Source: Macrocystis pyrifera
Taxonomy: Eukaryota; Sar; Phaeophyceae; Laminariales; Laminariaceae
DNA length: 64,000 bases
NCBI GenBank assembly: GCA_031763025.1
Contig: JASSKH010000039.1
Location: 2,294,001-2,358,000, forward strand
Reading direction: 5' to 3'
The notes below the pieces were generated by a model. The model was not told the origin of the DNA, ran no database searches, and saw only the letters and a list, made by a program, of their open reading frames with translations. The position numbers and the translations under genes were made by a program. The stretch's first letter is position 1. Each line of letters starts with the position of its first letter. Shown in pieces: positions 1 to 64,000 of this stretch.

Positions 1-75
1 ACTCTGACCCAAAATATAAGGACCGTTTAAACTGAATAATGGTATGCTAACAGGCCCTATATTTCGGGTCAGAGT
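1..75. mobile_element. MITE family 3, copy 1 (terminal inverted repeats ACTCTGACCC)
   Basis: The first 21 bases (ACTCTGACCCAAAATATAAGG) are an imperfect inverted copy of bases 55-75, which end GGGTCAGAGT. The 75-bp unit is therefore a small inverted-repeat element. The window begins exactly at its first base, so its left target duplication cannot be seen. A diverged relative lies at 15113-15187. Confidence 0.6.
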
Positions 76-102
76 GGTAGTAATACATAGTAATACATAT
101 GT

Positions 103-106
103 GGTA
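103..106. repeat. Target site duplication GGTA, left
   Basis: GGTA directly abuts the left LTR and recurs at 5866-5869 directly after the right LTR, as expected of a 4-bp duplication made by a retroviral-type integrase. Confidence 0.6.
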
Positions 107-338
107 TATGGCCTCTGCCAGATGATATCAGCAAGAGGGCTTCCAGCGAGGGACTCCACCAGTCTCGCTGGCCTCGCACTCAGTAAGTCTTGTTCTTAGA
201 GCTTGTATTATCACGGAGTGATCCTCATCGGACCACGAGCCAGGTGGCTAGGGGACATCACACAGGATCCCCGGCCACTGCTCCACTCACACATGCGATT
301 ACACTGAAACCTCCACGGCTTGGTATCTTTTGGCTACA
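107..338 (-). repeat. 3' LTR of the chromovirus
   Basis: 232 bp, starting TGTAGCC on the minus strand and ending GGCCATA. No difference from the other LTR was found by eye. The short open frame on the plus strand inside it (also present in the other LTR) is not taken as a gene. Confidence 0.9.
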
Positions 339-416
339 GCACCCCCAAAGCGAGTTCACTCGACACGAACGAGCTTGACAAAACCAAAAAACCAAGACGA
401 AATCGCATGCGGCAAA

Positions 417-3400
417 TCACAAATCAATGCTGAACTCTGAAGCAATTTTAATCTTGAGCGCACGGGTCATCCGTAATTTGCGCAATTCCTTCACGACGAA
501 TTCAGGCGCAGCAGAATAAATCGACCGCAAAGACTCCCACGTGCGCTCCTCTGCTTCGAAACCATCCCAATCGACCAAGACAATCACCTCGTTGGCATCA
601 TCTTCGGCCACATGCACCAAAGCATTCATGCGGCATTCACCCTGCGCAAAGGAATGTTGGAAAACATCCTTCAGATCAGCGGTGACGTTCAACGTCGCAT
701 CCGCATAAAATCGTAAACGAGCCACGTGAGCTTGATGCACCTTCCCAGAAACGATGTTCTGAACTGAGTACACATGATCATGATCAGCTGCTACCACACG
801 CCACGGACCAGTCCATGTGGACAACAATTTCGGTGTGGCACCCTGCCGACGAACACGAGCATACAACACGAAATCACCAACCGCAAATTTTGGCAACACC
901 ACCTGGCCCTGAGCCTGTTTACGTTTGTTGTCGCGAGACACGGCAACAGCTGCGCGAATATCGGCGCAAAATCTCTCCTGCTCTGCAACGACTTCACGGA
1001 CGTTCGCACGCAACAAGTCAGCATTCATCACGTCAACATTCCACCTGCCATCAGACTCAGAAACGAGCGCCGAGAAATCGGTACGCGGAGCACGCCCAAA
1101 CATCACGCTGTACGGAGTGCTTCGGTAACGTTCACGAAACGAAGTGTTCAAGGCCCACTGAGCGGCCGGCAAAACATCAACCCACTCCGAAACCTGACGA
1201 CGCTGTTCTGACAGAATGGAACGCAGAGCACGTACCACCTCTTTTACCATGCGTTCACACGTACCGTTCGACCACGGCGTGTAAGCGACAGCAAAACGAT
1301 GTTCGATGTGCAACGCGTCGCTCAACAAAGCAAGCACCCTGTTCTTGAAATGCGTGGCGGTATCACTCACCCACACACGCGGCACCCCCAAAGTCTTACA
1401 CCAGGCTAGCAAATGCTTCGCTGTGACCTCGGCTGTACAAGCCTCGGCCGGTTCCAACGCCACGTAGTTGGACAAATCATCCATGATGACCAAAACATAT
1501 CGGAAACCATCCTCATCAGGCAGGCCATCGCTACCTTCGGGCCCGCTGTGGCCAACATACAAAAAATCAAAGTGCACCACTTCTCCCGGAGCGGTACCAT
1601 GCACCGTGTCTCCGTAGGGACGAGGAATGAGTGCACCTGCACGCGTGTCTACACAGTGCAAACACTGGCGAACGAATTCGCGAACCTGAGAATCCATGTG
1701 AGGCCAAACACAATATTCCTTCAGGCGAAACAAAGTCGGCGCCACACCACGGTGACCAGCCGAGCGCATGTGCGCGCACACCATCAAACGAGTTTGAAGA
1801 GCAAGATCATCCGGCGGAATCCACAAGACGTCACGCACCCCAACACGCACACGAAACAAACCATCATCGGCCAAGGTAGCTTGACCGAAGGTTGTCGAAA
1901 ATTCATGAACACCAACGCCGATACGAGCGACAGACCTTTGTTGCGAGGCACGAATCACATCCAATGCGGGAAGCGAATCGTCAGCATTACATGGGCTGTG
2001 CACGGCAACCGAACGAACAGGCACCGTAGGAACTTTGACCCAACGAGACAACAGATCCCCCCAACAGTTTCGATCGCCAGGGATGTGTTCGATTGCATAG
2101 CGGTATTGTCCTAAAACACCCTTCCAATTCTCTAGGCGTTGTGCCATGGTCTTTGTGACCGTCGTGACACACTTCTCCGGATTGAAAATGTACTGCAAGT
2201 TTCGATGATCAGTAAAGATATGAACACCACCCCAAAGCAGGTATTCGAGCCTCCGGAACGTATTAACGATCGCAAAACCTTCTTTGTCGACAGTCGCCCA
2301 GCGCAACTGCGAACCTGTGAACGAACCACTCAGAAATCCGAGAGGCTCGTGAGACATGCTTTCCAACGCCAATCCACTGCGAAATTCGTGTTCAGGCACT
2401 TGGGTGAGAAAACTACCCCAATGGAAATCAGAAGCGTCAGGAAACATCAAAACAACGCACCCGGGACGAGGATGATGAAGCGGCACTGCTTGCGCCACCA
2501 AACCCCGTGCGGCATTCCACGCCCGCACCCGATCCTCCGTCCACGCGGTATCCTTGATGACACGATTGCGCGCCACTCGCTTAGTCCGACGTGTAGCCCC
2601 AACAAGGAGCTCCTCCAAAAAATCACGTAACGGTGCTACCGTTTCCGCTAAACGTGGTAACGATGTACGCAACCAGTTGACAGCCTGCAAGAATTGCATT
2701 AGTTCTCCAGCGTTTTCGGGACGACGCATTTCACTTAAACCTTGCACTCGAGCGGGGTCATGGGACACGACACCATTGGAATACACCTTACCACACCAGA
2801 CCAGTTCACGAGAGAAGAAGGTACACTTGTGGGCGGCGACAAACAGTCCAACATTCTCCAGGCGTTCAAGAATGTCATCAAGCAGCTGCAGAAGAGCTTC
2901 TTCGGTGTCTGCGAAAAAGAAAACGTCATCGACCCAAACTTTGCAATCCAAACCACGCAACACTTCAGTCATGACACCTTGGAAATAAGAAGTCGCATTC
3001 AAAACACCTTGGGGAACACGGGTAGGCGTGAACAAACCGTCGCTTGTCGCCATGGTGAAGACGTCTTGCGCCTCCGGAGCCAAAGGCATCTGCCAGTACC
3101 CTTGAAGTAGGTCCAGCTTGCCGAAGAAACGCGCCCCCAGCAGATCTCCCATGTCTTCATGGTTGGGCATGACGCCCGGGGACTTCTCCACCTGTGCGTT
3201 CACCGCCGAGTAGTCGCTCACCAAACGGAAAGAGTCCTTCTTGGGCACCGCCATCGCCGGACTCGCCCACACCGCCTGGATGTTGTGGTAGACAAAGCCA
3301 AAAAACACCAAAGCAGCAATGCACTTCGAGAGCCAGTCCCTTTTCGTCGGTTCGTACCGACGTGGCGTTGCCTTGACAGGCTTCGCCTGTTGCTTCAGCT

Positions 3401-5426
3401 GCACTCGCATCGGCTCCACTTGCGCTGGCGGATCACCACACAGCGCACGGCGAAAAGCACCCACGCGACGAGCCAAAATTTCGCGCAAACGGGTTGCTCC
3501 GCCGACGCTTAATCCACTCTGCTCTGCCTGCTGCACGCTGTCCTCCAACGCCCGTTCTCGGGCCGTCCGCTCCGCCTCCGGATCCATGAACATGTCTGGC
3601 CCCCGGTCGACCAAATGTTCCACCGCCTTGTCCTCCGGAGCATCCACCGTAGCCTCGGTCTGAAAAGCACGCACGGAAACCGTCACTCTGCGCGCCGCAA
3701 GGTAACTCGGAGTCTCCACACCGGTCGATACCGGCACTGCGCGAGGGCGAAGCTTCTCCAGAGCTTCACGGTAGACGTCGATGCCAAGAGCTTTCATGGT
3801 AGCCATGCCAAACAGAACGACGTTATCTGTACCAGGCATGACCGCGAAAGTGATGGGCTCCAATTTCACCGCTCCCCACGGCGTCCGTACACTCACGGCA
3901 ATCGGCACCGTTTTGTGCGTGACCATCACTGAAACACCCGTAGCGGTTTTCGCCTGCTGCGGGCCATTTTCGAACGGAATTTGCAGATCGGCGCCGCCGA
4001 AATGCGAAGACAGCTGCTGAAGTAAGCCGACACCGATGGACGTGAGCGCCGACCCCGAATCAAGGATCACACGCGCCATCAGCGAACCAACCGACCCTGG
4101 CAAAGAGAGATCAGCGCGTAAACACTCAGCGCTGCGATCGACAGGCACTTCACCTGCCGTTGAACTCTGGTCGGTACCAAGAGTCACCTGACGCCATGGC
4201 TGCCCTCCTACAGCCGGCGCCGAAGAAATAGAATCGGCGGTCCACCCCGACCAAGACGTCGAATATACAGACGGTTCCGGCGCTACCGCCCCTGCAGCAG
4301 CACCAGACACTGACTCCGCCCGCTCGGTGGATGGCGAAGTTCTCGCTCCAGCAGCACCCACCGATGTTCCAGCTCCTCCAACGTATACAGCTCGGCCGGC
4401 AACAGACGAACCAGATCCCGACCCAGCGGCTCCTGCCGCTGGCGCACCAGAAGTTGAAGAAGCAACAGCAGAAGTTCCACCGCCCGCTGTCAATTGATTG
4501 CCACCACGGCCACCGCGCCCGCGTCCATGGTTGAATCTGCCCCGGCCGCCATTGCGGCCCCCGCGATACCCTGACGACCCGCGCCCACCACTGCTGGGAG
4601 CTGTGCCGCCACCGCGAGCTTTTGGGCAATCAGAAACATAATGGTTGGGATCACCACACTCGAAACAGACGCGAACAAACGACTTTTTCGCGGACTGCTG
4701 CTGTTTCGGTTTCTGCTGCTGTTGGCGTCGCGGTTCAGCTGCCCCTGCAGCATCTTTCCGACCATACGCCTCGATGAATTTCCACTGTTCTGCAGCAGAA
4801 AAAATTTGGTCCATGACCAATGCCGGGTCCTTCTTCCACCCTGCAGCGTACGTGAGCTGACCTTTTACGTACTTTTTGAACTCGGACGGCCATAAGCCAT
4901 CCACCAACGCCATGCTCACAAATTCCGCCGGTCCGGGCAACCACGAACGGTCCTGCGCGCGGTACATGGCATGCACCGCGTGATTCTCCGCAAAATACTT
5001 TTCCATAGCGGAGTTTACCATCATCGCGCGGTCTTTGACGGATGTTTCACCGCCCTGCTTTTCATCGCGCCTCATTGAGAGAACGCGACGCAAGTCCGCT
5101 GCCGCCCGCGAGGTGTCAAATCTGTTGCTGGTGGTTGTGTAACCGGCGTGCTGCCTAACAGCGTCCAACAACTCCGAGGCGGTCATCGTAGTCTGATGCT
5201 TGTAAAATCCCTCAAAACACCGATGAATGTAATTGGGGATAAGCTGGCCCATGCTCACTTTGGAGTGCTGAACCACCCCCTGAGCGTTGGCGAGCTGCAG
5301 CCGTTCCTCATAATCGAGGTACGCTGCGTAAAAAACACGAGAGGCCTGCTCGGTCCACACCTCTCCGTATTTCGGTGGAGTCAGAGACTCCCCTACCACC
5401 AGCGGCGTGCTTGCCGTGTGCGCCAT
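417..5426 (-). CDS. Fused gag-pol polyprotein of the chromovirus
   Basis: A single 1669-residue frame. In order it shows a gag region with a CCHC zinc knuckle (CFECGDPNHYVSDC) followed by a Gly/Ser-rich stretch, an aspartic protease with a DSG active site (VILDSGSALTSIG), a reverse transcriptase with the catalytic block VWVDD, an RNase H (DASDFHWGSF), and an integrase with an HHCC zinc domain (H-RSAGH, CLHC) and DDE core (HFDFLYVG, VSDTATHF). A C-terminal chromodomain follows (VDWDGFEAEERTWESL). Chromodomains in this family are known to guide integration to marked chromatin. The start is the first Met after the leader at 5427-5633. Gag and pol share one frame, so no frameshifting is needed. 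Confidence 0.93.
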   Translation of the reverse strand: MAHTASTPLVVGESLTPPKYGEVWTEQASRVFYAAYLDYEERLQLANAQGVVQHSKVSMGQLIPNYIHRCFEGFYKHQTTMTASELLDAVRQHAGYTTTSNRFDTSRAAADLRRVLSMRRDEKQGGETSVKDRAMMVNSAMEKYFAENHAVHAMYRAQDRSWLPGPAEFVSMALVDGLWPSEFKKYVKGQLTYAAGWKKDPALVMDQIFSAAEQWKFIEAYGRKDAAGAAEPRRQQQQKPKQQQSAKKSFVRVCFECGDPNHYVSDCPKARGGGTAPSSGGRGSSGYRGGRNGGRGRFNHGRGRGGRGGNQLTAGGGTSAVASSTSGAPAAGAAGSGSGSSVAGRAVYVGGAGTSVGAAGARTSPSTERAESVSGAAAGAVAPEPSVYSTSWSGWTADSISSAPAVGGQPWRQVTLGTDQSSTAGEVPVDRSAECLRADLSLPGSVGSLMARVILDSGSALTSIGVGLLQQLSSHFGGADLQIPFENGPQQAKTATGVSVMVTHKTVPIAVSVRTPWGAVKLEPITFAVMPGTDNVVLFGMATMKALGIDVYREALEKLRPRAVPVSTGVETPSYLAARRVTVSVRAFQTEATVDAPEDKAVEHLVDRGPDMFMDPEAERTARERALEDSVQQAEQSGLSVGGATRLREILARRVGAFRRALCGDPPAQVEPMRVQLKQQAKPVKATPRRYEPTKRDWLSKCIAALVFFGFVYHNIQAVWASPAMAVPKKDSFRLVSDYSAVNAQVEKSPGVMPNHEDMGDLLGARFFGKLDLLQGYWQMPLAPEAQDVFTMATSDGLFTPTRVPQGVLNATSYFQGVMTEVLRGLDCKVWVDDVFFFADTEEALLQLLDDILERLENVGLFVAAHKCTFFSRELVWCGKVYSNGVVSHDPARVQGLSEMRRPENAGELMQFLQAVNWLRTSLPRLAETVAPLRDFLEELLVGATRRTKRVARNRVIKDTAWTEDRVRAWNAARGLVAQAVPLHHPRPGCVVLMFPDASDFHWGSFLTQVPEHEFRSGLALESMSHEPLGFLSGSFTGSQLRWATVDKEGFAIVNTFRRLEYLLWGGVHIFTDHRNLQYIFNPEKCVTTVTKTMAQRLENWKGVLGQYRYAIEHIPGDRNCWGDLLSRWVKVPTVPVRSVAVHSPCNADDSLPALDVIRASQQRSVARIGVGVHEFSTTFGQATLADDGLFRVRVGVRDVLWIPPDDLALQTRLMVCAHMRSAGHRGVAPTLFRLKEYCVWPHMDSQVREFVRQCLHCVDTRAGALIPRPYGDTVHGTAPGEVVHFDFLYVGHSGPEGSDGLPDEDGFRYVLVIMDDLSNYVALEPAEACTAEVTAKHLLAWCKTLGVPRVWVSDTATHFKNRVLALLSDALHIEHRFAVAYTPWSNGTCERMVKEVVRALRSILSEQRRQVSEWVDVLPAAQWALNTSFRERYRSTPYSVMFGRAPRTDFSALVSESDGRWNVDVMNADLLRANVREVVAEQERFCADIRAAVAVSRDNKRKQAQGQVVLPKFAVGDFVLYARVRRQGATPKLLSTWTGPWRVVAADHDHVYSVQNIVSGKVHQAHVARLRFYADATLNVTADLKDVFQHSFAQGECRMNALVHVAEDDANEVIVLVDWDGFEAEERTWESLRSIYSAAPEFVVKELRKLRMTRALKIKIASEFSIDL

Positions 5427-5633
5427 AATCCACAGCAGTCCACCTGGACTCTACTGTAATAACGGAGAAACTGCCGCCTGACCTGTGCGTCCTCCAGCTC
5501 CCGGAGCGTCCTCCCCTGCTGTGCGCTTCAAGCCGTTTCGATCCGTCCAACGGGCCAACTGCCTTCCCAGCTGTGACCCAATACTCCGCAGCCGAAAACT
5601 CCTCCAACAGAAGTTCCGCGAATATCTAGATAT

Positions 5634-5865
5634 TATGGCCTCTGCCAGATGATATCAGCAAGAGGGCTTCCAGCGAGGGACTCCACCAGTCTCGCTGGCC
5701 TCGCACTCAGTAAGTCTTGTTCTTAGAGCTTGTATTATCACGGAGTGATCCTCATCGGACCACGAGCCAGGTGGCTAGGGGACATCACACAGGATCCCCG
5801 GCCACTGCTCCACTCACACATGCGATTACACTGAAACCTCCACGGCTTGGTATCTTTTGGCTACA
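5634..5865 (-). repeat. 5' LTR of the chromovirus
   Basis: Direct copy of 107-338; on the minus strand it lies upstream of the leader and gag-pol frame, so it is the promoter-bearing LTR. Confidence 0.9.
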
Positions 5866-5869
5866 GGTA
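5866..5869. repeat. Target site duplication GGTA, right
   Basis: Matches 103-106 on the other side of the chromovirus. Confidence 0.6.
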
Positions 5870-6248
5870 GTAACACATACAGTAGTAATACATACCATAG
5901 TACCAGGTAGTTACCAGAGTCTACCTACCAAATACCCAACCGTGTATCCCCCTACAGTAGATACCCAGCCATTTTGGTTACCAACCATTTTGGTTCTGAT
6001 CACAGCAGTGCCGGTCCCTCTATATCCCATTTATAGTGACATTAAGAGTATGTGCCTACCGGCAATACTCAACACACAGTCACACCGGTGACTGTATTCC
6101 CAACTGCGCCAAGCGATTTCGCAGCCACTCTCTATAGCGGCCAACCGGCACTATTCAACCCGCACTATAGAGTGACCAATAAAGTAGTGTGCTTGTATGA
6201 TAAGTCCCTCCGTGATACCAGTGAGGAGGACAGGCACGCATCACGCAC

Positions 6249-6376
6249 CTAGTTTTTTGCAGAACGCGGCGAGTTCCGCGCAACGTTCCGCACCAATCAG
6301 ACCGAGCACGACGGTTACTCCCACGGCTCCCTCCTCCTTGGCGCGAGCGATCTCGAACTCCGATAAAACCAGATCC
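6249..6376 (-). CDS. IGPS-like gene, exon 6
   Basis: 42 codons with partial codons at both ends (DLVLSEFEIARAKEEGA...AAFCKKLG), acceptor ATCAAAG, donor GTGCGT. This is the helix-strand pair after the RKD block of IGPS. The donor shows that more exons must follow to the left. Confidence 0.85.
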
Positions 6377-9300
6377 CTTTGATTCGTGGACAGGTGAAAG
6401 ACAACGGAGAAGAACGTTTTGCATGCGTATAATAAAAAATAGAATCGGGTCGTTACCGATACCAGGCCTGTGGATATCCAAGGATATACGAGACACTGTC
6501 ATGTTACCATGTTGGAATGACCGATCAACAAAATATAGTCTGCTTGGGCGCCAGCAGTCTCGACCTCCGATTTAACCCTACGTATATCCCTTGCATTCCT
6601 ATCATTCATGGACAGGTGATCCAAAGCAGTGTTGCATGCAATACAAAACAAGAAGGGGGCCGTTACGAGGGGTGTAGTGTACGAGGCGATGTTATGGTAT
6701 CACATTGGTATTATTGTCACACAAACTCGTCACCATATTCTAAAGAGTCCACTTTCACAAGGTTACTTGGCGTTATGATATTTTTATCTTGTGGTGACAC
6801 ATTTTATAGCACGCCTTATGGCGACATTATCTCAAGTGAACATCACAATGCCATACCTCACGATGACACTATGTCATACAAATACATGTTCATGACACTT
6901 TAGCATGCTTGATGATGACATTATCACATCTTGTAACGGTCATGGGACTTTGGAGTGGAAACTTGACGATCAAAAAGTGACGATTCCAGCGAAGGCCCAC
7001 TGCGTATAGCGGTAGGGGGGATGGCACAACATGGTGTCCGAGTTACAATGGTTGCAATGCAAGCAGTCGTATGGCACGGGCGCGGCATTTGCGGCATTTG
7101 CCTACCCACACTTCTTGGCGCTGAGGGTGCTCCATAGCTCGTAGGCGGGTTTCAACATCAAAATAAATATATATATTTTTGGCCGCTATCTCGGGATGGC
7201 CTGTCATAAGAGGTAAACATACCTCACCATCATCATCATCATCATCCTCATGATGATGATGATGATCATCATCATCATGATCGCGGCATTGTCACTACAG
7301 CACCATACATACCACACCTTGCCATGACTTCCTCCATCAGACGCGTGTTTGCCTTCTATGGGCAGCACCTTATAGAATCTACTACAGATAGTAACAGTAA
7401 TATCGCGACAATTTTCGGAGGCTCCTCACTAGAAGAGCTCTATAGCATTTACGAGGTCACCCAAAGACTGTTTCGAGAAGAAAAAAAACGCCCTTAAGGG
7501 GCCTTGATCCTACTGTAGATCCGCAGCAAAAAACATTGTAAAAACAAACGATAAGGCATATGCCGTCTTGGAGAAACCTCATCAGTCAGAATATTGCCTC
7601 ATGAGGCCAAAAAGTGCTACCTCTACAGAAGAATGCGTCATGTCAGCATACCGGGCATACAGCATACAGCATACTATTTTTAACCGAAATAAATCATACC
7701 ACATAATCGTAAGAACTGGGGGGGAGAGAAGGGAAAAGACCCCGTGATCAGTGACGGTAAAAATCTCCAGCGACTGATAAAAAAATATGATCGAACAGAC
7801 AAAGCATCCAAACTGCCTTACGCCCTCTACGGCATGTATGCAGGCAGTTTCAGCACATGCTCGTAGGTCAACTAGAGATTCGAATGGGTCTCTCCGTTTC
7901 AATGACCGATCGGCAACAGCCCTTTCAGGACTGCAGTCCCGTTTTGAGGACAAACTAGTCAATTTTTTAGTCTTACGGGGGACCATAGTAAATGGGACCA
8001 AATTTTGTTAGTAAAAATAGGTAAATATATAGGTTTTTGTGTGTACCGTAGGTCCTATTTACTATGGTCCCCAGTAATATTGCTGCACTTTGACACCAAA
8101 ACGGCAGTGCAGTCCTAAAAAAGATTAGAAGGAAATGACATGAAGTCAGCAGTTTGTCCGAACTACGATTAGGTGCAGGTATATGGCCTACAGCAGTAGA
8201 TCTATTGAAGGTGCAGTAGACAAACGTACTCGGCAATATGCCATTAGGGAACAGCAGTAGTACAGCAGTAGAACAGCAGGACGGCCGCACGATGCAGAAC
8301 ACACCTACCAGGTAAGTACTAACTATTTCGGGGGGCCATAGTAAATAGGACCAAATACTGATAATAAAAATAGGCAAATATATAGGTTTTTGTGTTTGCC
8401 ACAGGTCCTATTAACGATGGCCCCCCGTAATAGCTACTCAGCACATACCAGGTAGCACATATCGTGGGGCCGGCCTTATGTATACACTGCAGTATCACAC
8501 TATTCGCCGTGCTAGTATAGCCGCGTGTCGTATGCCCACCACGACACGGGTGTATTTAGCCTCAGCACACAGGTTGATTGGGTATCTTTACTGTATTGCT
8601 GACCCCGGATCAAGTCCCGGGGAATGCGTTGCTCACTGATGTGGTGGTGTTTGGACATGCGTGCGATCCACAAAAAAAAACAAACCCAACTCGCCGCTTC
8701 TACGAGGCGACAGCTGACGATATGCTTCTTTCATACCGTACATACCTGGTATATATTTTCAAGATAAGCACACCCACACCCCCGATTTTGACAGCTGTCA
8801 GCGTTTCTTCCCCTCAAAAAGGATTACATATCCTTCATGAGGCCATCCTAAAGTCGTAGCCGGTACGATATAGCGAGAGCGCGATCGAGGTACCACACAT
8901 AAGCTTCGATGAAACCCTCGATCTCACTATAGCGTACGTGTCAAGGGCATGGTAATATTGTTAAAAAAATTAAAACATCAAACGAGGAAATACAAATCCT
9001 GCATGAGGTCGAAAAAAACCCATATAGTAATGGCGATCGATTTATCATACGAAAGCAGCACGCACATTTTTTTTGCGAGGAAACCTTCGATTTCACCAGG
9101 GGCATATGAGAAAAAAACCTTCCCGACACCCCTTGGACACCCCACTACCCATCCAGTGTCGAGACCCAGACAGGGGAAGGGGGGTGTGTAGTCGATATCA
9201 TGCGTGGCTGTAGTTATATGACCATGAGACCCTCGCATCCCTACATCGCCTGGACGGAGCACGTCGGGTTTTCATCGACCAGGCACACACATTGCTCGCA

Positions 9301-11301
9301 CCAAGCGCGCTGCGCCGTGAGGTGTTCGGCGAGTCGCATGAAGGGTGAGCTGCATCCTACTAAAATCCGCTTGTGAGGCGGACTTGCCCACGAATGACAG
9401 CTTCGACGGGCCAGACAGGGGGGGCGGGGGGTGCACTCTATACCATGCATGGCCGTAGTCGTGTGATCATAACCCCTCGCGTCCCTACAGTCAGACAGCC
9501 GGGGGGGGGGGGGGTGCGGGGGGTGTACTGGATATCATGCATGGCCGTAGTCGTATGACCATAGACCTCAGTCAGACGGCGGAGAGGGTGGGGGGACTAA
9601 ACTAAAACTACGTAGAGTAGTAGTCCCTCTGCAGCAATGCCGGTATGTGACATCGGGCCAATACACCGGCAATATAGCGGGCACCGGCATTATTCCGCAT
9701 ACTGCCATACTGGTTACTGGTTAATCCCATATATGTCAAGCGATTTCACCGGCGTCATTAAGGGCACTGGCATCATTGAACCGGCAATATAGATGGACCC
9801 CTACTGCTGTAAAACGCAGACAAAAAAAACTCGTATTTTGTAATTTCGTCCAGAAATCCCAGATCACTGTTTTTTGTTTTTCGTTTTGACGATAAAACTT
9901 CGTTTTGATTAGTCATTCTGACCATTATGGGAGCGTGGTGTCGTTGTTCTTTTGGTCGAGCACCCCCTATATCACAACTGATGTATTACATTTTATGCAC
10001 TACTTTATGTAGGTTTGTAGGTTTGTTTGCTGAAAATACCTGACGATGACGGGCATCGGTCCGGGGAAGTCTCCGCGGCTGTTCTCCTGATCCGCCACTA
10101 CCCTCCGCAAGTCATCCGCCGAGCAGCCTCCCGTTTGGCTTGTTGTCACGACAGCAGTGCACACAGTAACAGCAGAAGCATGGGAATAAGTGGCACTAGC
10201 TAATGGTTGTTAATAACACTCCAAATGCTTTGTTTGCAAGGGTATACATACTTGTACATACTTATATACTCACTGGTATACACCCGAACATACTTGAGTA
10301 CGACTTTCCTGATCCGCCATTACCCCCCACAAGCCATCCGCAGAGCAGCCTCTCGTTTGGCTTACTGGCCTATTGGCTTACCGGCCTATTGGCTTACTGG
10401 CCTATTGGCTTACTGGCCTATTGGCTTACTGGCCTATTGGCTTATTGCCGTAACATAAGGTAACAACAGCAACACCAGCTATTGATGGTTTTACTACAGT
10501 AACAATTCACAGGCGTGATTGTACGTAATGCCATGATGAAATAGTAGCTGGTAGAGTCAGGACCGACAGTGAATTTTATGATATCGTTGGGTGGAAAAAC
10601 GGTTTGATGCGAAGACAACACACGCATTGGCAGTTCAAGGGTGTGCTTAGTACAAGGCATACCTACGCTATACCTACAGTATGTACGTAATGAGATAGAC
10701 GATGTAGACCAAACAGATCAGAAAAACTATCGCTTGGCATTCTGAGGTGCTGCGCAGGATCTGTACGGTACAGATCCAAGCCAGGGAACATGTCCTATTG
10801 TAGATGATGCAGATCATCACACACCTCCCACCCTCAAACAATATGACCTACAGTAGTAGATCGTACATATCAGGGATCTATCTATCTATCTTCCCTGAAA
10901 GATCTAGATCATCAAGAGATCTGTAGATGATCTGTACACGATCTGTCCGAAAGATCTAAATGATGACGCGGCAATCTACTACAGTATCTGTACTATTAAT
11001 AGTACAAGATATGAGGTGTGACATGCACATACTCTGTCCTCGGTACCGTATAGGATCTGAATGATCTAAAGGTCTAAATGATCTAAATGATCTAAATCAT
11101 GGTCTGTCAGATTGGTCACACTTTTTACTTCTTGTTTTTTAATGTACCTTTCGGTCGCGACAGCTACGCAGCTAGCTCCTCCGTTTCGGAAGAGGGGGCA
11201 AAGCAGCTCAGGAGCCAATATGCCGTCGATAAACCCTGAAAAAAGACATACGACAGACACAGACACAGACACGTATTATACCACGTATACAGCAGTACGT
11301 C

Positions 11302-11341
<40 letters not shown>

Positions 11342-14300
11342 ACACGTATACCGCAGTAGATCAGCATGATTTACTCGTAAGCAGACACAGACACAGTATA
11401 AATACTACACGTCGGCAGTATATGTAAGTAAGTATGGGAAGAAGAGACATGGCCGTTCAGGAGGCAAGATGACATCGATGAATCGGGCAAGGCCGCAACA
11501 CTAAGGAAAGGATACCAGGTACACCAGTAGGTCGTCAGTAGACACATACTAGTATACAACAATAGGCCAGCATTTTAGACGCAGGTACAGGTCGGCAGTA
11601 GATAGATGGGGGCACAGCAGTTCAGGAGCCTAGGTGTCGTTAACGACCAAAACTAGCAGTAGCAAGACAGCAGGTATGCAGCTGTATGAGACGCAGGTAC
11701 AGTATGAGGTAGAGAGCAGCTCAGGAGCCAAGCTCCGACCGACGAACCAAGCCATGCCATCCAGTTAACGACAGCTACAATAGCAGTAGATCGGCGGCAG
11801 ACACATGTCAGCAGTAGGCCAGCGTGATATACAGGCACAGTAAGTAGGCCAGCAGTAGATATCTACCAGTGTACAGGAGTGCGAGGAAGCAAGTAGCACA
11901 ACACGCAACAATATACGAAACATAATCCATTTTTCCGAAAAGGACTGAACGTTGTCGGAAGGTATACTGAAATACAACGATTACGTAACCCTAACCGAAT
12001 GAAGACTTACTTCGGCGGTCAACAGCTTTCACTCACCAGACTTCAGAATTTTTCTGTACTCTGCAACGACGGACAGGGTTCCCTTGTTCTTTCGGAGCAC
12101 AGACGACAGGGGGTATTCCGGGCCGTCCCCGGCAACACTTCCCGCCTCCGCCTTGAGGAAAATAATGAAAAAAAAACGGCAGGAAATCGCAGCGGGCAAA
12201 TGTGATGCGTGTGAAAGACGTAACCGTCTCACCACTCTGCGCGGGAAGGTAAGGATGGTTTAGGATGAGGTAATGCTGGTTTGTTCTTGATATTCATGTT
12301 TTAAACGGCTCTTCTAGTTTCGCCCATGGTGGATATTTCTGCAGGAAGACTGGGGAGGGGGGATATTCTGGACCATCCCCGCTAACTCTTTCTGTCTTCG
12401 CCTTGGGGAACAAAAAAAAAAAGAAGAAATCGCCGGAAATCGCAGCGGTGTGAAAGTGAAACGTGAAACGGCTGACAGTTACATTTCTTCCATGTGAATG
12501 GCAGGGGAAATTACGGATCGTCCCCGGTAACGCCTCCCGACCCCGCCATAGGGAAAAACGAAATGGCCGGAAGGAAGCCGCAGTGGGGAAATGCGACGGT
12601 GCGAAATGTGAAGCGGCCGACGAATCAGCAATCAGCGATTATACCTGTTCCAGGGTCTTGAACACGGGACTGTCGGGATTGGAGGATCGCAGCTCTTCCA
12701 TGTCCTTCGCAACAGCCGCCTCTTTCGCCTGACGTAGAAAGGAATGCATTCATACGTATTAAACAGACGTATAAGCAATGGGAAGACCACATAAAAATGC
12801 CACCAGAGACGGAACAAGGGACAGGGTTTTGCGGTTACATTTCGGTGCGGCACAACTACTTCATACCTGGTTTATGTATAAACTGCTGTATTACAGTACT
12901 ATGATACAGTATGGGTCCAGGTATAAGAACCTACTGAAATTATATTAAGAAATTATGCCTCGCTTTTGGGGGGACGCTGATAAAATGGGATTAAGAAATC
13001 GTGCTCAGCCACGAGCGCCACACAGAACTCTACACAAATATTAACCGAAAAAAAAAACAAGCTGCGAGACCGAAAATTCCCTAAAAATCCATTTTTGCGA
13101 GCTTGGTCTGACGCTTGTCCATGAAGGCGTGGTACGGGGTGTGTAGGGTTTAGAGTGGTTTACACATTTTGACAGTTTCCCTACAGAACGGAAAACTCTA
13201 TACGCACATACAGATAGTAGCCTATTTGTACATCCCCTGAGATCCACAGCTGTCAGACGAAGGCCACGCTGGCACCCAAGCGTCCCCTGGTCCCCGGGTT
13301 TCCGGTAACTCTAATATCTATAAGTTTTATCGGAACTGAAAAACACATCGTTAGTTTAACACGCTGCGTTTACAACTTCGGCTGGTTCGTGCATACCAGA
13401 GAGCGACCCTGACTCGAAAGAGGTTCATCACAGCAGCTTGTGTTTCTCTCGAGATTGACCTCCCGCCGGTTCTCAACAGAGGTCTACACCTCGACGTAGA
13501 GGTGCTGCAGTGGTCGAAATTGGTCGAAATTTGGGGTGCACAAAATGAGACAAAAAACAACCCCCAACCGATCGTTTGCACCTCACTTGCGGACAGCTAC
13601 AGCTTCTCACAGAAAACTACAGCCCACGAAATTGAGGGATGCTCCTGATGGCATGTGTGAGGGTGTCGGGTGCGCCAGACGGCAGTCGTAGGCACCCAGA
13701 AACGACTCACGAGGTGTTTTCGTGTACTCGGAGTTGCGAGCGAGTAGCACAAAAAGCTCGCAAAAACGCTAAAATGTTTCATTTCAGGCAAGGGAGCACA
13801 GATAGCACAATGCCTACATCACCGATGAAGCAATGGCCTTCGCTACAGTATTGTTGTTCTCCAGGCGGAATATAGTCTCTTAAGGAGTCGTCGTCGAAGG
13901 TGTTGCGGAAGGAAAAACTTCGTTCCCATGATAGGTAGATAGTTGTTGGGACCCAAAAAGTGAAAAAAAAAAGGGTTAAAAAGCTCAGGATTCTTGTAAT
14001 TTTGCATCAACCATTCTACATCTACGAAATACGGATCTTGGTTGCAAATCCTTTACTCTAATTCCAAGTCGTACGTATACGTCGCCGAAACGCCTACGCG
14101 AGGGTACTTGACGACGCATTCCTGAGGGTGTTAGCGTCTCCTTAAGATGTTGTTTCCCTAAGACATGGGTATATATATATATATACTCTTCATGAAGAAC
14201 TTAGACCCGTACCAGGTACATTGTACACGCGATCGAAGTATCACAAGGGTATTGTGGTATTATTCACTACTGAATCTCATGTTGCCGCTTGGGACCCGTA

Positions 14301-15511
14301 TAATCTGCAAAATCTACGACCACTTGTTTCTTGGGTTGGATCTGTACTGTGAAATGATCCTGCACAACCTCTCTCAGCGGCAGGTGAGGAACTGATAGAT
14401 GATCTAGAATATCGATCTGCAGATGATCTATCTGTATCTGATCTAGATGATGCACCTGTCTGAGGTGTGCACTCTTACCAAATCGCGCTCTCGCGATTTT
14501 GGCGACGATTGTTGCAGTGTTGCAAAAGTGTAGCGTGTTGCATTGCTGGTGCTTGTTCAGCTATGTCGTCAATACGATGGTGCCATAACGTCGTGCTCTC
14601 TTACAGCCGCTGCTGCTGTTGTTGTTGTTGTTGTTGTTGCTGCTGCTGCTGCTTGTTGCTGCTGTTGGTGGTGGTGCTGTTGTTGTTGCTGTGTTGCTGT
14701 TGGTCGAAAACATGTAACATGTGGATATGTGCATGCCCTCGATCCTGATCTGAAGGGAAGTACTCGTACTGCACGAGTACGTACGTGTACAGTACATCAG
14801 TACATGCGAACACTCGTATACCATCTCGATAGCTCAAGTGGCATCGCATCGGGTCGCTGGCACGGCAGCAGCCAGACCGTCGTCGCCGCTTTGATGCCTC
14901 GGCGACCTTAAAAAAGTACGGTCTCCGACATCTTTGGGCGTGCTTTACCCCGCCCTCCCTTCCCAAGCACATGGCGAGCCACCTTCGACATGGTACACGG
15001 CTTGAACTCATACCACGGGTACGGCGGACGACAGCAGTAGACTATGAATGCAGCAGCAGCAGAGGCAACATGGCACCATGGTGAAAGCTAAAAACTCATG
15101 CTGTAGATACCACTATGCACGAAAATATAAGAAGCATTTTATATTTATATTGATGTTGAAACGGTCCTTACATTACGAGACAGAGTGGCAAGTCACATTA
15201 GAACTACAGCAGCAGTAGGTGAACCAGCCATGGCCGTCCACCAACGTTTCATGTCCGAGGATGCCAGCAAGCCCACCCACAAGGCTAGACGTGTCTCCAC
15301 CCATCCTGCCTCTTCCCTTCCTCACCTTGCGGGCTAGGTCCTTGAGAGCCATCATGGGGGTACTGCATCGAGCACTCCTGGACCTACGCCCCAACACCCC
15401 ACCCTCGAATCGCACCGCTCGTCCGACGAGCGACGGCCCCAAAAAGGCAGTCGACGCCAGGAGACCGCTCGCCAAGGTGGCTCCACTGAGCGTGGCCGTG
15501 GCAAATTTCAT
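6249..15511 (-). CDS. Plastid-targeted indole-3-glycerol-phosphate synthase-like protein (six exons, 3' end outside window)
   Basis: Join on the minus strand: 15511-15326, 12728-12645, 12151-12037, 11235-11148, 10138-10040, 6376-6249. Every junction has GT donor and AG acceptor and the phases (0,0,1,2,2,1) agree, giving about 235 residues. Residues 1-20 form a signal peptide and ASTAFLGP is a stramenopile plastid-transit junction. Then come TIM-barrel blocks of the TrpC/IGPS family: VVAEYRKILKSG, GFIDGILAPE, GGASCVAVATE, PMPVIVRDLVLSEFEIARAKEEGA. The enzyme class closes the indole ring in tryptophan synthesis, in plastids of algae. Two lysines that are catalytic in canonical IGPS (AEIK and LRKD) are arginines here, so activity is uncertain. 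The last third (substrate phosphate-binding strands) lies beyond the left edge, past the chromovirus. Confidence 0.8.
6555..6672 (-). repeat. Decayed copy of exon 6 acceptor junction
   Basis: Aligns by eye along its length with 6350-6458 (exon 6 start, acceptor and upstream intron). Shared blocks include CTCGA-CTCCGAT, TGGACAGGTGA and TTGCATGC. No open frame is kept. Confidence 0.7.
7230..7282. repeat. (CAT)n / (ATG)n mirrored microsatellite
   Basis: Runs of CAT, then ATG, then CAT again make a hairpin-capable trinucleotide block in intron 5 of the IGPS-like gene. Confidence 0.7.
7921..8120. mobile_element. MITE family 2 copy, split by a MITE family 1 insertion
   Basis: Left half (ACTGCAGTCCCGTTTTGAGG) at 7930 and right half (CAAAACGGCAGTGCAGTCCT) ending near 8116 are the two halves of the family 2 palindrome. 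A complete family 1 element separates them at 7973-8077. Family 1 therefore jumped after this family 2 copy settled. Confidence 0.85.
7973..8077. mobile_element. MITE family 1, copy 1 (TA target)
   Basis: About 105 bp with inverted ends TTACGGGGGACCATAGTAAA and a conserved centre of the type GTTAGTAAAAATAGG. Nested in the family 2 element at 7921-8120. The right flank is TA; the left TA reads TC here. Confidence 0.88.
8326..8430. mobile_element. MITE family 1, copy 2
   Basis: Same ends and centre as the 7973 copy. Flanks CTA and TAG. Confidence 0.88.
9180..9600. repeat. Three partial copies of a SINE-like repeat with G-runs
   Basis: CATGCATGGCCGTAGTCGTATGACCATAGACCC-type segments start near 9200, 9444 and 9537, each preceded by a G-rich run. 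They match the heads of the long copies at 49790 and 61200; the first also carries the CGTCGGGTTTTCA and GGGTGAGCTGCATCCTACTA blocks. Confidence 0.75.
10040..10138 (-). CDS. IGPS-like gene, exon 5
   Basis: 32 codons with partial codons at both ends (QTGGCSADDLRR...PMPVIV), acceptor ACAACAAG, donor GTATTT. Ends in the PVLRKD-equivalent strand, read here as PVIVRD across the junction with exon 6. Confidence 0.8.
10305..10372 (-). repeat. Decayed copy of exon 5 acceptor junction
   Basis: Matches 10084-10141 (CTGATCCGCCAxTACCC, CCATCCGC-GAGCAGCCTC-CGTTTGGCTT) with about ten scattered changes. It lies upstream of exon 5 in the gene. Confidence 0.85.
10367..10446. repeat. 16-bp minisatellite, five units
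   Basis: GGCTTACTGGCCTATT repeated five times with one C/T variant. It begins inside the TTTGGCTT of the exon 5 junction copy, so it grew from that copy. Confidence 0.9.
10735..10930 (-). repeat. GATC-rich dispersed repeat, reverse copy
   Basis: Holds the reverse of the block GACCCGTA-AATCTGC...CATGTTTCCTGG-TTGGATCTGT...GCAGGATC found at 14283, 23832, 51320 and 54070. Function unknown. Confidence 0.55.
11148..11235 (-). CDS. IGPS-like gene, exon 4
   Basis: 28 codons with partial codons at both ends, acceptor TTTTTCAG, donor GTACAT. Encodes FIDGILAPELLCPLFRNGG and ASCVAVATE, the second barrel strand region of IGPS. Confidence 0.85.
11300..11345. repeat. (ACAGTAG)n minisatellite
   Basis: About six 7-bp units in intron 4 of the IGPS-like gene. 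Confidence 0.85.
11452..11490 (-). repeat. Decayed copy 1 of exon 4 acceptor junction
   Basis: GTTCAGGAGGCAAGATGACA then TCGATGAAT aligns with GCTCAGGAGCCAATATGCCG then TCGATAAA of exon 4 (11205-11238). Confidence 0.6.
11611..11655 (-). repeat. Decayed copy 2 of exon 4 acceptor junction
   Basis: GGGGGCACAGCAGTTCAGGA matches GGGGGCAAAGCAGCTCAGGA of exon 4, followed by a weaker match. Confidence 0.65.
11708..11750 (-). repeat. Decayed copy 3 of exon 4 acceptor junction
   Basis: GAGCAGCTCAGGAGCCAA is shared with exon 4 (AAGCAGCTCAGGAGCCAA); the rest is diverged. Confidence 0.6.
12037..12151 (-). CDS. IGPS-like gene, exon 3
   Basis: 38 codons plus one base, acceptor CCTCAAG, donor GTGAGT. It holds VVAEYRKILKSG, the equivalent of the AEIKxxSPSKG block of IGPS. 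The catalytic Glu is kept, the following Lys is Arg, and the Ser-Pro is absent. Confidence 0.85.
12336..12470 (-). repeat. Decayed copy 1 of exon 3 acceptor junction
   Basis: GGGGATATTCTGGACCATCC and TTCGCCTTGGGGAAC align with GGGGGTATTCCGGGCCGTCC and TCCGCCTTGAGGAAA of exon 3 and its acceptor. The match continues into the intron (GGAAATCGCAGCG). Confidence 0.8.
12500..12625 (-). repeat. Decayed copy 2 of exon 3 acceptor junction
   Basis: GGGGAAATTACGGATCGTCC and CCCCGGTAACGCCTCCCGAC continue the same series, with GGCCGGAAG and GTGCGAAATGTGAA downstream as in the other units. Confidence 0.8.
12645..12728 (-). CDS. IGPS-like gene, exon 2
   Basis: 28 codons (AKEAAVAK...VFKTLEQ), acceptor TACGTCAG, donor GTATAA, phase 0 on both sides. 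It supplies the N-terminal helix in front of the barrel. Confidence 0.8.
14283..14425 (+). repeat. GATC-rich dispersed repeat, forward copy
   Basis: GGGACCCGTATAATCTGC, GGGTTGGATCTGTACTGT and GATCCTGCACAACCTC recur at 23832, 51320 and 54070. Confidence 0.6.
14605..14700. repeat. CTG/TTG trinucleotide microsatellite
   Basis: Imperfect run of GCTGCTG, GTTGTTG and GTGGTGG within IGPS-like intron 1. The poly-Gln or poly-Leu frames it opens are taken as artefacts. Confidence 0.8.
15113..15187. mobile_element. MITE family 3, diverged copy
   Basis: GTTGAAACGGTCCTTACATT then ACGAGACAGAGT matches the reverse of the left end of the 1-75 element, and CACTATGCACGAAAATATA matches its other end. Confidence 0.55.
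15326..15511 (-). CDS. IGPS-like gene, exon 1 (plastid presequence)
   Basis: 62 codons from the ATG at 15511 to ...LARK, donor GTGAGG, phase 0. Hydrophobic residues 3-20 look like a signal peptide. The ASTAF motif with Phe directly after the expected cleavage site, then an Arg/Ser-rich stretch, is the bipartite presequence used for complex plastids. Mature start probably near MMALKDLARK. Confidence 0.85.
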
Positions 15512-16500
15512 GGCAGCGTTGCCGTGTGTTATCGCGTCCCGAGGAGCGGTGTGGGTGGAAAGGCACAGGGGACGCTGCTCTCCCTCGCGTTAAGTGCTGC
15601 GTGCTGATGCGTTACGTATGCTGCTGGCTGATCATGATCATTGAAGAGTTCATACTGCGTCGGAGGCCGGACCTGAATGCGGGGTTCTCTGAATATTTCT
15701 ACCAATCAGAGGCCGAGGTGATTAAATCCGCCGCATATCCTCACGAGATTTTCACCCCCCTCCCTCCACCAGTATACAGCAGTACCTGTACATAACCGGT
15801 CACCACTCCAGATACCATGGCAACCAGGCATCAACCCTGTCCACTCGCTCCGAGTATCGATAAATCTAGCCAATGAAACCGATGTCGGGGTTCGTAACTA
15901 CTGCTTGTACGGCTGTCTGTGACTGCTATTTACCAGCCAGTACCTGCCGTAAGAATGAACTGCTCTGCTGTACGGCTTCGTAGCTGTGACAACATCGATA
16001 CAGCACGCCAACTCACGGGGGTGAGCTGTGTGTTATGCGCTGTGTGTAAGTCTCACAGGAGTGACCTGGGTGCCGGAGCGCGTCTGTAGCTGCCTCTCGG
16101 GAGCTTGCTACACTACCTGGTAGTCCAGATTATCACCGCTGCAAGCAGACATACGAAGTGTGTAGCACAAGATCAAAGAAAAAACGCGGCGGAATTACGC
16201 AACACGGGATTAGTCAAGGGAAGTTATTACGCGCACCACTTTTTCGACACTGCTGTTTATCGTATGTATTGAGGGTTGGGAATCACTGTACCTGGCATCC
16301 GATACAATTATATCTATAATCCCATAGCCAGAAAAAACGGCATAACACCAGCTTCGCCCTGTCTTCGAGCTACCGGAAAGTCGTGACCGCTATTTTCGCA
16401 ATTTGCGGAGCTGCCGGAGGATGGTGGCCCATATTTATTTGCAACACCGCTGCGTAGATAAACCTTTGCGCATCGGATACCCACGGATGCACATTGTTTG
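15512..16500. other. 5' flank of the IGPS-like gene, no gene seen
   Basis: Unique-looking sequence upstream of the exon 1 ATG. No TATA box or other promoter element could be assigned with confidence, and no convincing ORF. Confidence 0.4.
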
Positions 16501-16509
16501 ACTTTTTAG

Positions 16510-17320
16510 TGGCATGCCACGCAGATGTCACCCCAAGGGCCATGGGTTACCATCGGCCATGGCGCTGCCGCGGCACGTACCACGCTTGTGCCCGCGATAC
16601 TTGCCTTGGCATCCCACGACGAGCCCCGCGGCCATGTCCACGGCAAGACCCATGACAAGATCCACGGCAACTCTCAAGGCAAGACCCACGGCAATGTCCA
16701 CGGTAAGACACCCACCTGGCACCCTCTTGCCATTTGGTATTTTGACCCCGCGTGGACTCATCCCATTTGTCACCCTGCCCCCCCCCCACAGGGTGGAGAA
16801 ATATAATGAGCCCTCCGCAGGAGCCGCCGGGAGTCCACCTGGCGCCCTGCTCCCTTTGGGCCTTACCGTGGGGCTTGCCGCGGGTCTTGCTGCGGGCCTT
16901 GCCGTGGTCATGGCCGCGGGGCTTGCCGTCGGTATTGCTGTGGGTATTGCCGTGATATGCAGTGAACACTGCCGTGCCGTGCCGTAACGTGCCGTGCCGT
17001 GCCGTGCCGTGCCGTGGGAGTTGCTTTTGACCGTGGGGCTTGCCGTGACGTGCCGTGAGAGTTGGCTTGGCGCTCATTGTAAGGTGTGCCACGGTAATCG
17101 TTCCGCGTATGCCATGGCGAATATCTTGGGTTGCCACGACAAGCCACGGCATGTCGAGGCATACCGTGGGCACTACGTTAGGTTGCGGCATGCCGTATGC
17201 CATGGGCACTGCCGCGGCACTGCCACCAAAAAGTTAAAGATGCCGTGGCAAGTACTACGACAACATCCGCGGGCACAACCGTCGCACGAGCCGCGGCAGC
17301 GCCATGGCTGACGGGAACGC
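16510..17320. repeat. Inverted low-complexity array of CCACGG/CCGTGG and CCGCGG motifs
   Basis: Left half is rich in CCACGGCAAGACC-type units, right half in GGTCTTGCCGTGG-type units, so the two halves are reverse complements around about 16790. Units are 9-18 bp and decayed. Open frames across it on both strands follow from the lack of stops in the unit. Confidence 0.7.
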
Positions 17321-17443
17321 ATGGACCTTGCCGTGTCTGTAGTTTTTTTTACAATAGTATAGGCAGGACATGTTGATTTGACTGTTGAGTTCCGAAGTAT
17401 CTTGTCTTGGGTGCTCCTAACTCCGGGGGCACTGCACACTGCA

Positions 17444-17929
<486 letters not shown>

Positions 17930-17959
17930 CACTGCTGTGTCAGATGCCCCCCCCTGCAC

Positions 17960-18940
17960 AACGAGGGCGTATAATTATCACTGTGGAGACATCAAATAAT
18001 GTAGTGAACCCCACAAAGTGTCGAAAACCTCTCAATCAGGTACGCCTCATTGTGCGCTGCGTTGTTCAATGTCTCCACGAGGATGATTTTACTCCCGCAT
18101 TGTGCGGGGGGGGAAGGGTCCCGGTCACTGCGTACTACTACATACCTGGTACAGTACTACAGTAGTGCATGACAGTGGACAGAACGTGCCTGTGGCCCTG
18201 TTGATTAATGCTGCTGGCCCTACACGCGATAGGGTCTGTTGATGGACCCCTCGGCACGAGCGGGGCCTTGATCACTTCGTTTTTAGTCCGTTCTTGGTCT
18301 GTTTTCTTTGTGACGACGCGTGCCTCGATAAGGGTTGCGTTTTTCGGTCCAAGACATTTGTAACTGCCGTGGCTCTCGTTGACTGAGGGAGTACCTCCGA
18401 TATTGCCAGTATTGTCGAACCACCGTCCTTGGGTTTTACACGTTATTCGTCGTATACTTACTAAACGATCGGGTATATAGCAGTTTCGTGTAGTCTCAAA
18501 GTCATTTCCTGGGTGACTTACTATTAATGCTAATGACCTGCTAATAGTATAGAGCTCTTCTCTATCGCATATAGTACGGTGATGGAAAAGCGGACCCTGA
18601 AAAAACAAACTATTTACAGGATATACCCACTGGAGGTACACATTATAGATCATTATAGACCCACGGATAAAAACCTACATTCTAAGAACGTCAGGCTCTT
18701 TTTGGGGAGGGTGCTAAGAAATGTGAGTTAAGGAATCGTACTTGGCGGCGAGCGCTATATACACTAAAGCCTATCTGGGTACCTGGTCGATAGTAGTCTA
18801 CGACCACCAGGTATGCTCTTTATAGGTTGTTGAAGCATGGTGCAACGATCACGTCCCAGTACTGGTACATGGGATGTCACCCGGCTACAGAAACTACCCC
18901 GTGTAGCGAAAAAGTTAAAATGCAATTATCCCCCCTGAGA
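17960..18940. other. Intergenic, nothing assigned
   Basis: Mixed sequence between the microsatellite and the LINE; no convincing ORF, repeat or RNA gene seen. Confidence 0.4.
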
Positions 18941-19123
18941 GTTTTGTTACGTCAAATACGATATTCGCCTCCAATCTTCGGCCTGCCCCGACCTCGGGGT
19001 GGGCCGGAGCCCATCGGAACCTACGACGGTCTGCCGGTGGTCATACGAGCCCCAGCCTCGCTCGGTAGAGAGGAAACCCGTGCGGTCTGGTAGGTGAACT
19101 ACTGGCGGCGCGGGGTGGTGGCG

Positions 19124-20400
19124 ATGAGTTTTATTTTCAACCCCAATGCCGAGGAGTTCGTTCCAACAGCAGAGGAGGAGCATCGCCACAGCGGAGAGCG
19201 TAATGGGTACAGCATGGGGAGAGGAGAGGCTGGGCATTGCGTGGAAAAGCAAACACACCGACAGCGAAGACGAGAGTGTCGGGGTGGGGATGGGCTGGGA
19301 CGGCTGAACCCAGTCCTTGGAAACGAAGGCACGCACCGGGCTAGAAAACAAGGAGCCTGCATCGTAATACAAAGAAAAATAAGGAGAAAAAGACAAAAAA
19401 GACGGAGGGGTCGGACCTCGCGTCGGCTAGCAAAGTTTGCAGCGCGCGAGGCCCGAGCGAGACAGAAGGCGGCACTCGTGACGGTAGCGACCTACAATGC
19501 GCGTACCCTGGCTGTGAAAGGGAGGAACGGGTACGGGCATGCCGAGTGTGTGCGGGCGAAGACCCGACAACTGGGCCGTGACTTCGTTGGCCTGCAAGAA
19601 ACAAGGAGACCCGGGAAGACCGAATTTTCTGCAGCAGGATACCGGGTTTTCAGCTCAGGGCAAGAAGACACAGATGGCAGGCAAGGACTATACGGAGTTG
19701 GTTTGGCAGTGAAGGAAACGATATGCCGTAAGTCTGTATATACCTACAAGATAATTGACGAACGCCTTATGTCTATGCGCTTCGAGCTGACCGGTGAAAG
19801 CGTTGCGGTCAACCTATTACGGGAGTCCATAGTTAATGGGACCAAATTTTGTTAGTAAAAATAGGTAAATATACAGGTTTTTATGTATACCATAGATCCT
19901 ATTAACTATGGACCCCCGTAATAGTTGTTGCCTATGCCCCAACGGAAGCCAACCTCAACATACAGATGAAAGAGGAGTTTGGGATAAAAAATTGGGGCAC
20001 ATGGTTGAGCAGATTCCAACGAAGGAATGCCTGTTCGTGCTGGTAGACGCGAACGCACCGACTCGAGAGAGGATGGAAGGGTGCGGTGACGGTAGGGTGC
20101 TTGGAGCGTACGGACGTGATGAGCTCAACAATAACGGCAAACGCCTGCTGGCATTCGCTTCAGGCTATAAGCTCGCTCTCACGAACACGTTTTTTTAGCG
20201 CTCGCAAGGGTGGAATATCTCATACGTTCAACGGCATCAGCAGCCGCAACGACCAAAAACGGATTGACTACATCCTAACCCGCCAAGCACACCGACCTCG
20301 CGTGCATGATGTTAAGGTCCACCCCCAGCCTCCGCCCCCAGCCAAGGCGGATTCAGACCATAATATCGTATATGCGATGGTCCGCCTCAGCGGTCGTTTC
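19124..20400 (+). pseudogene. LINE-A N-terminal PAM2-like motif and endonuclease domain
   Basis: The ATG at 19124 opens MSFIFNPNAEEFVPT, matching the PAM2 consensus (L/F)NPNAxEFxP that binds the MLLE domain of poly(A)-binding protein. A Lys/Arg-rich linker follows, then the endonuclease: TVATYNARTL, FVGLQETR, the metal-site block GLYGVGLAV, VVAYAPTEAN, LFVLVDANA and the C-terminal RIDYILTR and SDHNIV. A 105-bp MITE splits NLVVAYAP at 19817-19921. One-base shifts lie near 19983 (A run) and in the T run at 20190-20196. Confidence 0.85.
19817..19921. mobile_element. MITE family 1, copy 3, inside LINE-A
   Basis: Flanks are CTA and TAG. Taking out the element plus one TA leaves CTAG and gives back the LINE frame AVNLVVAYAPTE, so the target was CTAG and TA was duplicated. 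Confidence 0.95.
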
Positions 20401-20490
20401 GCACCCAACTGACACGTACGAGCGAAAAACAAAATTCGGCCTTTCGACCGGCAGAAGTTTCGATCCGACGGAGATTGCAGGCGGCGAGTC

Positions 20491-22900
20491 GTGGCGCGGA
20501 TCCTTTCAAATCTTCCCTTCCTTCCCTCGCAACCGAACAGTATCTCCGAGATTGCTGAATCCTTTGCGGAAGTTATTCTTGACGCAGTAGCGAAAGACGT
20601 GCCCCCCCCACCACGACACCCACACAAACCCGGGTGGTGCGAGACCATGGAAACCTCAGCCGCCATACAACTCGCATGGGATGCGAGGGAGGATGCCCGT
20701 CGAGTCATGCGCATCAAGAAGGACAAAACTGCGTGGAAGACGCTGAGGACGGCGTGCGCGAATCTGCGAAGGGCTATAGATACAGCGTTGCACGCCCACT
20801 TCGAAGAGTACCTTGCTGAAACAGAGAGACTGCTTGCCGACAACGACCAGCGGGGTTTCTACAAACACTTGAAGGGCACGGTGGGATTGGACGGTCGAAA
20901 GGCGAGAAGCGAGCAGTTCATTCGGGACGAGGATGTCACGCTTCTAAGGGACAAGGTGCGCATTCTTCTTGAACGGTGGGCGAGGTTTTTCGGCACCCTC
21001 CTGACCACGAAATCTTCTAAGCTTGACCCAACCATCAGCGCTCTACTTTCACAACGGCCGTTGGCACCATCGCTTGGAGATGAACCGACCATGGATGATA
21101 TGACGGCGGTAATTCGGGGTATGCCAAACTGGAAAGCGGTGGGACCAGACTCCCTTCCGGCCGAGTTACTGAAAATCGACCACCCCGAATTCATCCGGTA
21201 CTTTCACAACTTACTTGTCAACGTGTGGCGAACGGGTAACGTCTCTCAACAATGGAAAGATGCGATCATTAAGGTCCTTCATAAAAAGAAGGATCGCTCT
21301 GATTGCAACAATTACCGGGGGGATTTCGCTTGTTGCCCATTCAGGCAAGGTTTTCCTGAAAATGGTCGCGTCCCGCTTCAGTATCTACTGCGAGGCCGAA
21401 GGGATACTCCCCGAGGAACAGTGCGGTTTTCGCCCAGCACGATCAACGGTCGACATGCTGTTCGTCGTGCGCCGACTGCAAGAACTCGGACGAGCCAGAA
21501 AAATCCCCCTGTACATGTGCTTCATCGACCTGCAGAAAGCATATGGCTCCGTCGACCGTGAGCTGCTGTGGGTGGTGCTCGCACGCTTCGGCGTACCAGA
21601 GAAGATGCTAACCGTTATCCGCCAATTCCACGAAGGCATGCGAGCCCGCGTGCGTACGGATGACGGCGAGCACTCGGAATGGTTCGACGTCACTCAGGGG
21701 CTGCGGCAAGGATGTGTTATGTCACCACTTCTGTTCAATGTCTTCTTCGCTGCTGTGATACACGCCGTGCTGGTACCCTTCAGTGAAGACCCAGATATTT
21801 TGAGGAACTTGGTTCACCTCGGGGAGGACCTCGGCGAGGACAGGGTGAAGGTTGACCCACTAACTTGCGTACGGAGGGCAGTATGGGGTATGCTGTACGC
21901 GGACGATGCAGGCATTGTGTCTAAGTCGGCGGAAGGCCTTGCGAAGATGATGACCGTCATTGTGACCGTTTTCGAAGCAGCAGGCCTCACCGTATCCGAA
22001 AAGAAAACGGAGACCATGCTGCTGCGGACACCGAATGAGGCATCCCAGACCTCACCACTCGTCATCGAAGCGGCGGGACAGAGATATAGACAGACGACGC
22101 ACTTCTTGTATCTGGGCGGTCTTGTCGTCGCAAGCGCTGACATTATGCCAGAGATCACACGACGGATCCGACTCGCGTGGGCATGCTACAACCGGTTCAA
22201 ACGGGAACTATATGATGTGGAGGATGCCCCGTTCACTCTAAAAGTGCGCATGCTAAAGGGCGAAGTGATGGAGACCCTGCTGTACGGGTGCGTGACGTGG
22301 ACTCTTGGTCAGGAGCACTTCGCTGAACTCCGAACGGCACACCACAAACTCCTCCTACGGATCATTGGCTTCCAGCGCCGGCAACAACGCACTGACCACC
22401 TCATGTCGTACGCCAAGGCCCTCAAGAAATCACAATGCGAGAGCGCTGATACGACCATCCGCAAAAGACGCCTCCTCTTTGCGGGGGTCGTACAGCGGGC
22501 AACCAATGAGCGGCTGACCCGCCGGGTGATGTTTGGGACGATGGCTGGTGGTGAGAACCCAGGACCAGGCCGATCGGAAAAGGCCTGGGCCCAATGTCTA
22601 GCGGACGACCTCAGGGTTTTCCAAGCCACCGAGGGACCACGGAAAGCTCCCCTCTGCTGTTCGGAGTAGAAACGGTGTTATGGCTGAGGGCGGCTAAGAA
22701 GAGCGGGAAGTGGTACCGGGGGGTCGTCGACGCGACGGACTGTTTCATGGCGAGGTGGCACAGGGACGAGGCACAGAGGAGCCGGCTACGCCACGCAGCT
22801 GAGGACGCCAAGAACGGCGACAACGGGAGGGGGGGGGAGGGGGGAAGGGCAGCCGTGCTGATACAGCTGTCGACGAATGCAGAAACGAAATTATAGATCG
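20491..22900 (+). pseudogene. LINE-A reverse transcriptase and C-terminal region
   Basis: RT blocks in order: [87 protein letters not shown] and the catalytic YADDAG. The thumb region and a C-terminal basic tail (ARWHRDEAQRSRLRHAAED) follow. The frame changes in the six-G run at 21317-21322 and again near 22625. The block order and the spelling NYRGISL fit the RTE clade; no phylogeny was done. Confidence 0.88.
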
Positions 22901-22934
22901 GGTGGCTAGGTATCGGTGCGACTAGCTCTTATAG

Positions 22935-23690
22935 ACTGTTGCGTGTAGCTTCCTCTCTTTCGTGTCGCTTCATCCGCGCAGCAGATATCTGTCCTTCCTG
23001 AGTACGTATGCTGTCCGTCTGGCAGCCTCTTCTGAAGTCCTTGCGTCGTTTGTATTCTTTTCTTCATTTCATTTGTTTTTGTTTTGTTTTATTTTCATTG
23101 TCTTTTTGCTCTTATTTTTTGGGCCTACTTGTGTTGTTGTTTCTCGTACCCGGTACGCTGACATTTCACTTGCTTGACACTTGAATTTGCGATTATTTTT
23201 TATTTTTGGTCTTCCTCCGTCTCACAGTCTGCGACCACGGAATCAGTATCTCTCTAGGATAAGGAATCAGGACGGACACAGGGTGTACTGATGAAGCTGG
23301 GTAGAAAGGACGATTTAATGTGAAGACAACAACAACCCTACAGCTAATCGTGGAACCCACCACACTAAATGGTCGACACTATAAGTACTGAAGTAGCACA
23401 TAAGTGGTAGTAGTTGATACCGTGATTAATGTTTGTCGGGCATCCGGGATGTGTCAACGTTTAGTTTGGATACTTACACAGACGGTCTGCAAACATGGGT
23501 CGCCATACTCCGGCAGCCCCGCAAATAGCTCAAACAGCGGTCACGACATTCCGGTAACTCGAGGACAGGGCGAAGCTGACAAGCAGCTTACTATGCGATC
23601 CGTTTGTTGTTAGGGTTGGATATAACGTACAGTATCGTACCGGCACACAGCAGTAACTGCAGCTTTATTCCATCACATGTTTTTCTTCGT
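22935..23690. other. Intergenic, nothing assigned
   Basis: T-rich stretch at 23030-23130, otherwise plain sequence without a supportable gene. Confidence 0.4.
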
Positions 23691-23699
23691 GGACTTGAG

Positions 23700-23950
23700 C
23701 TGTTGAACAGTGCACACCCCGTACAGATCATGGATAGATCATGTACAGATCATCCACAGATCATGATCTACAAGTAGATCTTTCGAGGCAGATGTATAAT
23801 ATTTTTCCGGTCTCGTGTCTGATCTAGCTCGTGTTGCCGGGTGTGGGACCCGTACAATCTGCATAAGATCTACTGTAAGCACATGTTTCCTGGTTTGGAT
23901 CTGTGCTACGCCAGGCCCTGCAAAAATTTTCACTAAGGCCAGGAGCGTCC
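23700..23950 (+). repeat. GATC-rich dispersed repeat, forward copy
   Basis: Several GATCATG and AGATC motifs, then GTGGGACCCGTACAATCTGC and CATGTTTCCTGGTTTGGATC, as at 14283 and 54070. Confidence 0.6.
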
Positions 23951-24039
23951 GTCAAAAAGATAAAACGACACACCACACACCCCCAGACAGAGGTCGGAAT
24001 GGAAAACCGTTGCAACCGTTGTGATCACATGATGAAATA

Positions 24040-26160
24040 ATGTTTTTTTTTATTAATTTTTTTTTTTTCACTCGTTTCTAGTAACCCCCCCCCCTTGTCC
24101 AGCGCAAAACAAATCTGTGACGGTTCACATTTTGTTTTTCCGGGCGTCCTTGCGAAGGCTGGTGAGAAACTACAGTAGATAATATATCTATACACAGATC
24201 ATGGTCTGTCGGAGGTGTGAAATAGTGGCAATTAATTTTGTCAACATAGGGACACGATAGCACTTAGTCTTGTACGGTATTGGTACAAATGTACTTGAGC
24301 TATGATTCCAAAATCTGTGCTTTCTGTTTATGTAGGGGACGATGTGTGCACCATGGCTTTCAGCGTCGATCGCTCGCAAATGCAGACGAGATATTAACAA
24401 ACCCGTGGGAAATCGAATCAAGGGCACAAAGTAGTATTGCTGTTCTGCATATTGGATTTACCACTCGACAAATGTGCAGCACGAGCTTCGACGTTGATAC
24501 TCAAAAACATCGACATTTTCCCGACAGAACAAAACCGCTCTTGAAGCGGCAAATAACTGAAACCTATCAACGAAATGGTATTTATCGTTGCCCTGTCAAT
24601 TCTATGCTACAATAGTCGACGAGGGGAAAAAAGGCCGACGTATTCTCGCGATAAAATGCCTGCCAAGGCAAGAACCGTAGTGGGAAGGAGGGAGAAGAGC
24701 CTGCTCTGCGTGACCCCGGATCTGGGTTACGCCTAGGCAGGAAAGAGAGAGAGGAAAACATGGGCGAGAATAAAGAATGGGATGGGAAAATAAATAAATG
24801 TCGTTGTCCTATGGTGAGTATAGCTGCAGCGCACACACTTCAGCCCGATCATACGAAGCGCAACACTAAAGCACTATTAACGGAAACAAATGGACGGTTA
24901 GAGCTTGACATGTACCAAGGTATACACCAACGAACGGTCTCACCATTTCCGTCCAGAGAGAGGTAAACACGAAATTATAAAGGCATCAGGTATTCGTACG
25001 CAATATGCATACGAGTATTAATAGTACTTTTTTTTTTTTCGATTATTGATATGTACTCAGAATATCAATATATTTATCATCCTCTAATGTGCTGCAGTAT
25101 GAGCTTCGACGTCGACTGCCCATGAACATCCTTTCGTACCAAACCATTCATAAACGTACGTCCCTACGGATATAGAACAAAACCAAGGGAAACCAAAATA
25201 ATCTTCATTTTTTTCCTGCCGCTCCTTCCAACCGCAATCCTCACAACCCCAGTACGGATGTTGCCAGTCAGATGCCCATCGCCAGCTTCCTATCCTGAGC
25301 CGTATATGCCTTGCTTGCCTACTACCCGCTGCGTCCTTGTCGCACACCTGAATGGGAGTTCAACCTCAATCAAACACACGCTCTTCTCATACTCGTACCA
25401 GGTATGTATGATATGTATCCCCTAACCAAGCATGCCTTCCATATATGTAAGTGTTCAAATACGCCCCATAGTGTTTCGCCCTCCATCCCATGGCGTCCTC
25501 GTGTCTACTAGATACCGACATTGAATGAAAGCTTCAAAATATCAAACATCGAAATCGTACCGATTACGTACTGTTTTTTTGTTCATCGGCATCATATCGA
25601 CCTCGATTACAGTATCCTTCGATACCCAACACTAAGTACGTGCAGCATGAATCTTCGACGTGGGTCACTGTCGATGACTGTTGGTCAGTCATGAACAGTC
25701 TCAAACACAAGAACACACCCAGGGAAACCGAATACGATGAACTCGTTATAAATTCACCTGGCGAGGCCCAATACAGCAATTAAAATATACGCTTATATTT
25801 TTATTTTGCGACCAATGCTCCATGCAAGAGGGGGTACCTACCCTCTGAACCCTTCTCTGAACATTATCGTTATCCCAAAGTGGGCAATACGTAGACAGTA
25901 GACAGTACCGAACACATGCATTGGTAATACGCTGCCTAGGCATCTATTCAAACCCCCGCTACATTCAACAGAGATAACGAGCCATGTCATCTAGATGCTA
26001 CGCTGACGTGGTACGATACGTTGTGCAGCATCACCAGTGTACTTTATTAATAGTACAAATATAAACCAAGAAATTGTAGACCGAGCAGATTGGATGGTTC
26101 CCACTCGGCAACATAAGGTATATATCGCATATCAAGAAGCTGTGTGTGCCCTGAAATAGA
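24040..26160. other. Intergenic, decayed dispersed repeats only
   Basis: The block AATGTGCAGCA-GAGCTTCGACGT recurs near 24470, 25085 and 25635 (and at 29643). No open frame is convincing. Reverse relatives, of the type CATGCTGCACATTG-CGGATGG, occur at 30748, 51535, 53853 and 54425. Confidence 0.45.
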
Positions 26161-26259
26161 AATATCTAGATACTGAAGGGGGTATATGATCTATGTGATT
26201 TGTCCGCATCGGCGTGATCCGTCCGCATACATGTGAAATGTTCAACACGTATAGTTGTT

Positions 26260-27095
26260 GACAAGGCACTGCGCACCATTATTAATCTAGCATTCGGCAC
26301 GTTGGCAATACGCTGATCAACGCACTTGGCAACACCTCGACTTACACGTTTATTCAAATCTAAGCACGTATTGATAGTGTGCTAAACAACACAACGATTG
26401 AAAGCTTCCTTCAACACTCTGGGGATGCGCTGGCCGACACACTGGCACCACCTTGACCACACGTGCATCCGTAAAATCAAGATGTCGACATTTCGCTCAC
26501 CAACATATCGATTCAAAGCTTCAACACATGTTGACAACACGGTGACCAACACACTTGGCAACACCTTCACCTCACGATAGTTAGGGAAGCCAACAACATG
26601 TCGACAACAGGCTGACCAACACATCGATTGAAACTTTAGACACGTTGGGAATGTGCTGACCAACACACGAACAATGCGCTTCCATAATCGTAGATGAGCC
26701 GCTTCGACACGTTGACAACACGGTGCCAGCATACCTCCATACAAACGTTCGACACGTCGACAACACGCTGACACTAGACATGCTGTAGGCTTCAACAGGT
26801 TGACAAGCTGCTGACCAACATATCGGTTGAAAGCTTTAACACGTTGATATTACACGGAAATAGACGTACTGCCTACGAAAATATCATATGACAACACGCC
26901 AATGGACGCACTGTCAACGAACACTGCTGATGACACACGTACTGCTGTAATACATGAGTATACTTGACACATTGATAGTACTCGCCGACAGACGTTCTGT
27001 CCACAAAATGGTTCAACACGTTGATAATACACGGCAACAGACGAACTGTCGACAAACTTATTCAACATGCTGATAATACACGCCAGTCGAAGTGC
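26260..27095. repeat. Decayed minisatellite with CAACACGTTGACAACACG-type units
   Basis: Loose units of about 50-60 bp (TTGAAAGCTT-AACACGTTGA-AACACGCTGACCAACACA) repeat across 800 bp directly 3' of the sulfotransferase stop codon side. Confidence 0.65.
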
Positions 27096-27138
27096 TGGTG
27101 ACAAGAACAATAAAAACACGATGACAACAAAAACGGAC

Positions 27139-27385
27139 GCGTTCTGCGATAAAGATAGCACATTTCCGCTAAAACGTTTTCTGATTGACGGGGCTCCTTA
27201 ACCCAAAATCGCCGGAATGCAAATCCTGTTTAAAAAAATGACGGTTTTGTATACTTGGGCCATGGTATTGTTCATCGGGATGCGGTTCGATTTTTCGCTG
27301 AAGTCAATTTTCGAGAGGTCTGGAGCTACTCAACTGAGAAGCCTCGGAAAATTTAGGGTGAACCTCTATCGTAGAACGCCTCAAC
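27139..27385 (-). mobile_element. MITE family 4, copy 1
   Basis: About 245 bp. The right end ACCTCTATCGTAGAACGC and the left end GCGTTCTGCGATAAAGATAG are inverted copies. The body matches 29797-30047 and 46356-46609. Confidence 0.8.
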
Positions 27386-27450
27386 GCCACTATTAATAGA
27401 CGTATTGCCGACTAAAGCACATACTGCCAATAGAAAGGTTGAACACGTAG

Positions 27451-27561
27451 TTAGCGCGCAACGCTCCAAGTGTCTGGGAGGGGCGTTCCCAGTAAGTCTT
27501 CAAGGGCCTTATTGTAAGGAGCGAAGAAATCTCGCATCGCTTGCACCACCTGGGGGGTCAC
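27451..27561 (-). CDS. Sulfotransferase gene, exon H with stop
   Basis: 36 codons and TAA (VTPQVVQAMRDFFAPYN...PDTWSVAR), acceptor TCAACAG. FFAPYNKALEDLLG is the usual C-terminal helix of this superfamily. Joined to exon G across 4.8 kb; a small exon between them cannot be excluded. Confidence 0.8.
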   Translation of the reverse strand: MTPQVVQAMRDFFAPYNKALEDLLGTPLPDTWSVAR

Positions 27562-30500
27562 CTGTTGAGCAACATTTTTCAAGAAAAACCACGGGACATG
27601 AGGCATACAAGGCGCGAGGCACGATGATGTTGGTAGTAGGCGGAGCCTTTTCGGGGTAAGGAACAACTTTATCCAATCAGATTGAAGCGGCGTGTTCAAA
27701 AATGAACACTTTGTGTGCAGGAATGTAGGATGTAGGCGATGGCTTGCGACTGGAGCACGCAGTGAAACAGAGTCAGTGCTAGAGGTTGCGCAATCGTTAC
27801 GTAAAGCTGTGAGCAAGGCATTGAAGCACTACCGCATGCCTTGGCAGCCATAATAGTGTATCAGCCTGGTCGTAAATATGAGGTACCTGCAGATGGCCAC
27901 GATGAGCACAAATGCACTTTCTATTTACGATCAGACTGATAGCCGTTAGTTGGGTGGCGAAGTGAGGCAATTTATTGACTTTAGTTTCCAATTACAGTAG
28001 AGCCACGAACGCATCAGTCAGAGGCAAACTTGAGGAGCACCGGAATTTTCGTGCACGCAGCGAATGGCAATGCCTAACCAACTAATAGACTATTCGGCAC
28101 TAGTCGGCGACTTATTGTCAGCCAACTTACAGTCTTTTATACTAATCATGGAGTCGACCTAGCCAACTACCTTAAGAGCGCTGAGTTAGCGCAGGGATAG
28201 GTGCCATAGGTGTTCAGCACTCGTTTCCGCGACAACAGTGATAATAAGCAAGGCTGCTATGAAGCCAAACGTGGTCTTTTCGGAAGTTTCACCACCACAT
28301 CTTTCCGAAAACACCTCATTTGTTTGGTATTGGCGACCCTCCTTCCTTCCCGTTAGTCTGGAAACATCGAGCGCTGAAAAAAATATCGCACCTACCCCTC
28401 TGCACACTTAATGTTCTTTACGGTAATAACTCGTCGCCGATTTACAGTCGGCCCTATATACTATTACGGGGGATCATAGTAAGTAGGACCTACGGTACAC
28501 ACAAAAACCTATATATGTACCTATTTTTACTAACAATATTTTGTCCTATTTGCTATGGTCCTCCGTAATAGTCAACTCATAGTCCTGTACTCTAATTATG
28601 GAACCTATCTACCCTAATAACGAGTCGGCAACTTACCACCAGTTAACTCACAGGCCTACTCATCATGGAACCTACCTAGCCGACAAATAGACTAGAATCG
28701 GCGATTTATGTTCAACCAACGTACAGCCCAAATAATGAAAACTACTTACCTCTTAGCCACCAAGTAACTAGTCAGCGACATTTAGTCGACCAACTGACAG
28801 TCCTATATACTAATCAAATCACAGCCCTATGTACTAATCATGGAACTTACTTACCCAACAAATCACTAGTCGGCAGCTTAGCGTCAGATAACTCGACGTG
28901 CCTACTTATCATGGAACCAAACTAACCAACTCATAAACTAGAATCCACGATTTGATGTCAGTCAACTCACAAACCCTACTAATCATGGAACCTACCTACC
29001 TGGTAGCCACCAAGTAACTAGTCAGCTTATAGTCGACCAACGCACAGCCCTACATACTATTGTACTCATGGGACCTACCTAGCCAACTAATAGCCGCTCG
29101 GCGACTTATAGTCAGTCATCTCACAGCCTACCACGAGGTAGAATACAAATATGTACGTAGGACATGTGAAAGAGATATACCGCATGGACAGGCAACACGC
29201 ACGCAATGACAACTTGTTTTTTTTCTTTTTTTCAAGAAACAGCACGCGTGGCATGAGGACGTGTATGCTTCAACCAGCTTGTTTCGACAAGAGAAGGAAA
29301 ACATCTGGTAGTACATCTCGCTAGAGTACACACATACCAGCACGTACCGTATGACACTATTAGACCATTAAACTATCACCCGTGTGATAAGACAAATTAC
29401 CCCTCGGACAAATTTCGTAGGTGGTTTTCTCGACAATGGGGAGGGCGTACCGAACACGATGGGCGACTTGCCTATGAAAACTCCTCGACGAGGTTTCTCC
29501 AACCCACGATTTTCGTTGTGTGTGCCCACCATGTTTAGGTAGAAAATCGGCTGCGACACTTATCCCAGGGGGTGTGATATTTCATCCCACGGGTGATAGT
29601 ATACGGATGGTAGTAGTTATTGATTCGTTGTGTGCCATCCCCCAATGTGCAGCATGAGCTTCACCGTCGAGCACTACGCTTTTAGAACCAATTTGATTGG
29701 ATTTCTTGTGGTCTGTTTCCTGAACAAAAATGACCCCAACCCATGGGACCTTATTACCAAATGCCCTGGTAAGAGTTAGCCCAACCCAAGAGGCGTTCTA
29801 CGATAGAGGTTCACCCTAAATTTTCTGAGGCTCCTCACTTAAGCAGCTCCATAACTTACTCCTCACCCCAAAACTGATTTCGGCAAAAATCAAATTGCAT
29901 CCCGATGAATAATCCCATGGCTCAAGCATACAAAAACGTCATTTTTCGAAACAAGAATGGCATTCCGACGATTTTGGGTTAAGGAACCCCGTCATTCACA
30001 AAACAGTTCAGCGGAAATGTGCTACCTCTAACGTAAAAACGTCCCAACACCATAATTATCCGGTTAAACGTGACACATTGACCACTTTTTGCCTCAATCT
30101 TAGGAAGATGTTAATGGTTCGCGGGTTGGAGCAAGTTTTGTATGGGAACCAGACCAGACCACAAGAAACCCAACCAAAACGGTTTCAACCAGTTTCCTTC
30201 GAAAATACCCCAGAACTTCAAGGGAAATCGAACGACGAAACCTATGCTACTGTATACACCATGAGGCATATATTGCACCAGCTCATTAGGTCAATCCAAT
30301 TGTACGCTCAGGCCTTTATTGCCCCAGCTCCATATTGAATCGGGTTACAGTATTGATAGTGTCCTCTTGCAGCGATTTTACCCTCGCCGGCGTTTGGTAA
30401 CTCCAAGGAAACACCACGGAACAAGAGGAGGGAAGGAGGGAGAGAGCAAGGGGAGGGAAAGGAGGGAGGGAGGGAGGGCGGGGGGGGAGAGAAGTAGAGG

Positions 30501-33500
30501 CATGGAGTACCACTGGGTGTGGCGTGTGGATTGTTCAATAGGAGGGAGTAACATACCTGTGAGTCGAGCTTCTCTTTCTTTGCTCGGTCGGCCGTGTTGT
30601 ATCGAGCGCCTACGATGTACTCCCATTCCTCCACGCTCCGCAAGCCCTAACAGTAACAAAAAAAAACCCAAAACAAAACAGACATCGAGCTGAGACCATT
30701 ATTTATACCTGCACAGGTTTTTGTTGGTGAGTGATTGACCATGCTGCACATTGTCGAACGGCAAACGCAACAATAATAATATACACCGTGGTATTCCGTA
30801 TAATAAACCAGTCCATCTTTATAGTAATATCAATAGTAATAATGTAACATTAGTAGTGTATCTCCCGAAGAGTCTTGAAACGGACGGTCTTATAGTGGGT
30901 GCCACGGTCTTAAAGTGGGTACCCCATTGTTGTGCACTGCTATCGGGTTAGGGTTACAATTGTATAGCATTAAATAGTAGTGGTATACTCGTGGTACATT
31001 GGGTCACTATTGGGTCCTCGCTTTTCAGCGGCTCAAGAGGCACTCGGCCGAGTGACTACCCATTTTTTTTCCCAGTGTTAACTTTCAAGCTTTTCTTGTT
31101 TTCGCGATATGCACCGCGATGGGATTTCTCGTTGCTATGCGCCAACAACATATGTTCAGGTCATTTTTTGATTCAGAGGTGGAGAACCACTCATCCGTGT
31201 GGCGTAAACATGCTGTTCAGAGTGAAAATGTTTGCTTAACCCTCCCCCCCCCTACCGAAGCCAGACGTACCGTATGTCGCGGCAAAGGTACGTAGCACCT
31301 AGTTTTTCGGAGCTTTATGTAGAAGAAAATATAGTTATTCACGCTTAAGCCCTTTGGGACTGCAGTCCCGTTTTGAGGACAATCCACTCAAATTTTAAGT
31401 GTTTTGTCCCTAAAACAGGACCGCTGAACTATTAATAAAAGGCTAGAAGGGTTATGGTGTTACCTATATCCCTATGGTAGTCTTAGTGTTGTTACACTAC
31501 AGTGAATCATGGGATCAAGTAACACATGGGTACAGAAGTCACTCAGCTGAGGAGGACGTCCCGTCCAACAGCCAGAAATGTTTTGGCCAAAATTAATGCT
31601 ACCTAGCCTTGACGTAGCACGCGTGAACATTCTTACTGCCAAGCTATACAGGTTAAACCGTAAATGTAGTTCCAAACCAATTTTTAACACTGTCAGGAGA
31701 TGGTGGCGCTCGCTTTCCAACGTCATCAATCGCGGCACCTTTTGGCAGGGGTAGTGCCTTGTAACGGCGGTGTCTAAGTACTTTCTCACCCAAGCATGAC
31801 TTAAAAGACGAGAATTTTGTTCGCGCAACCCGATCGATACTGATAGCATGATAGCACTATGCGCTATCGATAGCCCAAAAAACATAGCGTAGTAGAAGTA
31901 CCATATGACATCATACGTAGTTCCTAACTCGAGGAGCTCGACCAGTGGGACAGTGTAGCCTCAAAAGGCAAAAAGTGCAATCCCTACCGTGGGATGAGTC
32001 TGCTGAAACTGCTGATATCACAACATACCCCTCTGGGACCTCTTTTAAGGGATATACCAGGTATGGGATAGCGACCAGAACAGCGACAACCTGTCTGTGG
32101 TGCTAGCAATCAACTACCAAACTGTCTAGTGATAGCGTGGGCGTTCCGAGGGGAGGGCGGGTAGGATCATGTCATTCGCCCGCGGCGTACGACTCCTCGC
32201 TGTGTAACTCGGGCACCAATTTTTATCATCCCCGTTCACGCGGTGGCCGTTGTTGCAACTACTATAAAATATTATCACCACCTTATTACCGCCAATCTTT
32301 CCCTCTCAAGTCCCAAGAAGGTTGAGAAAAAAAACGAATTGGAAACGTAAACGTTAAAATACAAAGGCGAACTTCCGGAAGATTATTTCATTCGGTTGCC
32401 GCACCTTGTGCCCTTGCGCGTCGATCAGGTCCAGCCCCAAAAAGTCAAACACCTCCTTCAGTGTCTTAAGGGGGTCTTTCGCCATGTCTTCTGTGAACAC
32501 CACCTGGAAAAAAAATGTTCCGTTGCCATAAAAAGGTACACCGATGATATATGAGCGTTTTTGTGAACCCATTTAGCAACTATACCCACAGTTTTGAGGA
32601 AAAACTACTTGAAATTAGAGATAAAATTTAACGTGGAAAAACTTCTCGGAATTAGTTACACAAGTTATAGCGGAAAAACTACTTGGAATTAGAGACACAA
32701 ATTATAGTGTAAAGACTAGGCTAGGAATTAGTGACACAAGTTGTCGTGGAAAAAACACTTCGCACTATATAGTGACACAACCTAGATCGTGGAAAAACTA
32801 GTCGGAATTAGTGTGACAAATGCTACGATCGATGTAGGACTTTTTGGCGTTTTTTTTGTGACTGACGGGGCTTGCTCTCATCTCAGAAATTGACTAATAT
32901 CGTCGAATCTATAGTACTGTGCCAGGTGTGGGTTTTTAGTATTGTTGGCTGTATAACCTAATCCCTGGCCGTTCGACGCAATTTGATCAAAAGTCAGTTC
33001 TTGGGTGCGGTATACTCGTAAATCTTCTATACTATAATCAAATGAGGAACCTCAGACAACATGAGCAGCGGCTATCACCTTACCCCAACAGCACCGCCAC
33101 CAACATCAACACCATCAACACCAATATCAACAAACAAAACCGAACACGCACCTTGCTATAAGCCTAACCCTTGCTAGTACGGGGGACAGTAAATAGGACC
33201 AAGTATTGTTAGTAAAAATATTGAAATATATGGATTTTTTGTGTACACCATAGGTCCTATTAACTATGGTCCCCCGTAATAGTTCAAGTACGAACCTCTA
33301 ATGCCGCAGCACCAGCACACCCACTACCACCAACATCAACCACCACAACCAACGCCAAAACCTACCTTGAAAGGTCTCCTCGCCGAACATATTTGAAAAA
33401 ACAAAATCAGAAAAACTGTGAAATGGAAACGCATCCCTCAAAACTATTAATAGTCTTTGCCAGCACTTCTTGCCGAGAATATTGGACCACCACCACCACC

Positions 33501-36500
33501 ACCACCACCACGACACCGACACCAACAAACCTTAGCAAACATCAACGCCGACACCTGTGTTGTCCCTCTCCCTGTCGAGTACATTGGACCCGCAGCAGCC
33601 ACATCAACAAACAGCACCAGTCAACAAGATCAACTAGCGCCTACCTTATTTGTTTGTTCCAATTTAGAACCGCGCCGCACAAAAACGACTAGTCAAGATT
33701 AATACTACTAAAATACCCCCCCCCCCGAAACGGGCCTCAAGGCTCCACTATCTTCCAAACACTACATCACCACCAGCACCAGCACCATTATCTTCCTAAC
33801 ACTACATCACCACCAGCACCAGCACCATTATCTTCCTAACACTACATCACCACCAGCACCAGCACCATTATCTTCCTAACACTACATCACCACCAGCACC
33901 AGCACCATTATCTTCCTAACACTACATGACCACCAGCACCAGCACCAGCACCATTATCTTCCTAACACTACATCACCACCAGCACCAGCACCATTATCTT
34001 CCTAACACTACATGACCACCAGCACCAGCACCATTATCTTCCTAACACTACATCACCAGCACCAGCACCATTATCTTCCTAACACTACATGACCACCAGC
34101 ACCAGCACCATTATCTTCCTAACACTACATCACCACCAGCACCAGCACCATTATCTTCCTAACACTACATGACCACCAGCACCAGCACCATTATCTTCCT
34201 AACACTACATCACCACCAGCACCAGCAGACACGACTTTGCCTATCAAGGGTAGCTCGTAGTGTTTCTGCGGGTCATCACTTGACTATATATAGCGTTAAA
34301 GCCCTTTATCTCACACGACGCTGACAAAAACCAAATCAAGATGAGAACAATCACATGCATGGCCTGCAGGTAGACAAGGCCTGCCTTGTTGTCAAACATC
34401 TGTCTAATAATGTCACTCCAACGACTCTGGTCACCATCGTAGTTCAACTTGCTCAGCCCGGTCGAGGGAAACTAGAGTTTTTTTTCTCTATCGTATCACG
34501 GGACACGGCCAGCAACAAACACCATACACCGGCAGAAAAAACGCCAGCAACACCAACATCCCACCTTGAAGCTCGTTCTGCCGGAGACGTTGAATCAGCG
34601 CTCGTTCCAGGAGCAGGAGCAGCAGCAACAACACCACTACCCTCCCCCCCCACCACCGCCACCACGATTATTACGACAACCAACACCAGCATCATCTTCA
34701 AAAAAACACAACCGACAACGACGAGCACCAACAGCACCAACATCGACAGCACCAACAAGCACCGACACCCACCTTGAAGTTCTCCTTGCCGAATACTTTG
34801 AACCACCGCTGCAGCTGCATCACGTAGACGCTCTTTCCCACGTGCGCGTTGAACATCACCGCCTCCAGGTAGTCGCGAGGGTTACACCTTGTGTGAATCA
34901 ACAGCCGAACAACCGACTAAAGCACGCCTTGACTTAACTAAACGTATAGTATATAGGTGGGGACCACCCGCAGTTGCGTTACTGCGTTTAGAATTTAGGC
35001 CACTAGGGCGAGGGGCTCATGACCTCACTCAAACATAGACTTGATATTCATTGGCGCAGCGTAACGAAGTGAGTATCAAGTACTATACATTACACTATAT
35101 CGTAGGTTTCGTTCACGAACACCATGTTATAAAAATGGAACATACAACAAGCACGCCGGACGAGCGAGTCTGGCGCACTTTATGACGCAGCTTGGAAATT
35201 TGAGTTTCAACCATTTCAATCGGTCGCACTCATAGCTGACGTAGTTGTGCAATTTTATAAAAACAATCCCCATGGCGATGTAAAATCGCGAAACCGAAAG
35301 AAGCATAAAAGCTCAAGCTTGGGACTAGCAATAATCAGGGCAGTCACTCGGGTGAGGGCTTGGAGAGGTTGAAAATGTCGGACCTTGACACTTTTAGCAC
35401 TGAAGTCCTGTTTTGGGGACAAATTACTTACAATTTGACTGGTTTATCCCCAAAACGGGATTGCAGTCCTAAAAGGGTCGAGGTTAACGTGACCCCCAAC
35501 CGCAGGATTGTTGCTAGTGTTAGTACCACCACACTACACTACACTATTAATAGTCACTCTCTAATTCACCTCATCATTAACAACCTCTTTACCCTCTGGG
35601 GACTCACTTCAGAGGGGGAAACTTGACGATACAAAAGGACGGTTGAAGCAGCAACGGCCACTGCGTCATGACTGTTGACTGGTGGGGGATCATACAAACT
35701 GGCGTCTTACTGCTGTGGTTTAGTATGAATAGAGGCACACCACAAGGGAGTCGCACTACACGGGCGAAGGAAACACGATCCTACCCTATATAGCTGTACG
35801 TACTGCTTGCTGGGCGCTGGCACTGCTGGCACAGCACACGGTACCTGGTACTTGATACAACACCAACCTCATCGTTAAATCGGTCGCTATCTCGGGGTCC
35901 CCAAAGGAGCTATGAGAGCTATAGGAGCTAGAACCAGGATATTGGATACCAGGTACCAGGTATTATTTTATTGTGTTTGCCCTCGGATAAGGTAAGTGCC
36001 GCATGATCTTCAGCTCCAGACCTCCGACAGACCATGACCTATCTATCTGGTCTATCTACTGTGCATCATCTAGATCGTCTACGTACAGCAGTCAATTGCT
36101 CATCATCCGTCTGTCATGAGAGGTCGTGCAGGATGTGCGTATGCGTAGTGCGTATGCTTAGTGCAAATCCAGCGCAGGAAGCATGTGATACAGACAGAAT
36201 TGTGTTACAGAGAGGATTGTACCGTCCCAGGCAACGGGGGATAGATCATACAAGATCGGGAATGGGTGGATCTATCTGCCTAGAAATATGTGCATCGCGA
36301 AGTGGCAATGATCTGTCAATGATCTGTGAATTGATGATCTGGAAACGATCTGTTTGAAGGGTGAACCCCTCCCAAAGGAAACAAGAATAAACCAGGTTCC
36401 GACGGTACAGCAGTAGGTAGGTTCAGTAGTCCCCTCCTTTCAAAGGACAACGCGGTAAGGGAAAACGGCGCGACTTCATATTTGTGGGCACTGGTGATGT

Positions 36501-39500
36501 TGCTCACGATAATATGGGGCCGGTATCAAGTCTCATAAGGGACTCTTTGGTGCCGTACGCAAGGGACCCCCAATCCCGAATACTGACACTCTTAACTATT
36601 GGTAGGGTCTCTCAAGAGGGGCTATTACGGGGGACCACAGTAAGTAGGACCTATGGTATACACAAAAACCTATGCATTTACCTATTTTTTACCATCAATA
36701 TTTGGTCCTATTTACTGTGGTCCCGTGTAATAGCTATTTACAGTGTTGTCAAATCAAGAGCCCCGTCAGCCAGAAATTCTTTGTGGAAAAATTGGACGCG
36801 TGCCACAACAGCGATGGCTTTTTTTGGCCCAAACTATTTTGCGTATTTTTGACTGACCGGACTCCTTAATCCAATATCGTTGAACCCCATTATTAACACT
36901 ACAGTATTAGTAGCGTTTTACGCTATTAATACTATTCGTGATACACCTCTCAACCCTGTTAGGACTGCGGTACCGTTTCGAGGACAAAGTACTCGAAATT
37001 TGAGTGCTTTGTCCTCAAAAAAGGGACTGCCGTACTAATCAAAGGCTTAAAAGGCTACGTTTTTTGTTAATCGGGTTGTACTTCTCATATTACGGGCGAC
37101 CATAGTTAACAGGACCAAATATTGTTAGAAAAAATAGGGAAATATATAGGGTTTTGTGTGTACCGTAGGTCCTATTAACTGTGGACCGCCGTAATAGCAT
37201 TAAACGAAAAAAAAATAACAGTTTTTGGGTGAGGGTACGAGTAAAGCTCCTCAAGTGGGGTTGGTGCCTCATAAACTTGTACCAGTACAGTAGTTGTACC
37301 AGTAGGTGTACCCCACCCACACCGTGGCATGCGTTGGTGCTGCTGCGTACGCCTTGCTCTGTCCAATGAATAGCACGCATCGTTATAAAAAACAGCAACA
37401 TTACGACCAGTACGTACCGGTTGGGGGAGCGACCTTTCAGTTCAAATAGAAAATAAAATGTTTTCAAAAGTTTATATCCGTCTCGAATCGTGCTATGCAA
37501 AAGGTGTTAGGTTTCCCTTCGGAGGCATTAGGACATGGGGGAGCGACCTTTCAGTTCAAATAGAAAATAACATGTTTTCAAAACTTTTGGTCCGTCTCGA
37601 ATCGCGCTCTTCACAAGGTGTTAGGTTTCCCTTCGGAGGCATTCGGACATGGGGGAGCGACCTTTCAGTTCAAATAGAAAATAACAACATGTTTTCAAAA
37701 CTTTTGGTCCGTCTCGAATCGTGCTCTTCACAAGGTGTTAGGTTTCCCTTCGGAGGCATTCGGACATGGGGCGGGGGTGACGCAAGAAAACACTTCCGAT
37801 GACGTTTCGCGCAGCTGAAAAAATGAATGGCCCCACCAGCCGTTGAAATTTTGAAGTCTACGCAACAGCCCGAAAAGCGAAACGCCTACATAGCGACCAG
37901 CTGAACGAAATCGGTCGATAACACCAATAAACAGGATGACAAAACACGAAACGCCTACACAACGACCAGCCAAAGGGAACCGGTACATACCTCTGCATAC
38001 ATATACATATATATATATAGATAATTACATACATACCATGGCTCGGTGTGTGTGTTGCAGATCTGGCACGGCGGGTTTCCCTCGCACTGATTCTTCCCCT
38101 TGGTGTCCCTAACAAAGCACAAAAGACAAGAGAGACATCACAGACACCAGACCGGGCGCCACGAGATAATATGCACAAGGCAAGATGCGACGGGATCAAG
38201 GGCATGCACAGACAAGGCAAGACAAGACGCGTTAGTGCAACGTCATCGGCAAATGCAACATGGTCGGGCGTCACGAGAAACGCACGAATATCAGACGAAG
38301 TACAGCTATAGGACGGGCAAGGATAACGAGTGAAGTAGATAGAGGTTGCGCCGGATGTGGGTATTGTGCAGAAGGGGAGTTATAATATGCCTTGTCCAGT
38401 TGCAGAGGGTAGCTGTTCTTTACATTTCTTGGTTTCGCTTCCGTTGGTTTCGCTCTTCTTTGAGAAGGGCGGTGTTTATTTGTGATCACTGTTGTGAGAC
38501 TCATTTCCGCACATTGTCGGATAGCAAAATACAACAAGAATTACGCGCGAAAGCGAGCGTCTAATTTTGACGACGCCAAAAATATAGGGTGCCCAAAAAA
38601 ATGCCTGAAGCCCCCGACGTGACGTTTGGTATTAATAGCACATGGTGAAGCGTTTTCTGAAAAACAACATGGGGAGTTGTGTCCCCCGGTTTGAAAGGTC
38701 AAAAACAAAAAACAATCACGAGCAAGTACAGGATAGCTATCGATCAAACGACGAGCATCTGAACAGCGCCGTCGCCGCTGAGCGCCCAGAGCTGCGAACG
38801 GGAACCACCGGAAATACGTTTCTGGGCTCCGTCTTGTTGGTGTGTTTTTCGCTGCACGATTGCTGCGCCATGGCGAGACAGCTACATCTCAGCAGCCTCG
38901 ACCCAAACACTCCATCGGGAGCACAGCTCCAGCTGCAGCTACAACAGCATCCCGCTCTTCTGGTTACGTTTTTTCCCACTCGACTTCGACCCCAGACTTC
39001 AGGCCAGTACTCTACGCAAGTATGAATAGTATTGATAGCAGTAATGCTGTTGTTGCTGTGTGGCACTACATACTGTTGCACCAGTACGTTTTACTACTCG
39101 CAGAGGACACCGCAGCAACATTTCTGAGCCTGATCCCTGATGCCGACGTCTTCTCTCTTGCGTGCGGTACCACAGTAATACCGGTAGAAGCGGCGTATTG
39201 GAGCCTGACCCGCTGTGTTCTGTCTTACAACAACCACAATTGTTTTTTCCACGAAACATATTTTGTAGCGTCGGCGAGACAACGACGACGACGACTACTA
39301 CTACCGTCTACCGTCTACCATCCAGCAACGCACACAAGTTGACGACAGTTACTTGTTGCAAATATCCTGATGGGCGAGCTCCTAGCGACAGCTATACCAT
39401 ACTACACAGCTATACCATACTACACTATCCTAATAAAATCGTAATATGGCGAGATGTTACGGGCTAGAACACAAGATGTCACAGGACACAAGGCAAGACG

Positions 39501-42500
39501 CCACGGGATCAAAGACAACACTCCAAGGTAAACAAGACAAGGTTAGGGTTGGGGAATATTGCCAAGTCGCCAAGGAAAAATAACAGTACGTTATGTACGG
39601 GGTTGTCTAGACAAGACGCTACGTACGCGATTAAAGTCGCAGGACGTTACGGGATAAAATACTAGACGTCAGGGGATAAACGAGAAGACGTCCTGGGACA
39701 AAGCAGACGACCAGACGGCACGTGACTATGAAAAACACGTCACGGGATAAGATACACAGTTACTGGATATGTCTAACGCAATAGATCACTGAATAAAGGG
39801 CAAGACAAGACGGCACGGGACACAAGACAAGCCGTCACGGGCACAAGGCAAGACGTCACGGGATTGTATATTGAAGACAAGTGCTGTGGTAAGGGTAGTG
39901 ATCAATTTTTGTGATGCTCCTGCCACTTGATTGTATAGGAACTCTATCCTACTATAGTTACATCTTACCCCAAAAACTGATTGTTGAGAAAAGCTACTAC
40001 CGTATTAAAACTTCTACCCGATGAAACCTGTATTTCAAAGCCTACTATTACGGGGGGCCATAGTAAATAGGACCATATATTGTTAACAAAAATATGGAAA
40101 TATATGGGTGTTTGTGTGCACCGTAGGTCCTATTAACTACGGTACGCCGTAGTATTAATCTTATTAATACTGCTGACATTACCAATAGTAATAGTAGGTA
40201 CATCACGAATAATATAGTAAAAATCTAGCGATAGTAATGGTATTCGAAAGGTGTTGGGTGAAGGAGCCTACTATTAGCCAGTTAGCAACGTACTGGCCGA
40301 GATATGCTACCTCCATCGTGGCACGCCTCCACACGTAACGCCCCCATACGTGCGCGATTGAGCCAAGACGGCCACATGCCACAGTTTGTGACCGGAAACA
40401 CAGGGCAGTTAGGCGGGAATCCTTGCATGAGACACCTGACATATCATGATCGACCGTAGATACCGTACATCGTCTAGATCCTAACAAGCTGCCGTTGTCA
40501 TCTCTTAAGCAAGGATCTGCCTATTATATAGTAAATTTTATATCCCACTCAGGAGAAATGTGCTACCTAGATCATGCCAATTAGACACGTAGCACATCCA
40601 ACGAAAAAAAAAAAAAAACGTTTCCAACGGCGCAACATATAAAAGTGAGGAACCTGCCACCCGCCACCGGCCCGTGCACCTGCATGAACTGACCTTCGTC
40701 TCCCTCCCGAACAACCACTCTCATAACACATCCCACAGCACAAATAAAACGAACACACACATAACACATCCAACGGGGAACACATATCTTCAACTGTGAA
40801 AAAACAAAACAGAGGACCCGCCGCATGCCACCGCCCGCCCCGTGCGCCTGCATGACGTGACCTCCGTCTTCCTTCCAAACAGCCCGTTGTCAACACCCCC
40901 CGCCCAATATCACAAAAAACTGAATCAGAGACACACGGAACACATCTAAACAATAAATCGAGCGGCAAAACCGCCTCCGCCGCACGTGTCACCGAGTCCA
41001 ACCCAAAACAAAGAACAACCAAAGGTACAAGCGCAAAAAAACACCCTGCCCGCCGAGCACACGCACCTGCATGAAGTGAACTCCACCTCCCTGCCGAACA
41101 GCCCGCTGTCGGTAGCGTCCTTGAAACATTTTGACAGCTTCTCCACTCTCTCGGCCCCCTCCTCCAGCACCTCCAGCAGAGTGCGGTCCTCGACCAGCTT
41201 TAGCCTCCTCCGCCCTCGAACTGCCCTCGCCTCCCCTACTATCTCCGCCCCCGCGGCAGCAGGGGGGGCGGTGTAACTTGTGGTTCCGGTTCAGGTGAAG
41301 CCGTGGGGTCGATGGCGGTTTCGTTTGACGCCACTGTTATGTAGCAGGTGTATGTTTGCATATTTTATATATGAAGTATGTTGTTTTCGATTTTGTTTGC
41401 ACCACCGACGACGAAAGGAACCAGAGGGCGGGACCGAGACAGGGACGGATGGAAGGACGGAGGGAGGGAGGGAGGGAGGGAGGGCGTGAGTATGTGGTTG
41501 AGAGTGGGCATCAAATATAACGGCACAACCGTGTCGAACCGCGGGAACCTTCCCCTCCCTCTGCTCCCCTCTCCTCCGCCCTGAATGAGGTACTGCAGCA
41601 GACCGGTTTATTGTGCCCTTAGCATTCAGATTTAGTGCAGACACACCGGTCACTCAAGTGGTCTAATATCATTTGGGCTCTCTTCCCCCCCCCTCCCCCA
41701 CTTCTTAGAAAAAAACACCCTCGCTCATATCCTCTGACAAGCTTTTGCCCCCCCCCCCCCCCGTTGAGATATTGACAGTCTGTGTCTCACTTTCGCTCTT
41801 GTACCCACACGAGCATGTGCCCCCCCCCCCGTCCCCCTTCCGACTAGGGCGATGCAAGACATGAACACATCATCTCTCCTCTTTGCCACCTCCCTCTTAC
41901 CCTGCCCCGCCCCCCCCTTTCGACTACGGCCATGCATGACATGAATACATCATCTTTCCTCCTCGCCACCCCCCTTTTACCTTCCCACTCCCCCCCTCAC
42001 CCATGCCGCCCCTCCCTCTCAATAGGGGTGCGAGGTCAATGGTCAAGTGGCTTAAGGCAAACAACCAATGAGTCCGATCCCCCCCCCCCCCCCCCCCATC
42101 CCCCGCTCGCCCCCCGCTCCCTCTCCTATACGTTCTAAAAAGGCCCTTCACGGACTCACATTCGCTCTTGTACTCCCACGAGCTGATGGTCCTCGCCACG
42201 GGTTCTCTGAGAACGATCAAAAACCTGAGGCCTTTTTGCTTCAAGGTCCCTTCTCCGTACAAGTCGGAGATGCGATGCGGCGCCTCGGCCACGACGGAAT
42301 AGTGAGGCGTAACTGATAACGGTTGGGGTACAATGTCATAGACGGCGAGTCGAGGGAGCAACCACGACAGCATTAGTCTTGACGGTTACAGTATTATATT
42401 GTAGCATTAGTAGTAATGGTATGAAAAGAAGCGGTGGTCGATTGGTAGTAAAAATAGTACAGCAGAAGTAGAGCAAAAGTTATCTTGGTGTTATATTGTA

Positions 42501-45500
42501 AACGTTGTGAATAGTGCTTGCGCGAGAATCACCGCCCCGCCGCCCCCCCCCGTCTTTCAGTCAACAGGATCACCCCCTCGCCCCAACCTATCACGGTCAA
42601 TATCGGGTGTGCCCTTTCTCCCGCTCCCCTCCCCTACTCCCCCCAGTCAAGAAAGGTGCTCACCTCACCCCTCTCCCCCCGCCAAATTATCACATGTGCC
42701 CCCTCACCCGGCCTCTTCCACGAAACCCTCTATTCATAATGGTGCCCCCTTTTGCCTCCCCTCCTTTCTTTTCCCCCTCCGCCGTAACCCTCGCCCCCCC
42801 CGCCCCCCCGGCGAAACAGGAAGGGGATAACCTTAGCAAAACGTTTCAACGTATTATATGTAAATAGTGCATTGGGCATTGAACTGTTGGAAGTGTCTGC
42901 TAGGAGTACGAACAATGCTCCGTCTCAAAAGGAATGCGTGGCCGTTGGTCAAACAACTAAGGAAAGCAACAAATGGGTACCCCTCTCTGTCCCGGCATTG
43001 TAGGGATGCGAGGGCCTATGGTCATACGACTACGGCCATGTGTGATATCGAGTACCTATCTCCTATCGAGTACACCCCCCTCTTGCCCCCCCCCCCCCCC
43101 CCCTCAAGCCCTAACAACCTTTTCTCCCCCCTCCGCCACCTCCCCCCCCCCCCCCCCCCCCCCCCCCTCCACTCCCCTCCTCTCCCTCTCGAGATCCTCA
43201 CAGTCAACGACGGTGTCCTCCGGACGAGCAAGCGTAGCTAACCGTGCCCTTCTCGCCGCTATTTTGGTGTCATGCCAAAGCTTAGGAGAATTATCGAACA
43301 AGTGAGCTTCGAAGAAGTTGTAGCCTTCTTGAGCTGACACCAGGCGAGCGCGTGGGTGCCTGCTCAGCCAGTTGGACAGAGAAGTAGTGCCTGAAATAAA
43401 GAACAAACACAAACCAAACATGGAACAAAATGAATCGGGAAACAAAGGAGAGCCATGCATAGAAAAGGGGCGGGGGAGGGGGGTTGAGCTTGTGTCATGC
43501 CAGAATCCTACGATAAGTAGCGAATACGTGAGCTTCAAAACACTTATCGTTTTGACCTGAGAGCTGGCGAGCACACCGGTGCAAAACCAGCTCGGCAGAA
43601 AAGTAGTGCCTCAGATAAACTATAAATCAATTATGGATCAGAAGAGAACCGTAAATCGTGGGAGGGGAGGAGGGTGCATATTGATTTCTCGCGACAAATC
43701 TCGGGGGAAACATCGAACGGGTGGGCTCCGATAGAGTAGTAGTAGCCTTGTTGAGGTGACAGCAGGAGAGGACGCGGGTGTCTGCTAACCCTAAGTTCCA
43801 CAGAATACTACTGTAGCAGCGGATGTAACGTATGTTTAAAGGACGAATGAAAACAGAGCAACCAAAGAACAGCTGCAAACCGTATGCAGGGGGTGGGGTG
43901 GGGTGGGGGATAGGGGGTGGGGACATATTCATCCACGGAGAAGCAGTGCCTGCTTCTGTGAAAACAAAAACGAAAAAAAGTGACCAACACATACGTGGGA
44001 AGGGGTTGGAGAGTGGATGGTGGGATGGGAGTGGAGATGGGGGAGTGGGGGTCAGGAGTGGAGGTTGAGGGGTGGGGGTGGGTTTGGAGGTTGAAGGGTA
44101 GGCGTGGGGGATGGGCTGGAAGGGTGGGATTGGGTATAGCTCAAGCCACTTGGACAGAGAAGAGTCGCAATGCCTGAACATTTTTCGTGAAATAAACGAA
44201 GGAACTATGTACAGCGGTAGAATTTCTTTGGGTTACCAACCGATGATACATTTACACCAACGGGGGGGGTGTAGGGGGTGCGGGTAAACGGCAGCGTCAG
44301 GATGGGAGGGCGGGGGTAAACATAACAACCAACATCGATGAAAAATATGACAAAGTCGATCATGAAGCGCACGGTGGGAGGTCGGAGAAAGTATCGTCTC
44401 TCGAGCGAGACAAAGTCGATCATGAAGCGCACGGTGGGAGGTCGGAGAAAGTATCGTCTCTCGATCGACTCGCTCTGCGGCTGTTCCCAAGATAAATGCC
44501 GCACTAACACAAATAGAAAACGAAATAGGATTCTAATTGAAAACAAGCTCACTACATAGGGAAACCCTGTTGCCAACAAGCCCTTCTACGCAGTCCAAAC
44601 AAACAACGAAAACAAAATATCAACTAGGTACGGAACACAGGAAAAAAAAACGCTCACCGCATTTGGAAACCCCTATGAAGAACGCTGTGGGTAAGCACCG
44701 GTTCTCGCCCTCCTCGTCCTCCAGACATCGCGGCCTCCCGTCCGGAAGCAACTCTCCGGCTAGCTCCTCGGGGACAAAAACGTTTGATCCCCTGCCGTCA
44801 TTCCCACAACTTTCACCGTCGGTCCGGGTGCGTCGTCACCGGGTCGCCAGCGGAACGACGGGTCGAGACGGGCGGGCCGAACGGGAGAGAGCTCTAGGAG
44901 CGGCGCGAGAGCGAGGATTCCGAGCGTTAAAGTACAGAAAATAGCTCCTGCATGTCGCGGTCTTCTTCTCGCGAACGGCCTGGCACTGAGGGGGGACGGG
45001 ACGGGATTTGGGAGGGGGTTGGGATGGGATAAGTGATGATATATTGGGACGGGATTTGGGGTCGTGGGACGGGGTCGTTATATGATACAAGATGGCATAG
45101 AGCTAAATAGGATATTATTTAGCATTGTATTTGAAATGGGACTTGGGATTGTGGTACGGGGCTGTTAGATGAAGTACAACGTGAACTGGGGCTACATGGC
45201 ATGGGATTCAGCACTGGATTTGAAACGGTATTTGGGATGGGGCTCGGGGTGTTGAGGCAGGGTTGTTTGATCAGGTTAGGTGCAGTGGAGCTAGTGGGAT
45301 GTCGTTCAATGGTAAATAGAGTTGGTCAAACGGGTTTGGGATGGGATGGGATGTGGTGGGGTTTGGGGTATAGGGCGTGGTTGTTTGACTAGGTTCGGTG
45401 GAATGGAGAGATTGTGTTGAACGGTAAATGGAGCTCTTGAAACGGCTTTGGGACGGGATGGGCTGGGATGGAACGGGAGTTCGGGTGTGGGACGAAGTTG

Positions 45501-48500
45501 ATGGAGCAGAACAGGTGGGTGGAATGGAGCTAAATGGGACGGCATTGAATGCGAATAGAAAGGAGTGTGTGAACCTAGTGTGGGCTGGGATATGATGAGG
45601 TGTGGGGTGGGGACTTTGAATGGGATTTGGCATGGGATTCGGGGATGGGGTGTGGGACGGGTTTGTTAGATAAGGTAGGGTAGAATGGAGCTAGATGAGA
45701 GGGCGTTCAATGGTCAAACGAAGTTGATGGAGTGGGTTTGGGATGGGACGTGATGTGATGGGATTGGATGGGATGATGCTGGGGGCGCAATGGAAGAGGT
45801 TTGGAACGGGTGGGATTGGGCGACGGGATGGGATTTTGTGATGGGATGTATGTATAGTGTGAGTGAGCGTAGGATGATATTGAATAATATCACATGGGAT
45901 GGTGTCGAACGGGGTTACATCTAATGGGGTTTGAGGTATCCCGAACAATCGGGCGCTGGGGTGGGGTGGGGTTGGGGTTTGGGATTGGATGGGGTTTGAG
46001 ATTGGGCTAGATGGGGGTGGTGTGTGATGGGGTCGTACGTTAGATGGGCTAGGACGGGATAGGGACTGGGATGCTGATGGGATTTTATGGGATTGGGTAA
46101 GGCGTGGGATGAGATTTAGGGTCGGACGGAGGTTTTGGATGGAATGGGCTGGGACAAGATGGAAGGATGTTGAAAGGAGTTGGTGAAGTGGTTTGGGATG
46201 AGTGGGATGGAGTAGGGCTTGAGATGGGGGTGGATGGGATGAGGTGGGGATTGGGATGTGACGTGAGTGGTTTCTGAAGGGTTGGCCTTTGGGATGGGAT
46301 GGAAATGGGGTTGACATATAATGGGGTAAGATGGATAAGAATGTTTGGGATGGAACAGGGGCGTTCTAAGCTAATCACCCTAACCTTTCTGAGGCTCATC
46401 ACTTGACCTGAAGGAGCTCCACACCTCACCAGAAAACTGACTTCAGCGAAAATTAAATTGCATCCCGATGAATAATCTCGTGGCCCGAAATATTAATACA
46501 TCATTTTTCGAAACAAGATTGGCATTCCGACGATTGGGGTTAAGGAAGGAACCCCGTCATTCAGAAAGCATTTCAGAGGAAATGTGCTACCTCTATCGTA
46601 GAACGCATTAACGATGGTTTGGGGTGTCGATGGCGTTGAATGGGATCATACGGGATGGGACTTAAAAGTGGAATGAGGGAGGGGGGGGGGGGCGTACTTA
46701 TTTGTTGCTTGGCTTTTCCATTTGACCATTGCCCACGCATCCCTTTCGAGACGGAGCACCGTCCCTACTCCTAATAGAGACAACTCCAACATTTGGCTCA
46801 TCACGTTGTTTTCATATACTCTGGTATTACGTAAAAATGGTTGCAAATCTTATCCCCTACCTGTTTCGTGGCCTGTGGTCACTATCTATCTATCTCCAAG
46901 GATAGCGACCGTGTTATCGCTGCTCTCACTTTACCAAACTCCTCCATGTCACATCCCTCTATTTCCCTCATCTCTTCTAACACATCCAATTCTTCCTTGT
47001 ACATTTCACATTCTCCTACTATGTGAGTTCTATTCTCTACTGGTTTGCCACACGGGCACACCCGTGTGCCTACTTCCTCCTCGTCCCGGCTACTGGTATA
47101 CCTCTTTCTTCTTTCTGGCAGGTCCATGTCCCCTACACGAAATCGCAGTTTCAGCGTTTTCGGCAAGTCTATTCGGCCGTGCATATACGTTTTCATTTTT
47201 TTATCACTCCACTAAACCCCCGATGTTTCTGTTTTTCTCCGATTTCACCTTTTGTTTCGTAGCGCTAGTCTCCCCCGTCTTTCTATCCTTTTTTCTACTT
47301 CTGTCTTGTATCTCCCAAACTTCTCTGTGGACATGATCTCTTCTTGGCCTCCTCCTACATCCATCCATACTTTCTCAACCACACTATCCGACCTCGTTCC
47401 AGCTCGCCCTTTTGTTACCTTCTCCCATACAGCTCTGTAAACTATGGCTGACAACCTCGTTTTTTGGCGTGCTCCTTACTTTTTATTGCCTTTTCAACTT
47501 TCTCGTGCCTATTTATTTCAAGTGGGTGCATTCTAAATTCTGCTCTTATTACTGTATTACTGGTCGTCGTACTTGAACATTCTAGTATTTTTCTAGCTGC
47601 TGTCATCTGTTGCACTGTTTCCAGCTGTTTTATTCACTTCGCGTTCCCTTCCCATACTTCTCCTGCATATTCTAGCTTTCGTACTAGCACATTCACCAGG
47701 ATACATTTCTTGGTCCTAGTGTCAGGGTGCGCTTCTGTTAGGATCGCATCCATCTTGCCTACGTGTGCTTTACCTTTTCCTATTACTTTTGTTACGCGTG
47801 TATCCCAAGAGTAGTTGAGATCTCTAAGCCAGGGTACGTATACTGGTCTACCATCGGCAATTCATCTTATCCCCACTTCCAACTGAAAACTACCGGGTTC
47901 ATCTTATATCCTCGTTACGTGCAACTACTGCCCACTTCTTGACGTTCGCCTTCATCCTCCATTTCCTAATGTATTCTACGAGGCAGTTAATAATAGTGTT
48001 TTCTTTATTAGTTTCTCGATCCCTCGGGTGCTTCTGATGTTCCCACAAAGTCATCCGCAAACATCAACCCCGACAACGTCATTCTCCCACCATGACTCCC
48101 TGCTTTGCTGCTTCGATGGCCACTATCAGGTCGTTAATATACATCTTGAATAGATTAGGTGATGGCGTACATCCCTGTGCAACTCCTTGTAAAATATCAA
48201 TATATTTCGATATTTTCCCGTCCAGCATCACAGCAACTATGGTACATTCTGTCATCTTTTTCATTATTCTCCAAATCTTTTCTGTGATCCGTATTTTTCC
48301 ACAGCCTTTTCCACAATCCATTTCTCCAGACTGTCGTAGGCCTTCCGTACATGTAGAAATTAACAGTACGTTGCCGTCCCCGCGTCTTTCCTACCTTGGA
48401 ATATCTTACCAAATTCGTACACATGGTCCACGCAGCTACGGTTTGGCCTATAAACCCTGCTTGCTTTTCGCTTTTTTTGTTTTCCTTCTCCATCATTGTT

Positions 48501-51500
48501 CCCGTTTTATCGTTCAAAATCGTACTGTTAATAAATGCTTTGCTTACCGTGCTTAATGACGTTATCCCTCTGCAGTTCCCCGGGTCAGCTTTAGCTCTAT
48601 TTTTGAATATATTTACTACTGCTCCTTCTCTCCACCACCTAGATGCGTACTCGTTTTTCCATATCCAGTTATACAACATAATCATTACGGTGAGCGTTCC
48701 TTCTCTCCCGTCGTTCAAAAATCCATTTGGTCTGCCCTTGCTGCCTTTATGTTCTCAAGTTGCGCTACAGTACCCACCGGTTTACGTTTTACGTCGTGAA
48801 CTCTCTCTGTAACCCTTCTGAACCACTGTCTTCCCTTTCGGATGTATCCACGTTCGATTGGGTAGCGTTAGGGACGGGATGGGAATTGGCGGAGTGCTAG
48901 ATGGGACGAGGTTGGGAATGTCGTGGCGACGGATTTTGATTGTCCATGCTATGGTAAGACTGGCTGAACCTGCTGTAACTGTATTGCTCTTTTTCATGGA
49001 TCTTGGCTTAACTATAGTTGACCTTAAGAAACATCGAAGTGCATGCAGCCTGATAGAGATTGGCATGACTTGCGGCAGCTGCATATCCAAAAATAGTGCC
49101 CAAAATCCAAATGAAAATCGAGCGATATTGGGTAGTTTCTCAGTTGAAGAGTTGTGCGCGGGACTAGTGCTTGCCACATAGGGGTGGCACCTACTGTAAT
49201 TGATTGTTCCCGAGACTCCTCACGCACTTTTCAACAAAAAGAGCTAACACTATCCTATAAAGAACACGTCGAGTGAAATGGGATGGGGTATCTAGGGTGA
49301 GAGGGCGCCGGTGGTGGAAATGAGTGTGGGGTTTGTGATTTTGAGGTCGAATAGTATGGGGCTGGACGGGCGTTGGATGGGATGGACTGGGGTGGGGTTT
49401 GGGATGGGATGCGGTGGGTTTGGAAATGGGACGAGGGTTCGAGCTTGGGATGGGGTTGAATTAGGATGGGTGGGACGGATACACAGCCGGGATGGGACAT
49501 TGTGGGGCTGGACATCGGGCGGGGTAGGGTTTGGGATAGGATAGCGTGAGTTTAGAAGGAGGATATACTAGGTTGGGAGTAATGGCCTTGCATGGAATGG
49601 GAGAAGGTTTGGGATTGGGCTTGGCGTGGAATGGGGTAGGGTTTGGGATGGGGAAAGACTTGCGATGGGATGGGGTAGGGCACGTGATGGGATGGTGAAT
49701 AGTTTTGAGATTTTATGGGACACGTGTCGGATGGAATGGGATGGGGAGGGGGGGGGGTGTGCTCGATAGGAGAGATGTACTCGATCTCATGCATGGCCGT
49801 AGTGGTATGACCATAGACCCTCGCATCCCTACAATGCCGGGACGGAGCATGTCGGGTTTTCACCGACCAGGCAGACATTGCTTGCACCAAGCGCGAAGCG
49901 CCGTGAGGTGTCCGGCGAGTCGCATGAAGGGTGAGCTGCATCCTACTAAGAACCGCTTGTGAGGCGGACTTGCATATGGATGACAGCTTCAATGAGTTAG
50001 TTTAATTTCCGGTGTGGCCACTTCTAGAGACAGCAATGGGTTTCCTATGTAGCTGTCTGCCTCTTGGGTGCCGTACCTTGAACACTACGTGATACGATCA
50101 ATTCCCCTGTGCAGAGTAGAGGTTCTTTACTTCGCACAAATGATCTAACTAGACGACCAGCTGTGGGCGACCGCCTAAAAAAAAAGAAAAAGAGAAAAAA
50201 AAAAACCGGTACCCTGGATGTGTAGCTCACGTAGTGAGCGGCATGTTTTACAGTGTCGTTGCCAACCGACGCCAACCCTACCCGTATATAATATATATAG
50301 TATACAGAATGGGATGGGGAGGGGGGGGTTGCGATGGAACGTGATGGGGATGGGGATTGGATCGGGCATTGGGTTGTATTGGCAACACAGGGCGGAGCTC
50401 GAAGAGGTTCGGTGGAACCGGGTTATATCGAACGAATTTCGGTCGAGATGAGACGGGGTTTGGGACATTGATGTGGCATAATAGGATGGGGTTCGGATAG
50501 GATGGGATGGGGGTGAGTTAGATGGGATGGGGAATGGGATGGGGGTGAGGGTTGGGATGGGATGAGAATTGTTATCGGATGGGGTATCGGGCTGTGATGG
50601 GCTCCAGGATAAGGTTTGAATAGGTCGGGTGGAATCCGGTTGGATCGAAGGCACTTGGGCTGGCATAAGATGAGTATTGAAATGTTGATGCAATTAGATG
50701 GGATGGGGGTCGGATGGGGACGGGATGGATCTAGATGGGATGGGGTCATTTCTATTGGTAGCGTATGGGGTTTGGGACGGAATGGGTGAGGTTTGGGATG
50801 TGATGGGCCGGGTTTGGGACGCGGCCGGGGGGGGCGGGCGGGGGGTATATAACTCAAAGGTTTTGCAGGGTCAATGCCGGCAGTATGCTCCAAAGGTCGA
50901 CGTTTGCTATCATACGATGTATCACTCTGTATAAGGCACATTTGATACTGACATGATAGTCCAACAGGAGGCAATATAACCGACCAAAGAGCGGTACGGC
51001 AGTGATCAGTATAAACTATCAAGCAAGAGCGCTGTTCCACCCCTAAATAGCTCACGAAAACAAAGGGATCTTCTACAAGATATCCATCCAATGGTGTCCA
51101 GGGCGAATACAGGGTTGGTATTCAGTTTCATCCCTGACAAAAAACGCCACTCTCTACTACAGTAGGTAGTCATCTATTGTATCCATTGATAATAAACAAT
51201 TCTTATTATCCCAAAACACTTTCACACCTCGGACAGAAAACTCTATTCCCACCTGATCTACTCTACGTCTTTCATTGCAGATAGATACTGCTGTATTCCT
51301 GATTTGTATGATGTAGCTCATGTTGCCGGGTGGGAGCCGTGTATATCTAAATGATTTTGCACAGGTTTTCTGCAATGGGCCTGTACTATACTATGCAGAT
51401 CCTGCACAACCTCCTACAAAAGCAGGCGAGCAAGTAGATTATATACTATAGATAGATCAGATAGATCGTGATCTGTCCTACGACAGGTGTCAAAGCTTTC

Positions 51501-51972
51501 CTTGGCACTCTTTTTTCAGAGCCTATTTAATGTTTATGCTGCACATTGGCCGATGGTGAACATAACGGTGTACGTAAGAAATAAGAAGTAACTCGTAGAA
51601 ATAAAAACGAAAAACTCACGGGCTGCTTTGCGGGGTGCGTGGGCCGCGCGGGCTCAGCGCAGGCTTCTCCCCAAATTGATGGAACGGGCTGTTGAGGTTG
51701 CTGCCGATGCCGTTGCTGCTGCTGCCGTTGCCACCGCTGCTGCCACCGCTGCTCCCCCCTCCTCCCTTCCTGTGCTGCCCGACTGACCGGTGGTTGCCGG
51801 TGCTGCCACTGCTCCCTCCCCCCCCTCCCCCATTCCTGTGTTGGCCGGATGACCCGCTGCTGCCGCCGTTGCTACCACTGCTCGCCCCCTTCCTGTGCTG
51901 CCCGGCGGACATACTTCGTGCGACTTTCGGAGGAGGGGCTGGAGGGAACGCCTCCGGCGGCGACGGTGACAT
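27451..51972 (-). CDS. PAPS-dependent sulfotransferase, eight exons over 24.5 kb
   Basis: Join on the minus strand: 51972-51620, 44791-44658, 43390-43202, 42312-42160, 41220-41067, 34887-34773, 32503-32405, 27561-27451. All introns are GT-AG and phases agree (2,1,1,1,2,0,0), giving about 434 residues. Domain signs: PTAFFIGVSKCGTTSLSNWL is the 5'-phosphosulfate loop, VVDFTPHYS the substrate-side strand, RFLIVLREPVARTISSW the 3'-phosphate motif, YVMQLQRWFKVFG and VVFTEDMAKDPLKTL the core, FFAPYNKALEDLLG the C-terminal helix. These features resemble the carbohydrate (heparan-sulfate-type) sulfotransferases, which act in the Golgi lumen on polysaccharides. No membrane anchor is visible, so a further 5' exon is likely. 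The natural substrate cannot be read from the sequence. Confidence 0.85.
28070..29125. repeat. Decayed minisatellite in sulfotransferase intron G-H
   Basis: Loose units of roughly 110-130 bp: CTAATCATGGAACCTACCTA, then ACTAGTCGGCGACTTATAGT, then CAACTCACAGCCCTA. About eight units, split by a MITE at 28464. Confidence 0.75.
28464..28568. mobile_element. MITE family 1, copy 4
   Basis: TTACGGGGGATCATAGTA ... GTCCTCCGTAA, flanks CTA and TAG. Confidence 0.9.
29367..29604. mobile_element. MITE family 6 (ends ACTATCACCCGTG)
   Basis: ACTATCACCCGTG at 29369 is inverted as CACGGGTGATAGT ending near 29602. 240-bp unit in the sulfotransferase G-H intron; the only copy seen. Confidence 0.65.
29797..30047 (+). 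mobile_element. MITE family 4, copy 2
   Basis: Starts GCGTTCTACGATAGAGGTTC, body as in the 27139 copy in opposite orientation, ends GCTACCTCTAACGTAAAAACG. Confidence 0.8.
30050..31350. other. Intron G-H remainder, nothing assigned
   Basis: Purine-rich GGGAGGGAGG run at 30428-30495, otherwise no repeat or coding signal I can support. Confidence 0.4.
31351..31442. mobile_element. MITE family 2, copy with a TATTAATA insert
   Basis: GGGACTGCAGTCCCGTTTTG at the left and GTCCCTAAAACAGGACC at the right form the palindrome. Where other copies end TACTAAAAGG, this one reads AACTATTAATAAAAGG. Confidence 0.85.
31445..32340. other. Intron G-H remainder, nothing assigned
   Basis: No repeat, coding or RNA signal that I can support. 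Confidence 0.35.
32405..32503 (-). CDS. Sulfotransferase gene, exon G
   Basis: 33 codons (VVFTEDMAKDPLKTLKEVFD...DAQGHK), acceptor TTTTTTCCAG, donor GTGCGG, phase 0 both sides. Reads on from NFK of exon F as NFKVVFTEDM. Confidence 0.88.
32593..32828. repeat. About 45-bp minisatellite upstream of exon G
   Basis: Five to six units of GTGGAAAAACTACTTGGAAT then TAGTGACACAAGTTATAG with many changes. Confidence 0.85.
33177..33279. mobile_element. MITE family 1, copy 5
   Basis: GTACGGGGGACAGTAAATAG ... TGGTCCCCCGTAA, flanks CTA and TAG. Confidence 0.88.
33362..33400 (-). repeat. Decayed copy of exon F donor junction, copy 4
   Basis: CCTACCTTGAAAGGTCTCCT then CGCCGAACATATTTGAA matches CCCACCTTGAAGTTCTCCTT then GCCGAATACTTTGAA of exon F and its donor. 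Confidence 0.8.
33462..33500 (-). repeat. Decayed copy of exon F donor junction, copy 3
   Basis: CTTCTTGCCGAGAATATTGG then ACCACCACC aligns with CTCCTTGCCGAATACTTTGA then ACCACCGC of exon F. Confidence 0.65.
33558..33606 (-). repeat. Decayed copy of exon F donor junction, copy 2
   Basis: CTCCCTGTCGAGTACATTGG then ACCCGCAGCAGCCACATC aligns with exon F (CTCCTTGCCGAATACTTTGA then ACCACCGCTGCAGCTGCATC). Confidence 0.7.
33748..34228. repeat. About 40-bp minisatellite, twelve units, in sulfotransferase intron F-G
   Basis: Near-identical units CACCATTATCTTCCTAACAC then TACATCACCACCAGCACCAG, with variants of 37 and 46 bp. Low divergence shows recent growth. It is not CRISPR: there are no spacers. 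Confidence 0.95.
34548..34600 (-). repeat. Decayed copy of exon F donor junction, copy 1
   Basis: CCCACCTTGAAGCTCGTTCT then GCCGGAGACGTTGAATCA aligns with the exon F donor side. Confidence 0.7.
34773..34887 (-). CDS. Sulfotransferase gene, exon F
   Basis: 38 codons plus one base (CNPRDYLEAV...FGKENFK), acceptor CACACAAG, donor GTGGGT, phase 0. Contains YVMQLQRWFKVF, the helix before the core strand. Confidence 0.87.
34990..36350. other. Intron E-F segment with MITE and a reverse GATC-rich repeat
   Basis: Apart from the family 2 MITE, 36010-36350 carries reverse GATC-repeat motifs (AGACCATGACCTATC, GATCTGTCAATGATC). No exon seen. Confidence 0.4.
35391..35476. mobile_element. MITE family 2 copy
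   Basis: CTTTTAGCACTGAAGTCCTG ... CGGGATTGCAGTCCTAAAAG, about 86-bp palindrome, in sulfotransferase intron E-F. Confidence 0.85.
36625..36730. mobile_element. MITE family 1, copy 6
   Basis: TTACGGGGGACCACAGTAAG ... GGTCCCGTGTAA, flanks CTA and TAG. Confidence 0.88.
36755..36872. mobile_element. MITE related to family 4
   Basis: GAGCCCCGTCAGCCAGAAA at the left is inverted as TTTTGACTGACCGGACTCC at the right. The motif also occurs inside family 4 (GATTGACGGGGCTCC). Confidence 0.5.
36955..37045. mobile_element. MITE family 2 copy
   Basis: TTAGGACTGCGGTACCGTTT ... AAGGGACTGCCGTACTAATC. Confidence 0.8.
37090..37194. mobile_element. MITE family 1, copy 7
   Basis: TTACGGGCGACCATAGTTAA ... GGACCGCCGTAA, flanks ATA and TAG. 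Confidence 0.88.
37427..37770 (+). repeat. Three tandem units of 114-117 bp that keep an open frame
   Basis: GAGCGACCTTTCAGTTCAAA starts units at 37427, 37541 and 37655. Units are nearly identical and multiples of three, so a 114-codon frame (37458-37802) stays open with a repeated GVRFPFGGIRTWGSDLS peptide. It lies in an intron on the opposite strand, with no sign of expression. Confidence 0.9.
38000..39430. other. Intron E-F segment, nothing assigned
   Basis: Includes a short AT microsatellite at 38005 and unassigned sequence. A 166-codon plus-strand frame at 38842-39342 has no recognisable domain and is not taken as a gene. Confidence 0.35.
39440..39875. repeat. Decayed repeat with ACAAGACGTCACGGGA-type units
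   Basis: Roughly 35-40 bp units (CAAGACG-CACGGGA-AAAGACAA) across 430 bp; similar scattered units at 38125-38260. Confidence 0.6.
40048..40152. mobile_element. MITE family 1, copy 8
   Basis: TTACGGGGGGCCATAGTAAA ... GGTACGCCGTAG, flanks CTA and TAT. Confidence 0.85.
40665..40712 (-). repeat. Decayed copy 2 of exon E donor junction
   Basis: GTGCACCTGCATGAACTGAC then CTTCGTCTCCCTCCCGAACA aligns with ACGCACCTGCATGAAGTGAA then CTCCACCTCCCTGCCGAACA. Confidence 0.8.
40838..40895 (-). repeat. Decayed copy 1 of exon E donor junction
   Basis: GTGCGCCTGCATGACGTGAC then CTCCGTCTTCCTTCCAAACA and GCCCGTTGTC aligns with exon E through GCCCGCTGTC. Confidence 0.85.
41067..41220 (-). CDS. Sulfotransferase gene, exon E
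   Basis: 50 codons plus partial codons (RGRRRLKLVEDRTLL...FGREVEFTSC), donor GTGCGT. The acceptor (GGGCAG) has a poor pyrimidine tract and is chosen because it alone keeps phase. Confidence 0.7.
41772..41820 (-). repeat. Decayed copy of exon D donor junction
   Basis: TCTCACTTTCGCTCTTGTAC then CCACACGAGCATG matches ACTCACATTCGCTCTTGTAC then TCCCACGAGCTGATG. Confidence 0.8.
41845..42090. repeat. C-rich tract with a tandem pair and a tRNA-like SINE fragment
   Basis: GACTA-GGC-ATGCA-GACATGAA-ACATCATCT occurs twice, about 87 bp apart. ATGGTCAAGTGGCTTAAGGC with GAGTCCGATCCCC downstream (42030-42080) looks like tRNA A and B boxes. Long C runs follow. Confidence 0.5.
42160..42312 (-). CDS. Sulfotransferase gene, exon D
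   Basis: 50 codons plus partial codons (TPHYSVVAEAPHRI...LREPVARTISSWEYKSE), acceptor GTTATCAG, donor GTGAGT. Holds the PAPS 3'-phosphate-binding motif. Confidence 0.9.
42320..42900. other. Intron C-D segment, C-rich, nothing assigned
   Basis: Pyrimidine-rich without exon, repeat unit or RNA signal that I can support. Confidence 0.4.
42910..43170 (-). repeat. SINE-like repeat fragments (reverse) with poly-C
   Basis: GCTCCGTCTCAAAAGGAATG and GATGCGAGGGCCTATGGTCA match, in reverse, the heads of the 49790 and 61200 copies; long C runs follow. Confidence 0.65.
43202..43390 (-). CDS. Sulfotransferase gene, exon C
   Basis: 62 codons plus partial codons (TTSLSNWLSRHPRARL...ARPEDTVVD), acceptor TTATTTCAG, donor GTGAGG. 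Completes KCGTTSLSNWL. Confidence 0.9.
43495..43625 (-). repeat. Decayed copy 1 of exon C acceptor junction
   Basis: On the minus strand GGCACTACTTTTCTG, TTTTGAAGCTCACGTATTCG and TGGCATGACAC correspond to exon C GGCACTACTTCTCTG, TTCGAAGCTCACTTGTTCG and TGGCATGACAC. Confidence 0.88.
43690..43800 (-). repeat. Decayed copy 2 of exon C acceptor junction
   Basis: On the minus strand AGCAGACACCCGCG, CAACAAGGCTACTAC and CACCCGTTCGAT correspond to AGCAGGCACCCACG, CAAGAAGGCTACAAC and CACTTGTTCGAT of exon C. Confidence 0.85.
43931..43970 (-). repeat. Decayed copy 3 of exon C acceptor junction
   Basis: On the minus strand ACAGAAGCAGGCACTGCTTC then TCCGTGG resembles the CAG/GCACTACTTCTCTGTCC junction. 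Confidence 0.55.
44138..44200 (-). repeat. Decayed copy 4 of exon C acceptor junction
   Basis: On the minus strand TTCAGGCATTGCGACTCTTC then TCTGTCCAAGTGGCTTGAGC matches TTCAGGCACTACTTCTCTGT then CCAACTGGCTGAGC. Confidence 0.75.
44349..44466. repeat. Perfect 60-bp tandem pair
   Basis: GACAAAGTCGATCATGAAGC and the following 40 bases are repeated exactly 60 bp on, in the intron between exons B and C. Confidence 0.97.
44545..44585 (-). repeat. Decayed copy of exon B donor junction
   Basis: AAGCTCACTACATAGGGAAA then CCCTGTTGCCAACAAGC aligns with ACGCTCACCGCATTTGGAAA then CCCCTATGAAGAACGC. Confidence 0.65.
44658..44791 (-). CDS. Sulfotransferase gene, exon B
   Basis: 44 codons plus partial codons (GSNVFVPEELAGELL...TAFFIGVSKCG), acceptor CGGCAG, donor GTGAGC. 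Ends inside the phosphosulfate loop; the Gly codon is split with exon C. Confidence 0.85.
44990..46355. repeat. G-rich degenerate satellite (GGGATGGG units), block 1
   Basis: Decayed arrays of GGGATGGGATTTGGGATGGG-type sequence with the G-rich strand on plus. Ser/Pro-rich minus frames over it are artefacts. Lies in sulfotransferase intron A-B. Confidence 0.85.
46356..46609 (+). mobile_element. MITE family 4, copy 3
   Basis: Ends GCGTTCTAAGCTAATCACCC and GCTACCTCTATCGTAGAACG, body as in the 27139 and 29797 copies but with a TATTAATA at 46491. Confidence 0.85.
46850..48840 (-). mobile_element. LINE-B: decayed non-LTR retrotransposon, AT-rich
   Basis: Minus-strand fragments in different frames show RT blocks NCRGITSLSTVSKAF (near 48560), LQGVAQGCTPSPNLF and MYINDL (near 48170), then a C-terminal CPCGKPVENRTHIVGEC zinc-type motif near 47070. 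Many frame breaks show old decay. Its base use is more AT-rich than the G-rich satellite it sits in, and its protein is unlike LINE-A. Confidence 0.82.
48850..49785. repeat. G-rich degenerate satellite, block 2
   Basis: GGGATGGG-type sequence returns at 48870-48910 and 49270-49760, around a non-repetitive stretch (48915-49255). Probably one array with block 1, split by LINE-B. Confidence 0.7.
49787..50300. repeat. SINE-like dispersed repeat, full-length copy
   Basis: About 510 bp that matches 61195-61702 along its whole length, including an A-rich AAAAAAAAAGAAAAAG block and a TATATATA end. Heads of the repeat recur at 9200, 9444, 9537 and (reverse) 43010. It encodes nothing. Confidence 0.9.
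50305..50855. repeat. G-rich degenerate satellite, block 3
   Basis: GGGATGGGG-type units resume right after the SINE-like repeat and end in a poly-G run near 50825. Confidence 0.8.
51300..51500 (+). repeat. GATC-rich dispersed repeat, forward copy
   Basis: CATGTTGCCGGGTGGGAGCC, GCAGATCCTGCACAACCTCC and CAGATAGATCGTGATCTGTC match the family. Confidence 0.6.
51620..51972 (-). CDS. Sulfotransferase gene, upstream low-complexity exon A
   Basis: 117 codons plus two bases, ending AGCAGCCC before donor GTGAGT. Its ATG stands directly after a good acceptor (TTGTGACAG), so it may be an internal exon or carry the start. Gly/Ser/Asn-rich, with four spaced GQHRKG-like motifs, it would form a flexible stem. 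Membership rests on phase match with exon B across a 6.8-kb intron, so it is less sure than the others. Confidence 0.55.
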
Positions 51973-52307
51973 CTGTCACAATTACTACAACTACTCTGCT
52001 TTGAATACACTGTTTTCGCTACTTTCGCCGCCCCTTTTGGTGTTTAGCTCAACAGCTCCACTCGCAGGACTTGAAACGATTTCTGGGAAACCCACCTTAT
52101 ACAGTGTGTCAACCCGTCTTGCGTTGGTCTCTGGACTGTTGCACTGAAAATGTTTGTAATTCTCTGAAAGGTATAGAGTCTGTTACCCAAACAGACTCTA
52201 CCAACAGCAAATATGTTATAACCCAGACTCTACCAACAGCAAATAGGTTAACCCCTCTGCATGAGCTAGGCTCTTGAACAGACTCTCAATAGAGTGGGCT
52301 CTTTTAC

Positions 52308-52397
52308 CCTTTCTAGTACCGCAGTCCCGTTTTGGGGACAAATGACTTGGAATTAGACTGGTTTGTCCCCAAATCGGGACGGCGGTACTAAAGGGGT
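52308..52397. mobile_element. MITE family 2 copy
   Basis: CTAGTACCGCAGTCCCGTTT ... AAATCGGGACGGCGGTACTA, good palindrome. Confidence 0.88.
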
Positions 52398-52639
52398 TAA
52401 AAAGCCTCTATTGGATACCTGGTACCAGGTGTATATGAATATAGCACTATATCGTGCTGCGCCGACTTCAACTTGCCTATGCGAAACGTTCCTTCCCTCA
52501 CCCCCCCTCACACCCCCCTCCGAAGCACCGCTTCCGCTATCGCCGCAAGTGTCGCGCTGTCTCTGATTGGCCAAACGGGACCCAGGCCGTTTCCGCGAGG
52601 TTCTCGAACGTCCTGTTGACTGTTGTTGTTGTTGTTGTT

Positions 52640-52948
52640 GCGCACAGATAAACAGACACACAGACTGACGGAAGACAGGCATACACACAGAAAGACAGCC
52701 AGCCAGTCATACATACACACAGATAGACAGGCAGACATTCAGGGAGACAGGCAGGCAGGCAGAAAGGCGTACAGACAGACAGGCAGGCAGACAGAAAGAC
52801 AGACAAATAGGCAGTCAGAAAGAAAGACAGACAGACAGGCAGGCAGTCAGACAGACAGGTGGACAGAAAGACAAACGGACAGGTCGACAGACCGCGAGAC
52901 AGACATACATGCAGAGATAGACAAGCAGACAGATAGGTAGACATAAAT
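52640..52948. repeat. GACAGRCAG-type microsatellite
   Basis: 300 bp of AGACAG/GGCAG units. It opens false frames on both strands. Confidence 0.9.
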
Positions 52949-52999
52949 TTGCGACTGGTCATGGTGGACATTGTCGGTGGACATTGTCGGTTGGCAACC

Positions 53000-53130
53000 A
53001 TACCAACATCACCAACAGCAACAACAGCAGCAGCCACAACAACAACAACACCACCACCACCATCACCACCACCAACAACAACAACTGAACCACCCACAAA
53101 ACACAACAACAACAACGACTAGCGAGATCA
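53000..53130. repeat. CAA/CAC trinucleotide microsatellite
   Basis: CAACAACAG, CACCACCAC and ACAACAACG runs, next to unassigned sequence to 54000. Confidence 0.8.
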
Positions 53131-54029
53131 ACGACAACAACACTTGTGGTTCCACGTTGGGTCCGAGAGAGTCCGCGTCTAACAAGAACGTGGCACCACG
53201 ACAACATTCGTAAACCCACCCAAATTGGTATTTATTATTGTCCCATTTGTCATCTGCCAATCAAAATGCAGGCAGTGCTTATTCCAATCACACCGTCCAC
53301 ATATGCAAACACAATTAGGATCCAATGGCTTAATTGATACCACGGCGGCGAAGAGTTAAGTGGACTTGCGGCACATTCTGTAGTGCACAGCACTCACAGC
53401 ACTGGGGGCGGAAAAGAAAGGACCATTGGCGTGTAAAACTGAAGAACATACTATTAATAGAGAACAAAGTGTCTCTTACATTTCCGAGTAATATGTGGGT
53501 ATGTAAGCAAGCGTGGTGATCTTAGTTAGTTGAGACTTTGGTTTTACACATCCCCCTCCGGGATGAAAACAATCCATCAATGTAAAATTGAAAAAATAAA
53601 CACACCACCACCCGATATGTATAAGGTTCTCACATTAAGTCATCGTCCAAAATCTAGACCGTGGTCACAGGACAGACTCCAATAACTTTACTGGTAGAGG
53701 GAGTGGAACAGTACCTCAGGGAATAAAACAAAACAATGCCATACAGCTCAAGCCGGAAGCAGGTAGAAACAAGATTTTGTGCACTGGGCTAATAATGTCT
53801 CCGTGGTTTATTTCTTGCGAATTGCTCATGAGTGACAAATGTTGAAGGTCATGCTACGTGCACATTGATTGTCGGATGGCAAGAACAAAACAAAAGTACC
53901 CGCACAAAAACGGTAGAGACACCACAATCGAAGCGTATAGTACTCAAACAGGAAAAAGTTTAACCTAAAGCGAACACACCTCAAGGTCATTCATACACAC
54001 ACCGGTTCCCACCAGACGATCTAGATCTT

Positions 54030-54220
54030 CGAGGGCACATACATACATAGATACATTCCCGATCTGGCTCATGTTGCCGGGGGGGAGCTGTGTGATGATC
54101 TGCATCATCTACAGTAGGACATGTTTCCTGGGTTGGATCTGTACTATATAGCAGATCCTTCCCAAATATTTCATAACGGCAGGTGAGAATATAGATGGTT
54201 AACATCGTGATCTGCCTAAT
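54030..54220 (+). repeat. GATC-rich dispersed repeat, forward copy
   Basis: CTCATGTTGCCGGGGGGGAG, ATGTTTCCTGGGTTGGATCT and CGGCAGGTGAGAATATAGAT match the family. Confidence 0.65.
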
Positions 54221-54224
54221 GTCT

Positions 54225-55350
54225 GCAGTCGTCGCAACCGTTTTTTTAGACCATAACATCGTCGCAAGAGAGGGAGACCTGTCTGCAGTTATTTTTTAGA
54301 CGAAGGTACAGAAGGCACATAGGGGGTTAGACTTACTAATAGCGCGTATGTTACCCTTTATTTTGGTGTTCCGTTGGTTTCTTTCTTGGTATGATAATGC
54401 TTAGGGGTGATCAACGTTGAAGCGCATGCTATACATTGCCGGATGGCAAACGCAGTATTAGTAATGGTAACGATAGCAATAATCTGCACTCTGAACTTGA
54501 ACGCCAACTCCTGTAACAACGGTCGACAGCCGTTTTCGAGATCGACACGCCTGTCGCAGACGTAGCAGTTGAAAGTAGTACGGAGTTTCGGGCAGTTCAA
54601 GTATTGCTGTGTGTAGTGATTATTGTTGTTGGTATGGTTGTGGGTGGGTTTCTTGTTGTTTTTGCTCGCATGGCCGCCTGAAGGTATGGAGAAGGTGTGG
54701 GTACGTGTGTTGGTCGGTGAGGTGTGGAGTGCACATGATGTTCACGGGATGTGTGTTGTGTGTACCTCGTACTGCTGTCGTGTTTCCTTTGAGTGTGTTC
54801 TGTACCTGGTAGGCATTTGCATATTCTACTTGAGGTCGGGACGAGCCAAACAAAAAGAAACAGCGGACATTGCCGGAGCCACGAAAAAACAGACCAAATA
54901 ACCAGAGCTTCCAGAATAAAATATAGTACGAACGTTCTTCGGTAGAAACAGCACTCACAGACACGAACGAAAAAAAAAACAAAAGATAACATCGTATACG
55001 TAGCTATTACTAGTATCAAAGGATATGTACGATATGTGCAACGAACGCCCCGGTGATCTATTATTAGTGTTGCCTCTCGAATATTGCCACTACTATAGGT
55101 AGGGTTATGGTCGACAGTTTGAGTCTCCGTACGGAGTTTTTAATTCTCTACTCGTAATGACACCAGCTAGATGCCGAGAGCGTCCAGGTATTGTAGCGTG
55201 GGTAGGCCAAACAGAGAGGGAATTCGTTTGTTTCTCATGCAGGCAAGGTGTTGTGGACGTGGCTTCCCGTCTGTCTCAGCGAAGTGTGCTATTAATAGGG
55301 CTTCAGTGTGGGCCCGCTAACAAGAAAGAGCAGCCAATGCCAGCAAGCCT
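54225..55350. other. Intergenic, nothing assigned
   Basis: No convincing ORF or repeat apart from a dispersed-repeat tag near 54425 and CTATTAATAG at 55289. Confidence 0.4.
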
Positions 55351-55374
55351 TGTTAGCCCTGCTAGGGCAAACTG

Positions 55375-55462
55375 CTTATGTGCAGTCCCGTTCTAGGGAC
55401 GAAGCACTCGAATCCGACGTAGTTTGTCTCCGAAACGGGACGGCAATAAATAAAAGGGTTGA
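55375..55462. mobile_element. MITE family 2 copy
   Basis: TGCAGTCCCGTTCTAGGGAC ... CGAAACGGGACGGCAATAAA; its far right end is altered. Confidence 0.75.
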
Positions 55463-55585
55463 TAGAACCTTCTTGCGACACCATCATTGAACAATCTAAC
55501 TGATCAACTGCTGTAGCGTTCACCGCTGAGCACGATTTATTACCTAAATATCTTAGCAAAGAGGGAACCTTTTTAAGTTTATATT

Positions 55586-56113
55586 TCAACCAGGTTGTTT
55601 CATATTTCGTGGGTATATGCTGCTGCAGGGCCACATACCATTTCCGACCAAAAACGTGTGATTGATGCTACTGGTGAGCGTTTTGTTCACCACAACACAT
55701 ATTAGACTACTGCTGTTGGTGCTCTTGAACTGATTTAGAACAACGAGAGGTCGCCTCTCCTCCTGGACACGGGAAACCGTGCGCAACCCACACTTACTTG
55801 AAACGGCCTGCTGTCGTGTTATGAGTAACTCCCTGATCAAGCAGATGCAGGACCTCAAAAGCTTTTGGTCCAGAGTATGCCGCGCGCGAGACGTGCTTTT
55901 ATCCGTTTTTCCTGAACCAGATTTCGCGCTCTTCCGTCGTCCCGCCCCACGGCCCTCCTTGTCTGTACTTTTGCGCTTGCCCGTGGGGGCGTTTACGGCA
56001 TCCTTCGTGGAGGACTTGGCAGCAACGCACGCATGACAAATGCCGTGTATTGGGTTGTCACCATCTGATTCCTCTATTTCGCCACAAAGTCCGTGGAGCC
56101 GGCCACCACACCT
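55586..56113 (-). CDS. Uncharacterised open frame with Cys/His-rich start
   Basis: An open minus-strand frame of about 175 codons ending TGA at 55586. It opens after a stop near 56114 without a Met until 55858, so its start is probably on another exon. The N-terminus reads CGGRLHGLCGEIEESDGD and ICHACV, a possible zinc-binding arrangement. A Lys/Ser-rich disordered stretch (TGKRKSTDKEGRGAGRRKS) follows, then a helix-like LDQKLLRSCICLIRELL. A GTAAGT follows QAVS at 55798 and may be a real donor. I do not recognise the family; a transposon zinc-finger protein is one alternative. Confidence 0.4.
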   Translation of the reverse strand, partial: RCGGRLHGLCGEIEESDGDNPIHGICHACVAAKSSTKDAVNAPTGKRKSTDKEGRGAGRRKSAKSGSGKTDKSTSRARHTLDQKLLRSCICLIRELLITRQQAVSSKCGLRTVSRVQEERRPLVVLNQFKSTNSSSLICVVVNKTLTSSINHTFLVGNGMWPCSSIYPRNMKQPG

Positions 56114-56825
56114 CTACGACCATCATGGCCGTCAGGGGTCTCTGGTGTGAGGCTTGGAATAGTGCACAATTCACCTGCTGCACAGGGCATCGTGCGCCTT
56201 TACCGTCTGAGGACCAACGCCCCAACGGGTAGGGTGGACCGTAACTGGACCAAGTCCGGCGGGAAGGCCTCATAGCCTCGGTTTTTGTTAGTGGGTGAGC
56301 TCGCGCAAGTCCCACACTACTCGGGAGAGATGACTCTCCAGGGTGGCTATCTCCACCGCACCTGCTCCTCTCGGGGGTCAGGTAGGGTCAACGTGCCCAA
56401 ATGGGGTAAATTAACACACGACACGAAATTGGAACGTGGAGGTGTGGTGAGCTTAAGCTTTGTTTTTACCAATCCGCCGGAGGATTGAAAAAAAAAAATC
56501 GAGCGGTAGGGGTGTGTCCTGGTGGGGTGGTTGTACTGGTATATACCGACTGGTGTGTCCTGCTGGGGCGCTACGCCCTGCTGTGCGAGTGCTGGTGGAG
56601 GGTGTCTGTACAGATGTGGAGGCATAGACCGCCCTCTGTAAGGCGGTAGACCGCTCTATTGAGGGACCATCCCGCAGTAACGCGGTGTCCAGTCGTGCCA
56701 AGCGATTTTTACCGCCTTATATCGGGATACCGCCTTACTCAGACGGATTTGTTCAGAGACCCCCAGTAGTTAAATACAACCTATCCCCATCAACGCAACC
56801 AACTTCCAAACCCTCAACCCCCCTA

Positions 56826-59674
56826 GACCTATGCGAATGGAAACACAAAGTTTCCTTAAAAAGTTTGAATTCCAAAGATACCCGTCATAATTTTTCAGGT
56901 ACTCGTACAGCTTGCTTATTTATGAACACGACTCTTTAAGCGGAACTTCCAAACTTCTGGAAAACCCCGACAAAATCAATTCCGGGGCCGATGTTCGGCC
57001 AAGATCGGCTTCAGAAAGGCGGATATTGTTCGAAGCGGCGAGATCTCGAGTCCTCGACAGACATCGATCGACAAAACCAGTGCCTGCGTCATGAATTCTA
57101 GACGGAGTGCGCTCGTCAGGGGTTCCGACCAACCCTAGGGTCACCGTGTTCCCACAATGGCCGGTGACATGTGTTGGGCGCTGGCCAGGCGTATGATAAA
57201 AAAGCAATTGAATTTGGTATGCACAAAAAAAAATGACAAAATTTCTCGAGCCGTCTCGAATGGCAAAAAATACCAGTAGGCTTTTTCTCAGGTTTGGGAG
57301 GATACCCTAGGACGCAGCAGCCAAGCTCTCGCCACCTAGACCATGGATCCACATGATATCTTCGTGGCCGTCATCTATGCTCGTTGGCCTTGCCCGACAT
57401 CAAGCGGGTTGGCCGTGGACTGAGTCAAAGTCGAAATCGATCGTTTATCGTCGCACGGGCTGTTTTTTATCAGCGTGATGACAACTTGCAACGAGAGAAA
57501 AAACAATTTGCGCTGCCTGCAGCCGTTTATACAAAAAAATAAAGCATGTATCTTTTTTTCCACAGAGGCGGGGCGAGAATATTTTCGGCGGTATTGACGA
57601 CTCCCCTGAAGCAATATTTTTGGAGGAAAACCTTGTGACTTCGCGCGTCGTTAGACCTATGCCAATGGAAACGCGAACGTAAGAGGTTTCTTTCATGAAG
57701 ATTGCTTTCAAAGAATAGCAGAAAATATCCTCGTACCGCCGCTCTAGGAAAAAAAGGCAAACATATTTGATTTTGTCTTTTTGGTTTTCCTAACGTCTGC
57801 AGGCGGCGCAATTTGTTTTTTCTCGCTGCGAATTGTCAACACGCTGATAAAAATCAGCTCGTGCGACGATAGACGCTCGATCTCGACATAGACTAAGCCC
57901 ACGGCCAACCCGTTTGGTGACGGGCAAGGCCAACAAGTATAGATAACGGCCTCTTAGATATCAGGTGGATCCATGGTCTAGGAGGCGAGAGCTTCCCGGC
58001 GGCGTCCTACGCTATCCTCCCAAATCTGCAAAAAAACCTATTTTTTGCCATTCGAGACGGATCGAGATTTTTTGTCAGTTGTTTTGTGCATATCAGCGGC
58101 CAGTTATTTTTTTTTATCATACGCCTGACCAGCGCCCAACACATGTCACCGGCCATTGTGTGATGACGGCGACCATAGGGCGGGTCAGAGACCTAACGAG
58201 CGCGCTCCGTTCAGAATTCATGACGCAGTCGTTGGTTTTGTCGATCGATGTCTGTCGAGGACTCGGAATCTCGCCGATTCGAATCAAACACCCCCCTGAG
58301 TTTATCTGAAGTAGAGTTGCACCCCGGCCTCGAAAAAATGGAACCGGGTACCCGATCGGGTGGGAGGCGTTCCAGACGGAACCAGAACCGGGTACCCGGG
58401 GGTCCGGCGGGCACGGGTACCTGGGTAACCGGGTACCCGGGTACCCGGGTTATCAGACTCTATTTGCTCCCCTTTTAGCCTTTGAGCGGGACACGGGTAC
58501 CCGAGTACCCGGGTACCCGGGTTACCATGCACCATTTACTCCCCCTTTAGCCTGTGAGCGGCAGCGTGGTAAGGCGGTGCGGGAGGGCAAGACTTCATTT
58601 CGTCTCTCTCGATGACCATGCTAAAGAAATAAGGCAGAAGGCACGTGGGGTATTCTATGTGGGATCGAGTGGAGAGGTGGGGAGAGGGAAGTTGAAATAT
58701 AAGCGATCAATCATCGGTGCCATTTCCTTCTACCCTTATTTTGCTTGTCCAGTCATCGGGAAATCCTTCGAATGTAATAGCTTGCATCAATTAAATTATG
58801 TGACAAAAACCCACACCCATGAACAAAGAAAATAATAGAGGTGTGTGATTTATTGGCTTGTTTTTTTGTGTTCCTCGTTTCGCGGAAAGTTCACGCGAGC
58901 GCGCAAAAAATGCGGTGGGTCCTACTATTATCGCCTGGTATCATGTTTCACGAGGTTGCAACGCACGTTCATGTGATCGAATCGTCAAAACCAGCGGTGC
59001 GCGCGCTGGCAGCCGGCTTGATCGTGCAGCTAGGGGTGCTCCGCTTCCCAGAGAGGCAACCGTGCGCCGCCGTACCTCGCGAGCATAACTTATATCAACT
59101 TACTTAACTAGAGCGACAAAGCCCTCCGCGACAGGAAAGCAGCGGGCGATTTCGTGTGGATCCTGCCCATGTCTGTGAGTGCGCTGTGTCGAGTCGACTG
59201 GACCAATAGAGGCTTGGGATTGGTCCACCTGGCTCATGGTAAATTAGGACCAGCGCTGGTAGGGGTATGGTGTGTGTCGGGGTATCCTCTATTCTCTGTA
59301 GTCTGCACGGGCGAGAGACGAGCGTTTACAGGCACAGCGGTGTATGTATAAATCAACCCATACCCCAGTCTTGTGGGCTCCGTATACCACAAATGACGGG
59401 TCCCCGGGTACCTGCAAATACCCGCGGTTCCGAAGGTTCCGGGTACCCGCCACCGGGTACCCGGTTCTCAGTCAGACGGGGTGCAACTCTAATCTGAAGC
59501 CGATCATGGCCCAACATCGGCCCCAGAATTGATTTTTCGGGCTTTTCCAAAATTTGGAACTTTCCGTTTAAAGACACGTGCTCATAGCAAGCTGTACCTG
59601 AAAAATTCTGACCGGGTACCTTTGAAATTCAAACATTTTACTGGAACTTTGCGTTTCCATATATCTATTAATAG
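56826..59674. mobile_element. Foldback element with about 700-bp inverted arms
   Basis: Left arm 56826-57527 is inverted as right arm 57797-59670. Shared blocks: ATTTTTCAGGTAC, GGGGCCGATGTT-GGCCA-GATCGG, CATCGATCGACAAAACCA, GGCCGGTGACATGTGTTGGG, CTGATAAAAA/TTTTTATCAG. A 270-bp spacer holds an extra copy of the terminal AGACCTATGCCAATGGAAAC at 57655. A hAT element is nested in the right arm. No coding capacity was found; the family is unknown. Confidence 0.82.
58312..59491. mobile_element. Non-autonomous hAT transposon (8-bp target duplication)
   Basis: 1180 bp with perfect 15-bp inverted ends TAGAGTTGCACCCCG. ATCTGAAG flanks it on both sides (58304-58311 and 59492-59499). Repeated GGGTACCCGG motifs lie just inside both ends, as in hAT subterminal regions. 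No transposase frame is seen. Confidence 0.93.
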
Positions 59675-60690
59675 GTTAGCATCTTAATATTTCTGTATTC
59701 ATCTACTCGTATTGACTCTCTGCTGTCGTGCCCGTATCTTCTAATACGATTGATTGTTGTTAAACTTGACCCAAGGCCCACACAAAGGCTCTTCGCAGCG
59801 ACTATTAATATGAGTGCAAAACATCATCACCTGTACCTGGAACTGCAGAAGGCATTTTGGCACCTGGGACCACTACGACAGTTCCTGCGGTTCTACAGCA
59901 GTACCTGCAACATGTACTCCTGTACTATTAATACGACAACAACACTGCCTTGAGGTAAGACACGCCAGCATCAAGGTGGCCTACCCAACGCACAAGGCAA
60001 CGTCTTCATGATCGAACCAGCACCCGCTTATATTTCAACAGACATACACGGGGGACTTTCCGATGGCACCATTGCTGAACGACACCATCGCCACCTACGC
60101 TCTCACCAGAAGCAGACTCAACGACAGCATCACCACCGGAGCTTTCATCAAGTAGCTCGCCACCGAGATACTAGCTGGCGGAGCATGGACCAGCTTTGTG
60201 CATCCCGAGCTTTCCGACAATGCATGCACACAACTTTCTCATTCCAAGCTCCAAGATTCGAAGTTCTCGAGGAGTTCCGCGTTAATTTTATTGCCTTATA
60301 TTATTGGGGACACGAAAATATTATGTTGCCGCATAGAGGCAATTTAAAAGTGTGGGGGTCTGGAAAATTGTGACGTAGACCACGACGAGTAGTATAGATC
60401 AATCACGATAACTAAAACCCAACCAAAATCGTGACAAAAATATGACATAGCTTGCTATTTCCGCCACCGAACCCACGGCAGCGCCTGCAGCCGAAGCGCC
60501 TCTCGGCAGATGATGATGTATGATGATGTTCTCACATCGTTATTATTAATATGTCACTTTCCTGAAATCCTGCCTGTGGTCACTGAATAGGCTGCAGCAA
60601 AATGTATCTCGATAAACAAACAAGTAAAATAGTAATAGTACGCGCGACAGTATAATGTCAGTCCGTATAGGCAAAACGGTATAATATTTA
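59675..60690. other. Intergenic, nothing assigned
   Basis: Three TATTAATA motifs (59803, 59926, 60544) but no gene or repeat body seen. Confidence 0.4.
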
Positions 60691-60693
60691 CTA

Positions 60694-60799
60694 TTACGGG
60701 GGTCCTAGTTAATAGGACCTATCGTATACATAAAAAAAACTATATATTTACCTCTTTTTACTAACAATATTTGGTCCTATTTACTATGGTCCCCCGTAA
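60694..60799. mobile_element. MITE family 1, copy 9
   Basis: TTACGGGGGTCCTAGTTAAT ... TATGGTCCCCCGTAA, flanks CTA and TAA. Confidence 0.9.
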
Positions 60800-61194
60800 T
60801 AACGAGCTGTGGTTTAATACCAACACATATTACTTACTTGCAACCCAGTAAAACGGAACAGCACGAGGAAAAACACGAAGAGGGAACCGAAAGAAGAAAT
60901 AAAGCAAAGAAGGAAGAAAAACGGAGCAAACATGTGCTAAAGGCGCAGGCCGAGTCCCGAGGACAAGGTTGCTGTTTGCTGCTACAGTGCGATCAGTCCT
61001 CCTACGATATAGCCAGCGATGAACCAACATAAGGACGTCACAAGAAGACCAGACGGATGACAAGAAGACAAGGGGGGTAGAGACAAAGAGCTAAAACAAT
61101 CAAAACAAGCAGTCCTATGTCTGCCCAGCTATTAATAGTTGGTGGGTCACCACAACCGACACAGGAGAGAGACAGACGGACCAGGGTACTCATA

Positions 61195-61702
61195 ATTAAG
61201 CATGGCCGTAGTCGTATGACCATAGACCCTCGCATCCCTACAATGCCGGGACGGAGCGCGTCGGGTTTTCACCGACCGGCAGACATTGCTTGCACCAAGG
61301 GCCAAGCGCCGTGAGGTGTTTGGCGAGTCGCATGAAGGGTGACCTGTATCCTACTAAAAACCGCTTCAGAGGCGGATTTTCGTGCATACGGATGACCGCA
61401 TCAATTAATTGGTTTAATTTCTTGTGTAGGCACTTCCAGAGACCGCAATGGGTTTACTATGCAACTGCCTCGTGGGTGCCTCACCATGTACACACTACGT
61501 GATACGATCATCCCCCTTGTGCAGAGTAAAGGTTCTCCTCCCACAAAATTGATCTAACTTGACCGCCAGCCGTGGTAACCGCAAAAAAAAACAAAAAAAA
61601 AAACACACGTACCCTGGCTGTCTAGCTCACGAAGTGAGAGGCGTGTTTTACAGCGTCGTCGCCAACCGACACCAACCCAACCTATATATACCAGGTATAT
61701 AA
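61195..61702. repeat. SINE-like dispersed repeat, full-length copy
   Basis: Matches 49787-50300 from CATGGCCGTAGTCGTATGAC to the CCAACC-TATATATA end. Followed by long G runs at 61707-61731 and 61745-61759. Confidence 0.9.
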
Positions 61703-61859
61703 TATAGGGGGGGGGGGGGGGGGGGGGGGGGCTAAAAGCAATCGGGGGGGGGGGGGGGGAAAGATAGACAGCTCGATAGAGGAAGCATCTGATTAATAGC
61801 TGCTGCGAAAAGCAGCAAGCAGTCGCCTCGCAGTCGTGTGATGCCACCGAACAGCCCCG

Positions 61860-62200
61860 AGACCGGAGATACGAATCACAGCAAGCAATCAGCGGTACTA
61901 GAGGAAGAAGAGTGCGATGGGAAGCGTGGCAACAAACACAGACAACGCAAAAAGCGGTTGCGAGCGAGTACGAAATAACTCAAAACGAATAAACCAGCGG
62001 CAGAGCCACCCCGACAGTCCGACAGCAACCATGCGCATATAGGAGTTTGTTGCAACTCGTACGATCACAGGGACTATATAGCTATACGTATGTCGTTGCT
62101 GCTGTTGCAGAGTGTCGCTGTTATTTGTCGTGACGAAAAGAGAGACGTATGACCTCTCTGATTGGTTGGACAATGGTCAAAATCAGTTCAAAGCTAGACA
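61860..62200. other. Intergenic, nothing assigned
   Basis: No supportable gene or repeat. Confidence 0.4.
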
Positions 62201-62204
62201 TAGT

Positions 62205-62360
62205 AGACAAAATCAGGTATACCCTGGCCAGTTCGAGCCAAAATCAGTTACGATGTCAGTCTGGCCAATAGAAGGGCTCCTGGTGTGTGCTTTGCACTTG
62301 TTTCTAGTATCTAACTGATTTTGTCCGAAACGTGGCCAGGTATACCTGATTTTGGCTAAA
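62205..62360. mobile_element. MITE family 5 (ends CAAAATCAGGTATACC)
   Basis: CAAAATCAGGTATACCCTGG at 62209 is inverted as GGCCAGGTATACCTGATTTT near 62330-62353. An inner inverted pair (CAAAATCAGTTA / TAACTGATTTTG) adds to the hairpin. Confidence 0.8.
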
Positions 62361-62731
62361 CTCCTACTAGCAAAATACCTTCGGTATAGTTCTACAAACA
62401 CAAGGTTCTCACTATAGCGCTCGTGGTGGCGTCGCAGCAGAGGGCACACGGCATCATCGTCTGTGTTGCACTGCCGACAAAGCACAAGAAAAAGTCCCGA
62501 CAACAACACCATTGGAAGCACGTCTGCCGCCGTTTTTGTTCCGAGGATTTTTCGTTTGTCTCCTCTAGCTCCGAACGTTTCCATCGAGCCAAGATTAGGC
62601 AGGGAATACATGAGCTCCTTGGTGCATTCCCGTGAGTGTGCCAAAGCGACAACACTTTTAGTGTTCCCCTTCGGGGCGGAACTCGTCGCTGAAGTTTGAA
62701 AATGTGGTTCCAGGCGTTTGAATAAGAACAA
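62213..62731 (-). CDS. Uncharacterised open frame that runs into a MITE
   Basis: 172 codons on the minus strand. Codons from about 62360 to 62700 look unlike any repeat here (GTKTAADVLPMVLLSGLFLV, then PLLRRHHERYSENLVFVELY), with one possible membrane helix. The last 45 codons are read from the family 5 MITE, including the stop. It may be a host exon, or chance: an overlapping minus frame (62392-63135) is also long. Confidence 0.25.
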   Translation of the reverse strand: MFLFKRLEPHFQTSATSSAPKGNTKSVVALAHSRECTKELMYSLPNLGSMETFGARGDKRKILGTKTAADVLPMVLLSGLFLVLCRQCNTDDDAVCPLLRRHHERYSENLVFVELYRRYFASRSLAKIRYTWPRFGQNQLDTRNKCKAHTRSPSIGQTDIVTDFGSNWPGYT

Positions 62732-63159
62732 AATAAAATAAAATAAAATAAAGTTTGCAATGAAACAGAATACGAATGTCGCACGAAGATCAGAAAGGCT
62801 GCTAGACGGAAACCATTTACGTACTCAGAAGGATAGATAGCTGCCGCACAGACGAAGTAACACGAAGGAGAGGAAGATACCGGCGTACGGACGGCAATGA
62901 GGGGAAAGGAAACAAAGGGAGAGACAAGGCAGGAAACAAGAAGGAAGAGGGAAGGGGGAAAAAGGAGAAACATGGTACTCCCGACGGTGATAGTAACGTG
63001 GGTGCCCGTCTGACCTAGAAAACAGATTCGGGAATTTAGCCACACACTCTTTGCCGCCTCCTCCCTACTCTCGTCAATAGTGGTGTCAGGTGCCAGTACT
63101 GCCGATGTCGCGCCCTCCACCATTGAACAACACAATAAGAAACAAACAAGCTAGGCTTC

Positions 63160-63762
63160 AAGAGCTAGTCGGACCGATACCTATCCACCCGATCTATCAT
63201 TTCGTTTCTGCATTCGTCGACAGCTGTATCACTACGGCTGCTCCCCCCCCCCTTGTCGTTGCTCATGGTGTCCTCAGCTGCGTGGCGCAGCCGGTTTTTC
63301 TGCGCCTCGTCTCTGTGCCACCTCGCCATGAAGCAGTCCGCCGCTTGGTCGAAACCCCCGGTACCACTTCCCGCTCTTCTTAGCCGCCCTCGGCCATGAA
63401 CCCTGTATCTATTCCGAACAGCAAAGGGGAGCTTTCCGTGAACCCCTCGGTGGCTTGAAAAACCCTGAGGTAGTATACTGACACTAGGCCCAGCTCGTTT
63501 CTGGTCGACCTGGTCCTGGGTTTCCTCACCAGCAATCGTTCCAAACATCACCCAGGGGGTCATTCGCTCATTGGTGGTCCGCTCGATGCCCCCCCGCAAA
63601 GAGGAGGGGTCGTTTGCGGATGGCCACCCCAACGCTCTCGCATTGTGCCTTTTTGAGGGCCTTGGGGTACGACATGAGGTCGTCAGTGCGTTCTCGGCGC
63701 TGAAAGCCAATGATCCGATGGAGGAGTTTGTGGTGTGCCGTTTGGAGCTCAGCGAAGTGCTT
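63160..63762 (-). mobile_element. LINE-A copy 2, 5'-truncated
   Basis: Minus-strand match to LINE-A from AGCACTTCGCTGA (LINE-A 22314) to the shared 3' end CGACTAGCTCTT. Peptides [18 protein letters not shown] and CFMARWHRDEAQKNRLRHAA correspond to [23 protein letters not shown] and CFMARWHRDEAQRSRLRHAA. Frameshifted and dead. Confidence 0.93.
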
Positions 63763-64000
63763 CGATGGGAAAAAAGAACGTTTTTTTTTTTTACGAGTAG
63801 TGTGAAGAGAACACACACACACGCACAATTTAATCCCGAGGATTTTTCGTAGGGTAGGTTGCTGACTGTTCACGTAATGATTTCAGCAATTTTTTTGTAC
63901 TCAGGAGTTATTGCAAAGCTTCTCCTGGTGGCCACCTGTATCCCGATCCCCACACCAACCCCAACCCACGGCCTAAACTGCTGTCTAGAACCCGGCTGGG

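Follow-up and report, generated by a model that had tools for sequence, protein, structure and literature searches.

Decayed copies of exon edges lie in the facing introns of two Macrocystis pyrifera genes

The introns of two spliced genes of Macrocystis pyrifera contain decayed, partial copies of the junctions that border them, and these copies are confirmed as real. They are very probably remnants of local direct duplications that arise in introns and random DNA alike, those that cross a splice junction being tolerated and staying visible beside an exon frozen by selection. The genes encode an IGPS and a sulfotransferase. Both lie on the minus strand of the window, meaning the whole 64,000-nucleotide stretch analysed (contig JASSKH010000039.1, positions 2,294,001 to 2,358,000, of a 537 Mb assembly). 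IGPS exons are named I1 to I6 and sulfotransferase exons SB to SG, SG being taken as exon F of the original prediction. The gene models rest on homology, and their exons join in clean frames. Pfam and PDB searches with long stretches, stops entered as X, gave no match, and no IGPS relative was found in viral contigs. Coordinates below follow the plus-strand numbering of the window; all exons and copies are on the minus strand, and the exons listed were placed by homology and frame.

On the acceptor side, the numbers of copies agree with those first proposed: two for I3, three for I4, one each for I5 and I6, and four for SC. The I3 copies (exon 12037..12151) both span the acceptor and were unequalled in 1000 shuffles. 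Copy 1 (12337..12465) abuts copy 2 (12464..12637), which covers positions -90 to +90 and is identical in 120 of 186 columns. Alignment of the I4 copies (exon 11148..11235) is nearly confined to exon sequence, the exon parts being 11432..11482 (37/51 identical), 11604..11640 (30/37) and 11671..11748 (52/79). The I5 copy (10307..10363; exon 10040..10138) lies beside a minisatellite, keeps 3 nt of intron next to its exon sequence, and is identical at 51 of 57 positions (0/1000 shuffles). The I6 copy (6540..6725; exon 6249..6376) spans the acceptor (0/1000), and 7 nt separate it from the real unit at 6532-6334. For SC (exon 43202..43390), copy 1 (43492..43664) spans the acceptor and copy 2 (43678..43871) is identical at 125 of 194 positions, each with 0/1000 shuffles. 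Copy 3 (44139..44279, also given as 44139-44178) is weaker, with a score of 44 and a null maximum of 34, and copy 4 (43912..43992, also given as 43935-43975) is weak, at 40 and 38.

On the donor side, the SD and SE copies stand as proposed. The SD copy (41786..41831; exon 42160..42312) scores 51 with a null maximum of 47, and the two SE copies (40831..40891 and 40586..40716; exon 41067..41238) span the donor with 0/1000 shuffles. The single SB copy (44482..44567, also given as 44540-44567) is weak, at 5/1000 shuffles; its exon (44658..44816) has a 5' start without a defined acceptor, the position of which is uncertain. SG (34773..34887) retains three copies, all at 0/1000: the donor-spanning copy 1 (34502..34602, 74/105 identical) and two distal donor copies at 33318..33397 (60/80) and 33485..33606 (84/124, TG-rich in part). 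The proposed fourth (33087..33155) was rejected, being a simple repeat with further matches at unrelated places, and an SC donor match was dropped as a G-run. The copies had been said to include some exon, the splice site and some intron. This describes I3, I6, SC copy 1, SE and SG copy 1, and does not describe I4 or I5.

Each copy was compared with 1000 dinucleotide-block shuffles, using stretches picked after the alignments had been viewed. Of 19 proposed copies, 18 were never equalled, SB being the exception, and 17 beat their shuffles without being simple repeats; SC copy 4 and the SD copy lie near their null maxima. In a less biased test of 20 junctions, the own-intron score was matched by 0/200 shuffles and by 0/18 other junctions in eight cases, from which the SC donor is discounted. 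On the inverted strand, no score in the 20 junction tests exceeded its null maximum. No copies were found at either SF edge, in the intron between I1 and I2 or at the SG acceptor, so copies are not present at every junction. Outside the window, IGPS exon 7 has copies on both sides (acceptor-side score 76, donor-side 100, each 0/200 shuffles), and exons 8 and 9 have none in the same test. A preferred step of 208-250 nt to the nearest copy, seen at 7 of 9 exons of the two window genes, was abandoned; it fails at exon 7 (127 and 909) and at the CCT copies described below.

The prediction that a copy matches the edge facing its intron is borne out: copies share the strand of their source and sit in the intron bordering the copied exon edge. 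With a 70-nt query, 10 of 27 exon edges of the two genes have a facing copy, and 0 of 27 have an inverted one (threshold 28). Non-facing matches at the lower edges of I4 and I5 arise because these short exons let the query reach the other edge. Two independent families, represented by 50 of 54 CCT and 30 of 131 kinesin matches, supplied 160 further edges (700-nt flanks, threshold 28). Facing copies occur at 10 of these (CCT 8/100, kinesin 2/60) against 0.07 expected (0.03 and 0.04), with no inverted and no non-facing match. At threshold 26 one kinesin edge has an inverted match, and at 1400 nt the CCT edges give 9/100 facing, one inverted and no non-facing, with 0.37 expected. The 10/27 of the IGPS and sulfotransferase genes is far above the CCT and kinesin rate, and these two genes are an unusually rich spot. 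Units are adjacent in three cases (the I6 copy and the real unit, I3 copy 2 and copy 1, SC copy 2 and copy 1). The I5 copy and those of SD, the I7 donor and L050 are set apart from their sources, the last three by 369, 909 and 1399 nt.

A genome search with the I3 copies recovered only themselves and exon 3, and one with the I6 copy only itself; within 304 kb, the rejected SG repeat alone matches unrelated places. The copies also vary between relatives. Contig P0020 has I3 copy 2 in common with the window, and there the stretch after copy 2 leads directly into the real exon, at the place where the window has copy 1. Related contigs thus have a copy in common but not the same number of copies. 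Among nine related read-through frames, an exon-edge copy is present in P0020 and P0021 (0/500 shuffles) and in P0025 (10/500), and none was found in the other six.

Alignments of copies with real exons agree with the description of copies decaying beside an open exon: the copies have broken frames, and the used exon is open. In 13 copies, identity is 70.6% for the exon part (514/728), a value inflated because that part was chosen through alignment, and 52.7% and 50.0% for the intron part, with 44.3% for unrelated DNA. Better preservation of the exon part would follow if decay ran along a single branch on the exon side and along two on the intron side. At one SE site, compared by eye, both copies and Ectocarpus P0010 have V and the present exon has F.

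Whether junctions are a special target was judged from same-strand local matches of 80-nt segments. These occur in 8.4% of segments from random DNA (ten 2-kb stretches), 7.8% and 9.8% from CCT flanks and 12.0% from the window introns, and the best reading is that local direct duplications occur alike in introns and random DNA. Inside the window introns, junction segments matched in 19 of 60 cases and internal ones in 247 of 1679, an excess of about twofold that is attributed to the frozen exon and to the way the window was picked. Uniform duplication by itself does not explain this excess or the 10/27 edge rate. The proposal that introns grow by repeated tandem duplication across junctions holds as local direct duplication, repeated at some junctions. 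Junctions as its special target are not supported, given the proportions in random DNA and CCT flanks and the CCT and kinesin edges, which at 10/160 show no enrichment over them.

The favoured reading would proceed as follows. Short direct duplications would arise locally, in introns as in random DNA, probably through break repair or slippage. One that falls over a splice junction would leave two versions of the junction close together, and splicing would stay with the version joined to the complete exon, which, to judge from the open frame alone, is the one in use. The other would end inside the exon, have no second splice site, and remain in the intron to decay. Such a copy is presumably tolerated because it does not carry the exon's other splice site, in keeping with exon definition. 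Since selection holds the real exon still, the exon half of the copy could be recognised for longer than a duplication of intron sequence alone, and arrays could form if the step recurred or if copies underwent unequal exchange with one another.

A less likely origin, though one that deserves weight, is templated insertion, in which a break in the intron is repaired by copying a nearby exon edge without head-to-tail duplication. The near absence of intron sequence from the I5 copy and the distances of the SD, I7 donor and L050 copies fit a plain tandem unit poorly, and some of these may be templated insertions; proximal duplications of this kind occur in primates, according to Pace et al. 2009 (PMC2671141). 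Inverted inserts should then be possible, yet none was seen at the 27 and 160 edges at threshold 28, and the I6, I3 and SC units are adjacent. It is very improbable that the copies are kept as functional decoy splice sites or alternative exons. The splice dinucleotide is retained in 10 of 13 copies, somewhat more than the half expected from 29% divergence, and one copy is common to P0020; aligning across the junction favours kept dinucleotides, however, and the exon parts are diverged and out of frame. The suggested stock of would-be alternative exons is not supported, since among the IGPS, sulfotransferase and CCT copies (kinesin copies left out) no alignment extends to its exon's far edge. 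Marginally less probable still is that the copies remain from the birth of introns through tandemly duplicated exon sequence, or from the duplication of whole exons, both documented routes (PMC3443670 and PMC2592719). Against the first, the units at I3, I6, SC, SE and SG cover existing intron as well as exon and are not purely exonic segments turned intron. Against the second, whole-exon copies number 0 of 24 events versus 3.9 expected (P 0.009), in a hand-typed list that took Pfam match lengths for CCT exons and was drawn up without the I7 donor copy, L050, the distal SG copies, one SC spacing and the kinesin copies. Chance, low complexity or membership of dispersed repeats, which does account for the SG repeat and the SC donor match and might for the weak SB copy, is scarcely credible for the rest, given that shuffles, other junctions, the inverted strand and non-facing introns lack comparable matches and that neither the I3 copies nor the I6 copy recur outside their own locus.

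In tandem exon duplication, the source of mutually exclusive exons, a whole exon with both splice sites is copied into the neighbouring intron. The kelp copies likewise place exon sequence in the adjoining intron, and differ in representing one edge only. That process is touched on in PMC2592719. Pace et al. 2009 (PMC2671141) describe repair-mediated proximal duplications in primates with a median of 147 bp, some of which hold splice sites of introns; four are partial exon/intron donors. These resemble the kelp copies as local copies that include splice sites. The primate set leaves out copies at most 50 bp from their source and mentions one opposite-orientation case, whereas the kelp copies are same-strand, adjacent in three cases and several to a junction. 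Break-repair tandem duplications, according to Schimmel et al. 2021 (PMC8355091), are short head-to-tail copies that form a common natural mutation, and are similar in this respect; those insertions are below 100 bp, whereas the kelp steps are mostly larger, old, decayed and at splice junctions. In the intron gain by tandem genomic duplication covered by the review PMC3443670, which cites Hellsten 2011, the duplication likewise involves splice signals, but there exon sequence becomes a new intron, and in the kelp an existing intron is lengthened. Serial junction copies are not described in the titles and abstract openings covered, a scope outside which most subscription papers fall and which gives no proof of absence.

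Intron lengthening is mostly attributed to transposons. Half-copies of exon edges reveal a way for introns to grow that is overlooked by ordinary repeat masking. Because selection keeps their source unchanged, they can date local duplication, and as natural, near-identical competing splice sites they offer a test bed for splice-site choice. Any annotated genome can be examined in the same way, each exon edge being compared with its two introns for facing, non-facing and inverted matches. For the kelp, a ratchet is conceivable, if rather doubtful: a short exon would be read by both edges, so that a single-edge copy would be invisible at birth and whole-exon copies would be purged, and the half-copies would build arrays, steadily lengthen introns and preserve earlier versions of the exon.

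Exon peptides of the IGPS gene are 84% identical to a partial Laminaria digitata protein over 56% of the query and 72% identical to an Ectocarpus siliculosus protein over 81%, and those of the sulfotransferase are 42% identical to an Ascophyllum nodosum protein over 96%. Exons I1-I6 (IGPS) and SB-SG (sulfotransferase) were modeled by mapping brown algal proteins back onto the window and then choosing splice sites. Each set, when joined, forms one open frame on the minus strand; the start of SB is uncertain. Below the window, the same contig carries the remainder of the IGPS gene. At 44790-44860 the window switches frame where contig protein P0013 runs as one continuous frame from a membrane anchor into exon B. 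Several other elements, their likenesses judged by eye, occupy the window: a 1669-aa frame resembling a Ty3/gypsy-type polyprotein between IGPS exons 6 and 7 (417-5426, minus strand); LINE-type endonuclease and reverse transcriptase-like sequences split over several frames (19094-22669); and a dispersed, MITE-like 126-nt element (7954-8079, 8307-8432, 19798-19923, 37071-37196 and 40029-40154) whose copies are 77-80% alike and whose ends look inverted. An ACT microsatellite of 163 units lies at 17445-17933.

The original prediction held that introns carry diverged copies of the exon junctions they adjoin, and these copies are real. The match of each junction to its own intron was set against three controls: 200 dinucleotide shuffles of the intron, the reverse complement, and 18 junctions from other introns. 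The true junction exceeded every control in 8 of 20 tests; one of the eight was discounted, its match being a G-run. The remaining seven comprise five acceptors (I3, I4, I5, I6 and SC) and two donors (SD and SE). Copies also occur at the SG donor, which is outside these seven. Among the 19 individual copies claimed, 17 stood, with 0 of 1000 shuffles reaching their scores and no simple-repeat character, although these stretches were picked after alignment and the 20-junction test is the fairer one. The SB copy is weaker (5/1000), and the proposed SG copy at 33155-33087 was rejected as a simple repeat.

The copies in the two window genes are on the minus strand. The I6 copy (6725-6540) lies 7 nt from the real unit (6532-6334), and the two align across the acceptor and some 156 nt of the intron. 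Two abutting I3 units (12637-12464 and 12465-12337) make up 301 of the 493 nt of their intron, and SC copies 2 and 1 (43871-43678 and 43664-43492) are separated by 13 nt. The two SE copies score 100 against each other, more than either scores against the real junction in alignments of the same kind (66 for copy 1; 69 and 76 for the pair in the shuffle test), which suggests that one was made from the other. The I5 copy (51/57 identical) has no more than 3 nt of intron left and adjoins a minisatellite, so it seems not to be a simple tandem unit; the minisatellite, a 16-bp repeat (10357-10444), has a short word in common with the junction. Over 13 copies, exon-part identity to the real exon is 70.6%, a value biased upward by selection through alignment, whereas the intron part is 52.7% identical over the first 25 nt and 50.0% over the following 75 nt (unrelated DNA, 44.3%). 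A frozen exon beside a free intron predicts identities of about 0.71 and about 0.53. The splice dinucleotide is retained in 10 of the 13.

Dispersed repeats, the alternative named in the original prediction, were sought in the assembly (537,376,219 bases, 223 contigs): the I3 copies hit nothing beyond themselves and exon 3, and the I6 copy matches only itself, though absence of a match is not proof of rarity. Comparison with related contigs revealed copies in three that, from their differing introns, appear to belong to other species. In P0020 a copy upstream of exon 3 matches window I3 copy 2 and the stretch beyond (33/59 residues, E 8e-21). P0020 then enters the real exon, where the window runs into copy 1. 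Copy 2 is therefore common by descent and copy number differs, through either a gain in the window lineage or a loss in that of P0020. Upstream of exon 4, P0021 and P0025 share a copy (score 194) whose P0021 version is less decayed than every copy in the window. No exon-edge copies were seen in six further related frames.

Junction copies are general in this genome. IGPS exon 7, outside the window, has acceptor-side (score 76) and donor-side (score 100) copies, each with 0/200 shuffles; exons 8 and 9, examined the same way, have none. Two unrelated families, picked independently of the finding, were examined at 50 of 54 CCT matches and 30 of 131 kinesin matches. With 700-nt flanks and a threshold of 28, copies in the facing intron, that touching the exon edge, occur at 8/100 CCT and 2/60 kinesin edges, against 0.03 and 0.04 expected from other genes, with no non-facing or inverted matches. 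With 1400-nt flanks the CCT counts are 9/100 facing, 1 inverted and 0 non-facing (expected 0.37). Because the IGPS and sulfotransferase genes, including exons 7-9, have facing copies at 10 of 27 edges (expected 0.02; inverted, 0; non-facing, 2, both traced to very short exons), the window is a rich spot and the effect across the genome is real but modest.

Local duplication is not junction-specific. Same-strand local matches at or above threshold were found for 12.0% of 80-nt windows in the window's introns, 7.8% and 9.8% in CCT flanks and 8.4% in random DNA (ten 2-kb stretches), with inverted matches at 2.8 to 4.9% across these samples; in two additional stretches of the window the same-strand rates were 8.9% and 14.3%, and the inverted rates 5.5% and 2.4%, respectively. 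A contrary result came from the window's introns, where 19/60 junction windows matched versus 247/1679 internal ones. We put this excess down to the frozen exon, which keeps junction copies visible longer, and to the window having been picked for them. Young tandem duplications within introns lie at 37422-37771 (114 bp x3) and 44349-44468 (60 bp x2, 98%).

Under the mechanism we propose, a duplication arising locally and in direct orientation spans a junction; at least three cases are of the tandem type. The resulting half-copy, without a second splice site, would stay in the intron. The suggested reserve of alternative exons is not supported. Whole-exon copies number 0 among 24 listed events, versus 3.9 expected. 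Exon definition may be why half-copies are tolerated, a reading that fits both this absence and the long introns of kelp genes; the mean intron reported for Saccharina japonica is 1816 bp (PMC11836290). Small tandem duplications from break repair (as described in PMC8355091) and proximal repair-mediated copies (as described in PMC2671141) are documented elsewhere.
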